NCBI GenBank assembly: GCA_963971425.1
Contig: OZ020519.1
Coordinates: 7,084,028 to 7,148,027 of the forward strand
Length of the DNA: 64,000 bases
Source: Bryoerythrophyllum caledonicum
Lineage: Eukaryota > Streptophyta > Bryopsida > Pottiales > Pottiaceae
Reading direction: 5' to 3'
Part shown: positions 1 to 64,000 of the stretch, one piece after another
Position numbering within the stretch: the stretch's first letter is position 1
Layout: each line of letters opens with the position of its first letter
Translations under genes and position numbers: made by a program
The notes under the pieces: model-generated
Seen by the model: only the letters and a program-made list of their open reading frames with translations
Databases searched by the model: none
What the model was told of the DNA's origin: nothing

Positions 1-59
1 GGATTTGGGCAGGTGTTAGCATTTAGGTGCTGCACCGTTCTTGTCACTGCTCAGGGGGG

Positions 60-200
60 TAGGTAGCGGGTTGACTGGTATTTTTCCTGCCTCACTAGCG
101 AGCCAAGCCGTGGGCCGCCGAACCACTCGACGGGCTCGATTGGGTTCGAACCCGGACCGGCGGCAGCCACTGACCACGACATTTCCAGCCAACCAAGTCC
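60..200 (-). repeat. Possible tRNA-derived SINE head (pol III box A/B-like)
   Basis: Read on the minus strand, a box-A-like TGGTCAGTGG (about 177-168) is followed about 24 bases later by a perfect box-B-like GGGTTCGAACCC (153-142). No cloverleaf folds well around it, so it is not called a tRNA gene. A tRNA-derived SINE is the simplest reading, but no tail or target duplication was identified. Weak call. Confidence 0.2.
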
Positions 201-250
201 ACGACTTGGCGATCAGGTTGTGCGAATCAATACCTTTATACGTCCGTACC

Positions 251-2020
251 ATCAGCTATCTTACGATAAGTTTTATTTTTATTTTTATTTAGTTATTTTT
301 TTTATTTTACTTATCTTGTTGGTTGGAAGGTCTAAGTTTTTAGTCTTCCAATAAATAAAAGACTAGGGGATTTTATGTGGTTGAAAGTGGAAAGGATAAG
401 AAAGTAATGAAGTACCTTGTGGGGTACTTTGGGTAGGGTGACATGGGCTGGAGTGCCCACGTCCACTTGAGGTGGAAAAGTTGGAAAAGAGATTCCTTAG
501 TGAGTGTGTGTGTGTGTGTGCGGGTGAGAGAGCAAGGGTTTGGAGCAGAACTTTGACTGTGTGTAACTCGTTGAGCTTGAATGCTATGGAATTGAAAATT
601 TGTGATCTTGTTCCTTGTTTCGAGAGCTTTTCATACTCGTTTTAAATTTTGAATTCGGAGTTGTAGAGAAAAAGTTATTGAGGTTTTAATTCTGTGAAAA
701 CCCGAGGCCATCCATTGAGAGGCAGAGGTTTCGAGGAGCCATAACTTTTTCTGTAGTTCTCAATTTGATTTGAGATTTGGAGGGACTGTGCGTCTCTATC
801 TTAGCTTTCTAGAAAGATATCACAATTGAAATTCGAAGTTGTGAGCAAGAAGTTATAGAGATCTGAATGAATAGGGGTAGGCAGAACTTTGATTGTCCAT
901 AACTTTTGGACAGTAGTTTAGATTGACTTGAAATTTGGAGGAGTGTTAGTTGTCTAAATTAGCTTTCCAGAGAGCTATTATACTTAGTATTTGAAGTTTT
1001 GAGTCATCGGTGTCACTTGTTTGAAGGTTACAGCCTTGGTGAAACTTTTCCATTGTGTTTTTGAACACTTCTTTTGAGTTTCTTAGTGTTTTTGAACACT
1101 TGAAGACTTTGGAGTTGAAGGATGGAGGAATTGAAGACTTGAGGCTTGACTTGAAGAGAAGAGAAGATGGAGACAAGTGTGTTGTGGCTTGTGGTCCGAT
1201 TCCTTTTTTTGTGATTCCAAGCCAGCTTTGGAGGCTAGTTGTATTTCAATTCTATTCTTGTAAACTCTGTTGCGGCGAAGTGGGGTTAATTGCCCACATG
1301 GTCATGTTTATGTCGTTCCCACCGGTGAGGCACGTTTGCTGGTCACCGTGGGTTTGAATTTTAGGAGCCAATCTTTCGGACGGTTTCAGCTTGTGGTCTG
1401 GCCGTCCCGTTTTACCCGTCCGAGGCCGTGGTTTCTTATCACCCACCTTTATCCTTAACCCTTTAGAGCCACCACAGGATAGGCCAACGGGGAGGAGTTT
1501 GAAGACTGAAGACTGAAGACTAGAGACTGAAGACCTGAAGATTTGAAGATACGATTGGATTCCCGAGCAAACAATCTCCAGTCGCAGCCAGATTCCCTGC
1601 GAATTCTCAAGGCGCTCCCCTCTCTACACGACATCGTGATAGCTAAAATAACAACGTTTGGGACAAATAATATTCTAATGTTCTAATATTTGATTATAGA
1701 CTATTGTCCAATGAATTAAGATACCCCATCTCTCGACATGGAGTTTGCATGGTTCAAAATCGGATATGTTATATGATGCCAATACATGACATAACTCCTG
1801 CATGTTGCTAACATAGCATCTCTGAAGTCGGTTAAAATAATGTATAAGAGAAAATGATACATTGAAATATAAATTAGTATATTGAAGAGAAGTATGAGTG
1901 ATAAATTCACTCATGCATTGACTACTAGCCATACACGTGACAAGCAAAATCAATGCACATGTTCAAATACGAGCTACTGCAAAATACAAATACTATTCAG
2001 AAGATACTTCATTGTGAGAT
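251..2020. other. Non-genic, repeat-like DNA
   Basis: No convincing gene. The stretch contains short reading frames without recognisable domains, a (TG)n run near 505-520 and a degenerate GAAGACT-type simple repeat at about 1499-1550. The 500-1620 part has the look of retrotransposon LTR or leader DNA (several 'pause' sentences of G-rich text, no ORF), but no matching second LTR is present in the window. Confidence 0.35.
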
Positions 2021-5000
2021 TCATGCTTGCTCGGCAATATTAGCAAGCTCTAAAATGCGCATGACCTCGTTAAAGCTGTAGCTTGGGGCATGCATGAATA
2101 AATCCTCCTTGTAGTCCATCTTACATAAATAGCGTAGGATGTAGTACACATGCTTGCAATACTTCCATTGCCCTTTCTTCCCCAACGCCTCCACTTACAT
2201 CTTCAGGAAATCAGGACATGTACACGCAGGGTAATCTATGAAAGTTATGCAATAAGACTTCTCCTTCTCCGTAAGAAGAGTGATAACGCATCCAAATCCT
2301 GGATACGGCATTGCGGTGACATTTGTAACGTAGCAATTCTTCATCAGAGCTGCGCTTGACCACTTGTTTCGGTGCTCAATGGCAGGCACATCTGAACTTC
2401 GGCGAATCTGGTAGCCGTTGCGGAAAGTATGGTATGAGTCCGGATTCTCTGGAAGCGGGAAGTTTGATCGCGGAAGAGGCATGTTCAAAGTTACTTGGAA
2501 TTGTCTACAAGGCGACAAAGGACCACGTTGTTCTAACTGAAAACCTGCTTCTTCTAACGATAAAACTTCTTGCATCGTTAGGTTCGTGCCAAGCTTCACT
2601 GGCCATGTCATTGGGACTGATGGCCAATCCACTACAAATGGTTTCTTCGAACCCATCACGCATCGGCTAATATCATCAGCACAAAACCAGAACTCGACAG
2701 TAGTGTTTTGGGGCGACCTGAATTCCTTCTTCTTGCCAATATATGTTGGGGCAGGTGTTCCCTGACTCCCACGCCCAACTCTAGCGTCACATCTCTGACT
2801 GGTGTGAGCTTGCAATGCCTGGCACTTTCGGTGGGAGGTCTTTGGAAGTCGACCAATGTGCCACTTTGACGGATCAACCTCCGATTCCAACACTACCGTT
2901 GTATGACCGACCCCGGAACCTTATTCATTTAGGGCCTCTTCGATTCGCGCCCGAGTCACCCTTCTGCCATCTCATGGAATCGAATAGTTTACCGTATCGG
3001 AGCGGTGGGAGTCGTTGCTCGACCCTGGTGGCATGTCGAGTTTCTGTTTGGTAGAACCGAAAATCTCCGCTTCTACGAGCCCGCCCGTCTTTGTCAAGAG
3101 ATCCTCTACCCCCGGAAAACTCTACACAGTTTCTGCAATGACTCTTGGATCACCAGAACGTTGGGCAGATCTTAATCGAAGTGTACCTTTGTCTGGACCT
3201 TTTCCGGAGGTCCCTCCATTGATCCATACCCGGTACAAAGTGATTTGCATGAAAGCCCGAATTAGATCATCTACGGTAGCCGCATATAAACATGTCATGG
3301 TATTCCCGGACTGCTGAAGCCTGCGGTTGCGGACTGTCTCCGCAAGATTACATGATGGCATGTCAACTCGCTCGTCAAGTGTGAGGTCCTGATATCATAC
3401 AACAATGGTCAGTTCATTGTTCACATATAACTATTTAACAATCTGAATATATATGAACAAAAAATGTGCTCCACCCCATTGTCTATATCGGAAATGCCAA
3501 AAAGCCATCCAATCTTCCAGCGCACGACGCCCACTTTTGGTAGTGGCCCCAGATGAAATCCACCATCCACGAATGACGTTGTACTCTGCTTCAGCCTCTT
3601 CTTGTGATCTCGCGTTCTTCCAAATCCTGCATAGTGCAATATGTTGATCTTGGAATGCTGGTAGAATGCTCTTCGTGGTGGCTCGTTGAAGGCACTTGGT
3701 CCAATGGAATAAACAAGTGCGTTTTTTGTTTTCGATCGGGACGTCCATGTCGCCATTGCCATACACTTGCCGGACTGCGTGCCAATTCGCTCCGGCACTA
3801 TCAGCCATGAATCCTTTGAAGTTCGTATTCTCCACTCCGTGATGGCTCATCGTATCATTCAGGTTCTCCCAAAACAACTGTTGTGCTTCAGCATCCTCCG
3901 ATTGCATATCACACATAGCTATCGTCATAACTTTACAATACTTACTGTCGTATACATGGCATGCCATGGTGGTCCAGTCTTTAACCCGCTTGACGTGATC
4001 AAACATCAACCAACAATCTTGGAGGTCTCTACCATGTTGCATGCGCCGAACAAGATCAACACCGCTACCACGGCGATCAACAGACATTTTAAATACAAAT
4101 ACCTTACCTTTAGATTGGCCCGGGAACTTGTTCTCATGGATGAAGACAAACTTTGACGACTCCTTCAGTTCCATGATGTTGTCCATGACACCCTTTCCAC
4201 CAATGTAGAAGCGCTTGCATGTCGACACCAAATTCCTTATGTTAGGAGATGATAGAGTCTGGAATTGATCCAAGACAGCATCCATGGATGCTCCTTCAAG
4301 GTTCGATGATCCCGATCCGGGACGGATCAAGTAATCGGAAAGATAATTCTTACTGGAAGCCATAATGATTGCAGAATTAGTGGCGTTGGGTGTGCGCTCG
4401 ACTTCCTTCGCAACGCACTCATGCATCACGTCCATTGCGGTTTGGTCAACTCCATTCGAGATGGGATGCTGGTGACTACCAAGATGAATGGCAAGTTGGG
4501 TGCGCTCCGCATCGGTACACGTCACATAATAAATACGTGCATCACAGAGAGCTAGACAAATAGGCGGGGTTTGACAAACCTTACAAGCCAAGGTTGATTT
4601 TGGGTGCGGAGCGCCATTGACAGGCCAGGGGGAAATGGCGAGTCTACTCCACTCCGTTTGATTAGTGCGACCTTCATTCCTGCACTTATAGTCACAATGA
4701 AGGTTATGACATTGAAGATGGCCAGTACAAGATGACTTCCGATATGTCAGGCCAAAATCATTCATGATATTTGTAGTCATTGTCCTACACCATGTGTGAC
4801 CATCGTGTTGCTTGCTCATACCATCCAATCCTCCTCCAAATTGAGTTGGTATGCCTTCTAGAAGTAGAGGCAACTCAAACAACACGTCCCCGTTGTAAGA
4901 CGGAGGCAGAAACTTCACACGTGAAACCTGAATGCTGTCGAAATCCACATGTGTCAACTAAGAACGGGATCCCTTTCTAGAACAGGTCCTACGAACATAA

Positions 5001-5554
5001 GGAATGATATTCCGGATACTTTTTGATTTTGGATGGACAGGTGGTTTTTTTAAGGAAAGAGATGGAGATATGTGCAACCTACTTGGGGTATGGATAGACG
5101 CATCAGGACAAATAGAATCTTGTGACTTAAAGGTGTACGATGATTCCCCCAAGTTCACATCGGAGATGTCCTCGTCTGTGTCACTTAGAAGATGCACACT
5201 GGGGATAGACCGTGTGCCCAAACAGGGCACGAGTATCGTATCACCGGAATCGGTAGGAGGGATCATCACGGCACACGACGCATTAGCGGACGTTTGAATA
5301 TCCCTAACACCATACACTTTAAAAGAACCGCGACAAAGGTTCCACACAAAGCCTAAATCGTCTCGATCTTTCACTTGGTATATAGAATGTTCTAATACTC
5401 CCGAGCTATCAAACACCTCTTGCTCAACATGAACGGTTCCAAGTCTAAACCCGAAGCGACTACTGAGGACTGCCTCCGGGACATTAACAGTGTCATTTTC
5501 ACCAACGGACACAACTAGCGGAACACTACCATTCTGAGATGTGAGTGACGCCAT
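2021..5554 (-). pseudogene. MULE-like transposase with WRKY-GCM1-type and SWIM zinc fingers, seven in-frame stops
   Basis: One reading frame runs from the ATG at 5554 to the TGA at 2023-2021, about 1,178 codons. Seen in order: a 200-residue acidic/Ser-rich N-terminus; a Cys/His cluster near 4750-4680 (GHLQCHNLHCDYKCRN, then LGSHQHP), which resembles the WRKY-GCM1 finger of plant MULE transposases; a DDE-like core with the MADSAGANW motif near 3800; and a C-terminal SWIM finger, ACTCPDF then YCKH (about 2230-2140). Seven stops interrupt it: TAG 4960, TAG 3433, TGA 3397, TAG 3124, TGA 2974, TAA 2923 and TAA 2194 (first base, minus strand). The last sits between the SWIM CxC and CxH halves. No frameshift is needed to join the pieces. 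The stretch 3433-3388 could instead be a short intron, removing two of the stops. Terminal repeats were not found. It would have cut and joined the ends of a Mutator-class transposon. Confidence 0.72.
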
Positions 5555-5750
5555 AGTCAAGAGCTCTCTACAGCAGAGGATATGAATGCGTGCTGTCTAT
5601 GATGACGGTTGTATATTGAAGAAATCAACAGCGTGCCTAAACATCTCAGTGAAGACGTCCAATTACGGAAACGCATCATGCTCATCATCGGCGAAAATAT
5701 TTATCACCTTATGTCAGATGACCATGCACGCTCCTTGACGGCGCCAAAAT

Positions 5751-5776
5751 CTTAATTTGAAAGATTTCAAATTAAG
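5751..5776. repeat. Perfect 12-bp inverted repeat (hairpin)
   Basis: CTTAATTTGAAA (5751-5762), a 2-base spacer, then its exact complement TTTCAAATTAAG (5765-5776). It lies about 190 bases upstream of the MULE-like gene start. Function unknown. Confidence 0.6.
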
Positions 5777-5779
5777 GAG

Positions 5780-7500
5780 AAAAATTAAGAGGTTGATCCT
5801 ACTAAGGCAGAGTTTACCAATCAGTTTGTATGTTGTATGCTGTATGAAAGAGAGTAAAATAATATGTTTACTGAAAGAATGGCATTGCACGCAATTTATC
5901 TTTACGACGCTATATTGTATTTTTAGTTTGCAAGTACCACTTGCACACAATCTGATACATCTTTAGTAATAACGACAAAGTTCTGATTCAAATCTAGAGG
6001 TCATGATCTGAGTCTGAAATTTACAAATAGATATGCACTAGTTGTATCTGCTAAGTCTGCTTAAAGTTAATTACTCCCTAGTGTTGTCGTTATTCACTTA
6101 AGATGAATGATAAATCGAGAAAAGTGGAATGCTTGTGACTGCAGAAGCAAAGAATAGAAATGCTATAGCCACGACTAACTTTGTTTTTGAAATTCAAATT
6201 AAGGATGACAACAATTAATATAACTTGGGCCATCCTGTTGGATCCCGATTGATATAGTTACATAGAACTAAGTAAGGATAATTATGGTTCAACGATGTCT
6301 TGCCATATCATAGCAGCACTACCCTAGTAAAAATGTTCAATGTGACGCAACCAAGAGGACTTGCAGAGGATGACAAGCAAGGGTGGCAGGAAGAGAAGAA
6401 CAACAGACGACTCAAATCCAAAGCCGAGTCGGTCTCGAATGCAGCGACAACAACAGAAGGCCAAGGTTTCAAAGAGAGGCGTTAGAACCTGTCATCTGAG
6501 GGGCCCGTGCGATTCAGGAATTTGTCAAGTATACTTCAAGCAGAGGAGGCACCACACAATACTGTCGAAGTAAGTGACATATTTTTCATATGATTAGTTA
6601 ATTTTCATAACTCCAATCATGTATTGGTCATACTTTAAATCGTATTGTGTAGCCGTACAGCTATGTGATGCAGCTGCAAAGTGAAAGGGGAGAACAAGAG
6701 TCTATACAAGATATTATGACGAGTGATTTCATGGGACCTAATGCGTCAGTAAGCTCGATGCATGGGGGTAAGGATGCATGGGGGTAAGGGTGCAAACGGT
6801 GTAGTTGACGACAATGACTGTCAAAGCATGGACTCTAGTATGGACCCCAGGATCCGAGTGAATTCAACACGATCCACAAGGAATTGGAATAGGTCCTCGA
6901 CAAGGGCAACCAATGGTCGACCACGGAACGATCAAGGGAGTGCGGGGGAAACTGGGCCAATACTATTGGGTGCAGAGCGGGTCCAAATGACACAGGTACA
7001 ATATCATCAAATCGATTAACAATATGCATCGTAAGTTTGGTTTCCAAAATAGCTTAATGCGTAACCAACTATACTGTGTGTTATGCTTCTTAGACTATTT
7101 GGTCGCTAGAATCTGCCTTTTAGTATGTGAGCTATAAGCTGTCTGGATCAATTTGAATTCAACTCGAACACGAACACAAGCTGTTGCTATAGTAAAGTGT
7201 AAGCCAAATAAACCGCCCCTAAAGGTGGCCTACCTTGAACACAAGATCCTTAAATCGGGATGCAATCCCATGTGCAATCGTCAATCAAGACCACATGCAT
7301 ACCTCACACTTAGAGCACAACAGTTCATGATGTGTTTAATGCAATGTTTTACTTATCATAAGTACATTAGGGGTGAATTATGTTTTGAATTGTGGGCGGA
7401 CTTTGAACCTCTTTATTTTTTGCCTTATAGCTCCAAATTTAACATGTTTTGACTTAAATAGGATCAGCACCTCCCTGTTAACTTGATTAGACCATCATGC
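5780..7500. other. Unassigned region with small plus-strand reading frames
   Basis: Two basic, Gln/Arg-rich plus-strand frames (6300-6573) and a Ser/Asn/Arg-rich frame (6762-7019) could be exons of a degraded gene divergent from the MULE-like transposase. A GCATGGGGGTAAGG unit is directly repeated at about 6759-6790. No domain is recognised and codon use is not decisive, so no gene is called. Confidence 0.25.
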
Positions 7501-7554
7501 TTTGAGTAAGGACCCTTACACTACCTCCACAGACAACCAACAGCAAGCAGACCA

Positions 7555-8010
7555 AAACTTCGAGCAAGCTTCCCTTCGCCATAACTTTTTGAGTTGGAAT
7601 TCAAATTGAACAATTTAAACGCCCATATTGACTTATTTTTTATGCTCTTGCCAATGGACTAAGAAAAATTTAGGTTAGGACCCCGGAGGCGACCGAATTC
7701 AAACAGCCAGCCACGACAGAACCCAAGATCCGCGGAACCTTTAGTCGATCATAACTCATTGAGTTTAACTCCGAATTGGGTGTTCTAAAGCCTATTCTTA
7801 CTGTTTTTTTTTCCTTCACGATGAGACGTTCAAACAGACCGCTGGACCAGAGTTACCCTACAGTCAGCAGGCCAAAATTCACGCCAACCTTTACTCAGCT
7901 CTAACTTTTTGAGTTTAGCTCTGAATTGGACATTCTAAAACTTATCCTTACTGATTTTTTGTGCTCTTGATGATGGACTAATAAAAATTCAGGTTAGGAC
8001 CCAACTGTCC
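7555..8010. repeat. Three degenerate tandem copies of a ~165-bp unit
   Basis: The phrase TAACTTTTTGAGTT or a close variant recurs near 7582, 7748 and 7904. Each is followed by an 'AATTGaaCATTCTAAA' stretch, then TTACTGATTTTTT and a 'TGGACTAATAAAAATT' block. The spacing and order are conserved, the sequence only loosely. This is typical of an old internal repeat of a retroelement leader. Confidence 0.5.
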
Positions 8011-11000
8011 ACGGCATTCAGACAGTCAGCAGGCAGCTCATGCAAATTCGAACTTAATGAGGGGAGCAGCTCCAACTCGCCCCCTGAACCAATGGTGACG
8101 TTCTCCATTCACACATGTCCAACACACTGACCATACTTACAGCCTACAGGGGCTCCTAGTTCCAGTGATTGCAAGTGGCACTTTCTTCGAACTATGACCT
8201 AATTCTGCCCAAAATCGGCAGCGCTTCCGCAAGGGTTTTACCAGCCTCAAAAAAATCACGAAATTGCATTCAACAGCTCGTGGTTCACATCACAAGCATG
8301 GGTTCATGAGGAACATCAAGAGGAAAACAAACACAGAAGAAGCTCCCCGGTGAAATGGCCAAGGTTCGCCATGGTCTTGCTCTCGCCCCAGAACCCTCGC
8401 TCGTGGCATGCGATCGGAGGAGCGGTGTCTCCCTGCGAAGCCCGATGTGTTCACGCCGGCTCTCTCCGCTGCCCTGTATTCGTGGGGTGCTTCCCTTTTG
8501 GTTCTCCTTCGTCCAAGCTCTCGAGCCTGGAGTTCCTCATCCCATCGCCATCGTTGTCTCGTTCGTCCTCCCTTAGAGTGAGATTGAATATCATGCAGCT
8601 GGCGAGTTTGTGCCTTGGTCCAAGAAGACCTAATTCTTACCAACTTTTGGCAGCGCTTCCGCGCAATGTTAACGCCAGAGACTTTGCATCACAGGTGCAC
8701 GCATGGATCTCACACTACAAGTCTCAACCTATCAACGACCAAGGAGGAAGAGAAAAAAAAACTCCCTGATCACTGTTGGCAGCCTTGATCTGGCCACCAG
8801 CCCTTCCGGACTCCAAAGCTCTCTCACCAAACCCACGATCTTCAATCGCGGCAGTTTATCCTGTTGTCCTCTCTCCTTACCCTAACCTCCTTTACGGCGC
8901 TCCCAATTCGAGTCAACTCCATCTCTTCTCCGTCATCCGTAACTTGTGCCGCCGTGAAGCCCCACCGCCACGCTCACCGTGGACGTCGCCCTTCTGTCGA
9001 AGCTGCTGCTGCGTTCTCTCGCTGTTGGTAACACAACCCGCAAGCAGTCTCCGAGCTTCTCCAAAAACTCCCTCTCCTACCTGCTGCAGTACTTCGGGCG
9101 CCAAAAGGCACCAGCACTCTCACGTCGCGCAGTCTCGGTTGCAACGCCGGCAGGTGCTTTCCGCGCGCACTCACTCTCTTCTCTTCCGATCTCGTGGGGC
9201 GCTTCCCCTCTCGCTGTCCTTCAATCCTAGTGGCCGCCGACCCCTTCGCGCTTGATCCTCCGTAGCTCTCAGCTCGTGGCTCCGATTCTGGTGTATGGTA
9301 CGTCCTTGAAAAGACGACAACCAGATCTAAGTTCCTCTCAAATTTCAGCCTTAAACTCGTAGTAAGCCGTGAGATATCGTCCTTCGAAGTTCTGTCCTAG
9401 GGTTTGGCGGCGGAAAAAACTTCCCTTCCTTCCAACAGCAATATCTTCTTGGTCGTTGCTCCAATTCCGACTTGTGAGATGTCCTTCGGAAGCTCTCGTT
9501 CTGATCTACCTCGTGTGCTAAAGATTTGGAACAATTCCTATCTAATCGAGGAAGATAGGGGCGCTTCCCCTCTACTGATTTTCTCCTTCCTAGTTCCTCT
9601 ACCTCTAACCTCTCTCCTCGAATTCGCACACTTCCTCGCTGCAGACGCTCTCTCTCCTTCTTGGCCTTCCTCCGCTCCCTCACTCAACCTTCCGGGGACC
9701 TTCCCCTGCTATCATTCTCTTTCTGCGCTCCCTCTTCCGGAGCTCTCCATCTCTCGCACACACAGCCCCTCGCGCACCCAGGTGCGCCCTCTCAAAAAAC
9801 GGCTCTTCCCCCAAAAACAGAGACCCCCAGCTCGCCTTCTTCGGATTCGGCCTGGCCGGGGTCTTTTTCCCCCTTTTTTTTTCTTTCTCTTGTTTTTTTC
9901 TTTTTCTTTTTCCCGACCAAACTGGCTTCCTTTTAATGAGGCAGCCCATGACCTCCCACAGAAGTGCAGGATTGGCTGCTTACAGCCGTTTTTGCATGTT
10001 TTTAGTGTATCACGAGCATTAACTCGCCGCATTGCTCCTGACAAGCCGCCCTAAAATTAAATTCATGGTGGCTAGATTTGTCATGTGGCATGTGCATGGA
10101 GAAGCACCTCCAACCACTCCCTTTCCCTTCTCTTTTTTCCCCTTTTTTTTTTTTTTTTCTTTTGATCTTTTAAAAACTATTACACTAGATCTAATACTAT
10201 CTACTGATGATTTGCAATTTACTTATAAATTCAGAAACTAACCACACAGCTGGACTCCCAGCACCCTAATTAGTCTACCTTAAATTTCTTAGCAATTTTT
10301 AAGTTTCCTAAGTATTTTTCCCGAACGGTCAACCCGTCGATCCACTAGTCAAACCCTAGAATAAAATAGCAATTCAACTCGGAAAATTCTAGAAATTTTA
10401 CCACTACTTTTACCTGCCAGGAGACACTCTTCCCATTTTTTCCATATTTTTTGACCCCTTTCTCAAATTTTGGTCATTTTCCAAGGACTTTTCTTTTCGT
10501 CTTTTAAGTTTTTGTTTATTTTTTATTTTTATTAAATATTTATTTAATTTATTTAATTTTTATTTTGATTTTCTAACAAGATTAAATCCCCAATTGGGGA
10601 TGATGACCTCTTCTAAATTAGGAAATGGCAAGTAAAAGGCCTTTTCGAGCCTTTTAACCACAATAGGTGGTTTAGTCTAACCATCTCACCCTAACTACCA
10701 CTTCCTAATGTTAACTAGTTAATCTTAATGCCCAAATGACATCGTGAGCCGGTTTTGGGGCTCACATAAAGCTTCACTGAACTTCTTCTTACTATACCAT
10801 TTAGTTTGTGAACTTACAAGTGGCGGCTGAAGTGTACTCCTGGTTTGGTAAACGTTTTCTCCTACAGTTTCTGCCATAGCTTCGCATTTTTGAGTCGTCC
10901 ATGAACATCAGTTAAATGAAAGGTGGACATGCTGAACCTTGATGTGCATAAGAAGGAATCCCTTTCTCTTGCAGTCTGGAGGTTGTGAGAACGGTGAGGG

Positions 11001-11440
11001 AAGTGGACAGACGCATGACGACGCGGAGCAGCAGCCGCAACCTAGAGAGGTAAGTTGGAAACGTTTTCAACTCACTTGTTTCACTTCGAAATTGAAAATG
11101 CAAAGTCCAGTGTCGGCTTTCGAAGTTCGGTACTGGAATTATTATTTTGAACACAAGTCCGCCGCACATTACCCAACACCCATTTCTTGATTTCCATTCC
11201 AGTAAACCCTGATTTGGTGAGCATTGTTAATTGTATTTCCAAAAACCCTAATTGCGTTCAGACATATGCAGGTTGGTGCTTCCCAGTGTCGAGCAGAAGT
11301 TGGGTGTAAGCGCCTTGGAGCAGACGCTGTCGAAGGCGGGAAGAACCGGCTCACTCAAATGGTGAGTTCAAATTCAACTCACACATGAAACCTGTATTGC
11401 ATGTTCTAGAAAAGAATGACGATGGTTTTTGGAATACATG
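8011..11440. other. Non-genic, GC-rich then pyrimidine-rich repeat-derived DNA
   Basis: No protein domain was recognised. A 'GGCAGCGCTTCCGC' segment occurs twice (about 8218 and 8649) in similar contexts. The 9400-10160 stretch is rich in C/T with poly-T runs (for example around 9880-9915 and 10140-10165). Splice-like AG|GTAAG junctions around 11040-11050 and 11360 suggest remnants of exons next to the satellite array, but no frame is supported. Probably retroelement-derived. Confidence 0.3.
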
Positions 11441-13940
11441 ATTCGTATCACTTCGATCTTGGTGAGTGTGCGATCATACGTTTTCTCTAAGTCGCGAGGG
11501 CTGGAATCTATGCCTAGTAAAGTTGATAAAGTCTTAGGGCCCATTTTAGATCGTTTCTAGAGTTGATTTGCTCGTGCATTTCTTCCAGTCAAGTATACGT
11601 CAGAGTACGACATCATGTATTGAACTTGGAGGTCCAGAGTTGTCCCTCGAATCCGAGGCACTCTCGGCGGTAGTGAAGTTTGGTTTTTATAGTTTATAAT
11701 TGTGGCTCATTCATGATTCGTATCAATGTGAGCATCACCTGTGTGCGTGCATTAGTCTTCCTAAACTCATGAGCGCTAGAATCTTTGCCGAGTAAAGGTG
11801 ATAGAATATTAGTGTTCAATTTAGATTACTAGTAGAGTTCGTTTGCTGGTGGAATGCTTTGAGTGAAGTTAAGGTGAGATTACAAAATCACGAACTGAAC
11901 TTGGAGGTCCGGAGTGGTCCCTCGGATCCGAGGCACTCTCGGTGGTAGTGAAGTTTGGTTTTTTTATTTTATGATTGTGGCTCATTCATGATTCGTATCA
12001 CTGTAAGCATCACCTGTGTGCGTGCATTAGTCTTCCTAAACTCATGAGCGCTGAAATCTTTGCTGAGTAAAGGTGATTGAATATTAGTGTTCATTTTAGA
12101 TTACTAGTAGAGTTCGTTTGCTCGTGGAATGGTTTGAGTGAAGTTAAGGTGAGATTACGAAATCACGAACTGAACTTGGAGGTCCAGAGTTGTCCCTCGG
12201 ATCCGAGGCACTCTCGGCGGTAGAGAAGTTTGGTTTTTATATTTTATAATTGTGGCTCATTCATGATTCGTATCACTCTGAGCATCACCTATGTGCGTGC
12301 ATTAGTCTTCCTAAACTCATGAGCGCTAGAATCTTTGCCGAGTAAGGGTGATAGAATCTTAGTGTCCATTTTTTATTTCTAGTAGAGTTTGTTTGCTCGT
12401 GCAATCCTTGAAATGAAGTTAAGGTGTGATTACGAAATCACGAACTGAACTTGGAGGTCCAGAGTTGTCCCTCGGATCCGAGGCACTCTCGGCGGTAGTG
12501 AAGTTTGGTTTTTTTATTTTATAATTGTGGCTCATTCATGATTCGTATCACTGTGAGCATCACCTGTGTGCGTGCATTAGTCTTCCTAAACTCATGAGCG
12601 CTAGAATCTTTGCCGAGTAAAGGTGATAGAATATTAGTGTTCAATTTAGATTACTAGTAGAGTTCGTTTTGCTCGTGGAATGCTTTGAGTGAAGTTAAGG
12701 TGAGATTACGAAATCACGAACTGAACTTGGAGGTCCAGAGTGGTCCCTCGGATCCGAGGCACTCTCGGTGGTAGTGAAGTTTGGTTTTTTTATTTTATGA
12801 TTGTGGCTCATTCATGATTCGTATCACTGTGAGCATCACCTGTGTGCGTGCATTAGTCTTCCTTAACTGATGAGCGCTGGAATCTTTGCCGAGTAAAGGT
12901 GATAGATTATTAGTGTTCATTTTAGATTACTAGTAGAGTTCGTTTGCTCGTGGAATGCTTTGAGTGAAGTTAAGGTGAGATTACAAAATCACGAACTGAA
13001 CTAAAAAGTTCTAGAGTGGTCCCTCGGATCGGAGGCAGTCTCGGTGGTAGTGAAGTTTGGTTTTTTTATTTTATAATTGTGGCTCATTCATGATTCGTAT
13101 CACTGTAAGCATCACTTGTGAGCGTGCATTCATCTTCCTAAACTCATGAGCGCTAGAATCTTTGCGGAGTAAAGGTGATAGATTATTAGTCTTCATTTTT
13201 TATTACTAGTAGAGTTCGTTTGCTCGTGGAATGCTTTCAGTGAAGTTAAGGTGAGATTACAAAATCACGAACTGAACTTGGAGGTCCAGAGTGGTCCCTC
13301 GGATCCGAGGCACTCTCGGTGGTAGTGAAGTTTGGTTTTTTTATTTTATGATTGTGGCTCATTCATGATTCGTATCACTGTGAGCATCACCTGTGTGCGT
13401 GCATTAGTCTTCCCAAACTCGTGAGCGCTGGAATCTTTGCCAAGTAAGGGTGATAGAATCTTAGTGTCCATTTTTTATTACTAGTAGAGTTCGTTTGCTC
13501 GTGGAATGCTTTGAGTGAAGTTAAGGTGAGATTACAAAATCACGAACTGAACTTGGAGGTCCAGAGTTGTCCCTCGGATCCGAGGCACTTTCGGCGGTAG
13601 TGAAGTTTGGTTTTTTTATATTATAATTGTGGCTCATTCATGATTCGTATCACTGTGAGCATCACCTGTGTGCGTGCATTAGTCTTCCTAAACTCATGAG
13701 CGCTGGAATCTTTGCCCTGTAAGGTTGATAGATTCTTAGTGTTCATTTTAGATTAGTAGTAGAGTTCGTTTGCTCGTGGAATGCTTTGAGTGAAGTTAAG
13801 GTGAGATTACGAAATCACGAACTGAACTTGGAGGTCCAGAGTTGTCCCTCGGATCGGAGGCACTGTTGGCCGTAGTGAAGTTTGGTTTTCTTATTTTATG
13901 ATTGTGGCTCATTCATGATTCGTATCACTGTGAGCATCAC
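11441..13940. repeat. 275-bp satellite array, left half
   Basis: The anchor ATTCGTATCA recurs at 11441, 11716, 11991, 12266, 12541, 12817, 13093, 13368, 13643 and 13918, a spacing of 275-276 bases. Each unit carries CCTCGGATCCGAGG, a perfect 14-bp palindrome, or a one-base variant of it. The first unit (11441-11715) is the most diverged, as expected at an array edge. The array stops exactly at the left end of the 26-kb element and resumes at its right end (40156), so it was one array before insertion. Confidence 0.95.
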
Positions 13941-13968
13941 AACACCATATTCATTATATTGGGAGATT
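13941..13968 (+). repeat. Left terminal inverted repeat
   Basis: 28 bases beginning AACACCATATTCATTATATT, identical to the reverse complement of 40128-40155. Just inside lies a small GGGAG/CTCCC inverted repeat (13960-13980) that is not conserved at the other end. Confidence 0.95.
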
Positions 13969-14137
13969 AGGAGCCTCCCAAAATAATATGAAAAACTTAA
14001 GCAAACCTAAATATGCAAATGTTGAGTGATTTGCATAGTAACCTTTGAATACTATCTTTCGAGTTAGGTGTCCACTAAAATGGGAGGTGCAGAATTATTT
14101 TCAATGTAAAATTAGGCTTGAAAGAAATTAAAGTACA

Positions 14138-14525
14138 TATTTAGCTTCAGTTAAGCTGAAAGCAAGCAACACTTACAACTCCAAATATATTTGAAAAACA
14201 AAAGATCAAATGTCAAGGTACGAAAATGCATTTCTCAAATCGAAACACACTATCAGCTCGAGTCGAGCTGAATGTGGCCCAACAATTCCTATGCGATAAA
14301 ACATTCAGAATAGTAAATATCAAACGGCAAATCATCAAGCCCAGAATTCACTTCTCTCCAAGAAGAAAGCCATACACATTCAGCTCGAGATCGAGCTGAA
14401 TGTGCCCAAGCAATTCCTATGCGATAAAACATTCAGCATAGCAAATAATAAAATATCAAAACTTTGAAATATATTAATCTCCACAAGAAATGGGTGTACA
14501 CTTTCAGCTCGATTCGAGCGAAAAT
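14138..14525. repeat. Left subterminal palindromes of the 26-kb element (4 copies)
   Basis: Imperfect palindromes around 14138-14160, 14251-14275, 14373-14404 and 14497-14525 are built on TTCAGCTCGA...TCGAGCTGAA. The first and last are worn. They lie between the left terminus and the 3' end of the transposase gene. Their subterminal position fits transposase-binding sites (inference). Confidence 0.7.
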
Positions 14526-14599
14526 CACGCCAACAAATTCCGATCTTATGCACACATTCTTGGATACTAGTATAAGAGTAACATCTTTGTACTAAAAAA

Positions 14600-17454
14600 T
14601 CATTGCGAAGAAGACAGCTCGGTATCCCTGATCAAACTATCTTGGATGATTTGAACTTGATTTCTAGGTATCTTCACAACAGGAAATTCACTCCTACTTC
14701 TAGACTTCCATGCAGTCAACAGAGATCCGGTGTCCTCCCATTGCGGAAGTTGCTCAACATCAATTGTCCATTGTAGACCGTTGGAAGAGGCCCATCCATC
14801 ATAGCATCTTTGGACATTTGCATCGCGCGAAGTGGGGCGGAAGTACTGTATTTTGATAGAATTAGGCCTTTCCAGATCCGAATTAGGGTCCGAGAGAGCT
14901 TGTGCAATCCAAACAGGACGTTCATCTCCATCACACGGTCTTAATGCAACAAAATAGCCTGAGTAAACGTCTCGATTAATCCGAAAAGAAGGGGCTGGCC
15001 TATCTCGACTCTGCCCAACAAAGTGGTCATCTTCATCATGATCCTCACGAACAGCGCCCACACTAGTGAATTGGTCCTCGATTGTCTGACCAATACGAGT
15101 AGAAGGCCAAAAACCATCCTGTAGAGAGGTGGGCAAGTCCATAGGTTGACTAAGTGACTCTCTAACTGCCCGCCAATAGTAGCTCAAAGGCTCATATCGC
15201 CTTCGATATTCACCTGTACGATCCTCACGTGCTTGATGCTCCCAATATGAAATGAATCCAGAAAGACCTTTAATCACTTCAGGAAGATTCCGCATTGCCT
15301 GTGGCTGCAATGAAGGTGGTTCTCCACGTGGCCATAAAGACCTCCCATTTGAATCCTCCTTCCACAATTTGATCCCACCCCCTTCTCTTGGAAGCCAATC
15401 ATCTTGATGACAAAGAATCTTGTATTTCATCATGGGACATCCGTTGGAGTCAACAAAGAATTTGAATTGGTGAGCCTTTGTGTGACCCTGCAATGCTTCG
15501 TCTCCACCAGCAATACCTTCACTAATAAAGGACTTGAAGTCCGGGACTTCTTCAATCAAGTGGGGAATTGTTGGCACACTTTCGTTCTCCATAAATGATC
15601 TCATGAGCAAAGGGATCGTGGGGAAACTCTCCTTCTTCAAAGCCATACTCCATCGACCGAATAATGCATCAATGTCATCATGTGTGTGTCCAACAAGCAT
15701 GAAATTAACATAAACCTCTCGAAAGATACCCTTTGCAACAAGAAGAGACCAAAAGCAAAACACATATCTATTTTTGTTGTCACTCACCGCATTGTCCATT
15801 TGCACATGCAAAATAGGCGGCAAAGGTTTTTCTATAGCTAGAGACTCAGGTGCGGCACGGAGGAATGGGACACAAGTATCTGAAGCACCTTGCAAAACAG
15901 CTCGAAACAATTCAGTTCTCCCTGAACCCTGAAATAATTGTTGGGACGATGTCTTCGAAGGTTGTTCTAAATCTCGCAACAATCTAGCAAAGGAGCCCAC
16001 TGTATAGTTGACATCATGTGGGTAAATGTCCAAGCCATAATGAGCATATCGAACATCGCCATGACCATGTGCAAGCATTCCAGTAACAGAGATGGGCAAC
16101 TTCATCAGACCATCCAAATGTTTCGTCTTGTGAGACAGGACAGGAGATGCAGTTTTTGAGTGATCCATCTTGTCGTGCATAATCGTAACACATTCATCCG
16201 GCAACTCTTGAGATCGGTAACGGTTGGAATAATACAACTCTCGATGAGCCCATGCTGAATCCAAATGGAGATTCAACCTTTGCTGCCACAATAGCGCAGC
16301 TTCTGTTCCAGGCTGCTGCAATCTCCGATGGGAATGGTACTTATCACACGTTGAACAACGTGCAAAGTTATCCCCAGGTCGTTTTCCATTGTAATCGAAA
16401 AAAGGACCCGCCTAATCTTACTCAGCCCTGAAGTGGAAATTTGGGAAAGCCCGCAATTAACTAAATGGGCATCAATTGCAGGAATTTGATCTTTCCACTT
16501 GAAATTTGCGGGAAGAACTTTGGCCACAGATGTCTCACCCGAAGGCAAGATGCGGGACTTGTGGGGCATGTGGTCAGCATTCCTATTAAGGATGACACGT
16601 AATGTTGCGGTAGCGACTACTGTGTAATTTCTAGGTTTCCGTTTCCCTGAATTTCCATGGGGTTGCGCGACTACACCAGCCGCTGCATCCTTGGCATATT
16701 CATAGAACAAGGTTTCACTGACGCCCATGATGTGCTGCCGGGCAGCTGCGCACACATCAACGCCCTCAATGGTCACCACATTTCTACCGTTATTGTCCAC
16801 ATGAAATTGTCCGTGAACATCTAGCTTCATATGCCTTCGAAATTGAACGGAGGTTCCAAAATACATCCTCATCCGCAATACCTTAATCTTCAATCGTGAG
16901 AAGCGTTGAACACAACTCCTGGAGCAACATCGTTTTCCAGCAACAGAGTTGATAGATTCGTCAGAGAGGAGAATTGATGATTTTGTTGAAACCATGGTTG
17001 AAGGGATCCTAGATGAACTTTCATAAGAGCGAGTCCTCTCTCCAAGAGACCGGGTTCTCATTGCCATTACAGAATTGTAAGTATCACGCTGCTGGTGATG
17101 CAAGAGACTGATACTATTATAGAAAACTTGACCAATAGGCCAAATCTTAACACAATAACGCCATTCATCCGGTGCTTCATCTTCAACTAATGTCCTGGAG
17201 ACCTGAATGGCAACATGTGTATCACCTAATGGAGCATCAATCCCAGAAATAGCCGTGGTGTGAAGGTTACGAAGTATTCCAGTGGCAATTGTAACACCGG
17301 ACAGGTTTTTCATTTCGACTATCTTACCAACCCAAGAATGCCTTGGGAGAACTTCGAATTCCGTCAAATCAGCATCTACTGGATTGTGGAAAGACGAGTT
17401 TTCATTTGACAAATCATAATCATCGTCGATTGAGGCACCAGTTGAAGTGTCCAT
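14600..17454 (-). pseudogene. DUF7869-like DDE transposase candidate of the 26-kb element, one frameshift
   Basis: Two overlapping frames form one protein of roughly 950 residues. The first (17454-16273) begins with an acidic N-terminus and holds a Cys cluster (GKRCCSRSC) typical of this family's N-terminal part. The second (to 14600) holds a further Cys pair read just upstream of 16321 (ARCSTCDKYH). It also holds the candidate catalytic acids HDKMDH (residues 49-54 of the second frame), HVQMDN (172-177) and GHTHDDID (211-218); the last two are the signature of DUF7869 proteins in mosses, algae and fungi. The frames are joined by adding one base in the A6 run at 16398-16403 (T6 on the coding strand). 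So the lesion is a single homopolymer change, or an assembly error there; otherwise the gene is intact. No in-frame stop was seen. It starts about 130 bases from a five-copy palindrome cluster that may be its control region. A transposase role is inferred from the acidic residues and from being the only such gene inside exact terminal repeats. Confidence 0.75.
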
Positions 17455-17588
17455 CTCGGCACTGCAAAGTTAAGGCGAAAGTGTAAATAATTGTTGTAGT
17501 ATAGTAGTACTCCAAGGATCATCCCACATCAATCAAAGAAAACAAAAAAAAGCATAATTGTTCACCTTCACGAATAGGTGAAAACAAA

Positions 17589-17758
17589 GCACATTTAGCT
17601 CGGGTCGAGCTGAATATGTAGTGCACATTCAGCTCGGGTCGAGCTGAATATGCAGTGCACATTTAGCTCGACCCGAGCTGAATATGCAGTGCACATTTAG
17701 CTCGACCCGAGCTGAATATGTAGTGCACATTCAGCTCGGGTCGAGCTGAATGTGCACT
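17589..17758. promoter_or_regulatory. Five tandem palindromes upstream of the transposase gene
   Basis: Five near-identical 30-34 bp units repeat in tandem with a period of about 34 bases. Their centres alternate between CTCGGGTCGAG and CTCGACCCGAG, separated by 'TGTAGTGCACAT' or 'TGCAGTGCACAT' spacers. They lie 130-300 bases upstream of the transposase start codon (minus strand). Regulatory function is inferred from position and from the similar cluster upstream of the gene at 32591. Confidence 0.6.
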
Positions 17759-17765
17759 GCGTCAA

Positions 17766-18185
17766 GCAAGAGTACTAAATGAAAACCTGAAGCACTCATA
17801 CCAACAAAAACTACGCATTTTGACAGTTGCATGAACATATATGTCATACTGACGTACAAATAATAAAATGAAGCCCTAAACCTGTACTACGGAGGCGATT
17901 GTGTTGACGCCGAAGTATCACCTCATTCCTACAACTTTTTCATTAGACCAAAATCTATGCATGTCCTTTAAAGTTGACCTAGAATAATGTATCCACTTCT
18001 TGCTAGAGTACTGAATCAAAACCTGAAGCACTCATACGAAGAAAAACTACGCCTTTTGACAGTTGCAAGAACATATATGTCATACTAACGTACAAATAAT
18101 AAAATGAATCCCAAAATCAGTACTAAGGAGGCAATCATGTTGACGCCGAAGTATCACCTCCTTCCTACAATTTTTTCATTATATT
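17766..18185. repeat. Tandem duplication, ~238-bp unit
   Basis: The block starting AGAGTACTAAATGAAAACCT at 17768 is repeated from 18006 (AGAGTACTGAATCAAAACCT) and stays recognisable through 'GTTGACGCCGAAGTATCACCT' to about 18175. The two copies differ by scattered substitutions. Confidence 0.75.
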
Positions 18186-18519
18186 GAAAATGATAGTATC
18201 AAATGTGCAAATCAAATGCCAAGTAAATCACCATAAAGTTTAGACAGAAATCACTTACAAATGGTCCGATTGCGTGCACCAAAACGTCTTGAATGAAGAA
18301 GGAAGAGAAAACCCTACTCTTTCTCACGGCCGCAGCAACCATTCACGACCACACACCTCCGCATCTCTAGAAATTCCAAACACAACTAAGTTGACCTAGA
18401 ATAATGTATCCACTTCTTGCACAGAAATTTGACTTCAAATGCAATAGGTCTTTCAAATGTCAAGGCATACTTCGAGACAGTATAGATTCACGAAGGCTTA
18501 CCATATCAGAAAGGTGCAA

Positions 18520-18520
<1 letters not shown>

Positions 18521-18550
<30 letters not shown>
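18521..18550. repeat. (GA)n microsatellite
   Basis: About 15 uninterrupted GA dinucleotides. Confidence 0.95.
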
Positions 18551-18554
<4 letters not shown>

Positions 18555-18899
18555 AGGTTGGGGTGTATTGACCACGTCGAACAAGTTGTCGTTAAGAAAA
18601 GAGCGGGAATGACATCACGTTTAGTGGGGAGGAGCTATTCTAAATAAAACATCTTTCAAACTTGACCAAAAAATTAACAAGCACGTAAGTTTCTCCTCAT
18701 ATCTGGATGTATTGGAAGTTTCTATTTACATGATCAATTTAAGGTTATCGATTGGGGTTATGGGTATCAATTTAAATATGCAAGAATCAATTTAAATTTA
18801 AGGTATAGAATTATGTATCAATTTAAGGTTATCAATTGGGGTTATGGATATTTGATTACGGTCATTTATATCCATATTTAGGATATTGATTATGACTAG

Positions 18900-19200
18900 A
18901 TTATAAAAATAAAGATTTAGGTTTAGGGTTGAAATTACATTTTGACATTTAGGGTTTAGGGTTTAAGGTTTAGGATTGCAAGTCCATGGTATGAAATGTA
19001 AATTATAGGGTTTAGGGTTTCGGACTAGACAATTCTAGAATTAGATTTATGGATTTGGGTTTAGGGTTTAGGTTTAAGGGTTTAGTTATTAGGGTTTAAG
19101 GTCTTATAGTTTATTGTTTAGGTTTAATGATTTAAAGATTAGGGTTCAGGGTTTTAGAGTTTTGTGTTTGGGATTTAGGATTAGGGTTTAGATTAGCATC
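18900..19200. repeat. Interstitial telomere-like TTTAGGG tract
   Basis: Degenerate repeats of the plant telomere unit TTTAGGG (and TTTAGGT, TTTAAGG variants) occur at about 18948-18975, 19000-19022, 19055-19100 and 19120-19195. They are mixed with AT-rich DNA inside the 26-kb element. Confidence 0.65.
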
Positions 19201-19328
19201 GAGATTACCACTGGAATCAAAATGTCCTTTCTATAAGATTGTTTATTGTATCAAAATTGAATTGTGCCTTGGTATTGATTTAAGAAAATTCATTACATAT
19301 CACCTAAATATAAGATTTAAGAAGTCAC

Positions 19329-20274
19329 TACACTAAAAGTTTCATTTACTATAATGGCACGAATAGTGTACTTACCGTAGTACACTAATTGCAAACAAGT
19401 TGACAAATAGTGTACTAATTGCAAACAAGTGTACTTTCTCAAAAGATTATTTGATCAAAATTTACATTATCCAAGATTACTTTATCGGAGTACACTTTAT
19501 GGAAATTTAATTTGTTTAAAACTTACTTTTTCAAGAGATTACTTTTTCAAGTTCTAGTTCTGAAAATTTTTACTTTTTCAAATTAGACTTTTTCAAACAT
19601 TTACTTTTTCAAAACCTTACTTTTTCAAAGCCTTACTTTTTCAAAACCTTACTTTTCAAAACTTTACTTTTTTCCAAGATTTCTTTTCAAAAGTTCACTT
19701 TTTCGAATCTTTACTTTTTCAAATGTTTATATTTTGGAAAGCTTTTTTTTACAAAAGTTTACCTTTGCAAAAGGTAAGTTGTCTTTTTTCCCCGAATTGA
19801 TGTTTTTTCCTAGTTCTTGTTTTTTTCAAAATGTTCTTTTTTCCTAATTGTTTTTTCCTAATTGTTGTTTTCGAAAAAATGTAGTTTTTTCCTATTTGTT
19901 TTTTTCTAATTGTTGTTTTCGCAAGAATTTAGTTTTTTCCTATTTGTTGTTTTCCCAAATTGTTGATTTTCCTAATTGTTGTTTTTTCCCAATTGTTGTT
20001 TTTTCCCAATTGTTGTTTTTTCCAATTTTTTCTTTGTGAGTTTTAGTTTTACTCTTCTTCACCTTTTAGTACACATAATTCTCATCTACTTTCAATACAC
20101 TAAACGTGCACGAGTAAAAAAGTTAATATTCCAATCTTTACAAAAGTCCACAAATAGTGTAGTAGTTCACATTTAGTGTACTATTTTGTCACTACACTAA
20201 TTGCGTAGTTGACAATTAGTGTATGGGTTCGTATTTAGTGTCCACTACACTAAATGAAACTTTTAGTGTACTTC
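19329..20274. mobile_element. Small non-autonomous TIR element inside the 26-kb element
   Basis: TACACTAAAAGTTTCATTTA (19329-19348) is matched exactly by its reverse complement (20255-20274). The right end also carries nested 'TACACTAA...TTAGTGTA' inverted repeats. The interior (19480-20035) is T-rich minisatellite: first CTTACTTTTTCAAAAC-type units, then TTTTTTCCTAATTGTTG-type units. A TA on both sides is compatible with a TA target duplication if the ends are read as CACTAAAAG; a CACTA-type alternative cannot be excluded. No coding capacity. Confidence 0.55.
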
Positions 20275-20814
20275 ATCTCATTTGTTATGAATCAATATTT
20301 ACTCCTTTGAGTTGACTTTGCTAGATGATCTTGTCTCATGCGATATTGATTCACTTGCTATTATTAATTTATGTGTTTTATAATTCAAATCATCTTTGAC
20401 CCTAAAGGCCCAAGAGTTCCCTCGAAGGATTCTATGAATTTTTGGAAGTTCCTATAGAGTCAATTTATAAGTTTTTTGGTGTCGGCTCTAATAGCGCATT
20501 CGTATCCTTTGATCGCAACATTATGCAATTGTCGCCATTATGGACATAAGTTTGAGTGCCTTCAATAAGTTATGATTGCAATGTTTATTAATGTCATTCA
20601 AACATATTGCAAGTTGATGTGTAACTTTGCGCACTTGCAAAAGTTTGGTTCCATCACTCTTCTCTTTATTGCAAATGGTACTACCTTACATATGCATTCT
20701 TTCACACAAAATTCATGCGTTACATATTATACATAAGTATTTTCTGAAAATGAGCCACATTGGGAGAACAAAAAGTTTGAGAAAAGTTGGGAAAGTGTAT
20801 ATGAAAATAATCAG

Positions 20815-21654
20815 TTGCAACCAATAACATCAACTGCTGTATTATTGCTGGATGAAAATACTATAATCAACAATAAAATATTGGATCCAAAAAACATATT
20901 ACTGAAAGAGGTTTTATTTATTTATATCCCAAAAATATGGGGAAACGATGTTGAATATCAAAGAACATTAGAGGCCGCAGATATATATTATCAGACCGCT
21001 CCATTTGTAGGAAAATCTAATCAAGAAGACCCAAAACGAGGTGTTTATAAGTCTGTAGGCCACGGCTATGTTGTCCATGTAGGAGAAAAGTCAAAAGGAG
21101 ATATCGTTCAGTATGATCGTAAAAACATGACTGAAGACACAAAACGTTCCTTGAGGGGCATAGGAAATTCTATTGCAACGGCAATGTGGAAGGCGTTAAA
21201 TTTATTTGGAGCTCTTGTAAAAGAGTTTTTTGTTCATCAATTTCAACATATGGATTGTATCGCAATTGGGTTGAAAGCATATCCAATAAAAGTGTACCAA
21301 TTGCACTTGTCAAAGAATTCTTTTATAAAGCGACATATTGATAAAAACGATTTGGATTGTTCATTTTTATGCTGGTTTACAGAAGGACATCCGCAAGGAG
21401 GCGAATTCGGAATTTTTCAACACTACATGAAACTTCAAAATAATAATGGAGCAGGTATATTTGTATTTAGCAAATATGTCAGCCACGGAATGCTACGGTT
21501 CGATGCCAATTCACTATCAACTAATAATTTCAAATTGGGCCTAGCCCTTGTGAACATATCAGCAATTCGTGAAAGGCTATCAAATCAACTAACAAGTAGA
21601 ACATCTATCACTTGGATAAATTATATTGATCACCTAGATAGTGAAAGTCAATAG
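20815..21654 (+). CDS. 2OG-Fe(II) dioxygenase-like protein, TET/JBP-like
   Basis: A 279-residue frame without introns. The C-terminal half has the layout of a 2-oxoglutarate/iron dioxygenase core: H174-x-D176 (RHIDKND), a GGEF turn at 195-198, a 'GAGIFVFS' strand, and a distal His at 224 (YVSHGM) followed 16 residues later by K240, where many members have the 2OG-binding Arg. That order (HxD, GGxF, distal H) is that of the TET/JBP group, which oxidises methyl groups on DNA bases and is known from giant fungal transposons. The frame is also open upstream of the ATG for about 80 bases (from ~20735), so the true start may be earlier or in an unseen exon. It lies inside the 26-kb element. The base-oxidising role is inferred; an AlkB-type or prolyl-hydroxylase-like enzyme remains possible. 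Confidence 0.5.
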   Translation: MQPITSTAVLLLDENTIINNKILDPKNILLKEVLFIYIPKIWGNDVEYQRTLEAADIYYQTAPFVGKSNQEDPKRGVYKSVGHGYVVHVGEKSKGDIVQYDRKNMTEDTKRSLRGIGNSIATAMWKALNLFGALVKEFFVHQFQHMDCIAIGLKAYPIKVYQLHLSKNSFIKRHIDKNDLDCSFLCWFTEGHPQGGEFGIFQHYMKLQNNNGAGIFVFSKYVSHGMLRFDANSLSTNNFKLGLALVNISAIRERLSNQLTSRTSITWINYIDHLDSESQ

Positions 21655-24600
21655 GGAAAATGAGTAATTGATTCGTAAAGTGCAATTTTTGACCTTCATG
21701 CATGGATAGATGCATGAATCAGACTATTTACAATTTTTAAGCTTTCAAGCACAGAATCTTCTATCTAAATCTATCTAGAAGTATTGTTGTAAATTTCATC
21801 TATGGGATGTGCATCATTTTTGAGATTATAGAATTCATTGTGCTTTTAGAAGCTTGAAATTACAAAACTACAATATTCTACCACTATGTGTTCATTGAAG
21901 CATGGATCATATATTTTTTGTTTTTTGTAATTTGAACTATATGATCTCAAAGATGATTATAACAAAAAAAATATTGATTCAAATTTCAACCCTGACATGT
22001 GCACCAGATTTGAGATCATAACTCAGAAAAATCCTCAATGTCTTGGAGCTTCAAACCTCAAAATTACCATCTTCTGCCTCTAGGCACTCCCAATGGTATA
22101 GACCAATTTTTTACTATTTTCAGACTTCCAACTATAAGTTCTTGTAACAAACTTTATTTAGAAGAATTGTTCAAAATTTCACATGTTGGATCTTCTCCAT
22201 TTGTGAGATCAGAACATTCAAAATTATTGTTATTTTTTTGCGTTCATATTTGCAATTATTGTAAGTCTAAAAAACCACTTACAATATTTGTGTAAGAATT
22301 GGGGGAATATTTGGCAACACCACAGAGATTGCCATCGTAACTCACACTTTTCACAACGGAGATAGGGATTTTACTTATATTTATGGTGATTGTCATAAGA
22401 TCGTGGCCTTGCACATGCTAATCTCTAAAAAAATTTCGTCTTTTCCTTAGTGAAGGTGCCCATGTTTCTTTCTTTTTGTCAAATAGCCTACCCAAAGTTG
22501 GAAGGGCAGCCTCCAAATAGTAGGAGAAAATATGACATATGTGTATTGCAAGGCGGATTGTGAACACATGAAACCTCCAAATAAATATCTGTTTTTGGAA
22601 TTATCTTCCAAACCGACAAAGTCACATTTTTGTAGTTGACCATTTTTGGAAGTGGATTTTTAATCAAGGTGTATTTTCTCAAAAACTCCAAAAAATAGGG
22701 TCCCCGACTAATTTCACCCCCCAAACGTAGCACTTTTTGGAGTGGATGGAGGCCCAAATCATGCTCAAAGTACACAAGAATTGGCTCACTTATTATTTGG
22801 CTATGTTTGAAGAGGATCTTACGGTTACTTTTTGAATATTTTCTCCCATTGAGCTCTACATGGAATTTAATTTTGAAGGATTTTTTACTGTATTTCAGCG
22901 TTCGGACCCCTCAAGGACGTTTAGGAGTTAAGACAATTAAAAGAATAAAAAACTATCAAATTCTGCAATAATTATCAACATGTTCTTTGTATCAATATTG
23001 TTCTCCATGATAATATCTTGTCTAAGCAAAGGACCCTATGTGGGTATCATCTAGGTTTTGGCTGCATTAAGTATATAGTGAAAATTGTTATATATAGAGA
23101 TAGATAATGATATGATATAAATTTACAAATATTGGTAGAGTTAATTGATGGAAATTAAATACTTGGAGGTTCATCAGGCTAATATCATTCATTCAAAGAT
23201 ATTCAGTGTTAAGTTTATTTTCAAAATCTTAAGCAAATAACTATCAATTCTATGTGTAAATTTAATCTTTAGAATTTATACTTAGTGATCAAGCTTCTAT
23301 TATATTTTTTAAATATTTTAATGTATTTTCAAAATTATATTTTTTGATATTCAATGATTAATTTTAAAAAAATATTCAACTATCAAAATGGAAATTATTA
23401 ATGACTCTTTGGATTTAAAAGTAGACCTTTAAAAAGAAGTGTACAACAAGTTTAACTTTATTTATATTTTCATTTATCAATAGTACAATCAAATGTGTTG
23501 AAATAAAATAAAATTCATGATATAGATAATTCAAATAATGGAAATGATTTGTTGAATTTGACCAAAACAATGTAATGTGGTTGCTCTTGTACATAATTCA
23601 TATAAAATGGGTGAAAGTATAAACTTTTTGTCTAGGTGATTATCCATGTAATGTTAAGGTGCTACCCCTATAATGCATAGGTGATACCCATGTAATACTT
23701 AGGTGAAATCCACTATGTCCAAAACATTGGGACAAAGGAAAATAATTCTTTTGACTTAGAGGTGTTGAAGCGACCACTAGGTACGGTAATGATAATCAAT
23801 GATTATAAATTCTTGATCAATTGCACATTTTTTCTTTATAGAAATCTATAGTTAAATTTCAAATAAATTTGGAGTCCTATTGTCCAACCGTAGGAATTTG
23901 ATATATCCTAGGAATAAACAATGATTATTTGAGGTAGCTTTGATATGATTGAAGAACCTTCAATTTCAAAATCAATGACTTATTGCATCATACTACTAAA
24001 ATCATAATCCTCGTAGTGAACCACACAACGATCAATCGCGCAGTCAACCGTGCAGTGAACTATAGGAGCGATATAGTCAACCGTGCGGTTAATTGCGCAG
24101 CCAACCGTGTAGTGAATCATGTTACTTTTTTTTAATATAGTTTGTAATATATAAAAATACATTAAAATAATTGGACTCATGCGTTGCAAAGCATTAGCTT
24201 GAGTTTTTGGGTGTGAGAAATTTGCATGTGTGTGTTGCAATTTGTGCTCTAGATTACAAATTTGACGTTCAATTTTTTTTTTAGTTAAGCACTAAAAGAT
24301 TGAATTGTAAATGATGAGTTGTAAACTTGGAGTAAAAAAGTTCTGAAGATGGAGTTGTGATCTTGGAGGTTGGCATACAAAGTTGGAGTTGCAAAATTGC
24401 ATATTCGAGTTGTGGAGATTGAAATTACAAGTTTTGAGGTGAGATTGCAAGTTCTGAGATTGTAATTGCAAATTGAGTTTGTGGATGTGTGAAATTGAGA
24501 TTGTAATTAAAAATTGAGTTTGAGGGTGTGTGAAATTTGCATTCGTGTGTTGCAATTTGTGCTTATCCAAAATAAATTTGAAACTCTTGATTACAAATTT

Positions 24601-26400
24601 GACGTTCATAACATTTTTGAAATTCCATGTTAAAATGCAAAAACCCTAAAACCTAATTTTTTTTTCTATTCTATTCTATTACATTATTAAAACTCGTGCA
24701 TAGGTTTCAAAGACATATTTATATTTTATGTAGATTGTTGTTACCTTTTTTTGTAATATATTTTGTGATATAAAAACTACATTAAAATGGTTGAACTAAT
24801 GCGTTGCAAAGGAAGCGCCAATTGCTAGTATGTATTTGAAAATACAATCTCATTATTGAAGTTTCGTTTCACAACATATTAGGATTCGCAATCCATGAAA
24901 GATATTTGATAGTTTTCAAAATTAGATTTTTAATTTGAAGCCCCCTCATCCAATCACTAGATTCCAATCTACTTAGATATTTATTTAAACTCACTATTTT
25001 ATCCATGATATTGCCATTAGGCCAAAATCTATGCATGTCTTTTAAATAATATTAATTGTTTTGAACATATAAAAACTTTGGAATTATATTTTTGGTTTTT
25101 TTATATGTGCTATCACAAAAAGAAGAAGATTAAATATTGCAACTCAATTGTTTAATCATAAATCTTCCAAAAACAAGAAATTAAAAAAAAAAAATTGTAT
25201 AATCCCAGTGTCTTTGATTTGCGTTCACTACAGGAAGTTTTTGAGTATGATATATACAAACCTATAGAGAAGGTGCAAAATGTATATAACACTAAAGAAC
25301 CAGAGTCTCCTTCGGGGGGATTTCTGATTTTGGGCAGGTTCCTAAAACTCGAAAAAAAATCTTTTTTCTCTAAATTTTTTATTCTAGATTGGCTCTGATA
25401 AGAGCTTCGTAGACGTATTTTTATTTAATTTTTTGGATTTGTGGTTTGAAAGTTAGTACCACTTAAAGCCAAAAGTGGGAACATCGGGCACCTCCAAAAT
25501 TGTTGACCAAAGTTTCTATTGACATTGAGATTTTTCACACATATATATAATATTTCCTTTTTTGGAAATTTTCAATAAAAAATCTTGTCTTTAGTGTAAA
25601 ATGGCATTTTATTCCAAGTCAAACATTTTCACACATTGTCGGGCAACGGGGGAAAAAACTTCATCTTTTCTACATAAGACCTAGAGATCTTCAAATTTTT
25701 CACTTTTTATTTTTTCAACAACAATATGTGGTGAAAACCTTCTTATTGACCGTTTGGATTATCATTTGAATACATACGTAGTTCACAAAAAAAAAAACGT
25801 GAAATGGCAATCATTGAACCTCCACTCCTTGCACACTTGTTTTGAATATGCTACACCCCTTTTCTACCTCTAAAAATTGGTGTGTTGGGAAATAACATCA
25901 TGCTTAAGACAATGGTAAAAGATTTAGACCTTCTACAATGCAAAAATTTGATAGGCAAAGAACCAAATCAAATGGACAAATTATAAATTGAAATGAGAAA
26001 TTTTAGGCTAAAATCAAAATTTTAGCTGCTTTGGTCTTCCCAAGATGAGATTTGTGTAAAACCCATATATTACAGTTTTAACTTAGTTGCATTTTGGAAG
26101 ATAATGGATAAGGTAACCTTTTGTATCCAATGAGAACTCATAATCAACACCAATAAAATTAGGGTGCACAATTGACTTCCATCCCATTACCACCTATTTA
26201 GCTCCAAGTGAAGGTTAGCGACTCAAAAGAATCCCTTACTTTTTGTCGGCACTGTTGGGGGTACCTACTAGCGGTCGCCGGCTAAAACAGGCAATATACT
26301 TTGAAAATTCACAAAGAATTTACATTTCATCGAAAAAGTATGAAATCACTTGGATTCATATTGTAAATATGTTGGCTATCACCGAAAATTAAATTGGGTA
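21655..26400. other. AT-rich gene-free interior of the 26-kb element
   Basis: No gene was found. Between 24120 and 24840 a module is repeated three times in variant form. It contains 'TTTGTAATATATAAAAAT', 'ATGCGTTGCAAAG' and 'AAATTTGACGTTCA' blocks, and the last copy ends 'GCGCCAATTGCTAGT', which is reminiscent of a Helitron 3' end; this is weak. Short runs at 24030-24115 repeat 'AACCGTGCAGTGAA'-type units. The rest is simple AT-rich DNA. Confidence 0.35.
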
Positions 26401-26476
26401 GGATTATTTCCTCCCTCCACATTAGCAGTTGCTATTGAGATTATGGAAAGAGGACCCAAAATGGGCCATAACTTGT

Positions 26477-26640
26477 CGGTTATGAACGGGTGAGAGAACG
26501 ATGGGAATCATGAGAACAGAGAAGGGAGCGATGCGAACAGCAAAGCAGGAAAAGTCGGTTATGAACGGGTGAGGGAACAGTGGGAATAATGAGAACAGAG
26601 AAGGGAGGGATGCGAACAGTGAAGCAGGAAAAGAAAAGGA
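26477..26640. repeat. Two tandem copies of a 78-bp unit
   Basis: The unit beginning CGGTTATGAACGGGTGAG occurs at 26477 and again at 26555. Both copies include 'ATGAGAACAGAGAAGGGAG' and 'AAGCAGGAAAAG'. Confidence 0.8.
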
Positions 26641-26689
26641 ACAAATTTGGGAACAGACGAGGGAACACTGCGAACGGCGGTATTCAATC

Positions 26690-26770
26690 ACTACACTAAT
26701 TGTGTAGTTCACAATTAGTGTACGTGTTTGTATTTAGTGTTCACTACACAAAATGCGAATTTTAGTTTAA
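26690..26770. repeat. Second, truncated copy of the 19.3-20.3 kb TIR element end
   Basis: CACTACACTAATTGTGTAGT, then 'ACAATTAGTGTA', 'TATTTAGTGT' and a final 'TTTTAGTTTA', parallel 20190-20274 with substitutions. This shows the small element has, or had, more than one copy here. Confidence 0.6.
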
Positions 26771-26869
26771 TCTATATCTATAAAAGAATACAAGATGACA
26801 AATGAACGCGCCGATGGATGAACGCGCCGATGAAAATTGAGCTCCGTGGATGAAAACAGAACTTTTGGA

Positions 26870-28720
26870 TGAATTTCTGTGATCTTTTGGTCGCAGTTAG
26901 GGTTTGCAGCGGTCTTGCGCAAGTGCACACGGCGCAGTGGAGGTCTGCGGCGCAGTGGAGGTCTATGGAGGTCTGCGGCGGAGTTTGCAACGAGTGCACA
27001 CAACGCAGACAGTGTTCTGTGGAGGTCTGCGGCGGGTTTGCAGCGAGTGCACACGGCGAGGCGGATGGCGGAGACCGTGTTCTGTGGAGGTCTGCGGATG
27101 GCGGCGGTTGGAACTTCTTCAGGAGAAGAGCTACTCTGGCTCGAAGATTGCGCTCCTGGTGAATAAGACGCCAAAGGAGGAGATTGCAGATGCAGGTAAT
27201 AATCATTCAACCCCATCTCTCCGTGTCTCATCAAAGTTACATGACTACTTGCTTATATGAAAAATCTAAGATTTTATGTCACGAAACCTCGCATTGCATG
27301 CACTTGGAAGCGCCTTATGGACTGAGCTCATTCTGCAAGAAAGAGGATAAACAGTGTACCTTACAATACAGGTGATAATGACTCCTGTTAATGATCTTTC
27401 GCAGATCAAAGCTATAACTGCGTGACCTGCCCAACAAAGGTGTGCGAACTGTGTACCAGGAAGGCCTCCTCCAGTATCCAGTGATTGGTCTCTGGAATCA
27501 GTTCAAGTATTCGTACCAACAAAGAGAGGCAAGAGATCGCCATCTCATTCCATATATTCTGAGAAAAGAAGAAGATACACAATGTACTTCATACAAATGA
27601 CTGTTGTTCATAATGATCTTCCGCAGATCAGAGCTACTCCTGCCCAACAAAAGTGAGCAATCACTCAGGTAAGACGTCTCTGGAAGGCCTCATACTACAA
27701 GCTAATCGGATCGAAGCCAGTGATTGGTCTCCGGAGACACAAACCTTAGAATAGATAGCTTCCCAAAAAATTTAAAATCATAAATTTTCTTGACAGGGAG
27801 CTCTTTCATACATGTACAAGACCGCCACTGGGTGGCACGCGACGAGTTCAAAGCGTCCAAAGGACACTGGTATCCCATTAGTATTTATATAAAAGAGATA
27901 TACTCGTCGAAAAAACCAGAAAAAGGTCACAATCCTGTGTGAATAGCGCCCCCACGACCGACCTTCAGGCGCCGACCCAAACGTCCCCAAGAAGCGCAGC
28001 GACCGGAGGACGGTCAAAAACCCAGAAAATATCGCAAATCCGGTGTGAAAAGCGCAGACACGACCGACCTCTAGGCGTCGTCCTGAAATTTCCTCTCCCG
28101 ATGAAGCGCAGCGACCGGCAGACGGAAGAGCAGACCGCGACGGAGGGAGACGAAGGGATCCCTTTTCATCTTCTTGCGTGCGACGCCGAAGCGCAGGCGC
28201 ACCACCACATAGCCACAGATCCAACGCCGAAGCGCAGGCGCACCACCGCATAGCCACAGATCCATCGCCGCACGCCATCACGAGGTAAGCTTGCGCCGAG
28301 AGGCCTGTGAGTTTGAAGTTTGAGGTTTCGTGGGATCGCTGGTTTCGTGGTTTAGGTTGATTGCTGGTTTAGGGTTGATCGCTGGTTTGAGGTTGAGAAT
28401 CACTAGTAGAAGGGTCGGAGTTGATTGCGTTCTGGAGGTCTGAGGTTGAGGTTTTTGAGGTTTCGGCTTTAGAGAAGTTCTGGAGGTTGAGGTTAGGGTT
28501 TGGGTGTCGTTGGTTGCGATTGGTGATGTATGATTTGTCTGTGAGTTTAAAATCACTGACCCGACGACCTGGACTGGCTGTCAGCAAAGGGGGGTTACTC
28601 GCTTCGCTTTGATTTACTCGTCTTTTGTGTCCCTAGATCTCGTGGGCGCTTTCTCTCGCTCTCGTGCGCCGCTCGCTTCGTCACTTGCACTCGCTCTCGT
28701 GCGCCGCTCGCTCTCGTGCG
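26870..28720. other. GC-rich stretch with internal repeats, no supported gene
   Basis: The base composition changes sharply from the AT-rich DNA on the left. 'GTGGAGGTCTGCGG' recurs about five times between 26936 and 27100 together with 'GAGTGCACAC'. A 'GATCTTTCGCAGATC ... CCAGTGATTGGTCTC' module occurs at about 27395-27490 and again at 27610-27735. The sequence 'GCGCAGGCGCACCACC(A/G)CATAGCCACAGATCCA' is directly repeated at about 28190-28265. Overlapping open frames on both strands are explained by GC richness. The stretch may be captured genic 5' DNA belonging with the ANGUSTIFOLIA fragment downstream. Confidence 0.35.
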
Positions 28721-28721
28721 C

Positions 28722-29945
28722 CGCTGCCTGCTCCCCTTTGCCCTCGCCGTCTTTCCATTGGTAAGTGTTTTTCCTTTGCTTTTTCTTGCATGTTTGCTCG
28801 GTGTATCGTTAAGTTTGCGATGAGAAGTTGTTTTCTGTTTGCGGTTCACGTTGAAATTCCAAGTAATTGCTCATGAAAGTTATCGGTGTTGCTTACTACT
28901 CAGCGTTCATTGTCATCCCTTCAGCCGAATTTGATCTAGACTTTAGAAGCAATGTGAATGGAAATAGTGAACCTCACTGCCGTGGTACAATTCCAAATTG
29001 TACACCGCGAGGCTGCGATGAAGCTCCTGAACTAATCACCTTACAAAATTTGGTTGTAGAATCCTCTTCCTTGATTCAGTGCTTGCATGTTCTGTTATAA
29101 CCATCGTTGTAATCACTCAGGGCACTTCGGTATCACTATTAACGACGTCTGCAGAGCATGTCAACGTTTTGAGAAGCTAGGAATTCAATTCGTGAAGCGG
29201 TATTCTGCTTTAAGCATCACTGGAAATATGACCAATCTTTCTGATTTAGAACTTTGGGTTGACGTCACTAGCAGATAATTTTTTCAGAGATGAGTGATGG
29301 GGATCACGTAACTGCAGGAAGGATGAAGGGACTGGCATTAATCAAGGACCCTGATGGCTACTCCTGAATCATACTGCATCGCTCTTTTATCTTTGAGATT
29401 TGATCCGGATGTACTCATTTGGATTGTCTTTATCAATACCTTGTAGATGTTGTGCGAGTGCTGTTTGCTATCAACCTCTTGCTGCTTTCTCTGTATCTTT
29501 CCACTTAAGGTTTCGTTTTTCTTGCTTCTAGGTTTTGGGTTCTTGGAGCCATGTGAAACTGCCCGCTGCCTGCTCCCCTTTGCCCTCGCCGTCTTTCCAT
29601 TGGTAAGTGTTTTTCCTTTGCTTTTTCTTGCATGTTTGCTCGGTGTATCGTTAAGTTTGCGATGAGAAGTTGTTTTCTGTTTGCGTTTCACGTTGAAATT
29701 CCAAGTAATTGCTCGTGAGAGTTATCGGTGTTGCTTACTACTCAGCGTCCTGAATCATACTGCATCGCTCTTTTATCTTTGAGATTTGATCTGGATGCAC
29801 TCATTTGGATTGTCTTTATCAATACCTTGCAGATGTTGTGCGAGTGCTGTTTGCTATCAACTTCTTGCTGCTTTCTCTGTATCTTTCCACTTAGGGTTTT
29901 GTTTTTCTTGCTTCTAGGTTTTGGGTTCTTGGAGCCATGTGAAAC
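28722..29945. repeat. Two interleaved duplicated segments (A-B-A-B)
   Basis: Segment A ('CTGCCTGCTCCCCTTTGCCC' onward, about 185 bases) occurs at about 28722-28908 and 29565-29748. Segment B (from 'CTGAATCATACTGCATCGCT' to 'GGAGCCATGTGAAAC', about 195 bases) occurs at about 29364-29562 and 29750-29945. The second A lies directly between the two copies of B. Copies differ by a few substitutions, so the duplication is fairly recent. Confidence 0.8.
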
Positions 29946-31039
29946 CCTTTTTAACATTTCCTCATAATCCAGTTTGTTATCAAAACCTTGCAAGTGCGAA
30001 GTGAGTGGTGCTTGTACCGATTTGGTTGTGTCATACTTCAGGTTTTGGATTCCAGCGATTTGAGGCATGTCTGTCTCTTTTACTTGGTATGTTTTCTTTC
30101 TTCTTAAGTTTTACTTTTCCTGGATTTGCTAATTAGGTTTCCATTTCTGCTTGCGCTGCCTTTGTTTCTTTCTTTTGTCGCTTTGATTTGTGTTAATCCG
30201 AGGGTTTTGTTTCTGTTTGTGCGGACCTAGGGTTTGTTTCGATTTTCTTGTGTGGAGGTTCTACGGCGCTGCACTGCCATCTGAGTTGGTTGCGTTGTGC
30301 TTTCATGCAGTTGGTAATTGTTGCTTGCGAAGAAGCGCTTTCCTTTCCTCTGTGTCCTTGGAACCAGAGCTGGTTGCCGAGGAAACCGTTCAAGTGAGTC
30401 TCCGTGCTAGCTGCTTTGAAGGTTTGAATTGTTAATTTGCTGAGAACTGACTCGTACTTAGGTTATCTGATGACTCCTGTCTGTGTGGGGTCCAACAGAT
30501 AGCGATTTCATGCTTGCAATCAATTCTTTTGGAGGACTTCAAGCCCACCGAAATTGAGGTGTTATTTCGTCCCTGAGGCTTAATTTGAGTACTTCCGTGA
30601 CTTCATGAAAAACAATAGAAAAAATCATCATCTCCAATTCTTAAGCTTAAAAAAGTTCTTTACTTTAAGTGATGTATGTGTAAGGATGACGTATGCATAC
30701 TGGAAGCTGCAAAAAGTCTTTGTAAATTATAGCATAGACTGGGTGTCTCCAGATACAGTACTGTTTTGAAGGCTTTCAGTGAATCCACTGGAGTTTGTTG
30801 GAATTTATTGCTTGAGATCAACATATGGATGAGTTGTTGAAGCTATCGCATGTCATGGTAGTGCAGCTGTTGAATGGTGTGGGTAGTGTCTCAAACCTTC
30901 TGAATTCTAATAATGTATCTTTTACCCTCAAATTCTAGGAGAGGGTTACATTCCACAGCATAAAGCTTGTATTTTTTTCATATGTGGTTGCATCAAGCTG
31001 TTTCATTTTTTATGATCCTTCCTGATTTTGCTTTTTCAG

Positions 31040-31590
31040 TGCTCGGAGCCAAGAAATTGAACAACTTGAAGGAGCTGCTCGCTGCTAGTGACATAATCAC
31101 GCTGCATTGTGCGCGTACTAACAATACTCTGCAGCTCATCAATGCGGACAGTCTCCAGCACATCAAACCAGGTTCGTGCTTAGTGAGCCTCATCAAGCAA
31201 ACTGGATTAGGTTATGCTAATTAATTCAGGTGTGGATTCAATTATGGTCTCTGATGACCAGTGGTTCTGGACAGGTGCGATAGTGGTGATTATGTAGCAG
31301 CCACCTGCTGGACGATTGTGCGCTGAAGGAGGTGCTCATCAGTGGCATTGTTGCTGGCGTTGCCTTGGATGTCATTGAAGGGCCCCAGTGGCTTGAAGCT
31401 TGGGTACATGATCTTGTGCGTGACTTCCCTCGTCATTCTGTTCTCAACTTGATTTTATGTTATTGTTCTCCTTCCACGGGTGAGAGAGATGCCGAACGTG
31501 CTAATCCTTCCGTGTAGTGCAGACTACAGTGAAGAGGTCTTGGCGGAGATACGGTCAAATGCTTGACTCCAGGAAGAAGTTGCATTCAGA
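31040..31590 (+). pseudogene. AN: Captured fragment of ANGUSTIFOLIA (CtBP-like)
   Basis: Three exon-like pieces match the plant CtBP/BARS homologue ANGUSTIFOLIA, a regulator of microtubules and cell shape. The first (31040-31200) reads LKELLAASDIITLHCA, then INADSLQHIKPG. The second (about 31293-31405) reads HLLDDCALKEVLISG and GPQWLEAW. The third (about 31482-31565) reads REMPNVLILPCSADYSEEV and ends at TGA. The gaps contain intron-like sequence, so the fragment was copied from genomic DNA, not from mRNA. It is broken: the NAD-binding N-terminus and the long C-terminus are missing, stops interrupt the joins, and the expected acceptor before the third piece reads CGG instead of CAG. It lies inside the 26-kb element and is on the plus strand. 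Identification is from family knowledge of the motifs and is firm; expression is unlikely. Confidence 0.8.
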
Positions 31591-31889
31591 GTTATACGGG
31601 TTCACCTTGGGATGAAATCCTTGTGATGTTGTAATTTATTGTAAGTTGGGAGTTGGTAGGTTTTTAAGTTGTAGAGTTTCGGCCACTCATCTTAGTTTTG
31701 AGTTTCTAATAGTGATTGGATTACGATTCAAAGAGGGGACATTTTGTCACTGAAGCAGCTCTTTTGTGTGACATACCTCAAGCCATTTGTTTGAAGAATC
31801 AAGAGGCTGCAAAAAATGGAAACGAGGTACGTAGATTCCTACGGCACTTGCAATTTGAATGAATTTTGTAATTTCTCATTCATATAATT

Positions 31890-32510
31890 TGTGCATATTC
31901 AGCTCGAGTCGAGCTGAATATGCACAATTGGTTGATCACGAGATGCATATTCAGCTCGGGTAGAGCTGAATGTGCACGTTCAGCTTTGAATGATGTTTAT
32001 ATTCAACTCGATTCGAGCTGAATGTGCAGCGTATGATGAGCTTTGTGTGCACATTCAGCTCGGGTAGAGCTGAATGTACACGTTCAAGTGTGAATCATGT
32101 GCATATTCAACTTGACTCGAGTGGAATGTGTAGTGAATGATGAGCTTTTAGTGCACATTCAGCTCGACTAGAGCTGAATATGCACTTCCGGCTCATTAGT
32201 GTGTGCGCAAGTGATTGATCATAATGTGCACATTCAGCTAGAGTCGAGCTGAATGTGCATCGAAATTTCAGCTATGTGCACATTCAGCTCGACTCGAGCT
32301 GAATATGCATGTTCAGTTCATTAGTTCATGGATGTAAAATTAATATTAATCAGCACATTCAGCTCGACGAAAGTTGAATGTGCAATAGAAATGGTAAAAT
32401 ACTTCAAACACACGCAAGTGGTAATGCAAAAACTTAAAACTTAATGAAGAAATCACATCTATGCAATTCAATGTTGTATTGCATATTTAGCTCGATGCGA
32501 GCTGAATATG
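31890..32510. promoter_or_regulatory. Cluster of ten palindromes upstream of the ParB/methyltransferase-like gene
   Basis: Imperfect palindromes near 31898, 31945, 31998, 32049, 32100, 32152, 32226, 32277, 32352 and 32480 have the form GCAYATTCAGCTCG...CGAGCTGAATRTGC, the best being fully symmetrical (for example at 32277). They fill the 700 bases before the ATG at 32591. A regulatory or protein-binding role is inferred from placement. Confidence 0.6.
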
Positions 32511-34009
32511 CATACTTGAGGAAAATTGTAATGCATTAAGTACGTAAAATAAAAATCTAAGTTTACTTACGACTCCATTGCAGAAATCCAATGAATGACC
32601 AAGAGGTCCTAGAGCAATACTATAGACCAACAAGTATTGTGATTGAGTTCGACGACGGAGAGGAGCACGAGCTACTCAACTGCTACGAGCATCGAGATTG
32701 AGAGAGGCATGAGGCGTGGGGGTTCGAACATATCGGTCACTCTAACAGCCTGGTGTTGACTCACAAATTTCGAGGCATGGATATGTTCTTGCACGTTTCA
32801 TCAAATGAGAAGATAATCGAGTTTGACCACCACAAGAAGTTTCTCGTGGTTAAAAGTGAGACGACAACTGGAAACAATCTTCAGTACACGGTTCTCATCG
32901 ACTACATGACTCAAGTCTTCAGCCTTGATCCATTTCTCGACAGCATTGAGAATTCATTGTTTGAGTCAATAAAGAAGGACGTCCTCAAACAATAAGATGA
33001 AGATTACTGGAAGAGCAGCATTGGTGGTCCTCTTCACGCTAAAGCTTTGTCATCCAAGTTGACAAGTCTCCTCCATGCAATGGCAATGAAGGTTCTTCAA
33101 AACTCGCAGACCTCATCCGAGATGACTCTAGTAGAGGTCTCTCGTAGAACCGAGAGTGGCATCGTTAGCCAAGGCGGTACCACTGGTCAAAGGACTGCAA
33201 CGGCTCGAACAAGTAAGGCAAATCCGAGGAAGTCGTTGTCTGTAAACCCAACGCCACCGAAGAGGCAGCGTCGATCACTTGTTCCGGAGGCTTCAACTCG
33301 AAGAGTACTAAAAACTAGTGTAAAAAACCAAGAAGCTGGAACGCAAAACGGTGAGGCCAGCATGGTCTCTGCGATCACCGATCTGCCGCACGAGTTGCGT
33401 CCTGGAGAAGCCATTGACTACGGAAATGCATCCGAGGTATACGAAAAGTTCTGGACAGATTGCCAAGACTGCTTCCTCTACGACCCTAACATGAAGAAGG
33501 AGCTGGACGTGCGGCAGTTATCACCAGCACCAGAGGACTGGACGATTCGGGCCTTTGAAAAGAAAGGCATGGACGTGGTAATGAATTACCTCATTCACAT
33601 GCCCGATAAATCCATCAAGCAAACGCTTTGCGTAATGCCGATAACAAACAAGAAGCCAGATGGAGACTGGGAAGACATTCGAAAGGGAAAGTTCTACATC
33701 ATAAATGGCCAACATAGCGTGGCGGCAAGCTTAGCAATGATGGCAGATGAATCTATTGATGAGACCACAGTAAGACACTTTCGCGTATGGAAGTGCTTTG
33801 TCGTATGGTCCGATGACAAAGAGAAGCTGCGTAAGATCTCGGCATTCTACAACCGAGTCAATCACTTGTCCGTCTTCAAGCCAACGTGGTCGACCAACAT
33901 CCTGTCTGCACGGTCGACATGGACCAATCTAGGTCGCCCAACACCACCACAGAAGAAGAATACGCCGGGTGGTCGTGGAGCACCAAGAGCCAACGACAAG
34001 GCGTATAAG

Positions 34010-34298
34010 GTAAGGAATTCGGATTGCGAATGCATATTTAGCTCGACTCGAGCTGAATATGCAAACCCTTGCGAATGCATATTCAGCTCGACTCAAGCTA
34101 AATATGCAAACCCTTACGAATGCATATTCAGCTCGACTCGAGCTGAATATGCAAACCATTGCGAATGCATATTCAGCTCAACTCGAGCTGAATATGCAAA
34201 CCTTTGCAAATGCATATTTAGCTAGAGTCAAGCTGAATATGCACATCCATGTCAACAATTGTTCACTTTTACTAACACTATTGTTTTGCCTCCTACAG
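34010..34298 (+). other. Intron 1 of the ParB/methyltransferase-like gene, holding five palindromes
   Basis: GTAAGG donor and CCTACAG acceptor, phase 0. Between about 34028 and 34245 it holds five copies in a row of the element palindrome (GCATATTCAGCTCGACTCGA type), with about 44-base spacing and 'AACCCTTGCGAAT'-type linkers. Confidence 0.8.
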
Positions 34299-35657
34299 GA
34301 GTTCATAGAGGCCATTCAACGTCGATTTGCCTGCATTGACGTTCAAAAGAACCAGCAGTATGCTAGCAAATCTAGTCAGGTTCTTCAGCTGACTCTCTCA
34401 AATGAGATCAAGATTATCACGTCGCCTGATTCCACTTTCAATCTTTGGCGAGATGTGATGGCCGCAAGTGCTCAAGGCGACTTGATTGACGTTGACACCA
34501 ACCCCCTTTGCAAATTCAAAGACAACCTGAAGTTGACGACAACGAAGGATGGTGGTCTGAATCGAGAGTTTTTCAAGTGGCTCAATGGCCTCACTGATGC
34601 AGATCATGTGAAGTTGTTGAACCACATTTTAAACCGCAGCGGACCAAAATGGCGACTGCAGTACCCGAAGGTGGTCATCAAGACACCAACCAGCGTATTG
34701 GATAGTAACTACACGGCTTGGAAATGGATCGAGCGGCGCAAGAGAAAGAACGTCGTCCGAAGGGAGTTGCAAAAAGTGAAGCCTAGTCTTGCATTTTTTG
34801 ATGCAAACAAAAATTTGGTTCCTGGAAATTGGAAGTGTTTTAAGCGTGAATATCACGTCTCATCCGCAACCATGAGGGTGCTTGTCGATCAACCCGGTGA
34901 GGCATTCTTCACTGAGGCGCGACAGCTTCGGAGCAAGAACAAGTCTGCGGAGGAGCTATCGCCATACGCGAAAGCTTGGTTTAAGTTGTTCTTGGACAAG
35001 CGCCAACACTTTCAAGAAGCGTCCGGGTCTGCATACATTCGGAAGTACAACATCATCAATGATGCGTTGGGTGTGTGGCCCGAAAACACATGGGATCCCC
35101 ACGGCGAAAAGCCTCGGCTTGCATTAATCGATTTCAGATCAGCTCCCGGGCAAGATTTGAAGCCATCATCAACGGTGGCTAACCCATTCTTCAAGGACTT
35201 CATGGAGGCATTGCGGACTGGAGGCAGCCCTTGATTGACAGACCCTGATGTCTGGCTATGGATATGTGGGACCAAGTCAGAGGAGAGGCAAGTCTTCTCC
35301 ATAATCGAGAAGTCCCCATTTGTGGACGAATATGTGACATACAGTTCCGCATACATTCCTGGTAAGTATGAGCGGCTCGATGATCTGCCGACAGGCAACA
35401 AGTTGTCAAAAGATTCTGTGGAACTTCTTTGGCTAGTCCGTAAGCCATTTGCTCGCCCAAACTCAGTTACAAAGGAATATGTCTATCCGCTTCATGTTGC
35501 AAACACCAAGGCCCGCAAGTACAACGAGTTGGAGTATCGTGTAAACACTACTGAGTTCACGATGGAATTCTACTTTCAAGTACTCAAAGAATGGTGCAAA
35601 CCCGGGGACTTAGTCTTCTCTGCCTTTGGAGGCTCAAAGTTTCTTATTGCATCTATG

Positions 35658-35860
35658 GTACGAATTCTGTCGAGCTCTCATGTTTGCATATTCAGTTTGA
35701 CTTGAAAATGAATATGCAAGTGCTTCTAGATCATTAGTTCTGAGTTGCATATTCAGCTCGACTCGAGCTGAATATGCAAGTAGTGTAGTTTCATAGAATG
35801 CAAATATATGTCGCTTGAGTGAATTTGATTGATTGCTAGTGTCTCTGGTGTGCCTTGCAG
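35658..35860 (+). other. Intron 2 of the ParB/methyltransferase-like gene, holding two palindromes
   Basis: GTACGA donor, TTGCAG acceptor, phase 0. One worn palindrome (about 35684-35716) and one perfect one (about 35748-35780) lie inside. Introns of this gene are thus repeatedly occupied by the element's palindrome. Confidence 0.75.
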
Positions 35861-36931
35861 ATCGAATCTCTAGGGTGTGCCTGCATCTGCGAGACTTCCG
35901 AGAGTGATCGGTACGAAAGCAAGGCAAAGTTGGCTTTGTCTCTATGCAAAGCGGATTTCGTTGCCGACGGTTATCCGGTTGACGTGACAAATTATCTTGT
36001 AAAGCCCCCTCGTGGTAAGGGTAAGGGAAAGAGACGAGTTGATGACGATGATGATAATGAGGAAGATGATGATGAACAACCTGCTGTGGATGTTACGAGG
36101 TCAGATGTTGCGGTAGCTGAGCCATCAGACCCCGCTTCTGCTCGCGTTAATGAAGGCGCAGATACTGGTGTATTCTGTGCGAATGATTATGAGGATCTTG
36201 CTCTTCGTCGGTCTAGTGTGATTGCAGGTGGTGCTGGTCCATCCAACAATCGGTCGCAGAGTAGGGCTGATTCCTCAGGTGGAAATACTGACGATGACGT
36301 TGAAGTGATGGCTTCTGCACCAACGCCCCCGCACAAGCGCCAACGAACTCCTGTGATGGTTAACTCGCCCGCGCTATCCACGTCTCCTCCCACGGCACAA
36401 GCCGATATGGCATTGAAGGTCGAGATGCTCTTAAAGAAGGTCGAGGAGCAAGAGAGGCTCAACCAAGAGTTGTCAAGACGGCAGGAAGAGCGCCAAGATG
36501 AGCTCCTTGCAGCGCAGAGGGCCGACATGGAGCGGAACACGCAAGCGATGATCGCTTCTATGCTTGCAAGATTTGAACAGATGTTGCCACCGCAATCCAA
36601 GCCGATAGAGCATATTTTTGGTGCAACTCCTGAGGCGGCTGCAAGACCATCGTCTCAAGGCCCTACTGTTATAGAGACGGTCGCCTCGTTTGGAGAGACG
36701 TATGTCCAACAGTCTTTGTTGACATCGGATCCGAAGACGTCTTCTCCTCTTTCACCGCCACTAGCGATAGCCTATGTTGGAGCCGAGCGCATGGTTTCCG
36801 CCGATCCCAGTGTTCAGCCAAACAATGTGATCCCGGTGGAAGAGACAGAAGTTGCTTATGAAGTCAACACACCGAGCAACACTCAAGCATCTCCAGAACA
36901 CTCTTCAGGTGGAATTCTCGATGAGAACTAG

Positions 36932-37482
36932 TACATCGAGTATTCTTGTTGTTGTTAATTGTGTTTCCCCAATTATTTTCGAATATTAACTTCTGTTCGA
37001 AAATAATCTTGGATGTTTATTGTCCTTCTAAACCTTAGTTGAGTAAATTCGATGTTGCTTCCGTTTCGAATCTCCTTAATCACTTCCCTTTGATGTATAT
37101 TGTTTTTCTCTTGATCCATTTTTTTTTTTTTTTTAGACTACACTTAAGTTGAAGTAAATGTACTCCAGATAAGTAGTAGTATATCTCTCTATGTTTTGTT
37201 TCGTTTAGTCCTTCTCCTAAAGTCATTGTTACTTTTATTGCATATTCAGCTCGGCTCGAGCTGAATATGCATTACTTTTGTATATCTTCTTGTTCTCCCT
37301 CAGTGTGCATCATGTTGAAATTCAAGTAGTCCTCTCCCTTGTGTGCATCCAATTGTTGAGTACTCATACACTTGCACAGTCAATTAGAGTCGAGCTCAAT
37401 GTTGATCCTGTTTAGTATCAACTGTCGTTGCATTTTCGGGCATGTTTGTTCATAACCTATAATTAAATTTTCTGCATTTCAG
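36932..37482. other. Spacer between the methyltransferase-like and FCP1-like genes
   Basis: No frame was supported. It holds one nearly perfect palindrome (about 37240-37271, TTCAGCTCGGCTCGAGCTGAA-type) and poly-T at about 37119-37134. The first exon of the FCP1-like gene may be hidden here, because the exon at 37483 begins inside a codon. Confidence 0.5.
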
Positions 37483-38537
37483 ATGCCCTAAGCCTCGAAG
37501 TCGATTTCATAAAAGATGATGCTGGCTCTTCTGAGCATCCTCCTATGGTTGGTGCAAAGCCCATTGATGCTACTTTGGCCATCAACTCACAGGTATAACT
37601 TTAATCTCACCACTTCATGGCCATATTGATTGTGCTGTCTTTTGCAGTGCTTCCTTCTTCGTATAACATTTTGTGCTCTTTTGTTATATATTGTTTAATG
37701 TTTAGTAACATGTACCTCCACTCTTTCTCATATGAATTCCAGGTAGTCGAGCCTCTGGAGAGCGTTCATAGCGCCGTAGTTCATGTTCCTCGTTCAACCC
37801 CTAGAGTGGTCAAACCGTGGTTAAACATTGTGTTTGACTTGAACGGTATATTGTGTGTGTGTGAGGAATTCCGCTTGAGGTCTGCTACGCAAGCCTTCAA
37901 TGCATGTTCTCTACCACACTCGGTAAAAGTTCCAGCCAAGGTCGGCCCAAAGCTAGTGTATGTTCGTCCAGACTGCAAGGCATTTTTGGACGCTATTTCC
38001 AAGTTTGCATCAATATCGGTCTGGAGTTCGATGAAATTGAACACCACTAGTAGCATCGTCAATTACCTCTTCCCAAAATCGGCCTCACCAAAAGTCATAT
38101 TTGGGCAAGAGCATTGTAGGAGAGTCGTAACTGCTCTGATCCATAATGTACCTCAATATTTGAAGGTTAAGAACTCGGATAAGGAGGTATTTCTGAAGAC
38201 GTTGTCGAAAGTCCTATTTACTGAAAAGGGTGTCTCCTTTACGAAGGAGAATACCATCATCATAGATGACAGTCCGTATAAGCACGTCCTTAATGATCCG
38301 GAGAATGTGCTTCTTTCGGATACTTGGTCCTACAAAGGAGATGGTTGGAACGATAAGTTCCTCCTGAATGTCTTGCTTCCATGGCTCCAAAAGCTCCACA
38401 GTAGTGCAGAGTTAGGGCTGCAATCTTTTCGGTGTGAGAATCCCTTTGGTCGTCTGACAATTTGCTCGGATCCATATAGCTTAGAGTACATGGAATTAAC
38501 GCACGCGATTATGATATCTGATGGGCTCGCAAATTAG
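37483..38537 (+). CDS. FCP1/NIF-type HAD phosphatase-like protein (5' end not found)
   Basis: Two exons are clear: 37483-37592 and 37743-38537 (GTATAA donor, TTCCAG acceptor, phase 0). The second holds an FCP1-homology domain. Its motif I region reads NIVFDLNGILC, where active FCP1-type phosphatases have DxDxT. Next come SVWSSM as motif II, then IIIDDSPYKHVL as motif IV, and a C-terminal DTWSYKGDGWND block. Replacement of the second motif-I Asp by Asn is seen in a plant FCP1-like subfamily and argues against classical phosphatase activity. The frame contains no stop or shift, unlike its upstream neighbour. It lies 550 bases downstream of the methyltransferase-like gene on the same strand, within the 26-kb element. 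Partners are unknown; origin by capture of a host gene is inferred. Confidence 0.72.
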
Positions 38538-38742
38538 AAGTTCTCTGGTATCAATCATAAATATGTTGGTGTGTTATACTATACATATCTTGTAAGTCAA
38601 GTGGCAGTTGCCAGTTCTTTGATATTTATTTGTAATTTTTCGTTTGTTATTGTTGGATTTGTAAGTATTTGTTTTCTCTTTGCTTCCATGTTTGAAAAAG
38701 AGCCGTTAATCTATTTCTCACATAAACTATTGTATTGCCACC

Positions 38743-39783
38743 ATGGATTCTGTTTTGAAGTCAGAAGATTATGGATATCAAATTCCACGTAATCATAACG
38801 ATTTGTACTCCCGCGGAGCAGCTGATTATTCGATGGACTCTTCGATGGCTCCAGTTGAAGAAGATGAAGTAAACAGCCCGCCACCTAAATTTTGCATTCG
38901 AAAGGTTGCCTCCCATTCTATTCTTCAACCTCGTCAAATTTTGGTGTCCCCCGGTGTTGATAGGATTTGTCGAAAAGGTGACCAACTGCTTGTTCGCGGA
39001 CGTGAGGAATCATTGTCTCTTCCCCCGCGTAGCATGGTATTCCCCCCCTCCCCTTCTCTGTATTTGTCCTAAGTTTTTTTTGGCAATCTGCACATTCAGC
39101 TCAAATTGAGCTAAATATGCACAAGTTGCATTTTAACTCTCTTTGTCCCTACGTCATAGGATCACGTACTTCAAACACTTGCTGGTGTAATTCAACCACC
39201 TACGACGGTGCCGTCTGAGAAAATGCCCACAATTTCTACAACGTGTCGCCCTGTTTCAACGGTCGGAATTGATGAAAACAAGATTCAATCTCTAAGTGAG
39301 AAAACGCATTCTAATATTGAGGTTGGTCTTATTTTTTGTTATTGTTTAGTATGTGTTGTATCTTCTCCTCTTAATCATCATTGTTTTGAGTTTGCATGAT
39401 TCACGAACACCTAAATTGGACATGATTATTGAATGGATTCCACTTCATGGTGTTTGTGTTTTTTTTACATGTGTGGCTACATATTGAGCTTGGTTTTAGC
39501 TGATTTTTGTGGTCTCTTTTGCTAGGTGCTTCAACCGACTATAGAGCGTCAAAGTGCTTCCCCAAAGCATGGTTTAAACCAAAACTCAAAGCGTCACTCT
39601 CGTCGTCGCCACTCGCTTCCTGTGCCTATTGTTACTTGGAATCAACGAATGCAACGACAACGACAGCAGGAACATATACGTGCTAGTCAAATGCCATATA
39701 CCGGTTACAGCCGCAAAGATGAACTTCAAAGGGGTAGAGATGAGCTGAGGAAGTCTAATTCAGGTGACGTGGAGAAGAACTAG
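38743..39783 (+). CDS. Unknown basic protein, three exons
   Basis: The start ATG has a strong context (GCCACCATGG). Exons 38743-39036, 39160-39321 and 39526-39783 join by GT-AG introns, all in phase 0, and end at TAG, giving about 237 residues with no break. The first exon is acidic and Ser/Pro-rich. The last is strongly basic (KRHSRRRHS, QRMQRQRQQE), suggesting nucleic-acid binding or nuclear location, but no domain is recognised. Intron 1 contains one worn palindrome of the element family (about 39090-39121). The gene is the rightmost one in the 26-kb element and is co-directional with the two upstream genes. Clean splicing and an intact frame argue that it is real. Confidence 0.6.
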
Positions 39784-40127
39784 TAGATTTATGATCTGAG
39801 TGGTACAAGTGCACATTTAGCTTGGCTATACCAGAATGTGCATTGACTAGGAATCAATGTGTATGTCTTTGGTCGTAGTAGAAGCCTTTTTCTGCATGGA
39901 AAGGATGATGCATGTTTTGTATATGGATTACTTCTATCATATTATAAATACAGTCTACAATTAAAGATATTATTTCATTTGATTCTACAATTTGGGTACT
40001 CTTTGCCCATACATCTTCATATTATCTTACAAAGTGGTGTTGTACTTTTATTCTAATCATGATTTGCTTCATCACTACGGTAAAATATTTGGATTACTCA
40101 AGAACGCGTACCTCCTAAATCCCTGGA
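39784..40127. other. Right subterminal region of the 26-kb element
   Basis: A worn palindrome (GCACATTTAGCTTGG...CAGAATGTGC, about 39811-39842) is the last of the family before the terminus. The rest is AT-rich with no gene. Confidence 0.6.
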
Positions 40128-40155
40128 AATCTCCCAATATAATGAATATGGTGTT
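40128..40155 (-). repeat. Right terminal inverted repeat
   Basis: Reverse complement identical to 13941-13968 over 28 bases; ends in GGTGTT at 40155 and is followed by the target duplication TCAC (40156-40159). Confidence 0.95.
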
Positions 40156-42640
40156 TCACCTGTGAGCGTGCATTAGTCTTTCTAAACTCATGAGCGTTAG
40201 AATCTTTGCGGAGTAAAGGTGATAGATTATTAGTGTTCATTTTTTATTACTAGTAGAGTTCGTTTGCTCGTGGAATGCTTTCAGTAAAGTTAAGGTCAGA
40301 TTACAAAATCACAAACTGAACTTGGAGGTCGAGAGTGGTACCTCGGATCCGAGGCACTCTCGTAATAAGTGAAGTTTGGTTTTTTTTTTTATGATTTAAG
40401 CTCCTTGATGATTCGTATCACTGTGAGCATCACCTATGTGCGTGCATTAGTCTTCCTAAACTCATGAGCGCTGGAATCTTTGCCGAGTAAAGGTGATAGA
40501 TTATTAGTGTTCATTTTAGATTACTAGTAGAGTGTGTTTGCTCGTAGAATGCTTTGAGTGAAGTTAAGGTGAGATTACGAAATCACGAACTGAACTTGGA
40601 GGTCCAGAGTTGTCCCTCGGATCGGAGGCACTCTCAGTGGTAGTGAAGTTTGGTTTTTTTATTTTATGATTATGGCTCATTCATGATTCGTATCACTGTG
40701 AGCATCACTTGTGTGCGTGCATTAGTCTTCCTAAACTCATGAGCGCTGGAATCTTTGCAGAGTAAAGGTGATTGAATATTAGTGTTCATTTTAGATTACT
40801 AGTAGAGTTCGTTTTGCTCGTAGAATGCTTTGAGTGAAGTTAAGGTGTGATTACGAAATCACGAACTCAACTTGGAGGTCTAAAGTTGTCCCTCGGATCC
40901 GAGGCAGTCTCGGTGGTAGTGAAGTTTGGTTTTTTTATTTTATGATTGTGGCTCATTCATGATTTGTATCACTGTGAGCATCACCTGTGTGCGTGCATTA
41001 GTCTTCCTAAACTCATGAGCGCTAGAATCTTTGCGGAGTAAAGGTGATAGATTATTAGTGTTCATTTTTTATTACTAGTAGAGTTCGTTTGCTCGTGGAA
41101 TGCTTTCAGTAAAGTTAAGGTCAGATTACAAAATCACGAACTGAACTTGGAGGTCGAGAGTGGTCCCTCGGATCCGAGGCACTCTCGTAATAAGTGAAGT
41201 TTGGTTTTTTTATTTTATGATTGTGGCTCATTCATGATTCGTATCACTGTGAGCATCACCTATGTGCGTGCATTAGTCTTCCTAAACTCATGGGTGCTGG
41301 AATCTTTGCCAAGTAAGGTTGATAGAATCTTAGTGTCCATTTTTTATTACTAGTAGAGTTCATTTGCTCGTGCAATGCTTAGAGTAAAGCTAAGATGAGA
41401 TTTCAAAATCACGAACTGAACTTAAAGGTCTAGAGTGGTCCCTCGGATCGGAGGCACTCTCGGTGGTAGTGAAGTTTGGTTTTTTTATTTTATGATTGTG
41501 GCTCATTCATGATTCGTATCACTGTGAGCATCACCTCTGTGCGTGCATTAGTCTTCCTAAACTCATGAGCGCTGGAATCTTTGCCGAGCAAAGGTGATAG
41601 AATATTAGTGTTTATTTTCGATTACTAGTAGAGTTCGTTTGCTCGTGGAATGCTTTGAGTGAAGTTAAGGGGAGATTACGAAATCACGAACTGAACTTGG
41701 AGGTCCAGAGTTGTCCCTCGGATCCGAGGCACTCTCGTAATAAGTGAAGTTTGGTTTTTTTTTTTATGATTTAAGCTCCTTGATGATTCGTATCACTGTG
41801 AGCATCACCTATGTACGTGCATTAGTCTTCCTAAACTCATGAGCGCTGGAATCTTTGCCGAGTAAAGGTGATAGATTATTAGTGTTCATTTTAGATTACT
41901 AGTAGAGTGTGTTTGCTCGTAGAATGCTTTGAGTGAAGTTAAGGTGAGATTACGAAATCACGAACTGAACTTGGAGGTCCAGAGTTGTCCCTCGGATCGG
42001 AGGCACTCTCGGTGGTAGTGAAGTTTGGTTTTTTTATTTTATGATTATGGCTCATTCATGATTCGTATCACTGTGAGCATCACTTGTGTGCGTGCATTAG
42101 TCTTCCTAAACTCATGAGCGCTGGAATCTTTGCCGAGTAATGGTGATAGATTATTAGTGTTCATTTTAGATTACTAGTAGAGTTCGTTTGCTCGTGGAAT
42201 GTTTTGAGTGAAGTTAAGGTGAGATTAGGAAATCACGAACTGAACCTAGAGGTCCAGAGTTGTCCCTCGGATCCGAGGCACTCTCGATGGTAGTGAAGTT
42301 TGGTTTTTTTTTTTTATGATTGTGGCTCATTCATGATTTGTATCACTGTGAGCATCACCTGTGTGCGTGCATTAGTCTTCCTAAACTCATGAGCACTGGA
42401 ATCTTTGCCGAGTACGGGTGATCGAATCTTAGTGTTCATTTTAGATTACTAGTAGAGTTTGTTTGCTCGTGGAATGCTTTGAGTGAAGTTAAGGTGAGAT
42501 TACGAAATCACGAATTGAGCTTGGAGGTCCAGAGTTGTCCCTTGGATCGGAGGTACTCTCGGTGGTAGTGAAGTTTGGTTTTTTTCTTTTTTGATTTTAG
42601 GTCGTTGATGATTTGTATCACTGTGAGCTTAATGAGTGTA
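40156..42640. repeat. 275-bp satellite array, right half, with higher-order structure
   Basis: The anchor ATTCGTATCA or ATTTGTATCA recurs at 40411, 40686, 40962, 41237, 41512, 41786, 42061, 42336 and 42611. Variant marks repeat with a five-unit period of 1,375 bases: the 'CTCTCGTAATAAG ... ATGATTTAAGCTCCTTGATG' unit ends at 40411 and at 41786, and the next unit carries GAGTGTGTTTGCTCGTAG both times. The array is therefore organised in higher-order repeats. Each unit carries the CCTCGGATCCGAGG palindrome or a one-base variant. Confidence 0.95.
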
Positions 42641-43068
42641 TGTACAGGGTGAAAGTACGCTAAGGGTGGTACAAAATGGCCAAAAGAAATTTTCTGTGTA
42701 GTATATTTGAGTTCCAGGGGTCTTTTGCAAAACGGAAATCAATGAATGCCGTGTATTTGAATCGAGGAGTTGAATCGTGGCCGTAGAATCCATTCTCTGA
42801 TTTGACATCATAGACACGACGGCACATTGAATTCAACAAGTGGTGCGTAGCCACGTGGGTCAGCCAGGGTTGTTCGGCCGTCCGTCCGTCCGGTAGTGTC
42901 CGTCCGTCCGGCTGTCCGTCCGGTAGAGGCTGCTGTCCGTCCGATAAGGGTCAACCCTAGTTTGACCATGACTCGAGGTAAATCAATTTACCCACTGCCA
43001 CGAAGGCGATTACGTGGCTGACACGTCGTCAACAAGGTCGCGCGCGTGGCAGACAGTGGGGCGAGCGC

Positions 43069-43268
43069 NNNNNNNNNNNNNNNNNNNNNNNNNNNNNNNN
43101 NNNNNNNNNNNNNNNNNNNNNNNNNNNNNNNNNNNNNNNNNNNNNNNNNNNNNNNNNNNNNNNNNNNNNNNNNNNNNNNNNNNNNNNNNNNNNNNNNNNN
43201 NNNNNNNNNNNNNNNNNNNNNNNNNNNNNNNNNNNNNNNNNNNNNNNNNNNNNNNNNNNNNNNNNNNN
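43069..43268. other. Assembly gap (200 N)
   Basis: Exactly 200 N, probably a placeholder of arbitrary size, flanked on both sides by GC-rich repeats that explain the break. Confidence 0.99.
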
Positions 43269-43445
43269 GCCCGGCCCTGCTATGCACGCGCCCGGCCCTT
43301 AGGGGTACGCGCCCGGTCTTAAATCGTACGCGCCCGGCCCTAAGTGGAACGCGCCCGGCCCTTCATGAACGCGCCCGGTCCAGATTGGTACGCGCCCGGC
43401 CCCAAATGCTGCGCGCGCGGTCCGAAGGCACGCGCCCGCCCCTTG
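43269..43445. repeat. GC-rich tandem repeat, ~20-22 bp unit
   Basis: ACGCGCCCGGCCC or a close variant recurs about eight times with variable 8-10-base linkers (CTTAGGGGT, CTAAGTGGA, CAGATTGGT and so on). It runs into the gap. Confidence 0.85.
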
Positions 43446-43649
43446 ATGTGACGTGGAAAGCCGTCTGACGTGTCGTGCACACGTGTTTTACCAGGGGGTA
43501 AGTTGAAAATTTGATTTAGGGTTCGTAATTTTTTTTTACACGCAACTGTCCGCCAAAAAGTGATGTCCGTCCTGTCCGTCCGTCCTACTGTCCATCCGTC
43601 CGCTGTCTTTGGGCCCCTGTCCGTCTATGTAGACAACCCTGGGGTCAGC

Positions 43650-44752
43650 CTTTAATTCCATGCCGCCGCTCGTTTCCAGGGGTTCGTTCAGCTCGCCAGT
43701 TTAGCAACTCTTTTTTCAGTCTGTACACGAAAATGTAGGGAGCTTGCGCTACTGTATGCTACGCAATCTATGAGCTTTACGACGTGCGTGAGTAGAGAGG
43801 TTTGTGTTAGAGACGTGCAGCATTCAAGGTTTAGGGTGAACGTAGATTCTCAGCGCGTTGGATTGGTCGCCTCGCCACACATACGTGAGTATTTTCGTGG
43901 CCGGATGCTGTTTGCGCGCTCGCGAATTGCATGTACAGTACCTCCTTCTGCATTCAGCCGCACAACAGGGGTTTCTCCTTGATGACGACCAGACTTCACA
44001 GTGATGAGGTCGCGGAGGAAGCGGGGGGTTGAACGGTAGCTGCCGCGGCAGATCACATCTGGGAGCCAACTCTTGGAGCCAAAGCTGAGTACACCACCGC
44101 TGTAAGTATACGCGCCCATAAAAAGTTTTTTGGTGTTTTTTGTTTTTGTACCACATGTTAGTTGTGAGATCGAATGTTAATGTGATGTCCGTAGTCTAGC
44201 GCCAAGTAGTAATTACCTATTAAGATATACTCACTGGGTGGAGTTGTTTGCTAGCGCAATTGGGAGCCACGAACCCCCTTCTGTAGTCAGACGCACAGCA
44301 GGGGTTTGTGCTCGATGATCATAGTGTTGACGGTGATGAGGTCGCCGCTGAAGCGAGAGGTTGAACTGTAGCTGCCGCTTGAGATCAAGAGGTGACAACG
44401 AACTCTTGCTCCCTGCTGAAGACACCACCGCTGTAAGTGTTGACGCCCAATTTTTTATTTTATTTTAATAGCACATCTTAGGTGTGATCCGAATGTATAT
44501 GTGAGAGCTGGTCCAGTGCCCTGTAGCGAATACCTGTTAATAGGTTTAGAGTTCCCTGTGAGTAGGGGTAGGGCCGGATTCTGCTTTTTTGGTGAACGAA
44601 ATATTGCTTCAGACATACTTGGACATTTTCACATGGGAAAAACATGTATATGGAGGTGCTGTAGATGTGCTTGTCGTGAGTAAACGTGTTCATTTTACTA
44701 AGACCTAACATATTTATTGGTGGTCATGTTTCAGGGTGTTTCTGTGGACAAC
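43650..44752. other. Upstream region of the zinc-finger gene, with a duplicated exon-like module
   Basis: A module of about 165 bases occurs twice, at about 43943-44110 and 44267-44437. Both contain 'GCACA(A/G)CAGGGGTTT', 'GTGATGAGGTCGC', 'AGGTTGAAC.GTAGCTGCCGC' and end 'ACACCACCGCTGTAAGTRT', which looks like an exon end plus splice donor. Together they may be duplicated 5' exons of the gene starting at 44753. No protein was recognised. Confidence 0.5.
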
Positions 44753-46265
44753 ATGGGAAGGCAAGAGAAGAGGGTCCTTTGGGGGGCTACGAGGAGAGAG
44801 GCCTCCATCACGAGGAATGATGACCGGATTTCGGAGGATGACTCTGACGGCGATGATGATGCCAAGAACGACATGGAGAAGGACGTCGAATTCGTCGCTG
44901 CTGTGGAGGAAAGGGAAGCTGCACTCATGGACATCGATGCCAAGATAGGAATGATGCTCAGGGGTGCCCCTCCTCGTGCGATCAACTACGAAGTTTTTCG
45001 GAACCATTACAATCTGCATGCCGGTGGGCTGAATCCACACAAGGACCATGAAAAGCATGATGTCAGTGAGTTAGATCTTGCTCAAATCTTTGGTCTTCGT
45101 CGGGCGGGCAAATCCGGGTACTCTTTTAGGAAGGTCTCTGATGCTAGGATTACAAAGGCAATAGAAAAATACTATTGTATTTGTTATCAAAAAACTGTGG
45201 TGCCTAGCACGAAGCTGATAGGCAAGGACTTCGCTGTCGCGGTCGTAGCAGAGGTTGTGATGGATGTTGAGGTTGACTGGGCAGGTTTTGCCACTGTAAC
45301 CAACACAAATCAGCCCTCAGCTTGGCGGAAGAAAATGGTAGGTTTTGTGAAAGAGAAGGCTCGGATTCTTGGGAAGACATTCGTTGAAGTCGTTGCAGAG
45401 GATGAGCTCGGGAGCTATTTAGACGGGGAAGTGGCGGTGAAGATGGAGGGCACTAATCCATCTACGGGCATGGACATGAAGGCCCCGCACAGCTCCTTGT
45501 GGACGGAGAAGAAGAAGGGGGAAGTGCAGGATGTTTTAGCGCTTGTGAGGCTGGGGATCGAGGCGGGCAAGAAGGAGCTGGAGATCGTGAAGAAGGAGCA
45601 CCTTCAACATGTGCATCAGATGAGTACTCCGAGGCAGTTAGTTGACACTATGGAGGCGTCACGAGCTGTTGCAAGGAAGCGTGTGGAGAAATGCACGGAT
45701 GACAGTCGGATTTCAAGCCTACAAGTTCACCTAGACTTTTATGATGACATGCATCTGGAGGCTTCAGACAAGCTTGTCATACTACAGGCTGATTACGAGT
45801 GCAAGGGAGTCCAGATAGGAAGGTTGACTTGGCGTGGAGATATGCTGGGCAGGCAGGCCGAAGACTTGGTGAAGTGCGCTGCGGCGTTAAAGGCAGGTTA
45901 CAACGGACTATCAGTTTTCTCTCATCCCATGGTATACCTCGAGGAGGCTGAGGGTGAGGGATGGACTACACTTCAGTCTCGCACATGCTCGGTTTGTGAG
46001 TTGTCATTTCCTCACAATGACATGCATGTCTGTAGTTGCCTACATGTCTATCATCCATGGTGCGCTCGGGTTTGGTTTAGGTCAAATTCCAGGTATGCGT
46101 CACAAGATTGCGGTATGGTGCACCCCGATTGGTACAAGAGCAACGGATATGGAGAGTTGCCTGATGACCTTCAGTTGCAGTCAGAAAGCTTGGATTGTGG
46201 CATGAGTCGAGTGTTGGCGATTTCAGCAAGGACCATAGCATCAAAGAAGAACTACCATACAGTTG

Positions 46266-47091
46266 GTAACTCTTTCTTTTATGTCACTCTTCTCTTGTTT
46301 CCTTTCATTTGTATTTGGTAGTCAATGTCCAAGGTACACTTGTTCACCTATATTTTTTGTTTGTGTCGCGTATAATGTGCTGTAGATGACACAATATATT
46401 AGTTTTTGGTGTGAAGTTTGTGGTAGCCCAAGGTATAGTACATGACACCCTTGTGTGTGTTATCCAATTCGTATGCAGTGTGTGTGAGTCTTACATGTGT
46501 CTCAAGTGTGTTTCATATCCTTCATTCACTCCCTCTTTAGTTCGTGGTTTTGTTTATAATTCTGCTTAGGTTCCTTAAGTATATTGCGTAGTATGCACTT
46601 GTCTATTTGTGAGGTATTTTATCCCCTTCTGTAGACTTAGTGTACTGTCTTAGAACACCACATAGTAGTGCTTCATTGTATGTTAATTTTTATTGAATGA
46701 AACTTTGTAGGGTCACCTATACTATGATATACTGCGTGGTATATAGTTGATACTATATGCAGTCTCAAGGACTAGTTGACCAGGTGTTTGTTTTTGGATA
46801 TGGGTATTCAAAATTGTTTCAATGTGTATGAAGTAGCCTCTTATGCTTCACCAGACACTTCCATATACTCAAATAAAAAATAATGAATACTCTGCAGTAT
46901 TCAATTTAGTGTATCTTACTCTAGTACAGTACTAGTTGGTTGGGTAGTAGTATAATATATCCTATTCTGTGATAGTTCATACTATGTCTTTGTATATTGG
47001 GGTACTAGATATGCAGAAAGTTATGTTCCAAGCTTCAATTCATTGCACTTCTGTGGCTAACATAGTTGTCTGGTTGTTGTCGTCATTGCAG
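46266..47091 (+). other. Intron of the zinc-finger gene
   Basis: GTAACT donor and ATTGCAG acceptor, 826 bases, AT-rich. It has many short TATAC/GTATA-containing words (for example 46723-46760), a texture shared with 57960-58080, 59950-60260 and 62330-62700. No gene inside. Confidence 0.6.
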
Positions 47092-47428
47092 GGTCTTCAG
47101 ATGTATTTCATAGTCCTAACTCCACCACCACCTGCACGTACAGTGTAGGGGAGACTAGCCACGCGAAATTGAGCTCAGCAATTGATGACTCTCGTCATTC
47201 TGCGGGAAAAGATGGTATTCTGGCTGAGTGCATTGTAACTAGCCCTGAGAAGTTCCCCAAGATTTCAGGCCTTGGCATAGAGAAGAGTGACTTTGCTACC
47301 CCACCGAGGAGAGTCTTATACTCAGCAGCCCTGGAGAAGCCCTTGAGCATGCCAAAGAACGCATTGGAAGCCTGCGCAGAACCACTAGTTTCACGGCCAA
47401 ACGTGGTGGGACTTTCACCGGCGAAGGA

Positions 47429-47901
47429 TGGAGTTTAGCGTTGCTCGTAGTTATTACGGTATTGTAATTAGGCTTGTATTAAGGTAGAGTTGAGGGAAAA
47501 GTAAATGGGGAGAAAATGGAGAGGGGTAACTTGACATGTGGCATGGCCAAAGAGATAGGACAAGCCCATGTGTCTTGCATGGGATATGCAAAGACACGTG
47601 GGGGGTTGCATGAAGTTAGTGCGCCATGTGTCCCATGCATTAGTTGGCAAGGGACATATGGATGGACGTATGAAGTTGGACCGCCATGTGTCCCATGCAT
47701 TAGTTGACAAGGGACACATGGATGGATACATGAAGTTGGACCGCCATGTGTCCGATGTGTTGGCAACAAGTTATGCAACCACCTATAGTGTAAGTAAAGG
47801 TCTTCGAGAGAAGGCAATATCTCACTCCAAGCATTGTTAATACTACCTTGTGTATGTATTCTTGTTTGTGCAACCATTTCTCTATTTCTTCTAACTTCAA
47901 T
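47429..47901 (+). repeat. 5' LTR of the copia element
   Basis: Starts TGGAGTTTAGCG. It contains two tandem copies of a 60-bp unit starting GCCATGTGTCCCATGCATTA (about 47622-47741), against one in the 3' LTR, and ends near TTCAAT. No standard initiator-Met primer-binding site was recognised just inside. Confidence 0.9.
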
Positions 47902-48615
47902 AGGCTATGGGCCCACTCATGTGAGTTGCGAAGGGAGAGTTTGTGTTGTAAGGTTGTTTGGAGGAGATCTTGAGAGTCTTTGAGCATTGGAGGTGCAAAG
48001 GGGCTGATTTGGAGCTTGGAGGTGCACAAGTGGCTTGTTTGGAGCTTGGAGGTGCACAAGTTGCTTGATATGGTGCATTGAAGGAGATTTGCACGGCACA
48101 ATGAATGTGTGAGGGCTACGGTGGTGCACATTGAAGAGTTTGGACCTTGTAAGTGTTCAATCTCATTGGATGTGTGAATTTGCTCTTAGAAGGTGCTGAT
48201 TTAAGAGATTGAGGTGCCTACGTGCACATTGGAGTCTAGGTGTAGCTCGTTGAAGTGCTTGATGTCCATTTCTTGCATGTATGAGCATAGAAGGGGCAAA
48301 TGTCGTTGAGTGAGGTGCAAAGGTTTCTATTTGGGTCTAGAGGAGTAGACTTGAGTGTATGAGTTATACCTTTGCACATTTGAGCTTCAAAAGGACTCCT
48401 TTGATTGGTTAGAGTGTGTACATGCACAAGGGAGCCTTGTAGGGGCTGATTTGAGTGTGATAAGTTGAGTATTTGAGCCTTAAAGTGGCAAGTGTGAGTG
48501 TTTAAGGTGCATACATGCACCTTGAAGCCTAGAAAGGACCAAAGTGAGTGATTGAGGTGCATTAGTGCACATTAGAAGTGAAGAGGGGCTGATCTAAGCC
48601 ATTTGAGTGTAAACA

Positions 48616-49870
48616 TGGCTACCTTTTGAGAATGAGAGTGCTCGGGTAGTTGACAAGTTCAACGGAACCAACTTCAACCTTTGGAAGTTCAAAATGGAGA
48701 TGGTGTTAGAGTCCATGGACCTTTGGAAGATTGTGGAAGGCTCCGAAGAAGCGCCACCAAAAGTCGATGATCCAAAGGTGTTGAAGGACTACAATCGACG
48801 TGAGAAGAAGGCCATGTCCGTCATTGGTCTCAATTTGGTGGACAACCAACTTGCCTACATCAAGAGTTGCAAAGGACCAGCGGAAGCATGGAAGACATTG
48901 TGCAACATCCACGAAACGAAGAGTTTGTCCAACATACTCTTCATTCGCCGCAAGTTCTTCACCATCAAGATGCAAGAAGGTGACGACTTGTTGACCCACA
49001 TTAACCAAGTGAAGGCACTTGCGGATCAACTCACTTGCTTGGAAGTCCCCGTGAGAGATGATGATGTGGTCATGACGTTGCCCGAGAGCTTGCCACCTTC
49101 GTTTGAGAACTTGATCACCGCGTTGGAGACCTTGCGCATGAAGGACCTCACCATGGAGTTTGTGGTTACGCGGATGATGCACGAAGTGTCCAAGCGTAAG
49201 GAGAAGGAGGCGCATGGCGATGATGCGGCCTTGGTATCAAGGCAAAACAAGGGGGGCAACTCATATTTGCGTGGTGAGCCCAAGGTGTGTTACAATTGTG
49301 GTAAACCGGGCCATTTTGCAAGAAATTATTTCAAGCCGAAGAAAGGGGAGAGGGACAATGCAAATCAAGCAAAGGAGAAGGAGAATGCCAACCATGTGAA
49401 GGAGGACAATGACTATGCATTCACAAGTCAGGATGGACCACATTCGAAGTCCATGTACAAGTGGATCTTGGATTCGGGTGCGACAAAACACATGACTCCT
49501 CATAGGGGGGCATTTGAGACGTATGAGGTAATACCATCACGCAACGTTCATTTGGGTGATGATAGTGTTGTGGACGCCATTGGATTAGGTGCCATTGTTG
49601 TGGAAGTGCTTGTGAGGGGCAAATCGAAGAGGTTGACTATCAAGGACGTCCTCCACGTGCCCAAGTTGCAAGCAAACTTGCTCTCGGTGAGCAAGCTCGT
49701 ATCAAATGATATGAAGGTTCAATTCAATGTCAACGGGTGTACTATGAGAGCTCCAAATGGAGATGTACTTGCGGTTGCACCTCGAGAAGACAACTTGTAC
49801 CAAGTGGCGTTCATGAAGGTGTATGTGACAGACGCGGTGAATATTGCACAATCATCAACGAAGATTCGAA
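48616..49870 (+). pseudogene. copia gag and protease, frameshifted at both ends
   Basis: A UBN2-type gag (VVDKFNGTNFNLWKF onward) leads to a zinc knuckle and an aspartic protease site (WILDSGATKHM). The only well-placed ATG (48615) is out of frame by one base because of a T4 run at 48627-48630, so translation from it stops at once. The knuckle reads CYNCGKPGHFARNY: the fourth ligand Cys is replaced by Tyr, a single G-to-A change. Near 49860-49870 a net one-base loss separates the protease from the integrase frame, where copia elements normally have one continuous polyprotein. Confidence 0.85.
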
Positions 49871-52646
49871 GAATGGTGGAATGGAGCTTTGGCATCGTCG
49901 ACTTGGCCATTTGAATGTGAGAAGTGTCAAATTGCTTGAAAGCATGGTAAGTGGCATGAACCTTGGTAAAGATGAATCATCTATGCCATTTTGTGAAGGG
50001 TGTGTGTATGGCAAGCATCATAAGACTCCATTTCCAAAGGATGGTGGCACACGTGCATCAAAGCCTTTGGAGATCGTCCATTCGGATGTGTGCGGCCCCA
50101 TGCGGACGATGTCCATTGGTGGTGCAAGGTACTTTGTAACCTTCATTGATGATTTTTCAAGAAAGGTGTGGTTGTATACGTTGAAGACAAAGGAGGAGTG
50201 CCTTCAGAAGTTCAAGGAGTTCAAGGCACTTGCAGAGAACCAATCCGGGCACAAGATCAAGGTTTTTCGATCGGACAATGGTGGAGAGTTCATCTCCAAG
50301 GCATTTCAAGGCTACTTGAAGCATCACGGCATCAAGAGGCATCTTTCAACACCATATACACCGGAGCAAATCGGAGTGGCGGAGCGTGCCAACCGCACCA
50401 TAGTGGAGATGGCAAGGAGCATGATCCACGCTCAAGGCCTCAAGCTTGAATTTTGGGCGGAAGCGGTGACCAATGCGGTGTACATCCGCAATCGGTGCCC
50501 CACAAGGGCTCTTGTCACCATCACACCGCAAGAGGCTTGGAACGGCCGCAAGCCATGTCTTGCACACATACGTGTGTTTGGATGCATTGCTTATGCGATG
50601 GTGCCGGATGCGAAGAGGGGTAAGCTCGATGCAAAAGGTACAAAGTGTTTGTTTCTTGGATATTGCAAGGGCACCAAGGCATATCGCCTCATGTGTGTTG
50701 AGACGAAGAAGATCATTCGAAGTCGTGATGTGGTGTTTATTGAAGATAGCACAAGTGTTAATCATGGTTTGGAAATGAGTCCAAGTGGGAGTTGTGAGTC
50801 GCCTCCGTTGGTTGTGGTGGACGAATCTTCCAAACCAAGTTCCTCAAATGATAGTGAGGATGGTGATTCCAAGGAAGAGGAGGAGGTGGATGACGGTGCA
50901 AGCGTGGCGCCATCACGCTTACCATCTTCAAGCGGTGAAGAGGCAAGTGGGAGCACTCATGGGCCTCGATATCCACAAAGGGAATGGCGACCACCTGGAG
51001 AGTGGTGGATGAGCCACATCTTGCCGAAACAAAAAGTGGAACATGCCAATGTGGCGGCTCTCGAAGATCCTTTGAACTTGTGTGAAGCCATGCGATCGGA
51101 GGATGCAAGCAAGTGGGAGAAAGCCATGCAAGAAGAGTATGACTCACTCATGGCCAATGGAACATGGGAATTAGCTCCCCTTCCAAAGGATCGCAAGAGC
51201 GTTGGATGCAAGTGGGTGTTTCGCACAAAGAAGGATGCTTCGGGTCAAGTCATACGCCACAAAGCAAGGTTAGTGGCCAAGGGATATTCTCAAGTTGAAA
51301 GAGTGGATTTCCTTGAGACATTTGCTCCCGTTGCAAAGTTCAACACCATTCGATGCATCATTGCGCTCGGAGCGGCGTTGGACCTAGAGATTCATCAAAT
51401 GGATGTAAAGACCGCATTTTTGAATGGCGAGTTGGAGGAAGACATCTATATGAGCCAACCTCAAGGATTTGAAGAGAAGGACTTTGAGCATCTTGTGTGC
51501 AAACTCAAGAAGTCGTTGTATGGACTCAAACAATCACCAAGAGCATGGTACCAACGCATCGACTCATTTTTCACCAAAGAGGGCTTTACAAGGAGTGAAG
51601 CGGATCACTCATTGTATATCAAGCAAACGGGTAAGTACTTATTGATAGTGCTCATCTATGTAGATGACTTGATCATCTTGGCTAGCCTTCCGGAGAAGTT
51701 GACATGGCTCAAGGGCAAGCTCGACACGGAGTTTGACATGACCGATCTTGGTGAGTTGAAGTATTATCTCGGTGTGGAATTTGTGAGGGACCGCAAGGCA
51801 CGCACCATCACCATGAGTCAAAGGAAGTACATTGAGGAGGTGCTCAAGCGTTTCAACATGGAGGAGAGCAAACCCATTGGTACTCCACTCGATGTGAATG
51901 TCAAGTTAATGAAGCTCTCGGAGGAAGAGTTTGAGGCCATTCAAGGTGAGATGGATGGCGTGCCATACAAGAGTGGAGTTGGATCATTGATGTATGCCAT
52001 GGTGGCCACACGGGCCGACCTTGCTTTTGCGGTGAGCAAATTCATGTCAAGGGCCGGTCCTTCTCATTGGAGTGCAGTGAAGCGCATCATGCGGTACTTG
52101 CAAGGTACCATGGACCACAAGCTATGTCTTGGTGGTAAGGACATTGCTTTGAGGGGATACTGCGATGCGGATTGGGCAGGAGATACCAACGAGCGTCGTT
52201 CGACAACGGGATATGTGTTATTTGTTGGCGTTGGTGCCATCTCGTGGAATTGCGAGAGGAAACCAACCATTGCGTTGTCTACGACGGAGGCGGGGTACAT
52301 GGCAACTAGCCAAAGTACAAAGGAGGCCATTTGGCTTCGTAAACTTTTGGCGGATGTTGGCTTTGTTCAACAAGGAGCAACAACCATTATGTGTGACAAT
52401 CAAGGGTGCATTGCTCTTGCAAAGAACCTCACACACCACTCACGCACGAAGCACATCGATGTGCAACACCACTTCATTCGCGAGAAGTTGGAGAGTGGTG
52501 AAATAAGCTTGAAGTATTGTCCAACGGAGGACATGGTAGCGGATGTGTTGACAAAGGCACTTGCAAAGGAGCGGCATCAACGATTGACAAAGGCGATGGG
52601 ATTGCGAGAAGGTAACTACTCGCAAAGTGGGAGTGTTGGAGTTTAG
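49870..52646 (+). pseudogene. copia integrase, reverse transcriptase and RNase H
   Basis: Continuous frame to TAG 52644-52646, whose stop lies inside the 3' LTR. It contains the integrase HHCC finger (LWHRRLGHLN, then CEGCVYGKHH), the integrase core with HSDVCGPM and SDNGGEF, and a reverse transcriptase with KARLVAKGYSQ, KTAFLNGELEE and the catalytic YVDDLIIL. The RNase H follows with GYCDADWAGD and ALSTTEAGYM and the ADVLTKAL tail. No stop or shift was seen within this part, so the enzyme domains look intact. As a copia polyprotein it is normally expressed as a fusion with gag, which the upstream frameshift prevents. Confidence 0.92.
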
Positions 52647-53049
52647 CGTTGCTCGTAGTTATTACGGTATTGTAATTAGGCTTGTATTAAGGTAGAGTTG
52701 AGGGGAAAGTAAATGGGGAGAAAATGGAGAGGGATAACTTGACATGTGGCATGGCCAAAGAGATAGGACAAGCCCATGTCTCTTGCATGGGATATGCAAA
52801 GACACGTGGGCGGTTGCATGAAGTTAGTGCGCCATGTGTCCCATGCATTAGTTGACAAGGGACACATGGATGGACACATGAAGTTGGACCGCCATGTGTC
52901 CGATGTATTGGCAACAAGTTATGCAACCACCTATAGTGTAAGTAAAGGTCTTCGAGAGAAGGCAATATCTCACTCCAAGCATTGTTAATATTACCTTGTG
53001 TGTGTATTCTTGTTTGTGCAACCATTTCTCTACTTCTTCTAACTTCAAT
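52637..53049 (+). repeat. 3' LTR of the copia element
   Basis: Preceded by the polypurine tract AAAGTGGGAG. It matches the 5' LTR throughout but has one copy of the internal 60-bp unit instead of two, and about eight scattered substitutions by eye. Confidence 0.9.
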
Positions 53050-53918
53050 AGGACCTAGTCTCACTCTTGGAGGCACTTCCATTACATGTGAAGGAGGCGT
53101 CAAACTCTCAACCTCTGCTGATGTGTAGCCTACCTATGCATCTCCAATCAAGCAAGCATGCAACAAAGAAGGTACGATGTGCCTCTCATTCCGGTAGTGT
53201 TCAGTCTTGGAGTGGTATCCACATGTATTGACAAACCTCGTGGGTTGTAACTTTGGAAGCTTCAGGTCCTGAGAGTGACATAGAGGGGAAGGACGGAGAT
53301 GACGGTGTTTTGGAGGAGGCAGCTTTGCTTGCTGAGTATCTGATGAGAATTGCAAAGTTGAAGTCAAAGAAGGTGAAGAAAGGTATTGTTAGAGGGAAGG
53401 GCGTAAGCGTTCGCAGCACCTACCTTGGGGATGAAGTGGACGAGGATGAATCCCTCTCACCGTCGCCCCGTAGATCCCGAACCTAGGTTTTCCCGAATCT
53501 ATGGATAGGGTATTGACAGGGCTTGAATCCAAACCCTCCCTCTTCGTTCACCCTCCCTCCCTCATTCTCTCGCGATCGCCCTCTGGCTGTTACTGCTCGG
53601 TGAGGGTGGCTGTTGCTCGGTGTTGGTGGAAGGAATGTAGGTGCTGGATGGGAGTTGTTTACGTGTATGGGTGGGTGCTGGGTGCGAAAGTTAGGTGATC
53701 TGATTGTTGTTTTTTGCAATGGTGTAGAGCTCCGTACGTGGTGTTCGTGGGCGTGGGTGTGGTGTTTGGTGCGGTAGTGTCGGATCGGGTGCATTGCCCG
53801 AGATCGTGAAGTATACAAGGTGATGATTCAAACCTAGATCTCTAAATCCTAGCTTCGATTTTGTGGCGACTTGGCGACTTGGTGAGTTTGTGTCGGGCTG
53901 CACACGACGAGCGCGGGT

Positions 53919-54492
53919 GTGACAGGCTTCTCCGCCTACACCTTCTTGCCGGATTGCGAGTGGGAGTGCTCGTTCCCCCTCGGCGGCTTGCTGCCCGCGC
54001 GCCTCGGAGTCCTGGGATTCAGGGTTCGCTTCTCGAGCTTGTCGGTGGTGATAGTGCGGTCTTTCTTTCACACCTTGTGCTTGACGAAGACCCAGGAAGC
54101 CTCCGATTCACTAGACTTCACACCCGGCGACCTGTGGATCCGACCTTCTTGTGATCGGGATACTGTGTTGAAGGATAGCAACGGAGGATTACATTTCAGG
54201 CTAACCACAATCCGGGTACATGAGCGTTATGAGATTAAAGTCCAACCGAATAGTACTTACAAGGAGTTTGTGGTTGACATCGAAGTCCACGCATCTTGTA
54301 ACACTGCTGGCTAGGGCATTGCTCCCCTTCTGATCACTTCGGACGATTGTGATGAGTACGCGGCGATTATCATAAACAACTCATTGCCACCTCAGAACCT
54401 AGAGCTTCCATATGTTAGACGTGGGGCAGATCACAATGAAAGCGTGCTCATGCCGAGAAGTCCTATGTCTCGTCGTTGTGTCATATCTTAGC
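53919..54492 (+). other. Possible exon or gene remnant, one in-frame TAG
   Basis: An open frame of 131 codons ends at TAG 54312. The same frame then continues for about 58 codons (starting GIAPLLITSDDCDEYAAI) to a TAG at about 54489. The second half looks protein-like in composition, the first half less so. No domain is recognised. Between the zinc-finger and SET genes. Confidence 0.3.
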
Positions 54493-54799
54493 AGGGCTTT
54501 CTCGTCTTGCAGCGTTGTAATTTTGGGGTTTCAGATACCGTTTAGTGGGATAGGGTATTGACAGCGAAAGTTTCTCGGTTTTTGTTTTGAATACAGGTGG
54601 AGTGGTTGTTTTCTTAGAGCGTGAATATGGACAACACGGACGTTCTTTCTGCTTCAGCGCTCATTGGTACATCCCATTCCCACTCTAGTGCTGTCATGTC
54701 GCATTTGTGGCATCACAGCTTTTTTTTTTGCTTCATTTTTATTGATCGATACCCTATCCGTCAATTAATCGGACTTGTGCGTTTGTTTTTTGCCTACAG

Positions 54800-54972
54800 C
54801 CATGGTGGTCCAGGACCTGCATGACGAAATGGAGCTTCGGCAAGACATTATATCACCCTCCGATGAGCAATTTCGGGTTGATTACCATGGGGATGATCGT
54901 GTTGGTTTAGAGTGTGGAGGCCCAATTGAAGATGAGGACGAAGTTGTATGGCCCATAATTGTGCCATATTGA
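54800..54972 (+). other. Short acidic reading frame
   Basis: About 56 codons from an ATG at 54803 (VVQDLHDEMELRQD onward), with strongly acidic protein-like composition, preceded by TTTGCCTACAG, which resembles a splice acceptor. It could be an exon of an unrecognised gene; nothing joins it securely. Confidence 0.3.
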
Positions 54973-55769
54973 AATCCTGAAACACCTCGACAGAAAATAT
55001 GCACGACATGGAAGAGCGTGATTTTACATATTCTTTTGTCAGTACCCTATCTGAGTATAATGGTCGCAGTCTACGACCATTGGCTGAAGCAGGCATAAAT
55101 GGATTCTCACAATGCAAAGACAATACCCTATCCACACTTATTGAAGATTTAAGACGATGAATCCATTGAGAACAATAGACCATGAAACATAATTCAAACC
55201 ATGAAGTTTGTACTACTCCTAGTAAGGAAAGATTCAAAAAAATGTTCAAAGTCAAACCCTAAAACCTGACAATACCCTATCATATAGGCCCGCAGAAAGT
55301 TTGATATATTTGTGGAGAATGAAGCTACTTAAGCAATAAACAAAGCAAAGTTGGAGTAAGCATACATTACCTTAGAGTGCTCCTCAAGAAAGCATGGATG
55401 ATTGAAAGAATAATGGACTCTCACAGTGGTATAGAGGTGCACTACACTCCCCCAAAAAGAAAGATGTAGAAGAGAACTTGGGGATGTTGTTCAAAAATTA
55501 AGATCCACTTTTTTAGGGAACTCATTCCTTGAAGGAGAACACCATGGAGATGTTGTAAGCAAATTAAGTATTAAAATGTTGCATTTGTTTGAAGTTTTGA
55601 ATAACACTGAAGTGCATTGAAGGGAATTGAACGAGTTTATTTTTTTACTTAAAAAAATTGTTTAGAATTTTTTTAAAACCTATAACTATGATGTTTTATT
55701 CTAATACATCCAATAAACTCAAATGGTACAACAATTTCCAACAGTTTAACCAAATGAATGCAAAAGAAT

Positions 55770-56545
55770 ATTGAACGAAATACGTGTAAGAGTATAAATA
55801 GCTCTATTTAAATTTTAAAGCAAAGTGAACGGAGGAAAAAAGGGAAAGAAAAGAATTGAAGGAAATATGTGTAAGAAAATAAATAATTTTATTTGAATTG
55901 TAAAGCAGAGTTAATGGAGAAGAAAAGGAAAAAGAAAAAAAGAATATATAGATTGAACAAAATACGTGTAGGAGTATAAATAGTTTGCTTAAAATTTTAG
56001 AGCAAAGTGAATGGAGAGAAAAAAAAAATAAAAAAAATGAAAAAAAAAAAAAGATTGAACGAAATACGTGTAGGAGTATAAATAGTTTGCTTTAAATTTT
56101 AAAACAAAGTGAATGGAGGGGAAAAAGAAAAATAAAAGGAAAAAGAAAAAAAGAAAAAAAAGATTGAACAAATAGTTTGCTTTAAATTTTAAAACAAAGT
56201 GAATGGAGGGAAAAAAGAAAAATAAAAGGAAAAAGAAAAAAGAAAAAAAAGATTGAACGAAATACGTGTAGGAGTATAAATAGTTTGCTTTAAATTTTAA
56301 AACAAAGTGAATGGAGGGAAAAAAGAAAAATAAAAGGAAAAAGAATGAAAGAAAAAAAAGATTGAACGAAATACGTATCAGAGTATAAATAGTTATATTT
56401 TAATTTTAAAGCAAAGTGAACGGAGGGAAAAAAGAAAAATAAAAGGACAAAGATAAAAAGAAAAAAGGATTGAACAAAAATCGTGTAAAAGTATAAATAG
56501 TTCTATTTAAATATTTCTATTTAAATATTTCTATTTAAATAGTTC
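55770..56545. repeat. AT-rich tandem repeat, ~100-bp unit, about seven copies
   Basis: 'GAACGAAATACGTGTAGGAG' followed by 'TATAAATAGTTTGCTTTAAA' and 'CAAAGTGAATGGAGG' plus a purine run recurs from about 55773 to 56500. Unit lengths of 83-108 bases vary because of the purine run; one copy (about 56160) lacks its first part. The end (56500-56550) is a short TATTTAAATAGTTC-type repeat. Confidence 0.85.
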
Positions 56546-57186
56546 TATTTAAATTTTGGTATATGAGAATGTGTCCAAAAAATTGAAGTGAAATAAATTA
56601 ATTATAAGAACATGGATTTTATTTTTCAAACTTAAAAACCTTCTGAATGAAAAATTAGTATTCAAAATAAAATGGAATACATTATATATAGATTATTAAT
56701 TTATCTTTTATAAAAAGGTAGGTTTAAATATTTAGAGCAAAATTGAAGTACTTTGCGTTTCCTTAAATTTAACATGAAGGTAGTGAGCATTATAATGAAA
56801 CCCCAAATTATAAACCGCACAGCCTTAATTTAGAGCCCTAAAGTTGTAGTGTGTGAATAAAGAACCCTAATATGTGATATTCTACAATCCTAAGCTTTAA
56901 ACTGAACGTGGATGAAGATACCAGGGATAGGGTACTGACAGTTCCATCACAACTCCCCTGTCAATACCCTATCCAATTTTTATAGGAAAGATTTGACCCC
57001 ACATTAACGGTTTTTTTTAATGTGGTGATGGCTAAATTAGAGTTTATTTAAAAAAGTCAAAAAAATCTATCCTTATTTGGGATTTTCAGTATATAATTAA
57101 TTATTTGGAGAATTTTGGAAGAATGTGGCATCTCCCATATATGCACATGCCACCTCAACTAGTAGATAATAAATTATAAACCATAT

Positions 57187-57232
57187 TTAGTGGACACAAG
57201 GGACACATGGGACACATGGGACACATGGACGC
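57187..57232. repeat. Short tandem repeat, 10-11 bp unit
   Basis: GGGACACATG is repeated four times (first copy GGACACAAG-like) just upstream of the SET gene. The same word occurs in the copia LTR 60-bp unit, probably by chance. Confidence 0.7.
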
Positions 57233-57335
57233 CACCTACCTATCATACAAAATTGGAAAGGGGGGAGACAAGCACTTTCCCCCTATTTCCGCCCACAACC
57301 TACCTCCTTCCTTTTTTCTAAATGTAGGTTTGGAG

Positions 57336-59631
57336 ATGGCTCCATCCCCTTCTCATCCTTCAAATAATTACTGCCACTTAGTTACTTAGGTGCTACGAAC
57401 CGTTGCCCGAGGAAAGGTTGCTTCCCCTGCCATGATCGACACTAGCAACGCTGGAGCACAGACGAGGGGTAAGGGGAAGGACAAAATCAAAACACGACGC
57501 GAAGGACCTACCGAAGAAATAGGTGAGGTATCTACAAGGAAGATGAAGGCGGCAAAGAGGAAGAATGTCGATCAGGTAGGTTCTGCAGATATAGTGGACA
57601 ATGAGGTTGGCGACCCGAAAGGTGGGAAGGTAAAGAGATCATGTAGGAAATAGTAGTGAATTTGAAGTTTCGAGATTTACCTGGTGTAGGTACTTCATGA
57701 ATCATGCGAGATGTGCATATCCTCATTCTTGTGGCAGGTGGATTGCACGGGTACGATTGTATACACGCTAGTAGTGGGGCGACTTTTGAATTTTTGGTAT
57801 GGTGTTATGTATGGAGACGTTGAGTCACCATACATAGAACTTTGTGTATGTTAGGTTTCTGCAACTGCAGTCCTCTAGAATGGGCCACATCGAGCCAGGC
57901 TTTTATATATGTTATTACACACTACAAATATTCTAATGGAGCTAAGGTTGACAAACCTGAGTGGGCTACAGTATTCTAATGAAATGCAGTAGTACCTTAA
58001 GTGGTGCAATATACTCTCTCTCAGTATATTTTACACTATGACTTTTTTCGTAATATATAATATTGTATTATAGGAAGTACTCACCTTCATTGTCGGCTTT
58101 ACGTATAGATGTGGCTTGGTAATTTCATTGTTATTGATCATGTATGTATAGAAGGCAAGTCATGTTTCTGCCATTGTGATGCAGATTTGTCTTTTTGGTT
58201 GCAGGATGCTCGACTACCACGAAAGTCGTATGATTTATCCAAAGGAGCTGAAAGGACTCCCATAAGCGTGGTTGTCATGGAAGACCCATGCTTGGGACCG
58301 GACAGTTTTGACTACATTTTACAGAACTCACTCGTTGGAGTTGTGTGTGTAGATCTGGACCTAACAGTGGCAGAAGGGAAAGGTTATTGTGGCTGCAAAT
58401 CTGCGTGTGGAGTATCCCGGAGAAATGTATGCGACAGTGCTTTCTATGCTGCAGACTGTGCTCCTTATACTGGAGGGAGCATACTTCACGAGCACTACAT
58501 CGAAACGGTATGGCTCTTATTTCCACCATCAACATTAGTATTAGAGTGTCAAAAATTTAAGTTTAGCTCCCTACTTGTAAAACGAAGTGTCATATCTTTC
58601 ATGATGTGGATTCTTTGCAAGCTCTTAGGGAGACATTGGGACGTGATACGGACTTATACGAATATTGCCAGAGTGCAGGTTGTTCAAATGCCGTGAAGGG
58701 GAGATGTATGGGCCACATAACCAGGACTTTTTTAAAGGAATGTGGGCATGGGTGTCATTGCGATGTCCTTTGTGCTAACCGTGTTGTGCAGAACGGAGTA
58801 ACACGACAACTCCAGGTATGTGTTCGTTGCTACATTTTTTGTTCTTTGCTGGTTTTTTGTATAAGTTTTTTTCCTGATTTCATTTTTTGGCTTTCGCTCG
58901 TTTCATGCAATAGAACGTTTCTCGTTTAAGTTGTATGTTTTCACAGGTTTATTGGGTCAACAACGACAAGGAGTGGGGCATACGGACATTGGAACATTTA
59001 CCTATAGGGGCGTTTGTCTTCGAATTTCTAGGAGAGGTTTTATCTAGCGAGAACTTGGATACGCGCATGCGCTCCCATGGTAAGTATGCCCTTAATTTAG
59101 ATGCAAATTGGAGATTAGAAGATGAGCTTAGCGATGCTGAGTGTCTCTCGATTGATGCGACCAGAGAAGGAAACGTCTCAAGATTTCTGAATCATAGGTT
59201 AGTCAAATTTTATATTTTGATTTAGGCAACATTGTCTAGAAGATGTTTGTTGGAGAAGATGTATTCAAATCCAATCTAAGTGGTCTGAATGTGGAACGCA
59301 GATGCCATGATGCAAATCTGTTATAGATTCCAGTTGTTATTGAGACGCATTTGACAGGATACTATCACGTAAGTATCTTCCACAATATGAATGGTCCAGT
59401 ATTCCTCCTTCTATAAGAATGTTGAATGTGTACCTGAAATTAACATACTCAACTGTGGTTTAAAACCAGGTGGCATTCTTCACCGGTAGGAATGTGGTGG
59501 CCAGGGAGGAGCTCACCTGGGACTATGGTATCGATTTTGAAGACACTACTAACGAAGTTCCAAGCTTTCGTTGCATATGTGGAAGCAAGGACTGTCGTGA
59601 CCGAAGAAGTTGGCAGCAGAAGAAAAAGTGA
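57336..59631 (+). pseudogene. SUVR-type SET-domain histone methyltransferase-like gene, six exons, nonsense in SET
   Basis: Probable exons: 57336-57575, 58205-58507, about 58633-58815, 58947-59197, 59302-59368, 59470-59631. Exon 1 encodes a basic Lys-rich region. Exons 2-3 give a Cys-rich pre-SET domain (CGCKSACGVSRRNVC, then CGHGCHCDVLCANRVVQ). Exons 4-6 give the SET domain: GIRTLEHLPIGAFVFEFLGE, then RFLNHRC across the exon 4/5 junction, then EELTWDYGIDF, and a post-SET CICGSKDC. The order matches the plant SUVR1/2/4 group, which methylates histone H3 lysine 9. A TAG at 59324-59326, eight codons after NHR, cuts the SET domain before the substrate-channel Tyr, so the gene cannot make a full enzyme unless the stop is bypassed. 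A second TAG (57387) lies near the start of exon 1, where a later ATG could serve. It converges on the minus-strand transposase at 60361. Full-length SUVR proteins are longer at the N-terminus. Confidence 0.8.
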
Positions 59632-60360
59632 CCAATTTAATGCAGCTCAATGTTGTTTGAAAGCTACTGCCATTGCATATAGCTTTTTCCCCTGTATTTG
59701 TATGACAGTGACTATATGCTATGGTGTACTGTGTGCTTAGGGATGTTTTAAGTTGCCCTCGAGGTACTTGTTCATTTCTTGCTTGCATAGACAACGGGTG
59801 ATGAATTGTACGAGATAGAACATGGTGGTGTACATGCACAAAATGTTAATATAGTAAATACGGCGCCCTTTCCATTTCCAAAACTTCCTGTGCACAATAT
59901 TTTCTTCACCTACTGATATCGAATTTTGAAAATGTCGCTAACATGTAAAGCAAGGACAAATGTCTTACCAAGTAGAAAGGACTTTGTTATCATGGGAAAG
60001 AACAATTACCTTCAATTATACATTTTATGTCTATAGTATACCAGAGCTGTGGAATGATCAATAAGTATATCAAATACACTATCAAGTATACTGACTAAAT
60101 AATAGAGGTAGTACCTATACTGTCAATGTATTAAAACATACTATAGGTGTATGAATCTTACCTAAAGAATAAACATATAGCACATACATGGGGCGAACAT
60201 ATGAAACACAGGATATAAAGTATTGTTGCACAGTCTAGAATATACTAGAATGAGCTACACTTGGATTCGCTAATTGCATAACTGACATAACTTGTGGTTC
60301 CTACACGTATAGAAACTAGAGCAGATCAAAAGAACTAACCCAAACATGTGTTTGGAATAA
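59632..60360. other. Spacer between convergent SET and transposase genes
   Basis: No gene. AT-rich, with many TATAC/GTATA words from 59950 on (for example AAGTATACTGAC at 60083-60095). Presumably holds the 3' untranslated regions of both genes. Confidence 0.5.
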
Positions 60361-63300
60361 TCAAAAACCTTCCAGAGCCGTTCTTATGACATCTATGGAT
60401 TCGTCTGGAAGTTGGTAGACAGGGTCACCTCCCTTGACCCTGTGTGTCGCCGGCAACATTGAGAACTTACAAGCAAGAACTAAATCTGCATCAATGTGAG
60501 CAACTACACTATTTTGAAGGTAAACATAAGAGTTAGGACTATTGCCCCATTTCTGATAATAAGTCCCCACAAGTATGTCGTCCCCCACGTCAAACTCACA
60601 TCCCCACCTGCAAGTGAACTTTTCACGAACGACTTCTTTTCGACGTTGGCATTGAAGCACATAGAAATCGACGCCCTCCTCGTTTCCGTCATCCGCCGGA
60701 ATTGCAAAATTGTCCCCGATTTCCACCAAATCTCCCAGACTTTCGTCAATAGCATAGTCCCATGGATCTTCATCTCCTTCGTCCACCTGCCCCTGTTGCA
60801 TAACGTCTCGTGCAAATGTCACATCTGTGGGACCAAGCTTAATGACTGTCCATGCCTTCACATGCGACATCTTTTCTCAAGATGGCCAATCTCCATCCAA
60901 ACAGTGGCAGCAATAACATGAGAGGTTTCGCACCATTAGCAATTTCGGATCGGTTGCGGAAACTCCCCGAATTGAATGTAGCTTTCTAGACCCTTGAATT
61001 GTGTGGCATCCGTACGGTTGTCGCCGGTCTACGGTGTCCACGCCAATGTAGTGGAAGTATCTATGAGATACTATTCTGTCGTTGACAACCGAGGTTTCCA
61101 CCAAACCCGCCATCTTTTCTTTCAAGAAATTCACCGCGTCTCTTGCATCCTGCAGCTTCCGGCACGGATTGTGGAGTTGTTCAGTCCGCAAAGCTCTCTT
61201 GATAACAGCGCCTGCGCCATCCCACTCCCCCTTCCCATGTCCCGTTCCAAAGTAATTCCATTCCATAAGACAGCCTTCTGTAAGCCCTGCATACCTACTA
61301 ACAAAGTACATAGACCTTCCACCTTTGAATTGTCCGGCGCACCCGTCGCTCCACACGCAATGTTGGTTCACCTATATACCACGAGACTTCAGCCAATTCC
61401 AATGCCTCAAGAAACAATGCTACACGAACAAGGTATCATGGGTTCTATCATCTGAAATATAGAAATGGGTCTCTTTTACTACACCATCAATATTAGGCAC
61501 ATGACGGTAAGTAATGTGCACTAAAATTGTAATTTGCGTAGATTACCAATGCATGGATTGTATCTCATTCTGGATCTCAAAGGTATAATTTTTGGCAAAA
61601 TCAACATGAGATAGTATGGCATCAGTAGGCAAATCATCCATGCTAAGTCGGCATTGTTCATCCTGCCACCTAGCAACAAAATTATGGGTTATGAACTTGT
61701 GCAGCCGGGGCACAAGGTACTCAAAGAACTGAGCTGGAGATGTCTCCATGTAAACCTCTCCAAGGCGTTTCCGTGGCTTCCCGTTCTCGTTCACTTCCAC
61801 CACCTCCGAGTCAAAACGCCGCCACTTCAATTGGACTGCTGATGGCATTGACTCACGCGGACAGATAGGAAGCGTATGTCCTCCACATCTAGTACATGTT
61901 CCCATCAAGCACTCCAAGCGATGGAACTCCTCTGTGTTCGGCTTCGGGCACACCACTACCTCCCACAGTTTTGTAACCCCATCAAACTTATTCAAATGTG
62001 CTGTACATCCACCAGAATCTACATTGTGACACACAATGCATGCGCAATCGCAAGAAATCTCGGCGTGGAATCCTCGTGTGGCCTCTCTGACTGACGATAA
62101 GGCCTACCGAAGCATTTCTAGCTCAACGTGGTATTTACAGTAGCATACGTTGCGGTCATTGCATTTTTTTACGAAGTAAGGCCGCATTCTCTCAAAGGCT
62201 CGCATGGAGATGGGCTCATTAGGATGTGCAGCCTTGAACCTCTCGTACAAGGACGCATGCCAAAGATAGTGCCCAAATTGCATGTCAGCAATGTGCAAAA
62301 TATACCTTACGAGTATGTACAACGACTATAGAAGTATAACATCAGACTACAAAGGTATGTCAATGAACTAAAAGAGTACATCCTGACTTAGACATGTGAA
62401 TATATACCTTGTGGTTTTTATATTCAAAATGAGTAGATAAGTGTTACAAGTACTTGTACAGAGTATATTATAGTATATTAGCAACGTAAACTATGTTCTA
62501 GGATACCATGGTCCAGTGTCACAAGTATGATCATAGACTTTGTGGGGACATCGAATAACCTGAATAGTATTCACAAAGTGTCTATAACTCTACATGAAGA
62601 GTGTGTTGTGGAATAACCGAAGCCTATTGCAGAGGACCACGTCGGTATAACAACATACTCTAGGTGATGAGATGTGACTTCACAAGTGTATCACACACTC
62701 TCAAGGAGTATGTACACGGACAAGTTTAGCACATTTCAGTCTACACGAGTTTCAACGAGGACCACCCATGTATTCCATTGAACTACTGCTGTTAATTACG
62801 CACAAAAAAATACTATATAATTATAACCTAGGGTATAGAAGGATACAAGGAATGTGTATCAAAGGACTACTGGAGTGTTTAACGACGACAAGAACGGGAT
62901 GTTGACGATACTAACCAAGTTTGATACTATGATAGTGGTCGAATTACAAATGGGACCACACGAAATTATTCACATACAACCAAAGAGGGTGCGGTGAAGT
63001 ACCTGACTTTCAAGCAGCAAGTGCGTTGGATGACTTTCCTACACCCCCTTCTCTATCCGTTTTCTCCTCACATCCTTCATATTGGGACTGACTCGAGTCT
63101 CCGTAGACCACCACTACTTTACAAGCTCTCTTGTTTGAATCGACAATCCAGCCCTCTTTCTCCGTTCAACAAGCTTAAAAATCGACGATCCAGTGGATTG
63201 TAGACTTCGCCGTCTATGCAGCGCTGCGACTATGTTCCGTGTTTTCGTACGAAGGACCCTCGATATCGCACGTACTCCTGTGCCATCCGTATTTATAGCA

Positions 63301-63752
63301 GCATCGAATAGTACCTTCCTCCTCAGTAATTTTTCTCTAGAGCATGGGTTTCTGAGGAGCTGCAATTCGTTCCTACAGGATTGAATGATGGCATGGCTAG
63401 TTTTCGCATCATCCTGATCACGGTAGCATTTGGGTAAATGGGGAACTATCATTTTGGAGGACAAAACTGTCTCTAGTACAGCCTGTCGGAACCCTAAACC
63501 CTCGCCAGCAACTTCGAATTCCTTCAAGATGAATTCAAAAATCCGTACAGAGACTCTACTTACATCCCTACGTCCAGAATTGTCCCCACGAAGGTCCTCA
63601 CCGGCAAGAGCCAAACGTAGCGACCGCTCCGCCAAATCCCTCTTTCTCGCTCTACAACGTCTTTGACGTTCAGCTGCTTTCTCCTTAGCTAAAGCAACCT
63701 CTTCATTCGATGGTCCATTAAGTTCAGGCCTAGCTGCACGCCTCCTAACCAT
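60361..63752 (-). pseudogene. DDE-like transposase gene, two exons, seven in-frame stops
   Basis: Exon 1 runs 63752-63003 (CAG|GT donor). Exon 2 runs about 62325-60361, all in one frame. The N-terminus is basic (KEKAAERQRRCRARKRD). Then come a helical WWSTETRVSPNMKDVRRKR block, a Cys/His group (CDCACIVCHN, then CTRCGGHTLPIC), SHVDFAKNYTFEIQNEIQSM, ISDDRTHDTLFV, WSDGCAGQFKGGR, and FGTGHGKGEWDGAGAVIKR. The last four are signatures of a large, poorly named family of transposase-like proteins in mosses, algae and animals; the Asp residues in VDF and WSDG are likely catalytic. Stops (first base, minus strand): TAG 63116, TAG 63041, TAG 62106, TAA 61545, TAG 61422, TAG 61374, TGA 60879. No frameshift was found. 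The 62326-63002 intron is typical GT-AG, though its acceptor is tentative. Probably the transposase of a large element whose ends lie outside the recognised sequence. Confidence 0.72.
62326..63002 (-). other. Intron of the DDE-like transposase gene
   Basis: About 677 bases without coding signal, bounded by CAG|GTACTT (donor, minus strand) and CTATAG (tentative acceptor). Rich in AGTATA/TATACT words. Confidence 0.5.
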
Positions 63753-64000
63753 CTTGTAAAGCTAACATAACAAAAGTATGTGAATACCATGTCCCTGAAC
63801 GTGAACATGCAAAAACCCCATTCTGTGAAGCTGGAAGCATTTACACACATGTAGTGAACAATATATATTTTTAGACATGCAGACTACTTAATGTTTGTAC
63901 AGAGTCACATGAAGATACTTGGGATTTCAGGAGCTTCTTCAGAAAACGCGTCTAACTTCTCAGTGGCCTAAAAACTCCATACATGGGCTTCAAAGTGCAT
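63753..64000. other. Upstream region of the transposase gene, window end
   Basis: No gene is visible. It presumably holds the promoter of the minus-strand transposase; nothing specific was recognised. Confidence 0.5.

What the first reader, a model, noticed from the sequence alone, without database searches (positions are those of the whole stretch)
13937..40159. A 26.2-kb cargo-carrying DNA transposon caught inside a satellite array, with base-exact ends
The sequence shows 28-bp perfect inverted ends, a TCAC duplication on both sides, and satellite text that becomes continuous when the element and one TCAC are removed. Few giant plant transposons are delimited this cleanly. The 4-bp duplication and AACACCATATTC ends do not match any superfamily I can name, and the only transposase candidate inside is a DUF7869-like protein. 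This may define a new superfamily or subfamily of giant DNA transposons.
Basis: seen in the sequence. Interest (0 to 1): 0.95.

Follow-up and report, generated by a model that had tools for sequence, protein, structure and literature searches.

The report
Giant moss transposon with palindrome arrays
The 26-kb insert is a real cut-and-paste jumping gene of what is most likely a moss, one of a large family that includes many near-identical copies with unbroken transposase genes; it probably belongs to a known broad class (Sola), but it carries a second conserved gene and family-specific arrays of DNA palindromes that look like binding sites for one of its own proteins.

Summary
In detail: window 13941-40155 (26,215 bp), 28-bp perfect inverted ends, TCAC duplication, and a 275-bp satellite that becomes continuous when the flanks are joined. 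Seven more copies read end to end, and three more whose ends I predicted and then read, carry the same 12-base end; 10 of these 11 elements have exact 4-bp duplications, as do 11 of 12 short derivatives (MITEs). The 12-base end occurs 2,578 times in the genome; a control pattern 33 times.

Two corrections. Much of the 'cargo' is a core second gene (ORF2, ending in an NIF-type phosphatase domain), paired with the DUF7869 transposase, both reading outward, at 50 of 73 transposase loci. A new superfamily is not needed: a DDD-type transposase, 4-bp duplications and a moss host fit the published description of Sola, though I could not compare with a named Sola protein.

The new part is regulatory anatomy: 13-34 copies per element of a family-specific palindrome (shared core CTCGA-N-TCGAG) upstream of both genes and in ORF2 introns, almost never in coding sequence. 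This resembles the VANC/VANDAL anti-silencing design. Binding and function are inferred.

The parts
13941..40155 (.). whole element, 26,215 bp
13937..13940 (.). target site duplication TCAC, left copy
40156..40159 (.). target site duplication TCAC, right copy
13941..13968 (+). terminal inverted repeat, 28 bp, transposase-side end
   Evidence: same end type in other copies
40128..40155 (-). terminal inverted repeat, 28 bp, ORF2-side end
14606..17454 (-). DUF7869 (PF25273) transposase gene, single exon, broken by one frameshift near 16400
   Evidence: AlphaFold model of its C-terminal 603 aa
32591..34009 (+). ORF2 exon 1 (two in-frame stops, residues 37 and 135); exon borders read by eye from splice sites
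34299..35657 (+). ORF2 exon 2 (one in-frame stop, residue 785)
35861..36933 (+). ORF2 exon 3, weakly matched to relatives
37818..38510 (+). ORF2 last part: NIF/FCP1-type phosphatase domain (PF03031)
   Evidence: 2.2e-17; collinear with P0122
14252..14523 (.). two palindromes 3' of the transposase gene
17594..17750 (.). array of five palindromes directly upstream of the transposase gene
31898..32506 (.). array of ten palindromes directly upstream of ORF2
34037..34237 (.). array of five palindromes in ORF2 intron 1 (intron 34010-34298)
35752..35772 (.). palindrome in ORF2 intron 2 (intron 35658-35860)
37245..37265 (.). palindrome between ORF2 exon 3 and the NIF part
39095..39115 (.). palindrome 3' of ORF2
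20737..21654 (+). 305-aa ORF of unknown function in the AT-rich middle, present in 11 of 50 paired elements
30964..31560 (+). fragment of a CtBP/2-hydroxyacid-dehydrogenase-type gene in three reading frames, probably a captured host gene piece
   Evidence: part of it shared with element H
11496..13940 (.). 275-bp satellite array, left of the insertion
40156..42628 (.). 275-bp satellite array, right of the insertion

Best explanation
The element is one copy of a large family of giant cut-and-paste DNA transposons of a plant that is most likely a moss. Shown: exact inverted ends, 4-bp target duplications, many copies with related ends, a transposase of DDD layout at one end and a second large gene (ORF2) at the other, both reading outward, a variable middle, short end-only derivatives, and arrays of a family-specific palindrome in non-coding parts of both genes. 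Inferred: the DUF7869 protein cuts and joins the ends, also for the MITEs; an element-encoded protein, most likely ORF2's, binds the palindromes and controls, or keeps unsilenced, the element's own genes; the palindromes and that protein have changed together between families. By transposase layout, duplication length and host it is most likely a giant relative of the Sola superfamily.
Confidence: 0.82

Rival explanations
1. The DUF7869 elements form their own superfamily, distinct from Sola and every other named group.
For: No held paper names DUF7869; a two-gene giant architecture with palindrome arrays is not in any passage that I read; ends AACACC.
Against: The published Sola description (DDD transposase, 4-bp duplication, 11-1124 bp inverted ends, most 2-9 kb but some over 15 kb, found in Physcomitrella; PMC10741241 passages) fits on the points that I could test.
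Confidence: 0.2
2. It is Lanisha, the superfamily proposed by Maumus, McDaniel and Carey (Repbase Reports 2020).
For: The authors of the proposal (reference list) include McDaniel and Carey, whom I recall as moss geneticists working on Ceratodon; 12 of 17 ORF2 relatives carry Ceratodon locus tags UG or VG, which I read as U and V chromosomes. That Lanisha is enriched there is my recollection only.
Against: [quoted passage not shown] No CxxC lies anywhere after D206 in P0001, though an H(3)H does at 310. The CMCT group mostly has CA..TG ends; these elements have AACACC.
Confidence: 0.1
3. The palindromes are not regulatory sites but parasitic or structural repeats, or sources of small RNA, that persist only where coding sequence does not select against them.
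For: They are inverted repeats that spread in tandem; avoidance of exons alone could be purifying selection.
Against: They sit in like places (upstream of both genes, introns of ORF2) in three families, with one shared core and differing arms, and were not found elsewhere in the window. A genome-wide count could not be had.
Confidence: 0.35
4. An assembly join or a chance pair of ends.
For: Repeated satellites flank both sides, which is where assemblies fail.
Against: Ten other copies (seven read in full, three at their ends) with their own flanks, nine of them with exact 4-bp duplications.
Confidence: 0.01

Closest known systems
Sola superfamily of DNA transposons
   Same: DDD transposase, 4-bp duplication, inverted ends within 11-1124 bp, occurs in a moss, some over 15 kb (PMC10741241, passages)
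VANDAL21/Hiun with VANC anti-silencing proteins (Arabidopsis)
   Same: [quoted passage not shown] PMC10398659, abstract)
   Different: VANC21 motifs are 9-mers in the same orientation; here palindromes of about 21 bp; no sequence relation of the proteins tested; a different transposase class (VANDALs are Mutator-like: recalled)
Lanisha (Repbase Reports 2020)
   Same: proposed cut-and-paste superfamily by authors that I recall as moss workers
   Different: reported EnSpm-like C(2)C/H(3-4)H transposase (PMC12730594, passages); the C(2)C is not seen here
TET/JBP-carrying transposons of fungi (KDZ and others)
   Same: DNA transposons that carry an extra enzyme gene beside the transposase (PMC12730594, passages)
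   Different: the extra gene here has an NIF phosphatase domain; my by-eye idea that the 305-aa ORF is TET-like has no HMM or PDB support

Membership tests
Sola | DDD-type transposase | tested here: met
   D83, D206, D248 invariant in 50 sequences, placed as in RNase H transposases in the model; the fold matches themselves are middling and catalysis was not tested
Sola | 4-bp target site duplication | tested here: met
   10 of 11 elements and 11 of 12 MITEs
Sola | terminal inverted repeats in the published range | tested here: met
   28 bp against 11-1124 bp (PMC10741241)
Sola | transposase sequence similarity to a named Sola transposase | not testable with these tools
   no Repbase or Dfam sequences at hand; Pfam calls it only DUF7869
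[quoted passage not shown]
   no CxxC anywhere after D206 of P0001; H(3)H present at 310; motif definition from PMC12730594 passages; assumes that D206 is the second D
Lanisha | sequence match to the Lanisha record | not testable with these tools
   record not held
VANC-type anti-silencing (works like) | motif arrays in non-coding regions of the element | tested here: met
   5 of 228 palindromes in protein-matching stretches, 73 expected
VANC-type anti-silencing (works like) | different motifs in different families | tested here: met
   G's arms differ clearly; W/H and A-F differ at two mirrored positions; core CTCGANTCGAG shared
VANC-type anti-silencing (works like) | element protein binds the motif and removes methylation | not testable with these tools
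   needs gel shift and methylome data

The most novel reading that the evidence does not exclude
A giant moss transposon lineage has independently evolved a self-recognition system: a large second protein with an NIF-type phosphatase domain recognises element-specific palindromes placed at both promoters and in its own introns, keeps the element active against host silencing, and has changed its palindrome together with itself between families. This would be a bryophyte counterpart of VANC, unrelated in origin, and would help to explain how elements of 18-34 kb reach dozens of near-identical copies with open frames.
Probability: 0.35. Interest if true: 0.82.

Novelty: new variant of a known kind. 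Interest (0 to 1): 0.62.

Why it matters
I know of few plant DNA transposons of this size with exact ends and many copies whose transposase frames are open (recalled, not searched exhaustively). If the palindrome arrays are binding sites, these elements allow a direct test of whether sequence-specific anti-silencing arose more than once in plants, with natural motif variants for swap experiments. The family also supplies thousands of ends and many short derivatives to the genome, and 12 of 17 ORF2 relatives found carry Ceratodon UG or VG locus tags, which I read as sex chromosomes.

Tried and rejected
ORF2 as ParB-like plus DNA-methyltransferase-like: I read an 'INGQHSVAAS' and a 'GDLVFSAFGGSK' motif by eye, but Pfam, NCBIfam, PHROGs and PDB searches supported only the NIF/phosphatase part (15 of 17 members in Pfam). 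Pfam also listed a weak MHCassoc_trimer match in 13 of 17 members (best 0.0027), which I take as spurious. The fold prediction failed. Those labels are dropped. The 305-aa ORF as TET/JBP dioxygenase: no support; four homologs in the protein database. Viral relatives: none in three viral scans. Prokaryote genomes: the exact 28-bp end gave nothing; one transposase hit, in a cyanobacterial bin, read as probable moss contamination; that contig also carries the A-type palindrome. Six of 13 fetched end pairs (C1 13680992/13697132, 13769904/13797821, 14718922/14752955, 4695033/4702503, 4703343/4754456, 7735986/7740763) were not single elements. A genome-wide palindrome count, a search for the parent of the CtBP-like fragment and a genome search with the 28-bp end were asked for and never answered.

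Literature: searches were run. No held paper names DUF7869; one search found none; searches matched 194 and 2,282 papers, of which I saw only the 15 and 10 listed titles and abstract starts, none on these elements. So absence from print is not shown. The original Sola, Lanisha and Ceratodon sex-chromosome papers were not readable here; what I say of them beyond quoted passages is recalled.

Full report
Observation. The element occupies 13941-40155. Its first 28 bases equal the reverse complement of its last 28, TCAC stands on both sides, and removing the element with one TCAC gives continuous 275-bp satellite.

Other copies. That it is a moss is inferred from the closest named proteins (Ceratodon, Physcomitrium). 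The 12-bp end occurs 1283 + 1295 times, control 19 + 14. Of the 100 places listed, 42 form 21 short pairs by my count: 4 of 404 bp, 7 of 163 bp, 10 of 237 bp. I fetched 13 longer pairs. Seven are complete elements of 18.0-33.9 kb (A 18,997; B 18,960; C 18,918; D 18,031; F 19,913; G 33,913; H 33,820 bp), and six are not single elements. These seven were picked by the exact 12-bp end, so that they share it is by construction; beyond it the families differ (A-F have a G at base 13, G departs after base 16). Duplications: window TCAC, B TAAT, C CATC, D CATG, F ACTT, G AGGG, H CTGT, all exact; A shows CTCTG against CTCT. For three further copies I predicted the ends from the window's offsets, read only those places, and found both ends and exact duplications (TTAT, CTTT, TTTA; lengths about 22.9-23.1 kb). 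So 10 of 11 elements have an exact duplication. Among 12 MITEs 11 do; L040 does not, and the two 404-bp copies are not independent, since they share flanks.

Families. A, B, C, D and F are one family (mostly 80-97% identical, some stretches about 75%). H is closest to the window copy among those read in full (94-95% in its outermost 4.0 and 5.8 kb, 81-95% in shared inner parts, the rest of the middle unshared). G is distant (its transposase matches the moss protein P0003 at 38-54%).

Two core genes. In the window copy and the seven others read in full, the DUF7869 gene sits at one end and ORF2 at the other, both pointing outward. Genome-wide, 50 of 73 scored transposase loci, the window's included, have ORF2 in this geometry within 60 kb, 42 of them 12-18 kb apart, against 4 pairs in other geometry; 23 have no partner. 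Both hit lists are lower bounds, since only best candidates are scored. 21 of 73 transposase loci have an open frame of 950 aa or more without a stop in the match; several lie on short contigs and could be duplicates of the assembly. The window copy has a frameshift in the transposase and three stops in ORF2. ORF2 is collinear with a 1587-aa Ceratodon protein. Its only credible recognised domain is NIF/FCP1 (PF03031). Of its 17 database relatives, 12 carry Ceratodon locus tags UG or VG.

Palindromes. At up to 4 mismatches the window element carries 25 copies of a palindrome around TTCAGCTCGA(C/G)TCGAGCTGAA, A-F carry 31-34 copies of TTTAGCTCGA(C/G)TCGAGCTAAA, H 28 of the window type, and G 13 of TTTATCCTCGANTCGAGGATAAA. 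In 20 shuffles each of W, A and G the motif turned up 0, 0 and 1 times in all. The W and A types differ at two mirrored positions and cross-match in part; the G motif matches neither at 2 mismatches. They cluster just upstream of both genes and in ORF2 introns; G has fewer and also some in its middle. Of 228, 5 fall in stretches that match the proteins, where about 73 are expected by length; in W and H these lie past the intron 1 donor. None lies elsewhere in the window. I could not get a genome-wide count.

Middle. The window copy has no counterpart in H at 20746-24304, 26681-28179 and 28549-31265. The 305-aa ORF (20737-21654) has 93 matches in the genome, some in frames up to 554 aa. It lies in 11 of 50 paired elements, in 10 of them 4.3-4.9 kb and in one 10.8 kb from the transposase start, in all 11 in ORF2's direction (with 43 of the 93 hits; one search added the other 50, no further element). 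At 30964-31560 there is a fragment of a CtBP-like dehydrogenase gene, probably captured from the host; ANGUSTIFOLIA as its parent is recalled, not shown.

Mechanism. Shown: ends, duplications, copies, gene order, palindrome placement. Inferred from known families: cut-and-paste by the DDD protein, MITEs moved in trans. Inferred by analogy with VANC (PMC5735166, passages; PMC10398659, abstract): palindromes as family-specific sites for an element protein that controls or un-silences both genes. The transposase itself could be the binder instead.

Verdict. A real, well-bounded giant transposon family; most likely Sola-like; its regulatory anatomy is the new and testable part.

Noticed in passing
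window 48613-52646: Copia-type gag and pol reading frames with integrase and reverse transcriptase domains.
   Followed up: no
window 1-1636: The left edge of the window is a repeat also found inside element G (86-93%).
   Followed up: no
window 23986-24835: An 850-bp stretch inside the element is 92% identical to a stretch in element F of another family: probably a separate nested repeat.
   Followed up: no
window 18949-19191: Degenerate TTTAGGG-like telomere-type repeat inside the element.
   Followed up: no
window 58109-58696: ORF with a weak Pre-SET match (5.2e-4, below the family's cut-off).
   Followed up: no
L056 1-4327: A contig in a cyanobacterial metagenome bin encodes a DUF7869 transposase (67% identical) with A-type palindromes upstream: probably moss contamination in that bin.
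   Followed up: partly
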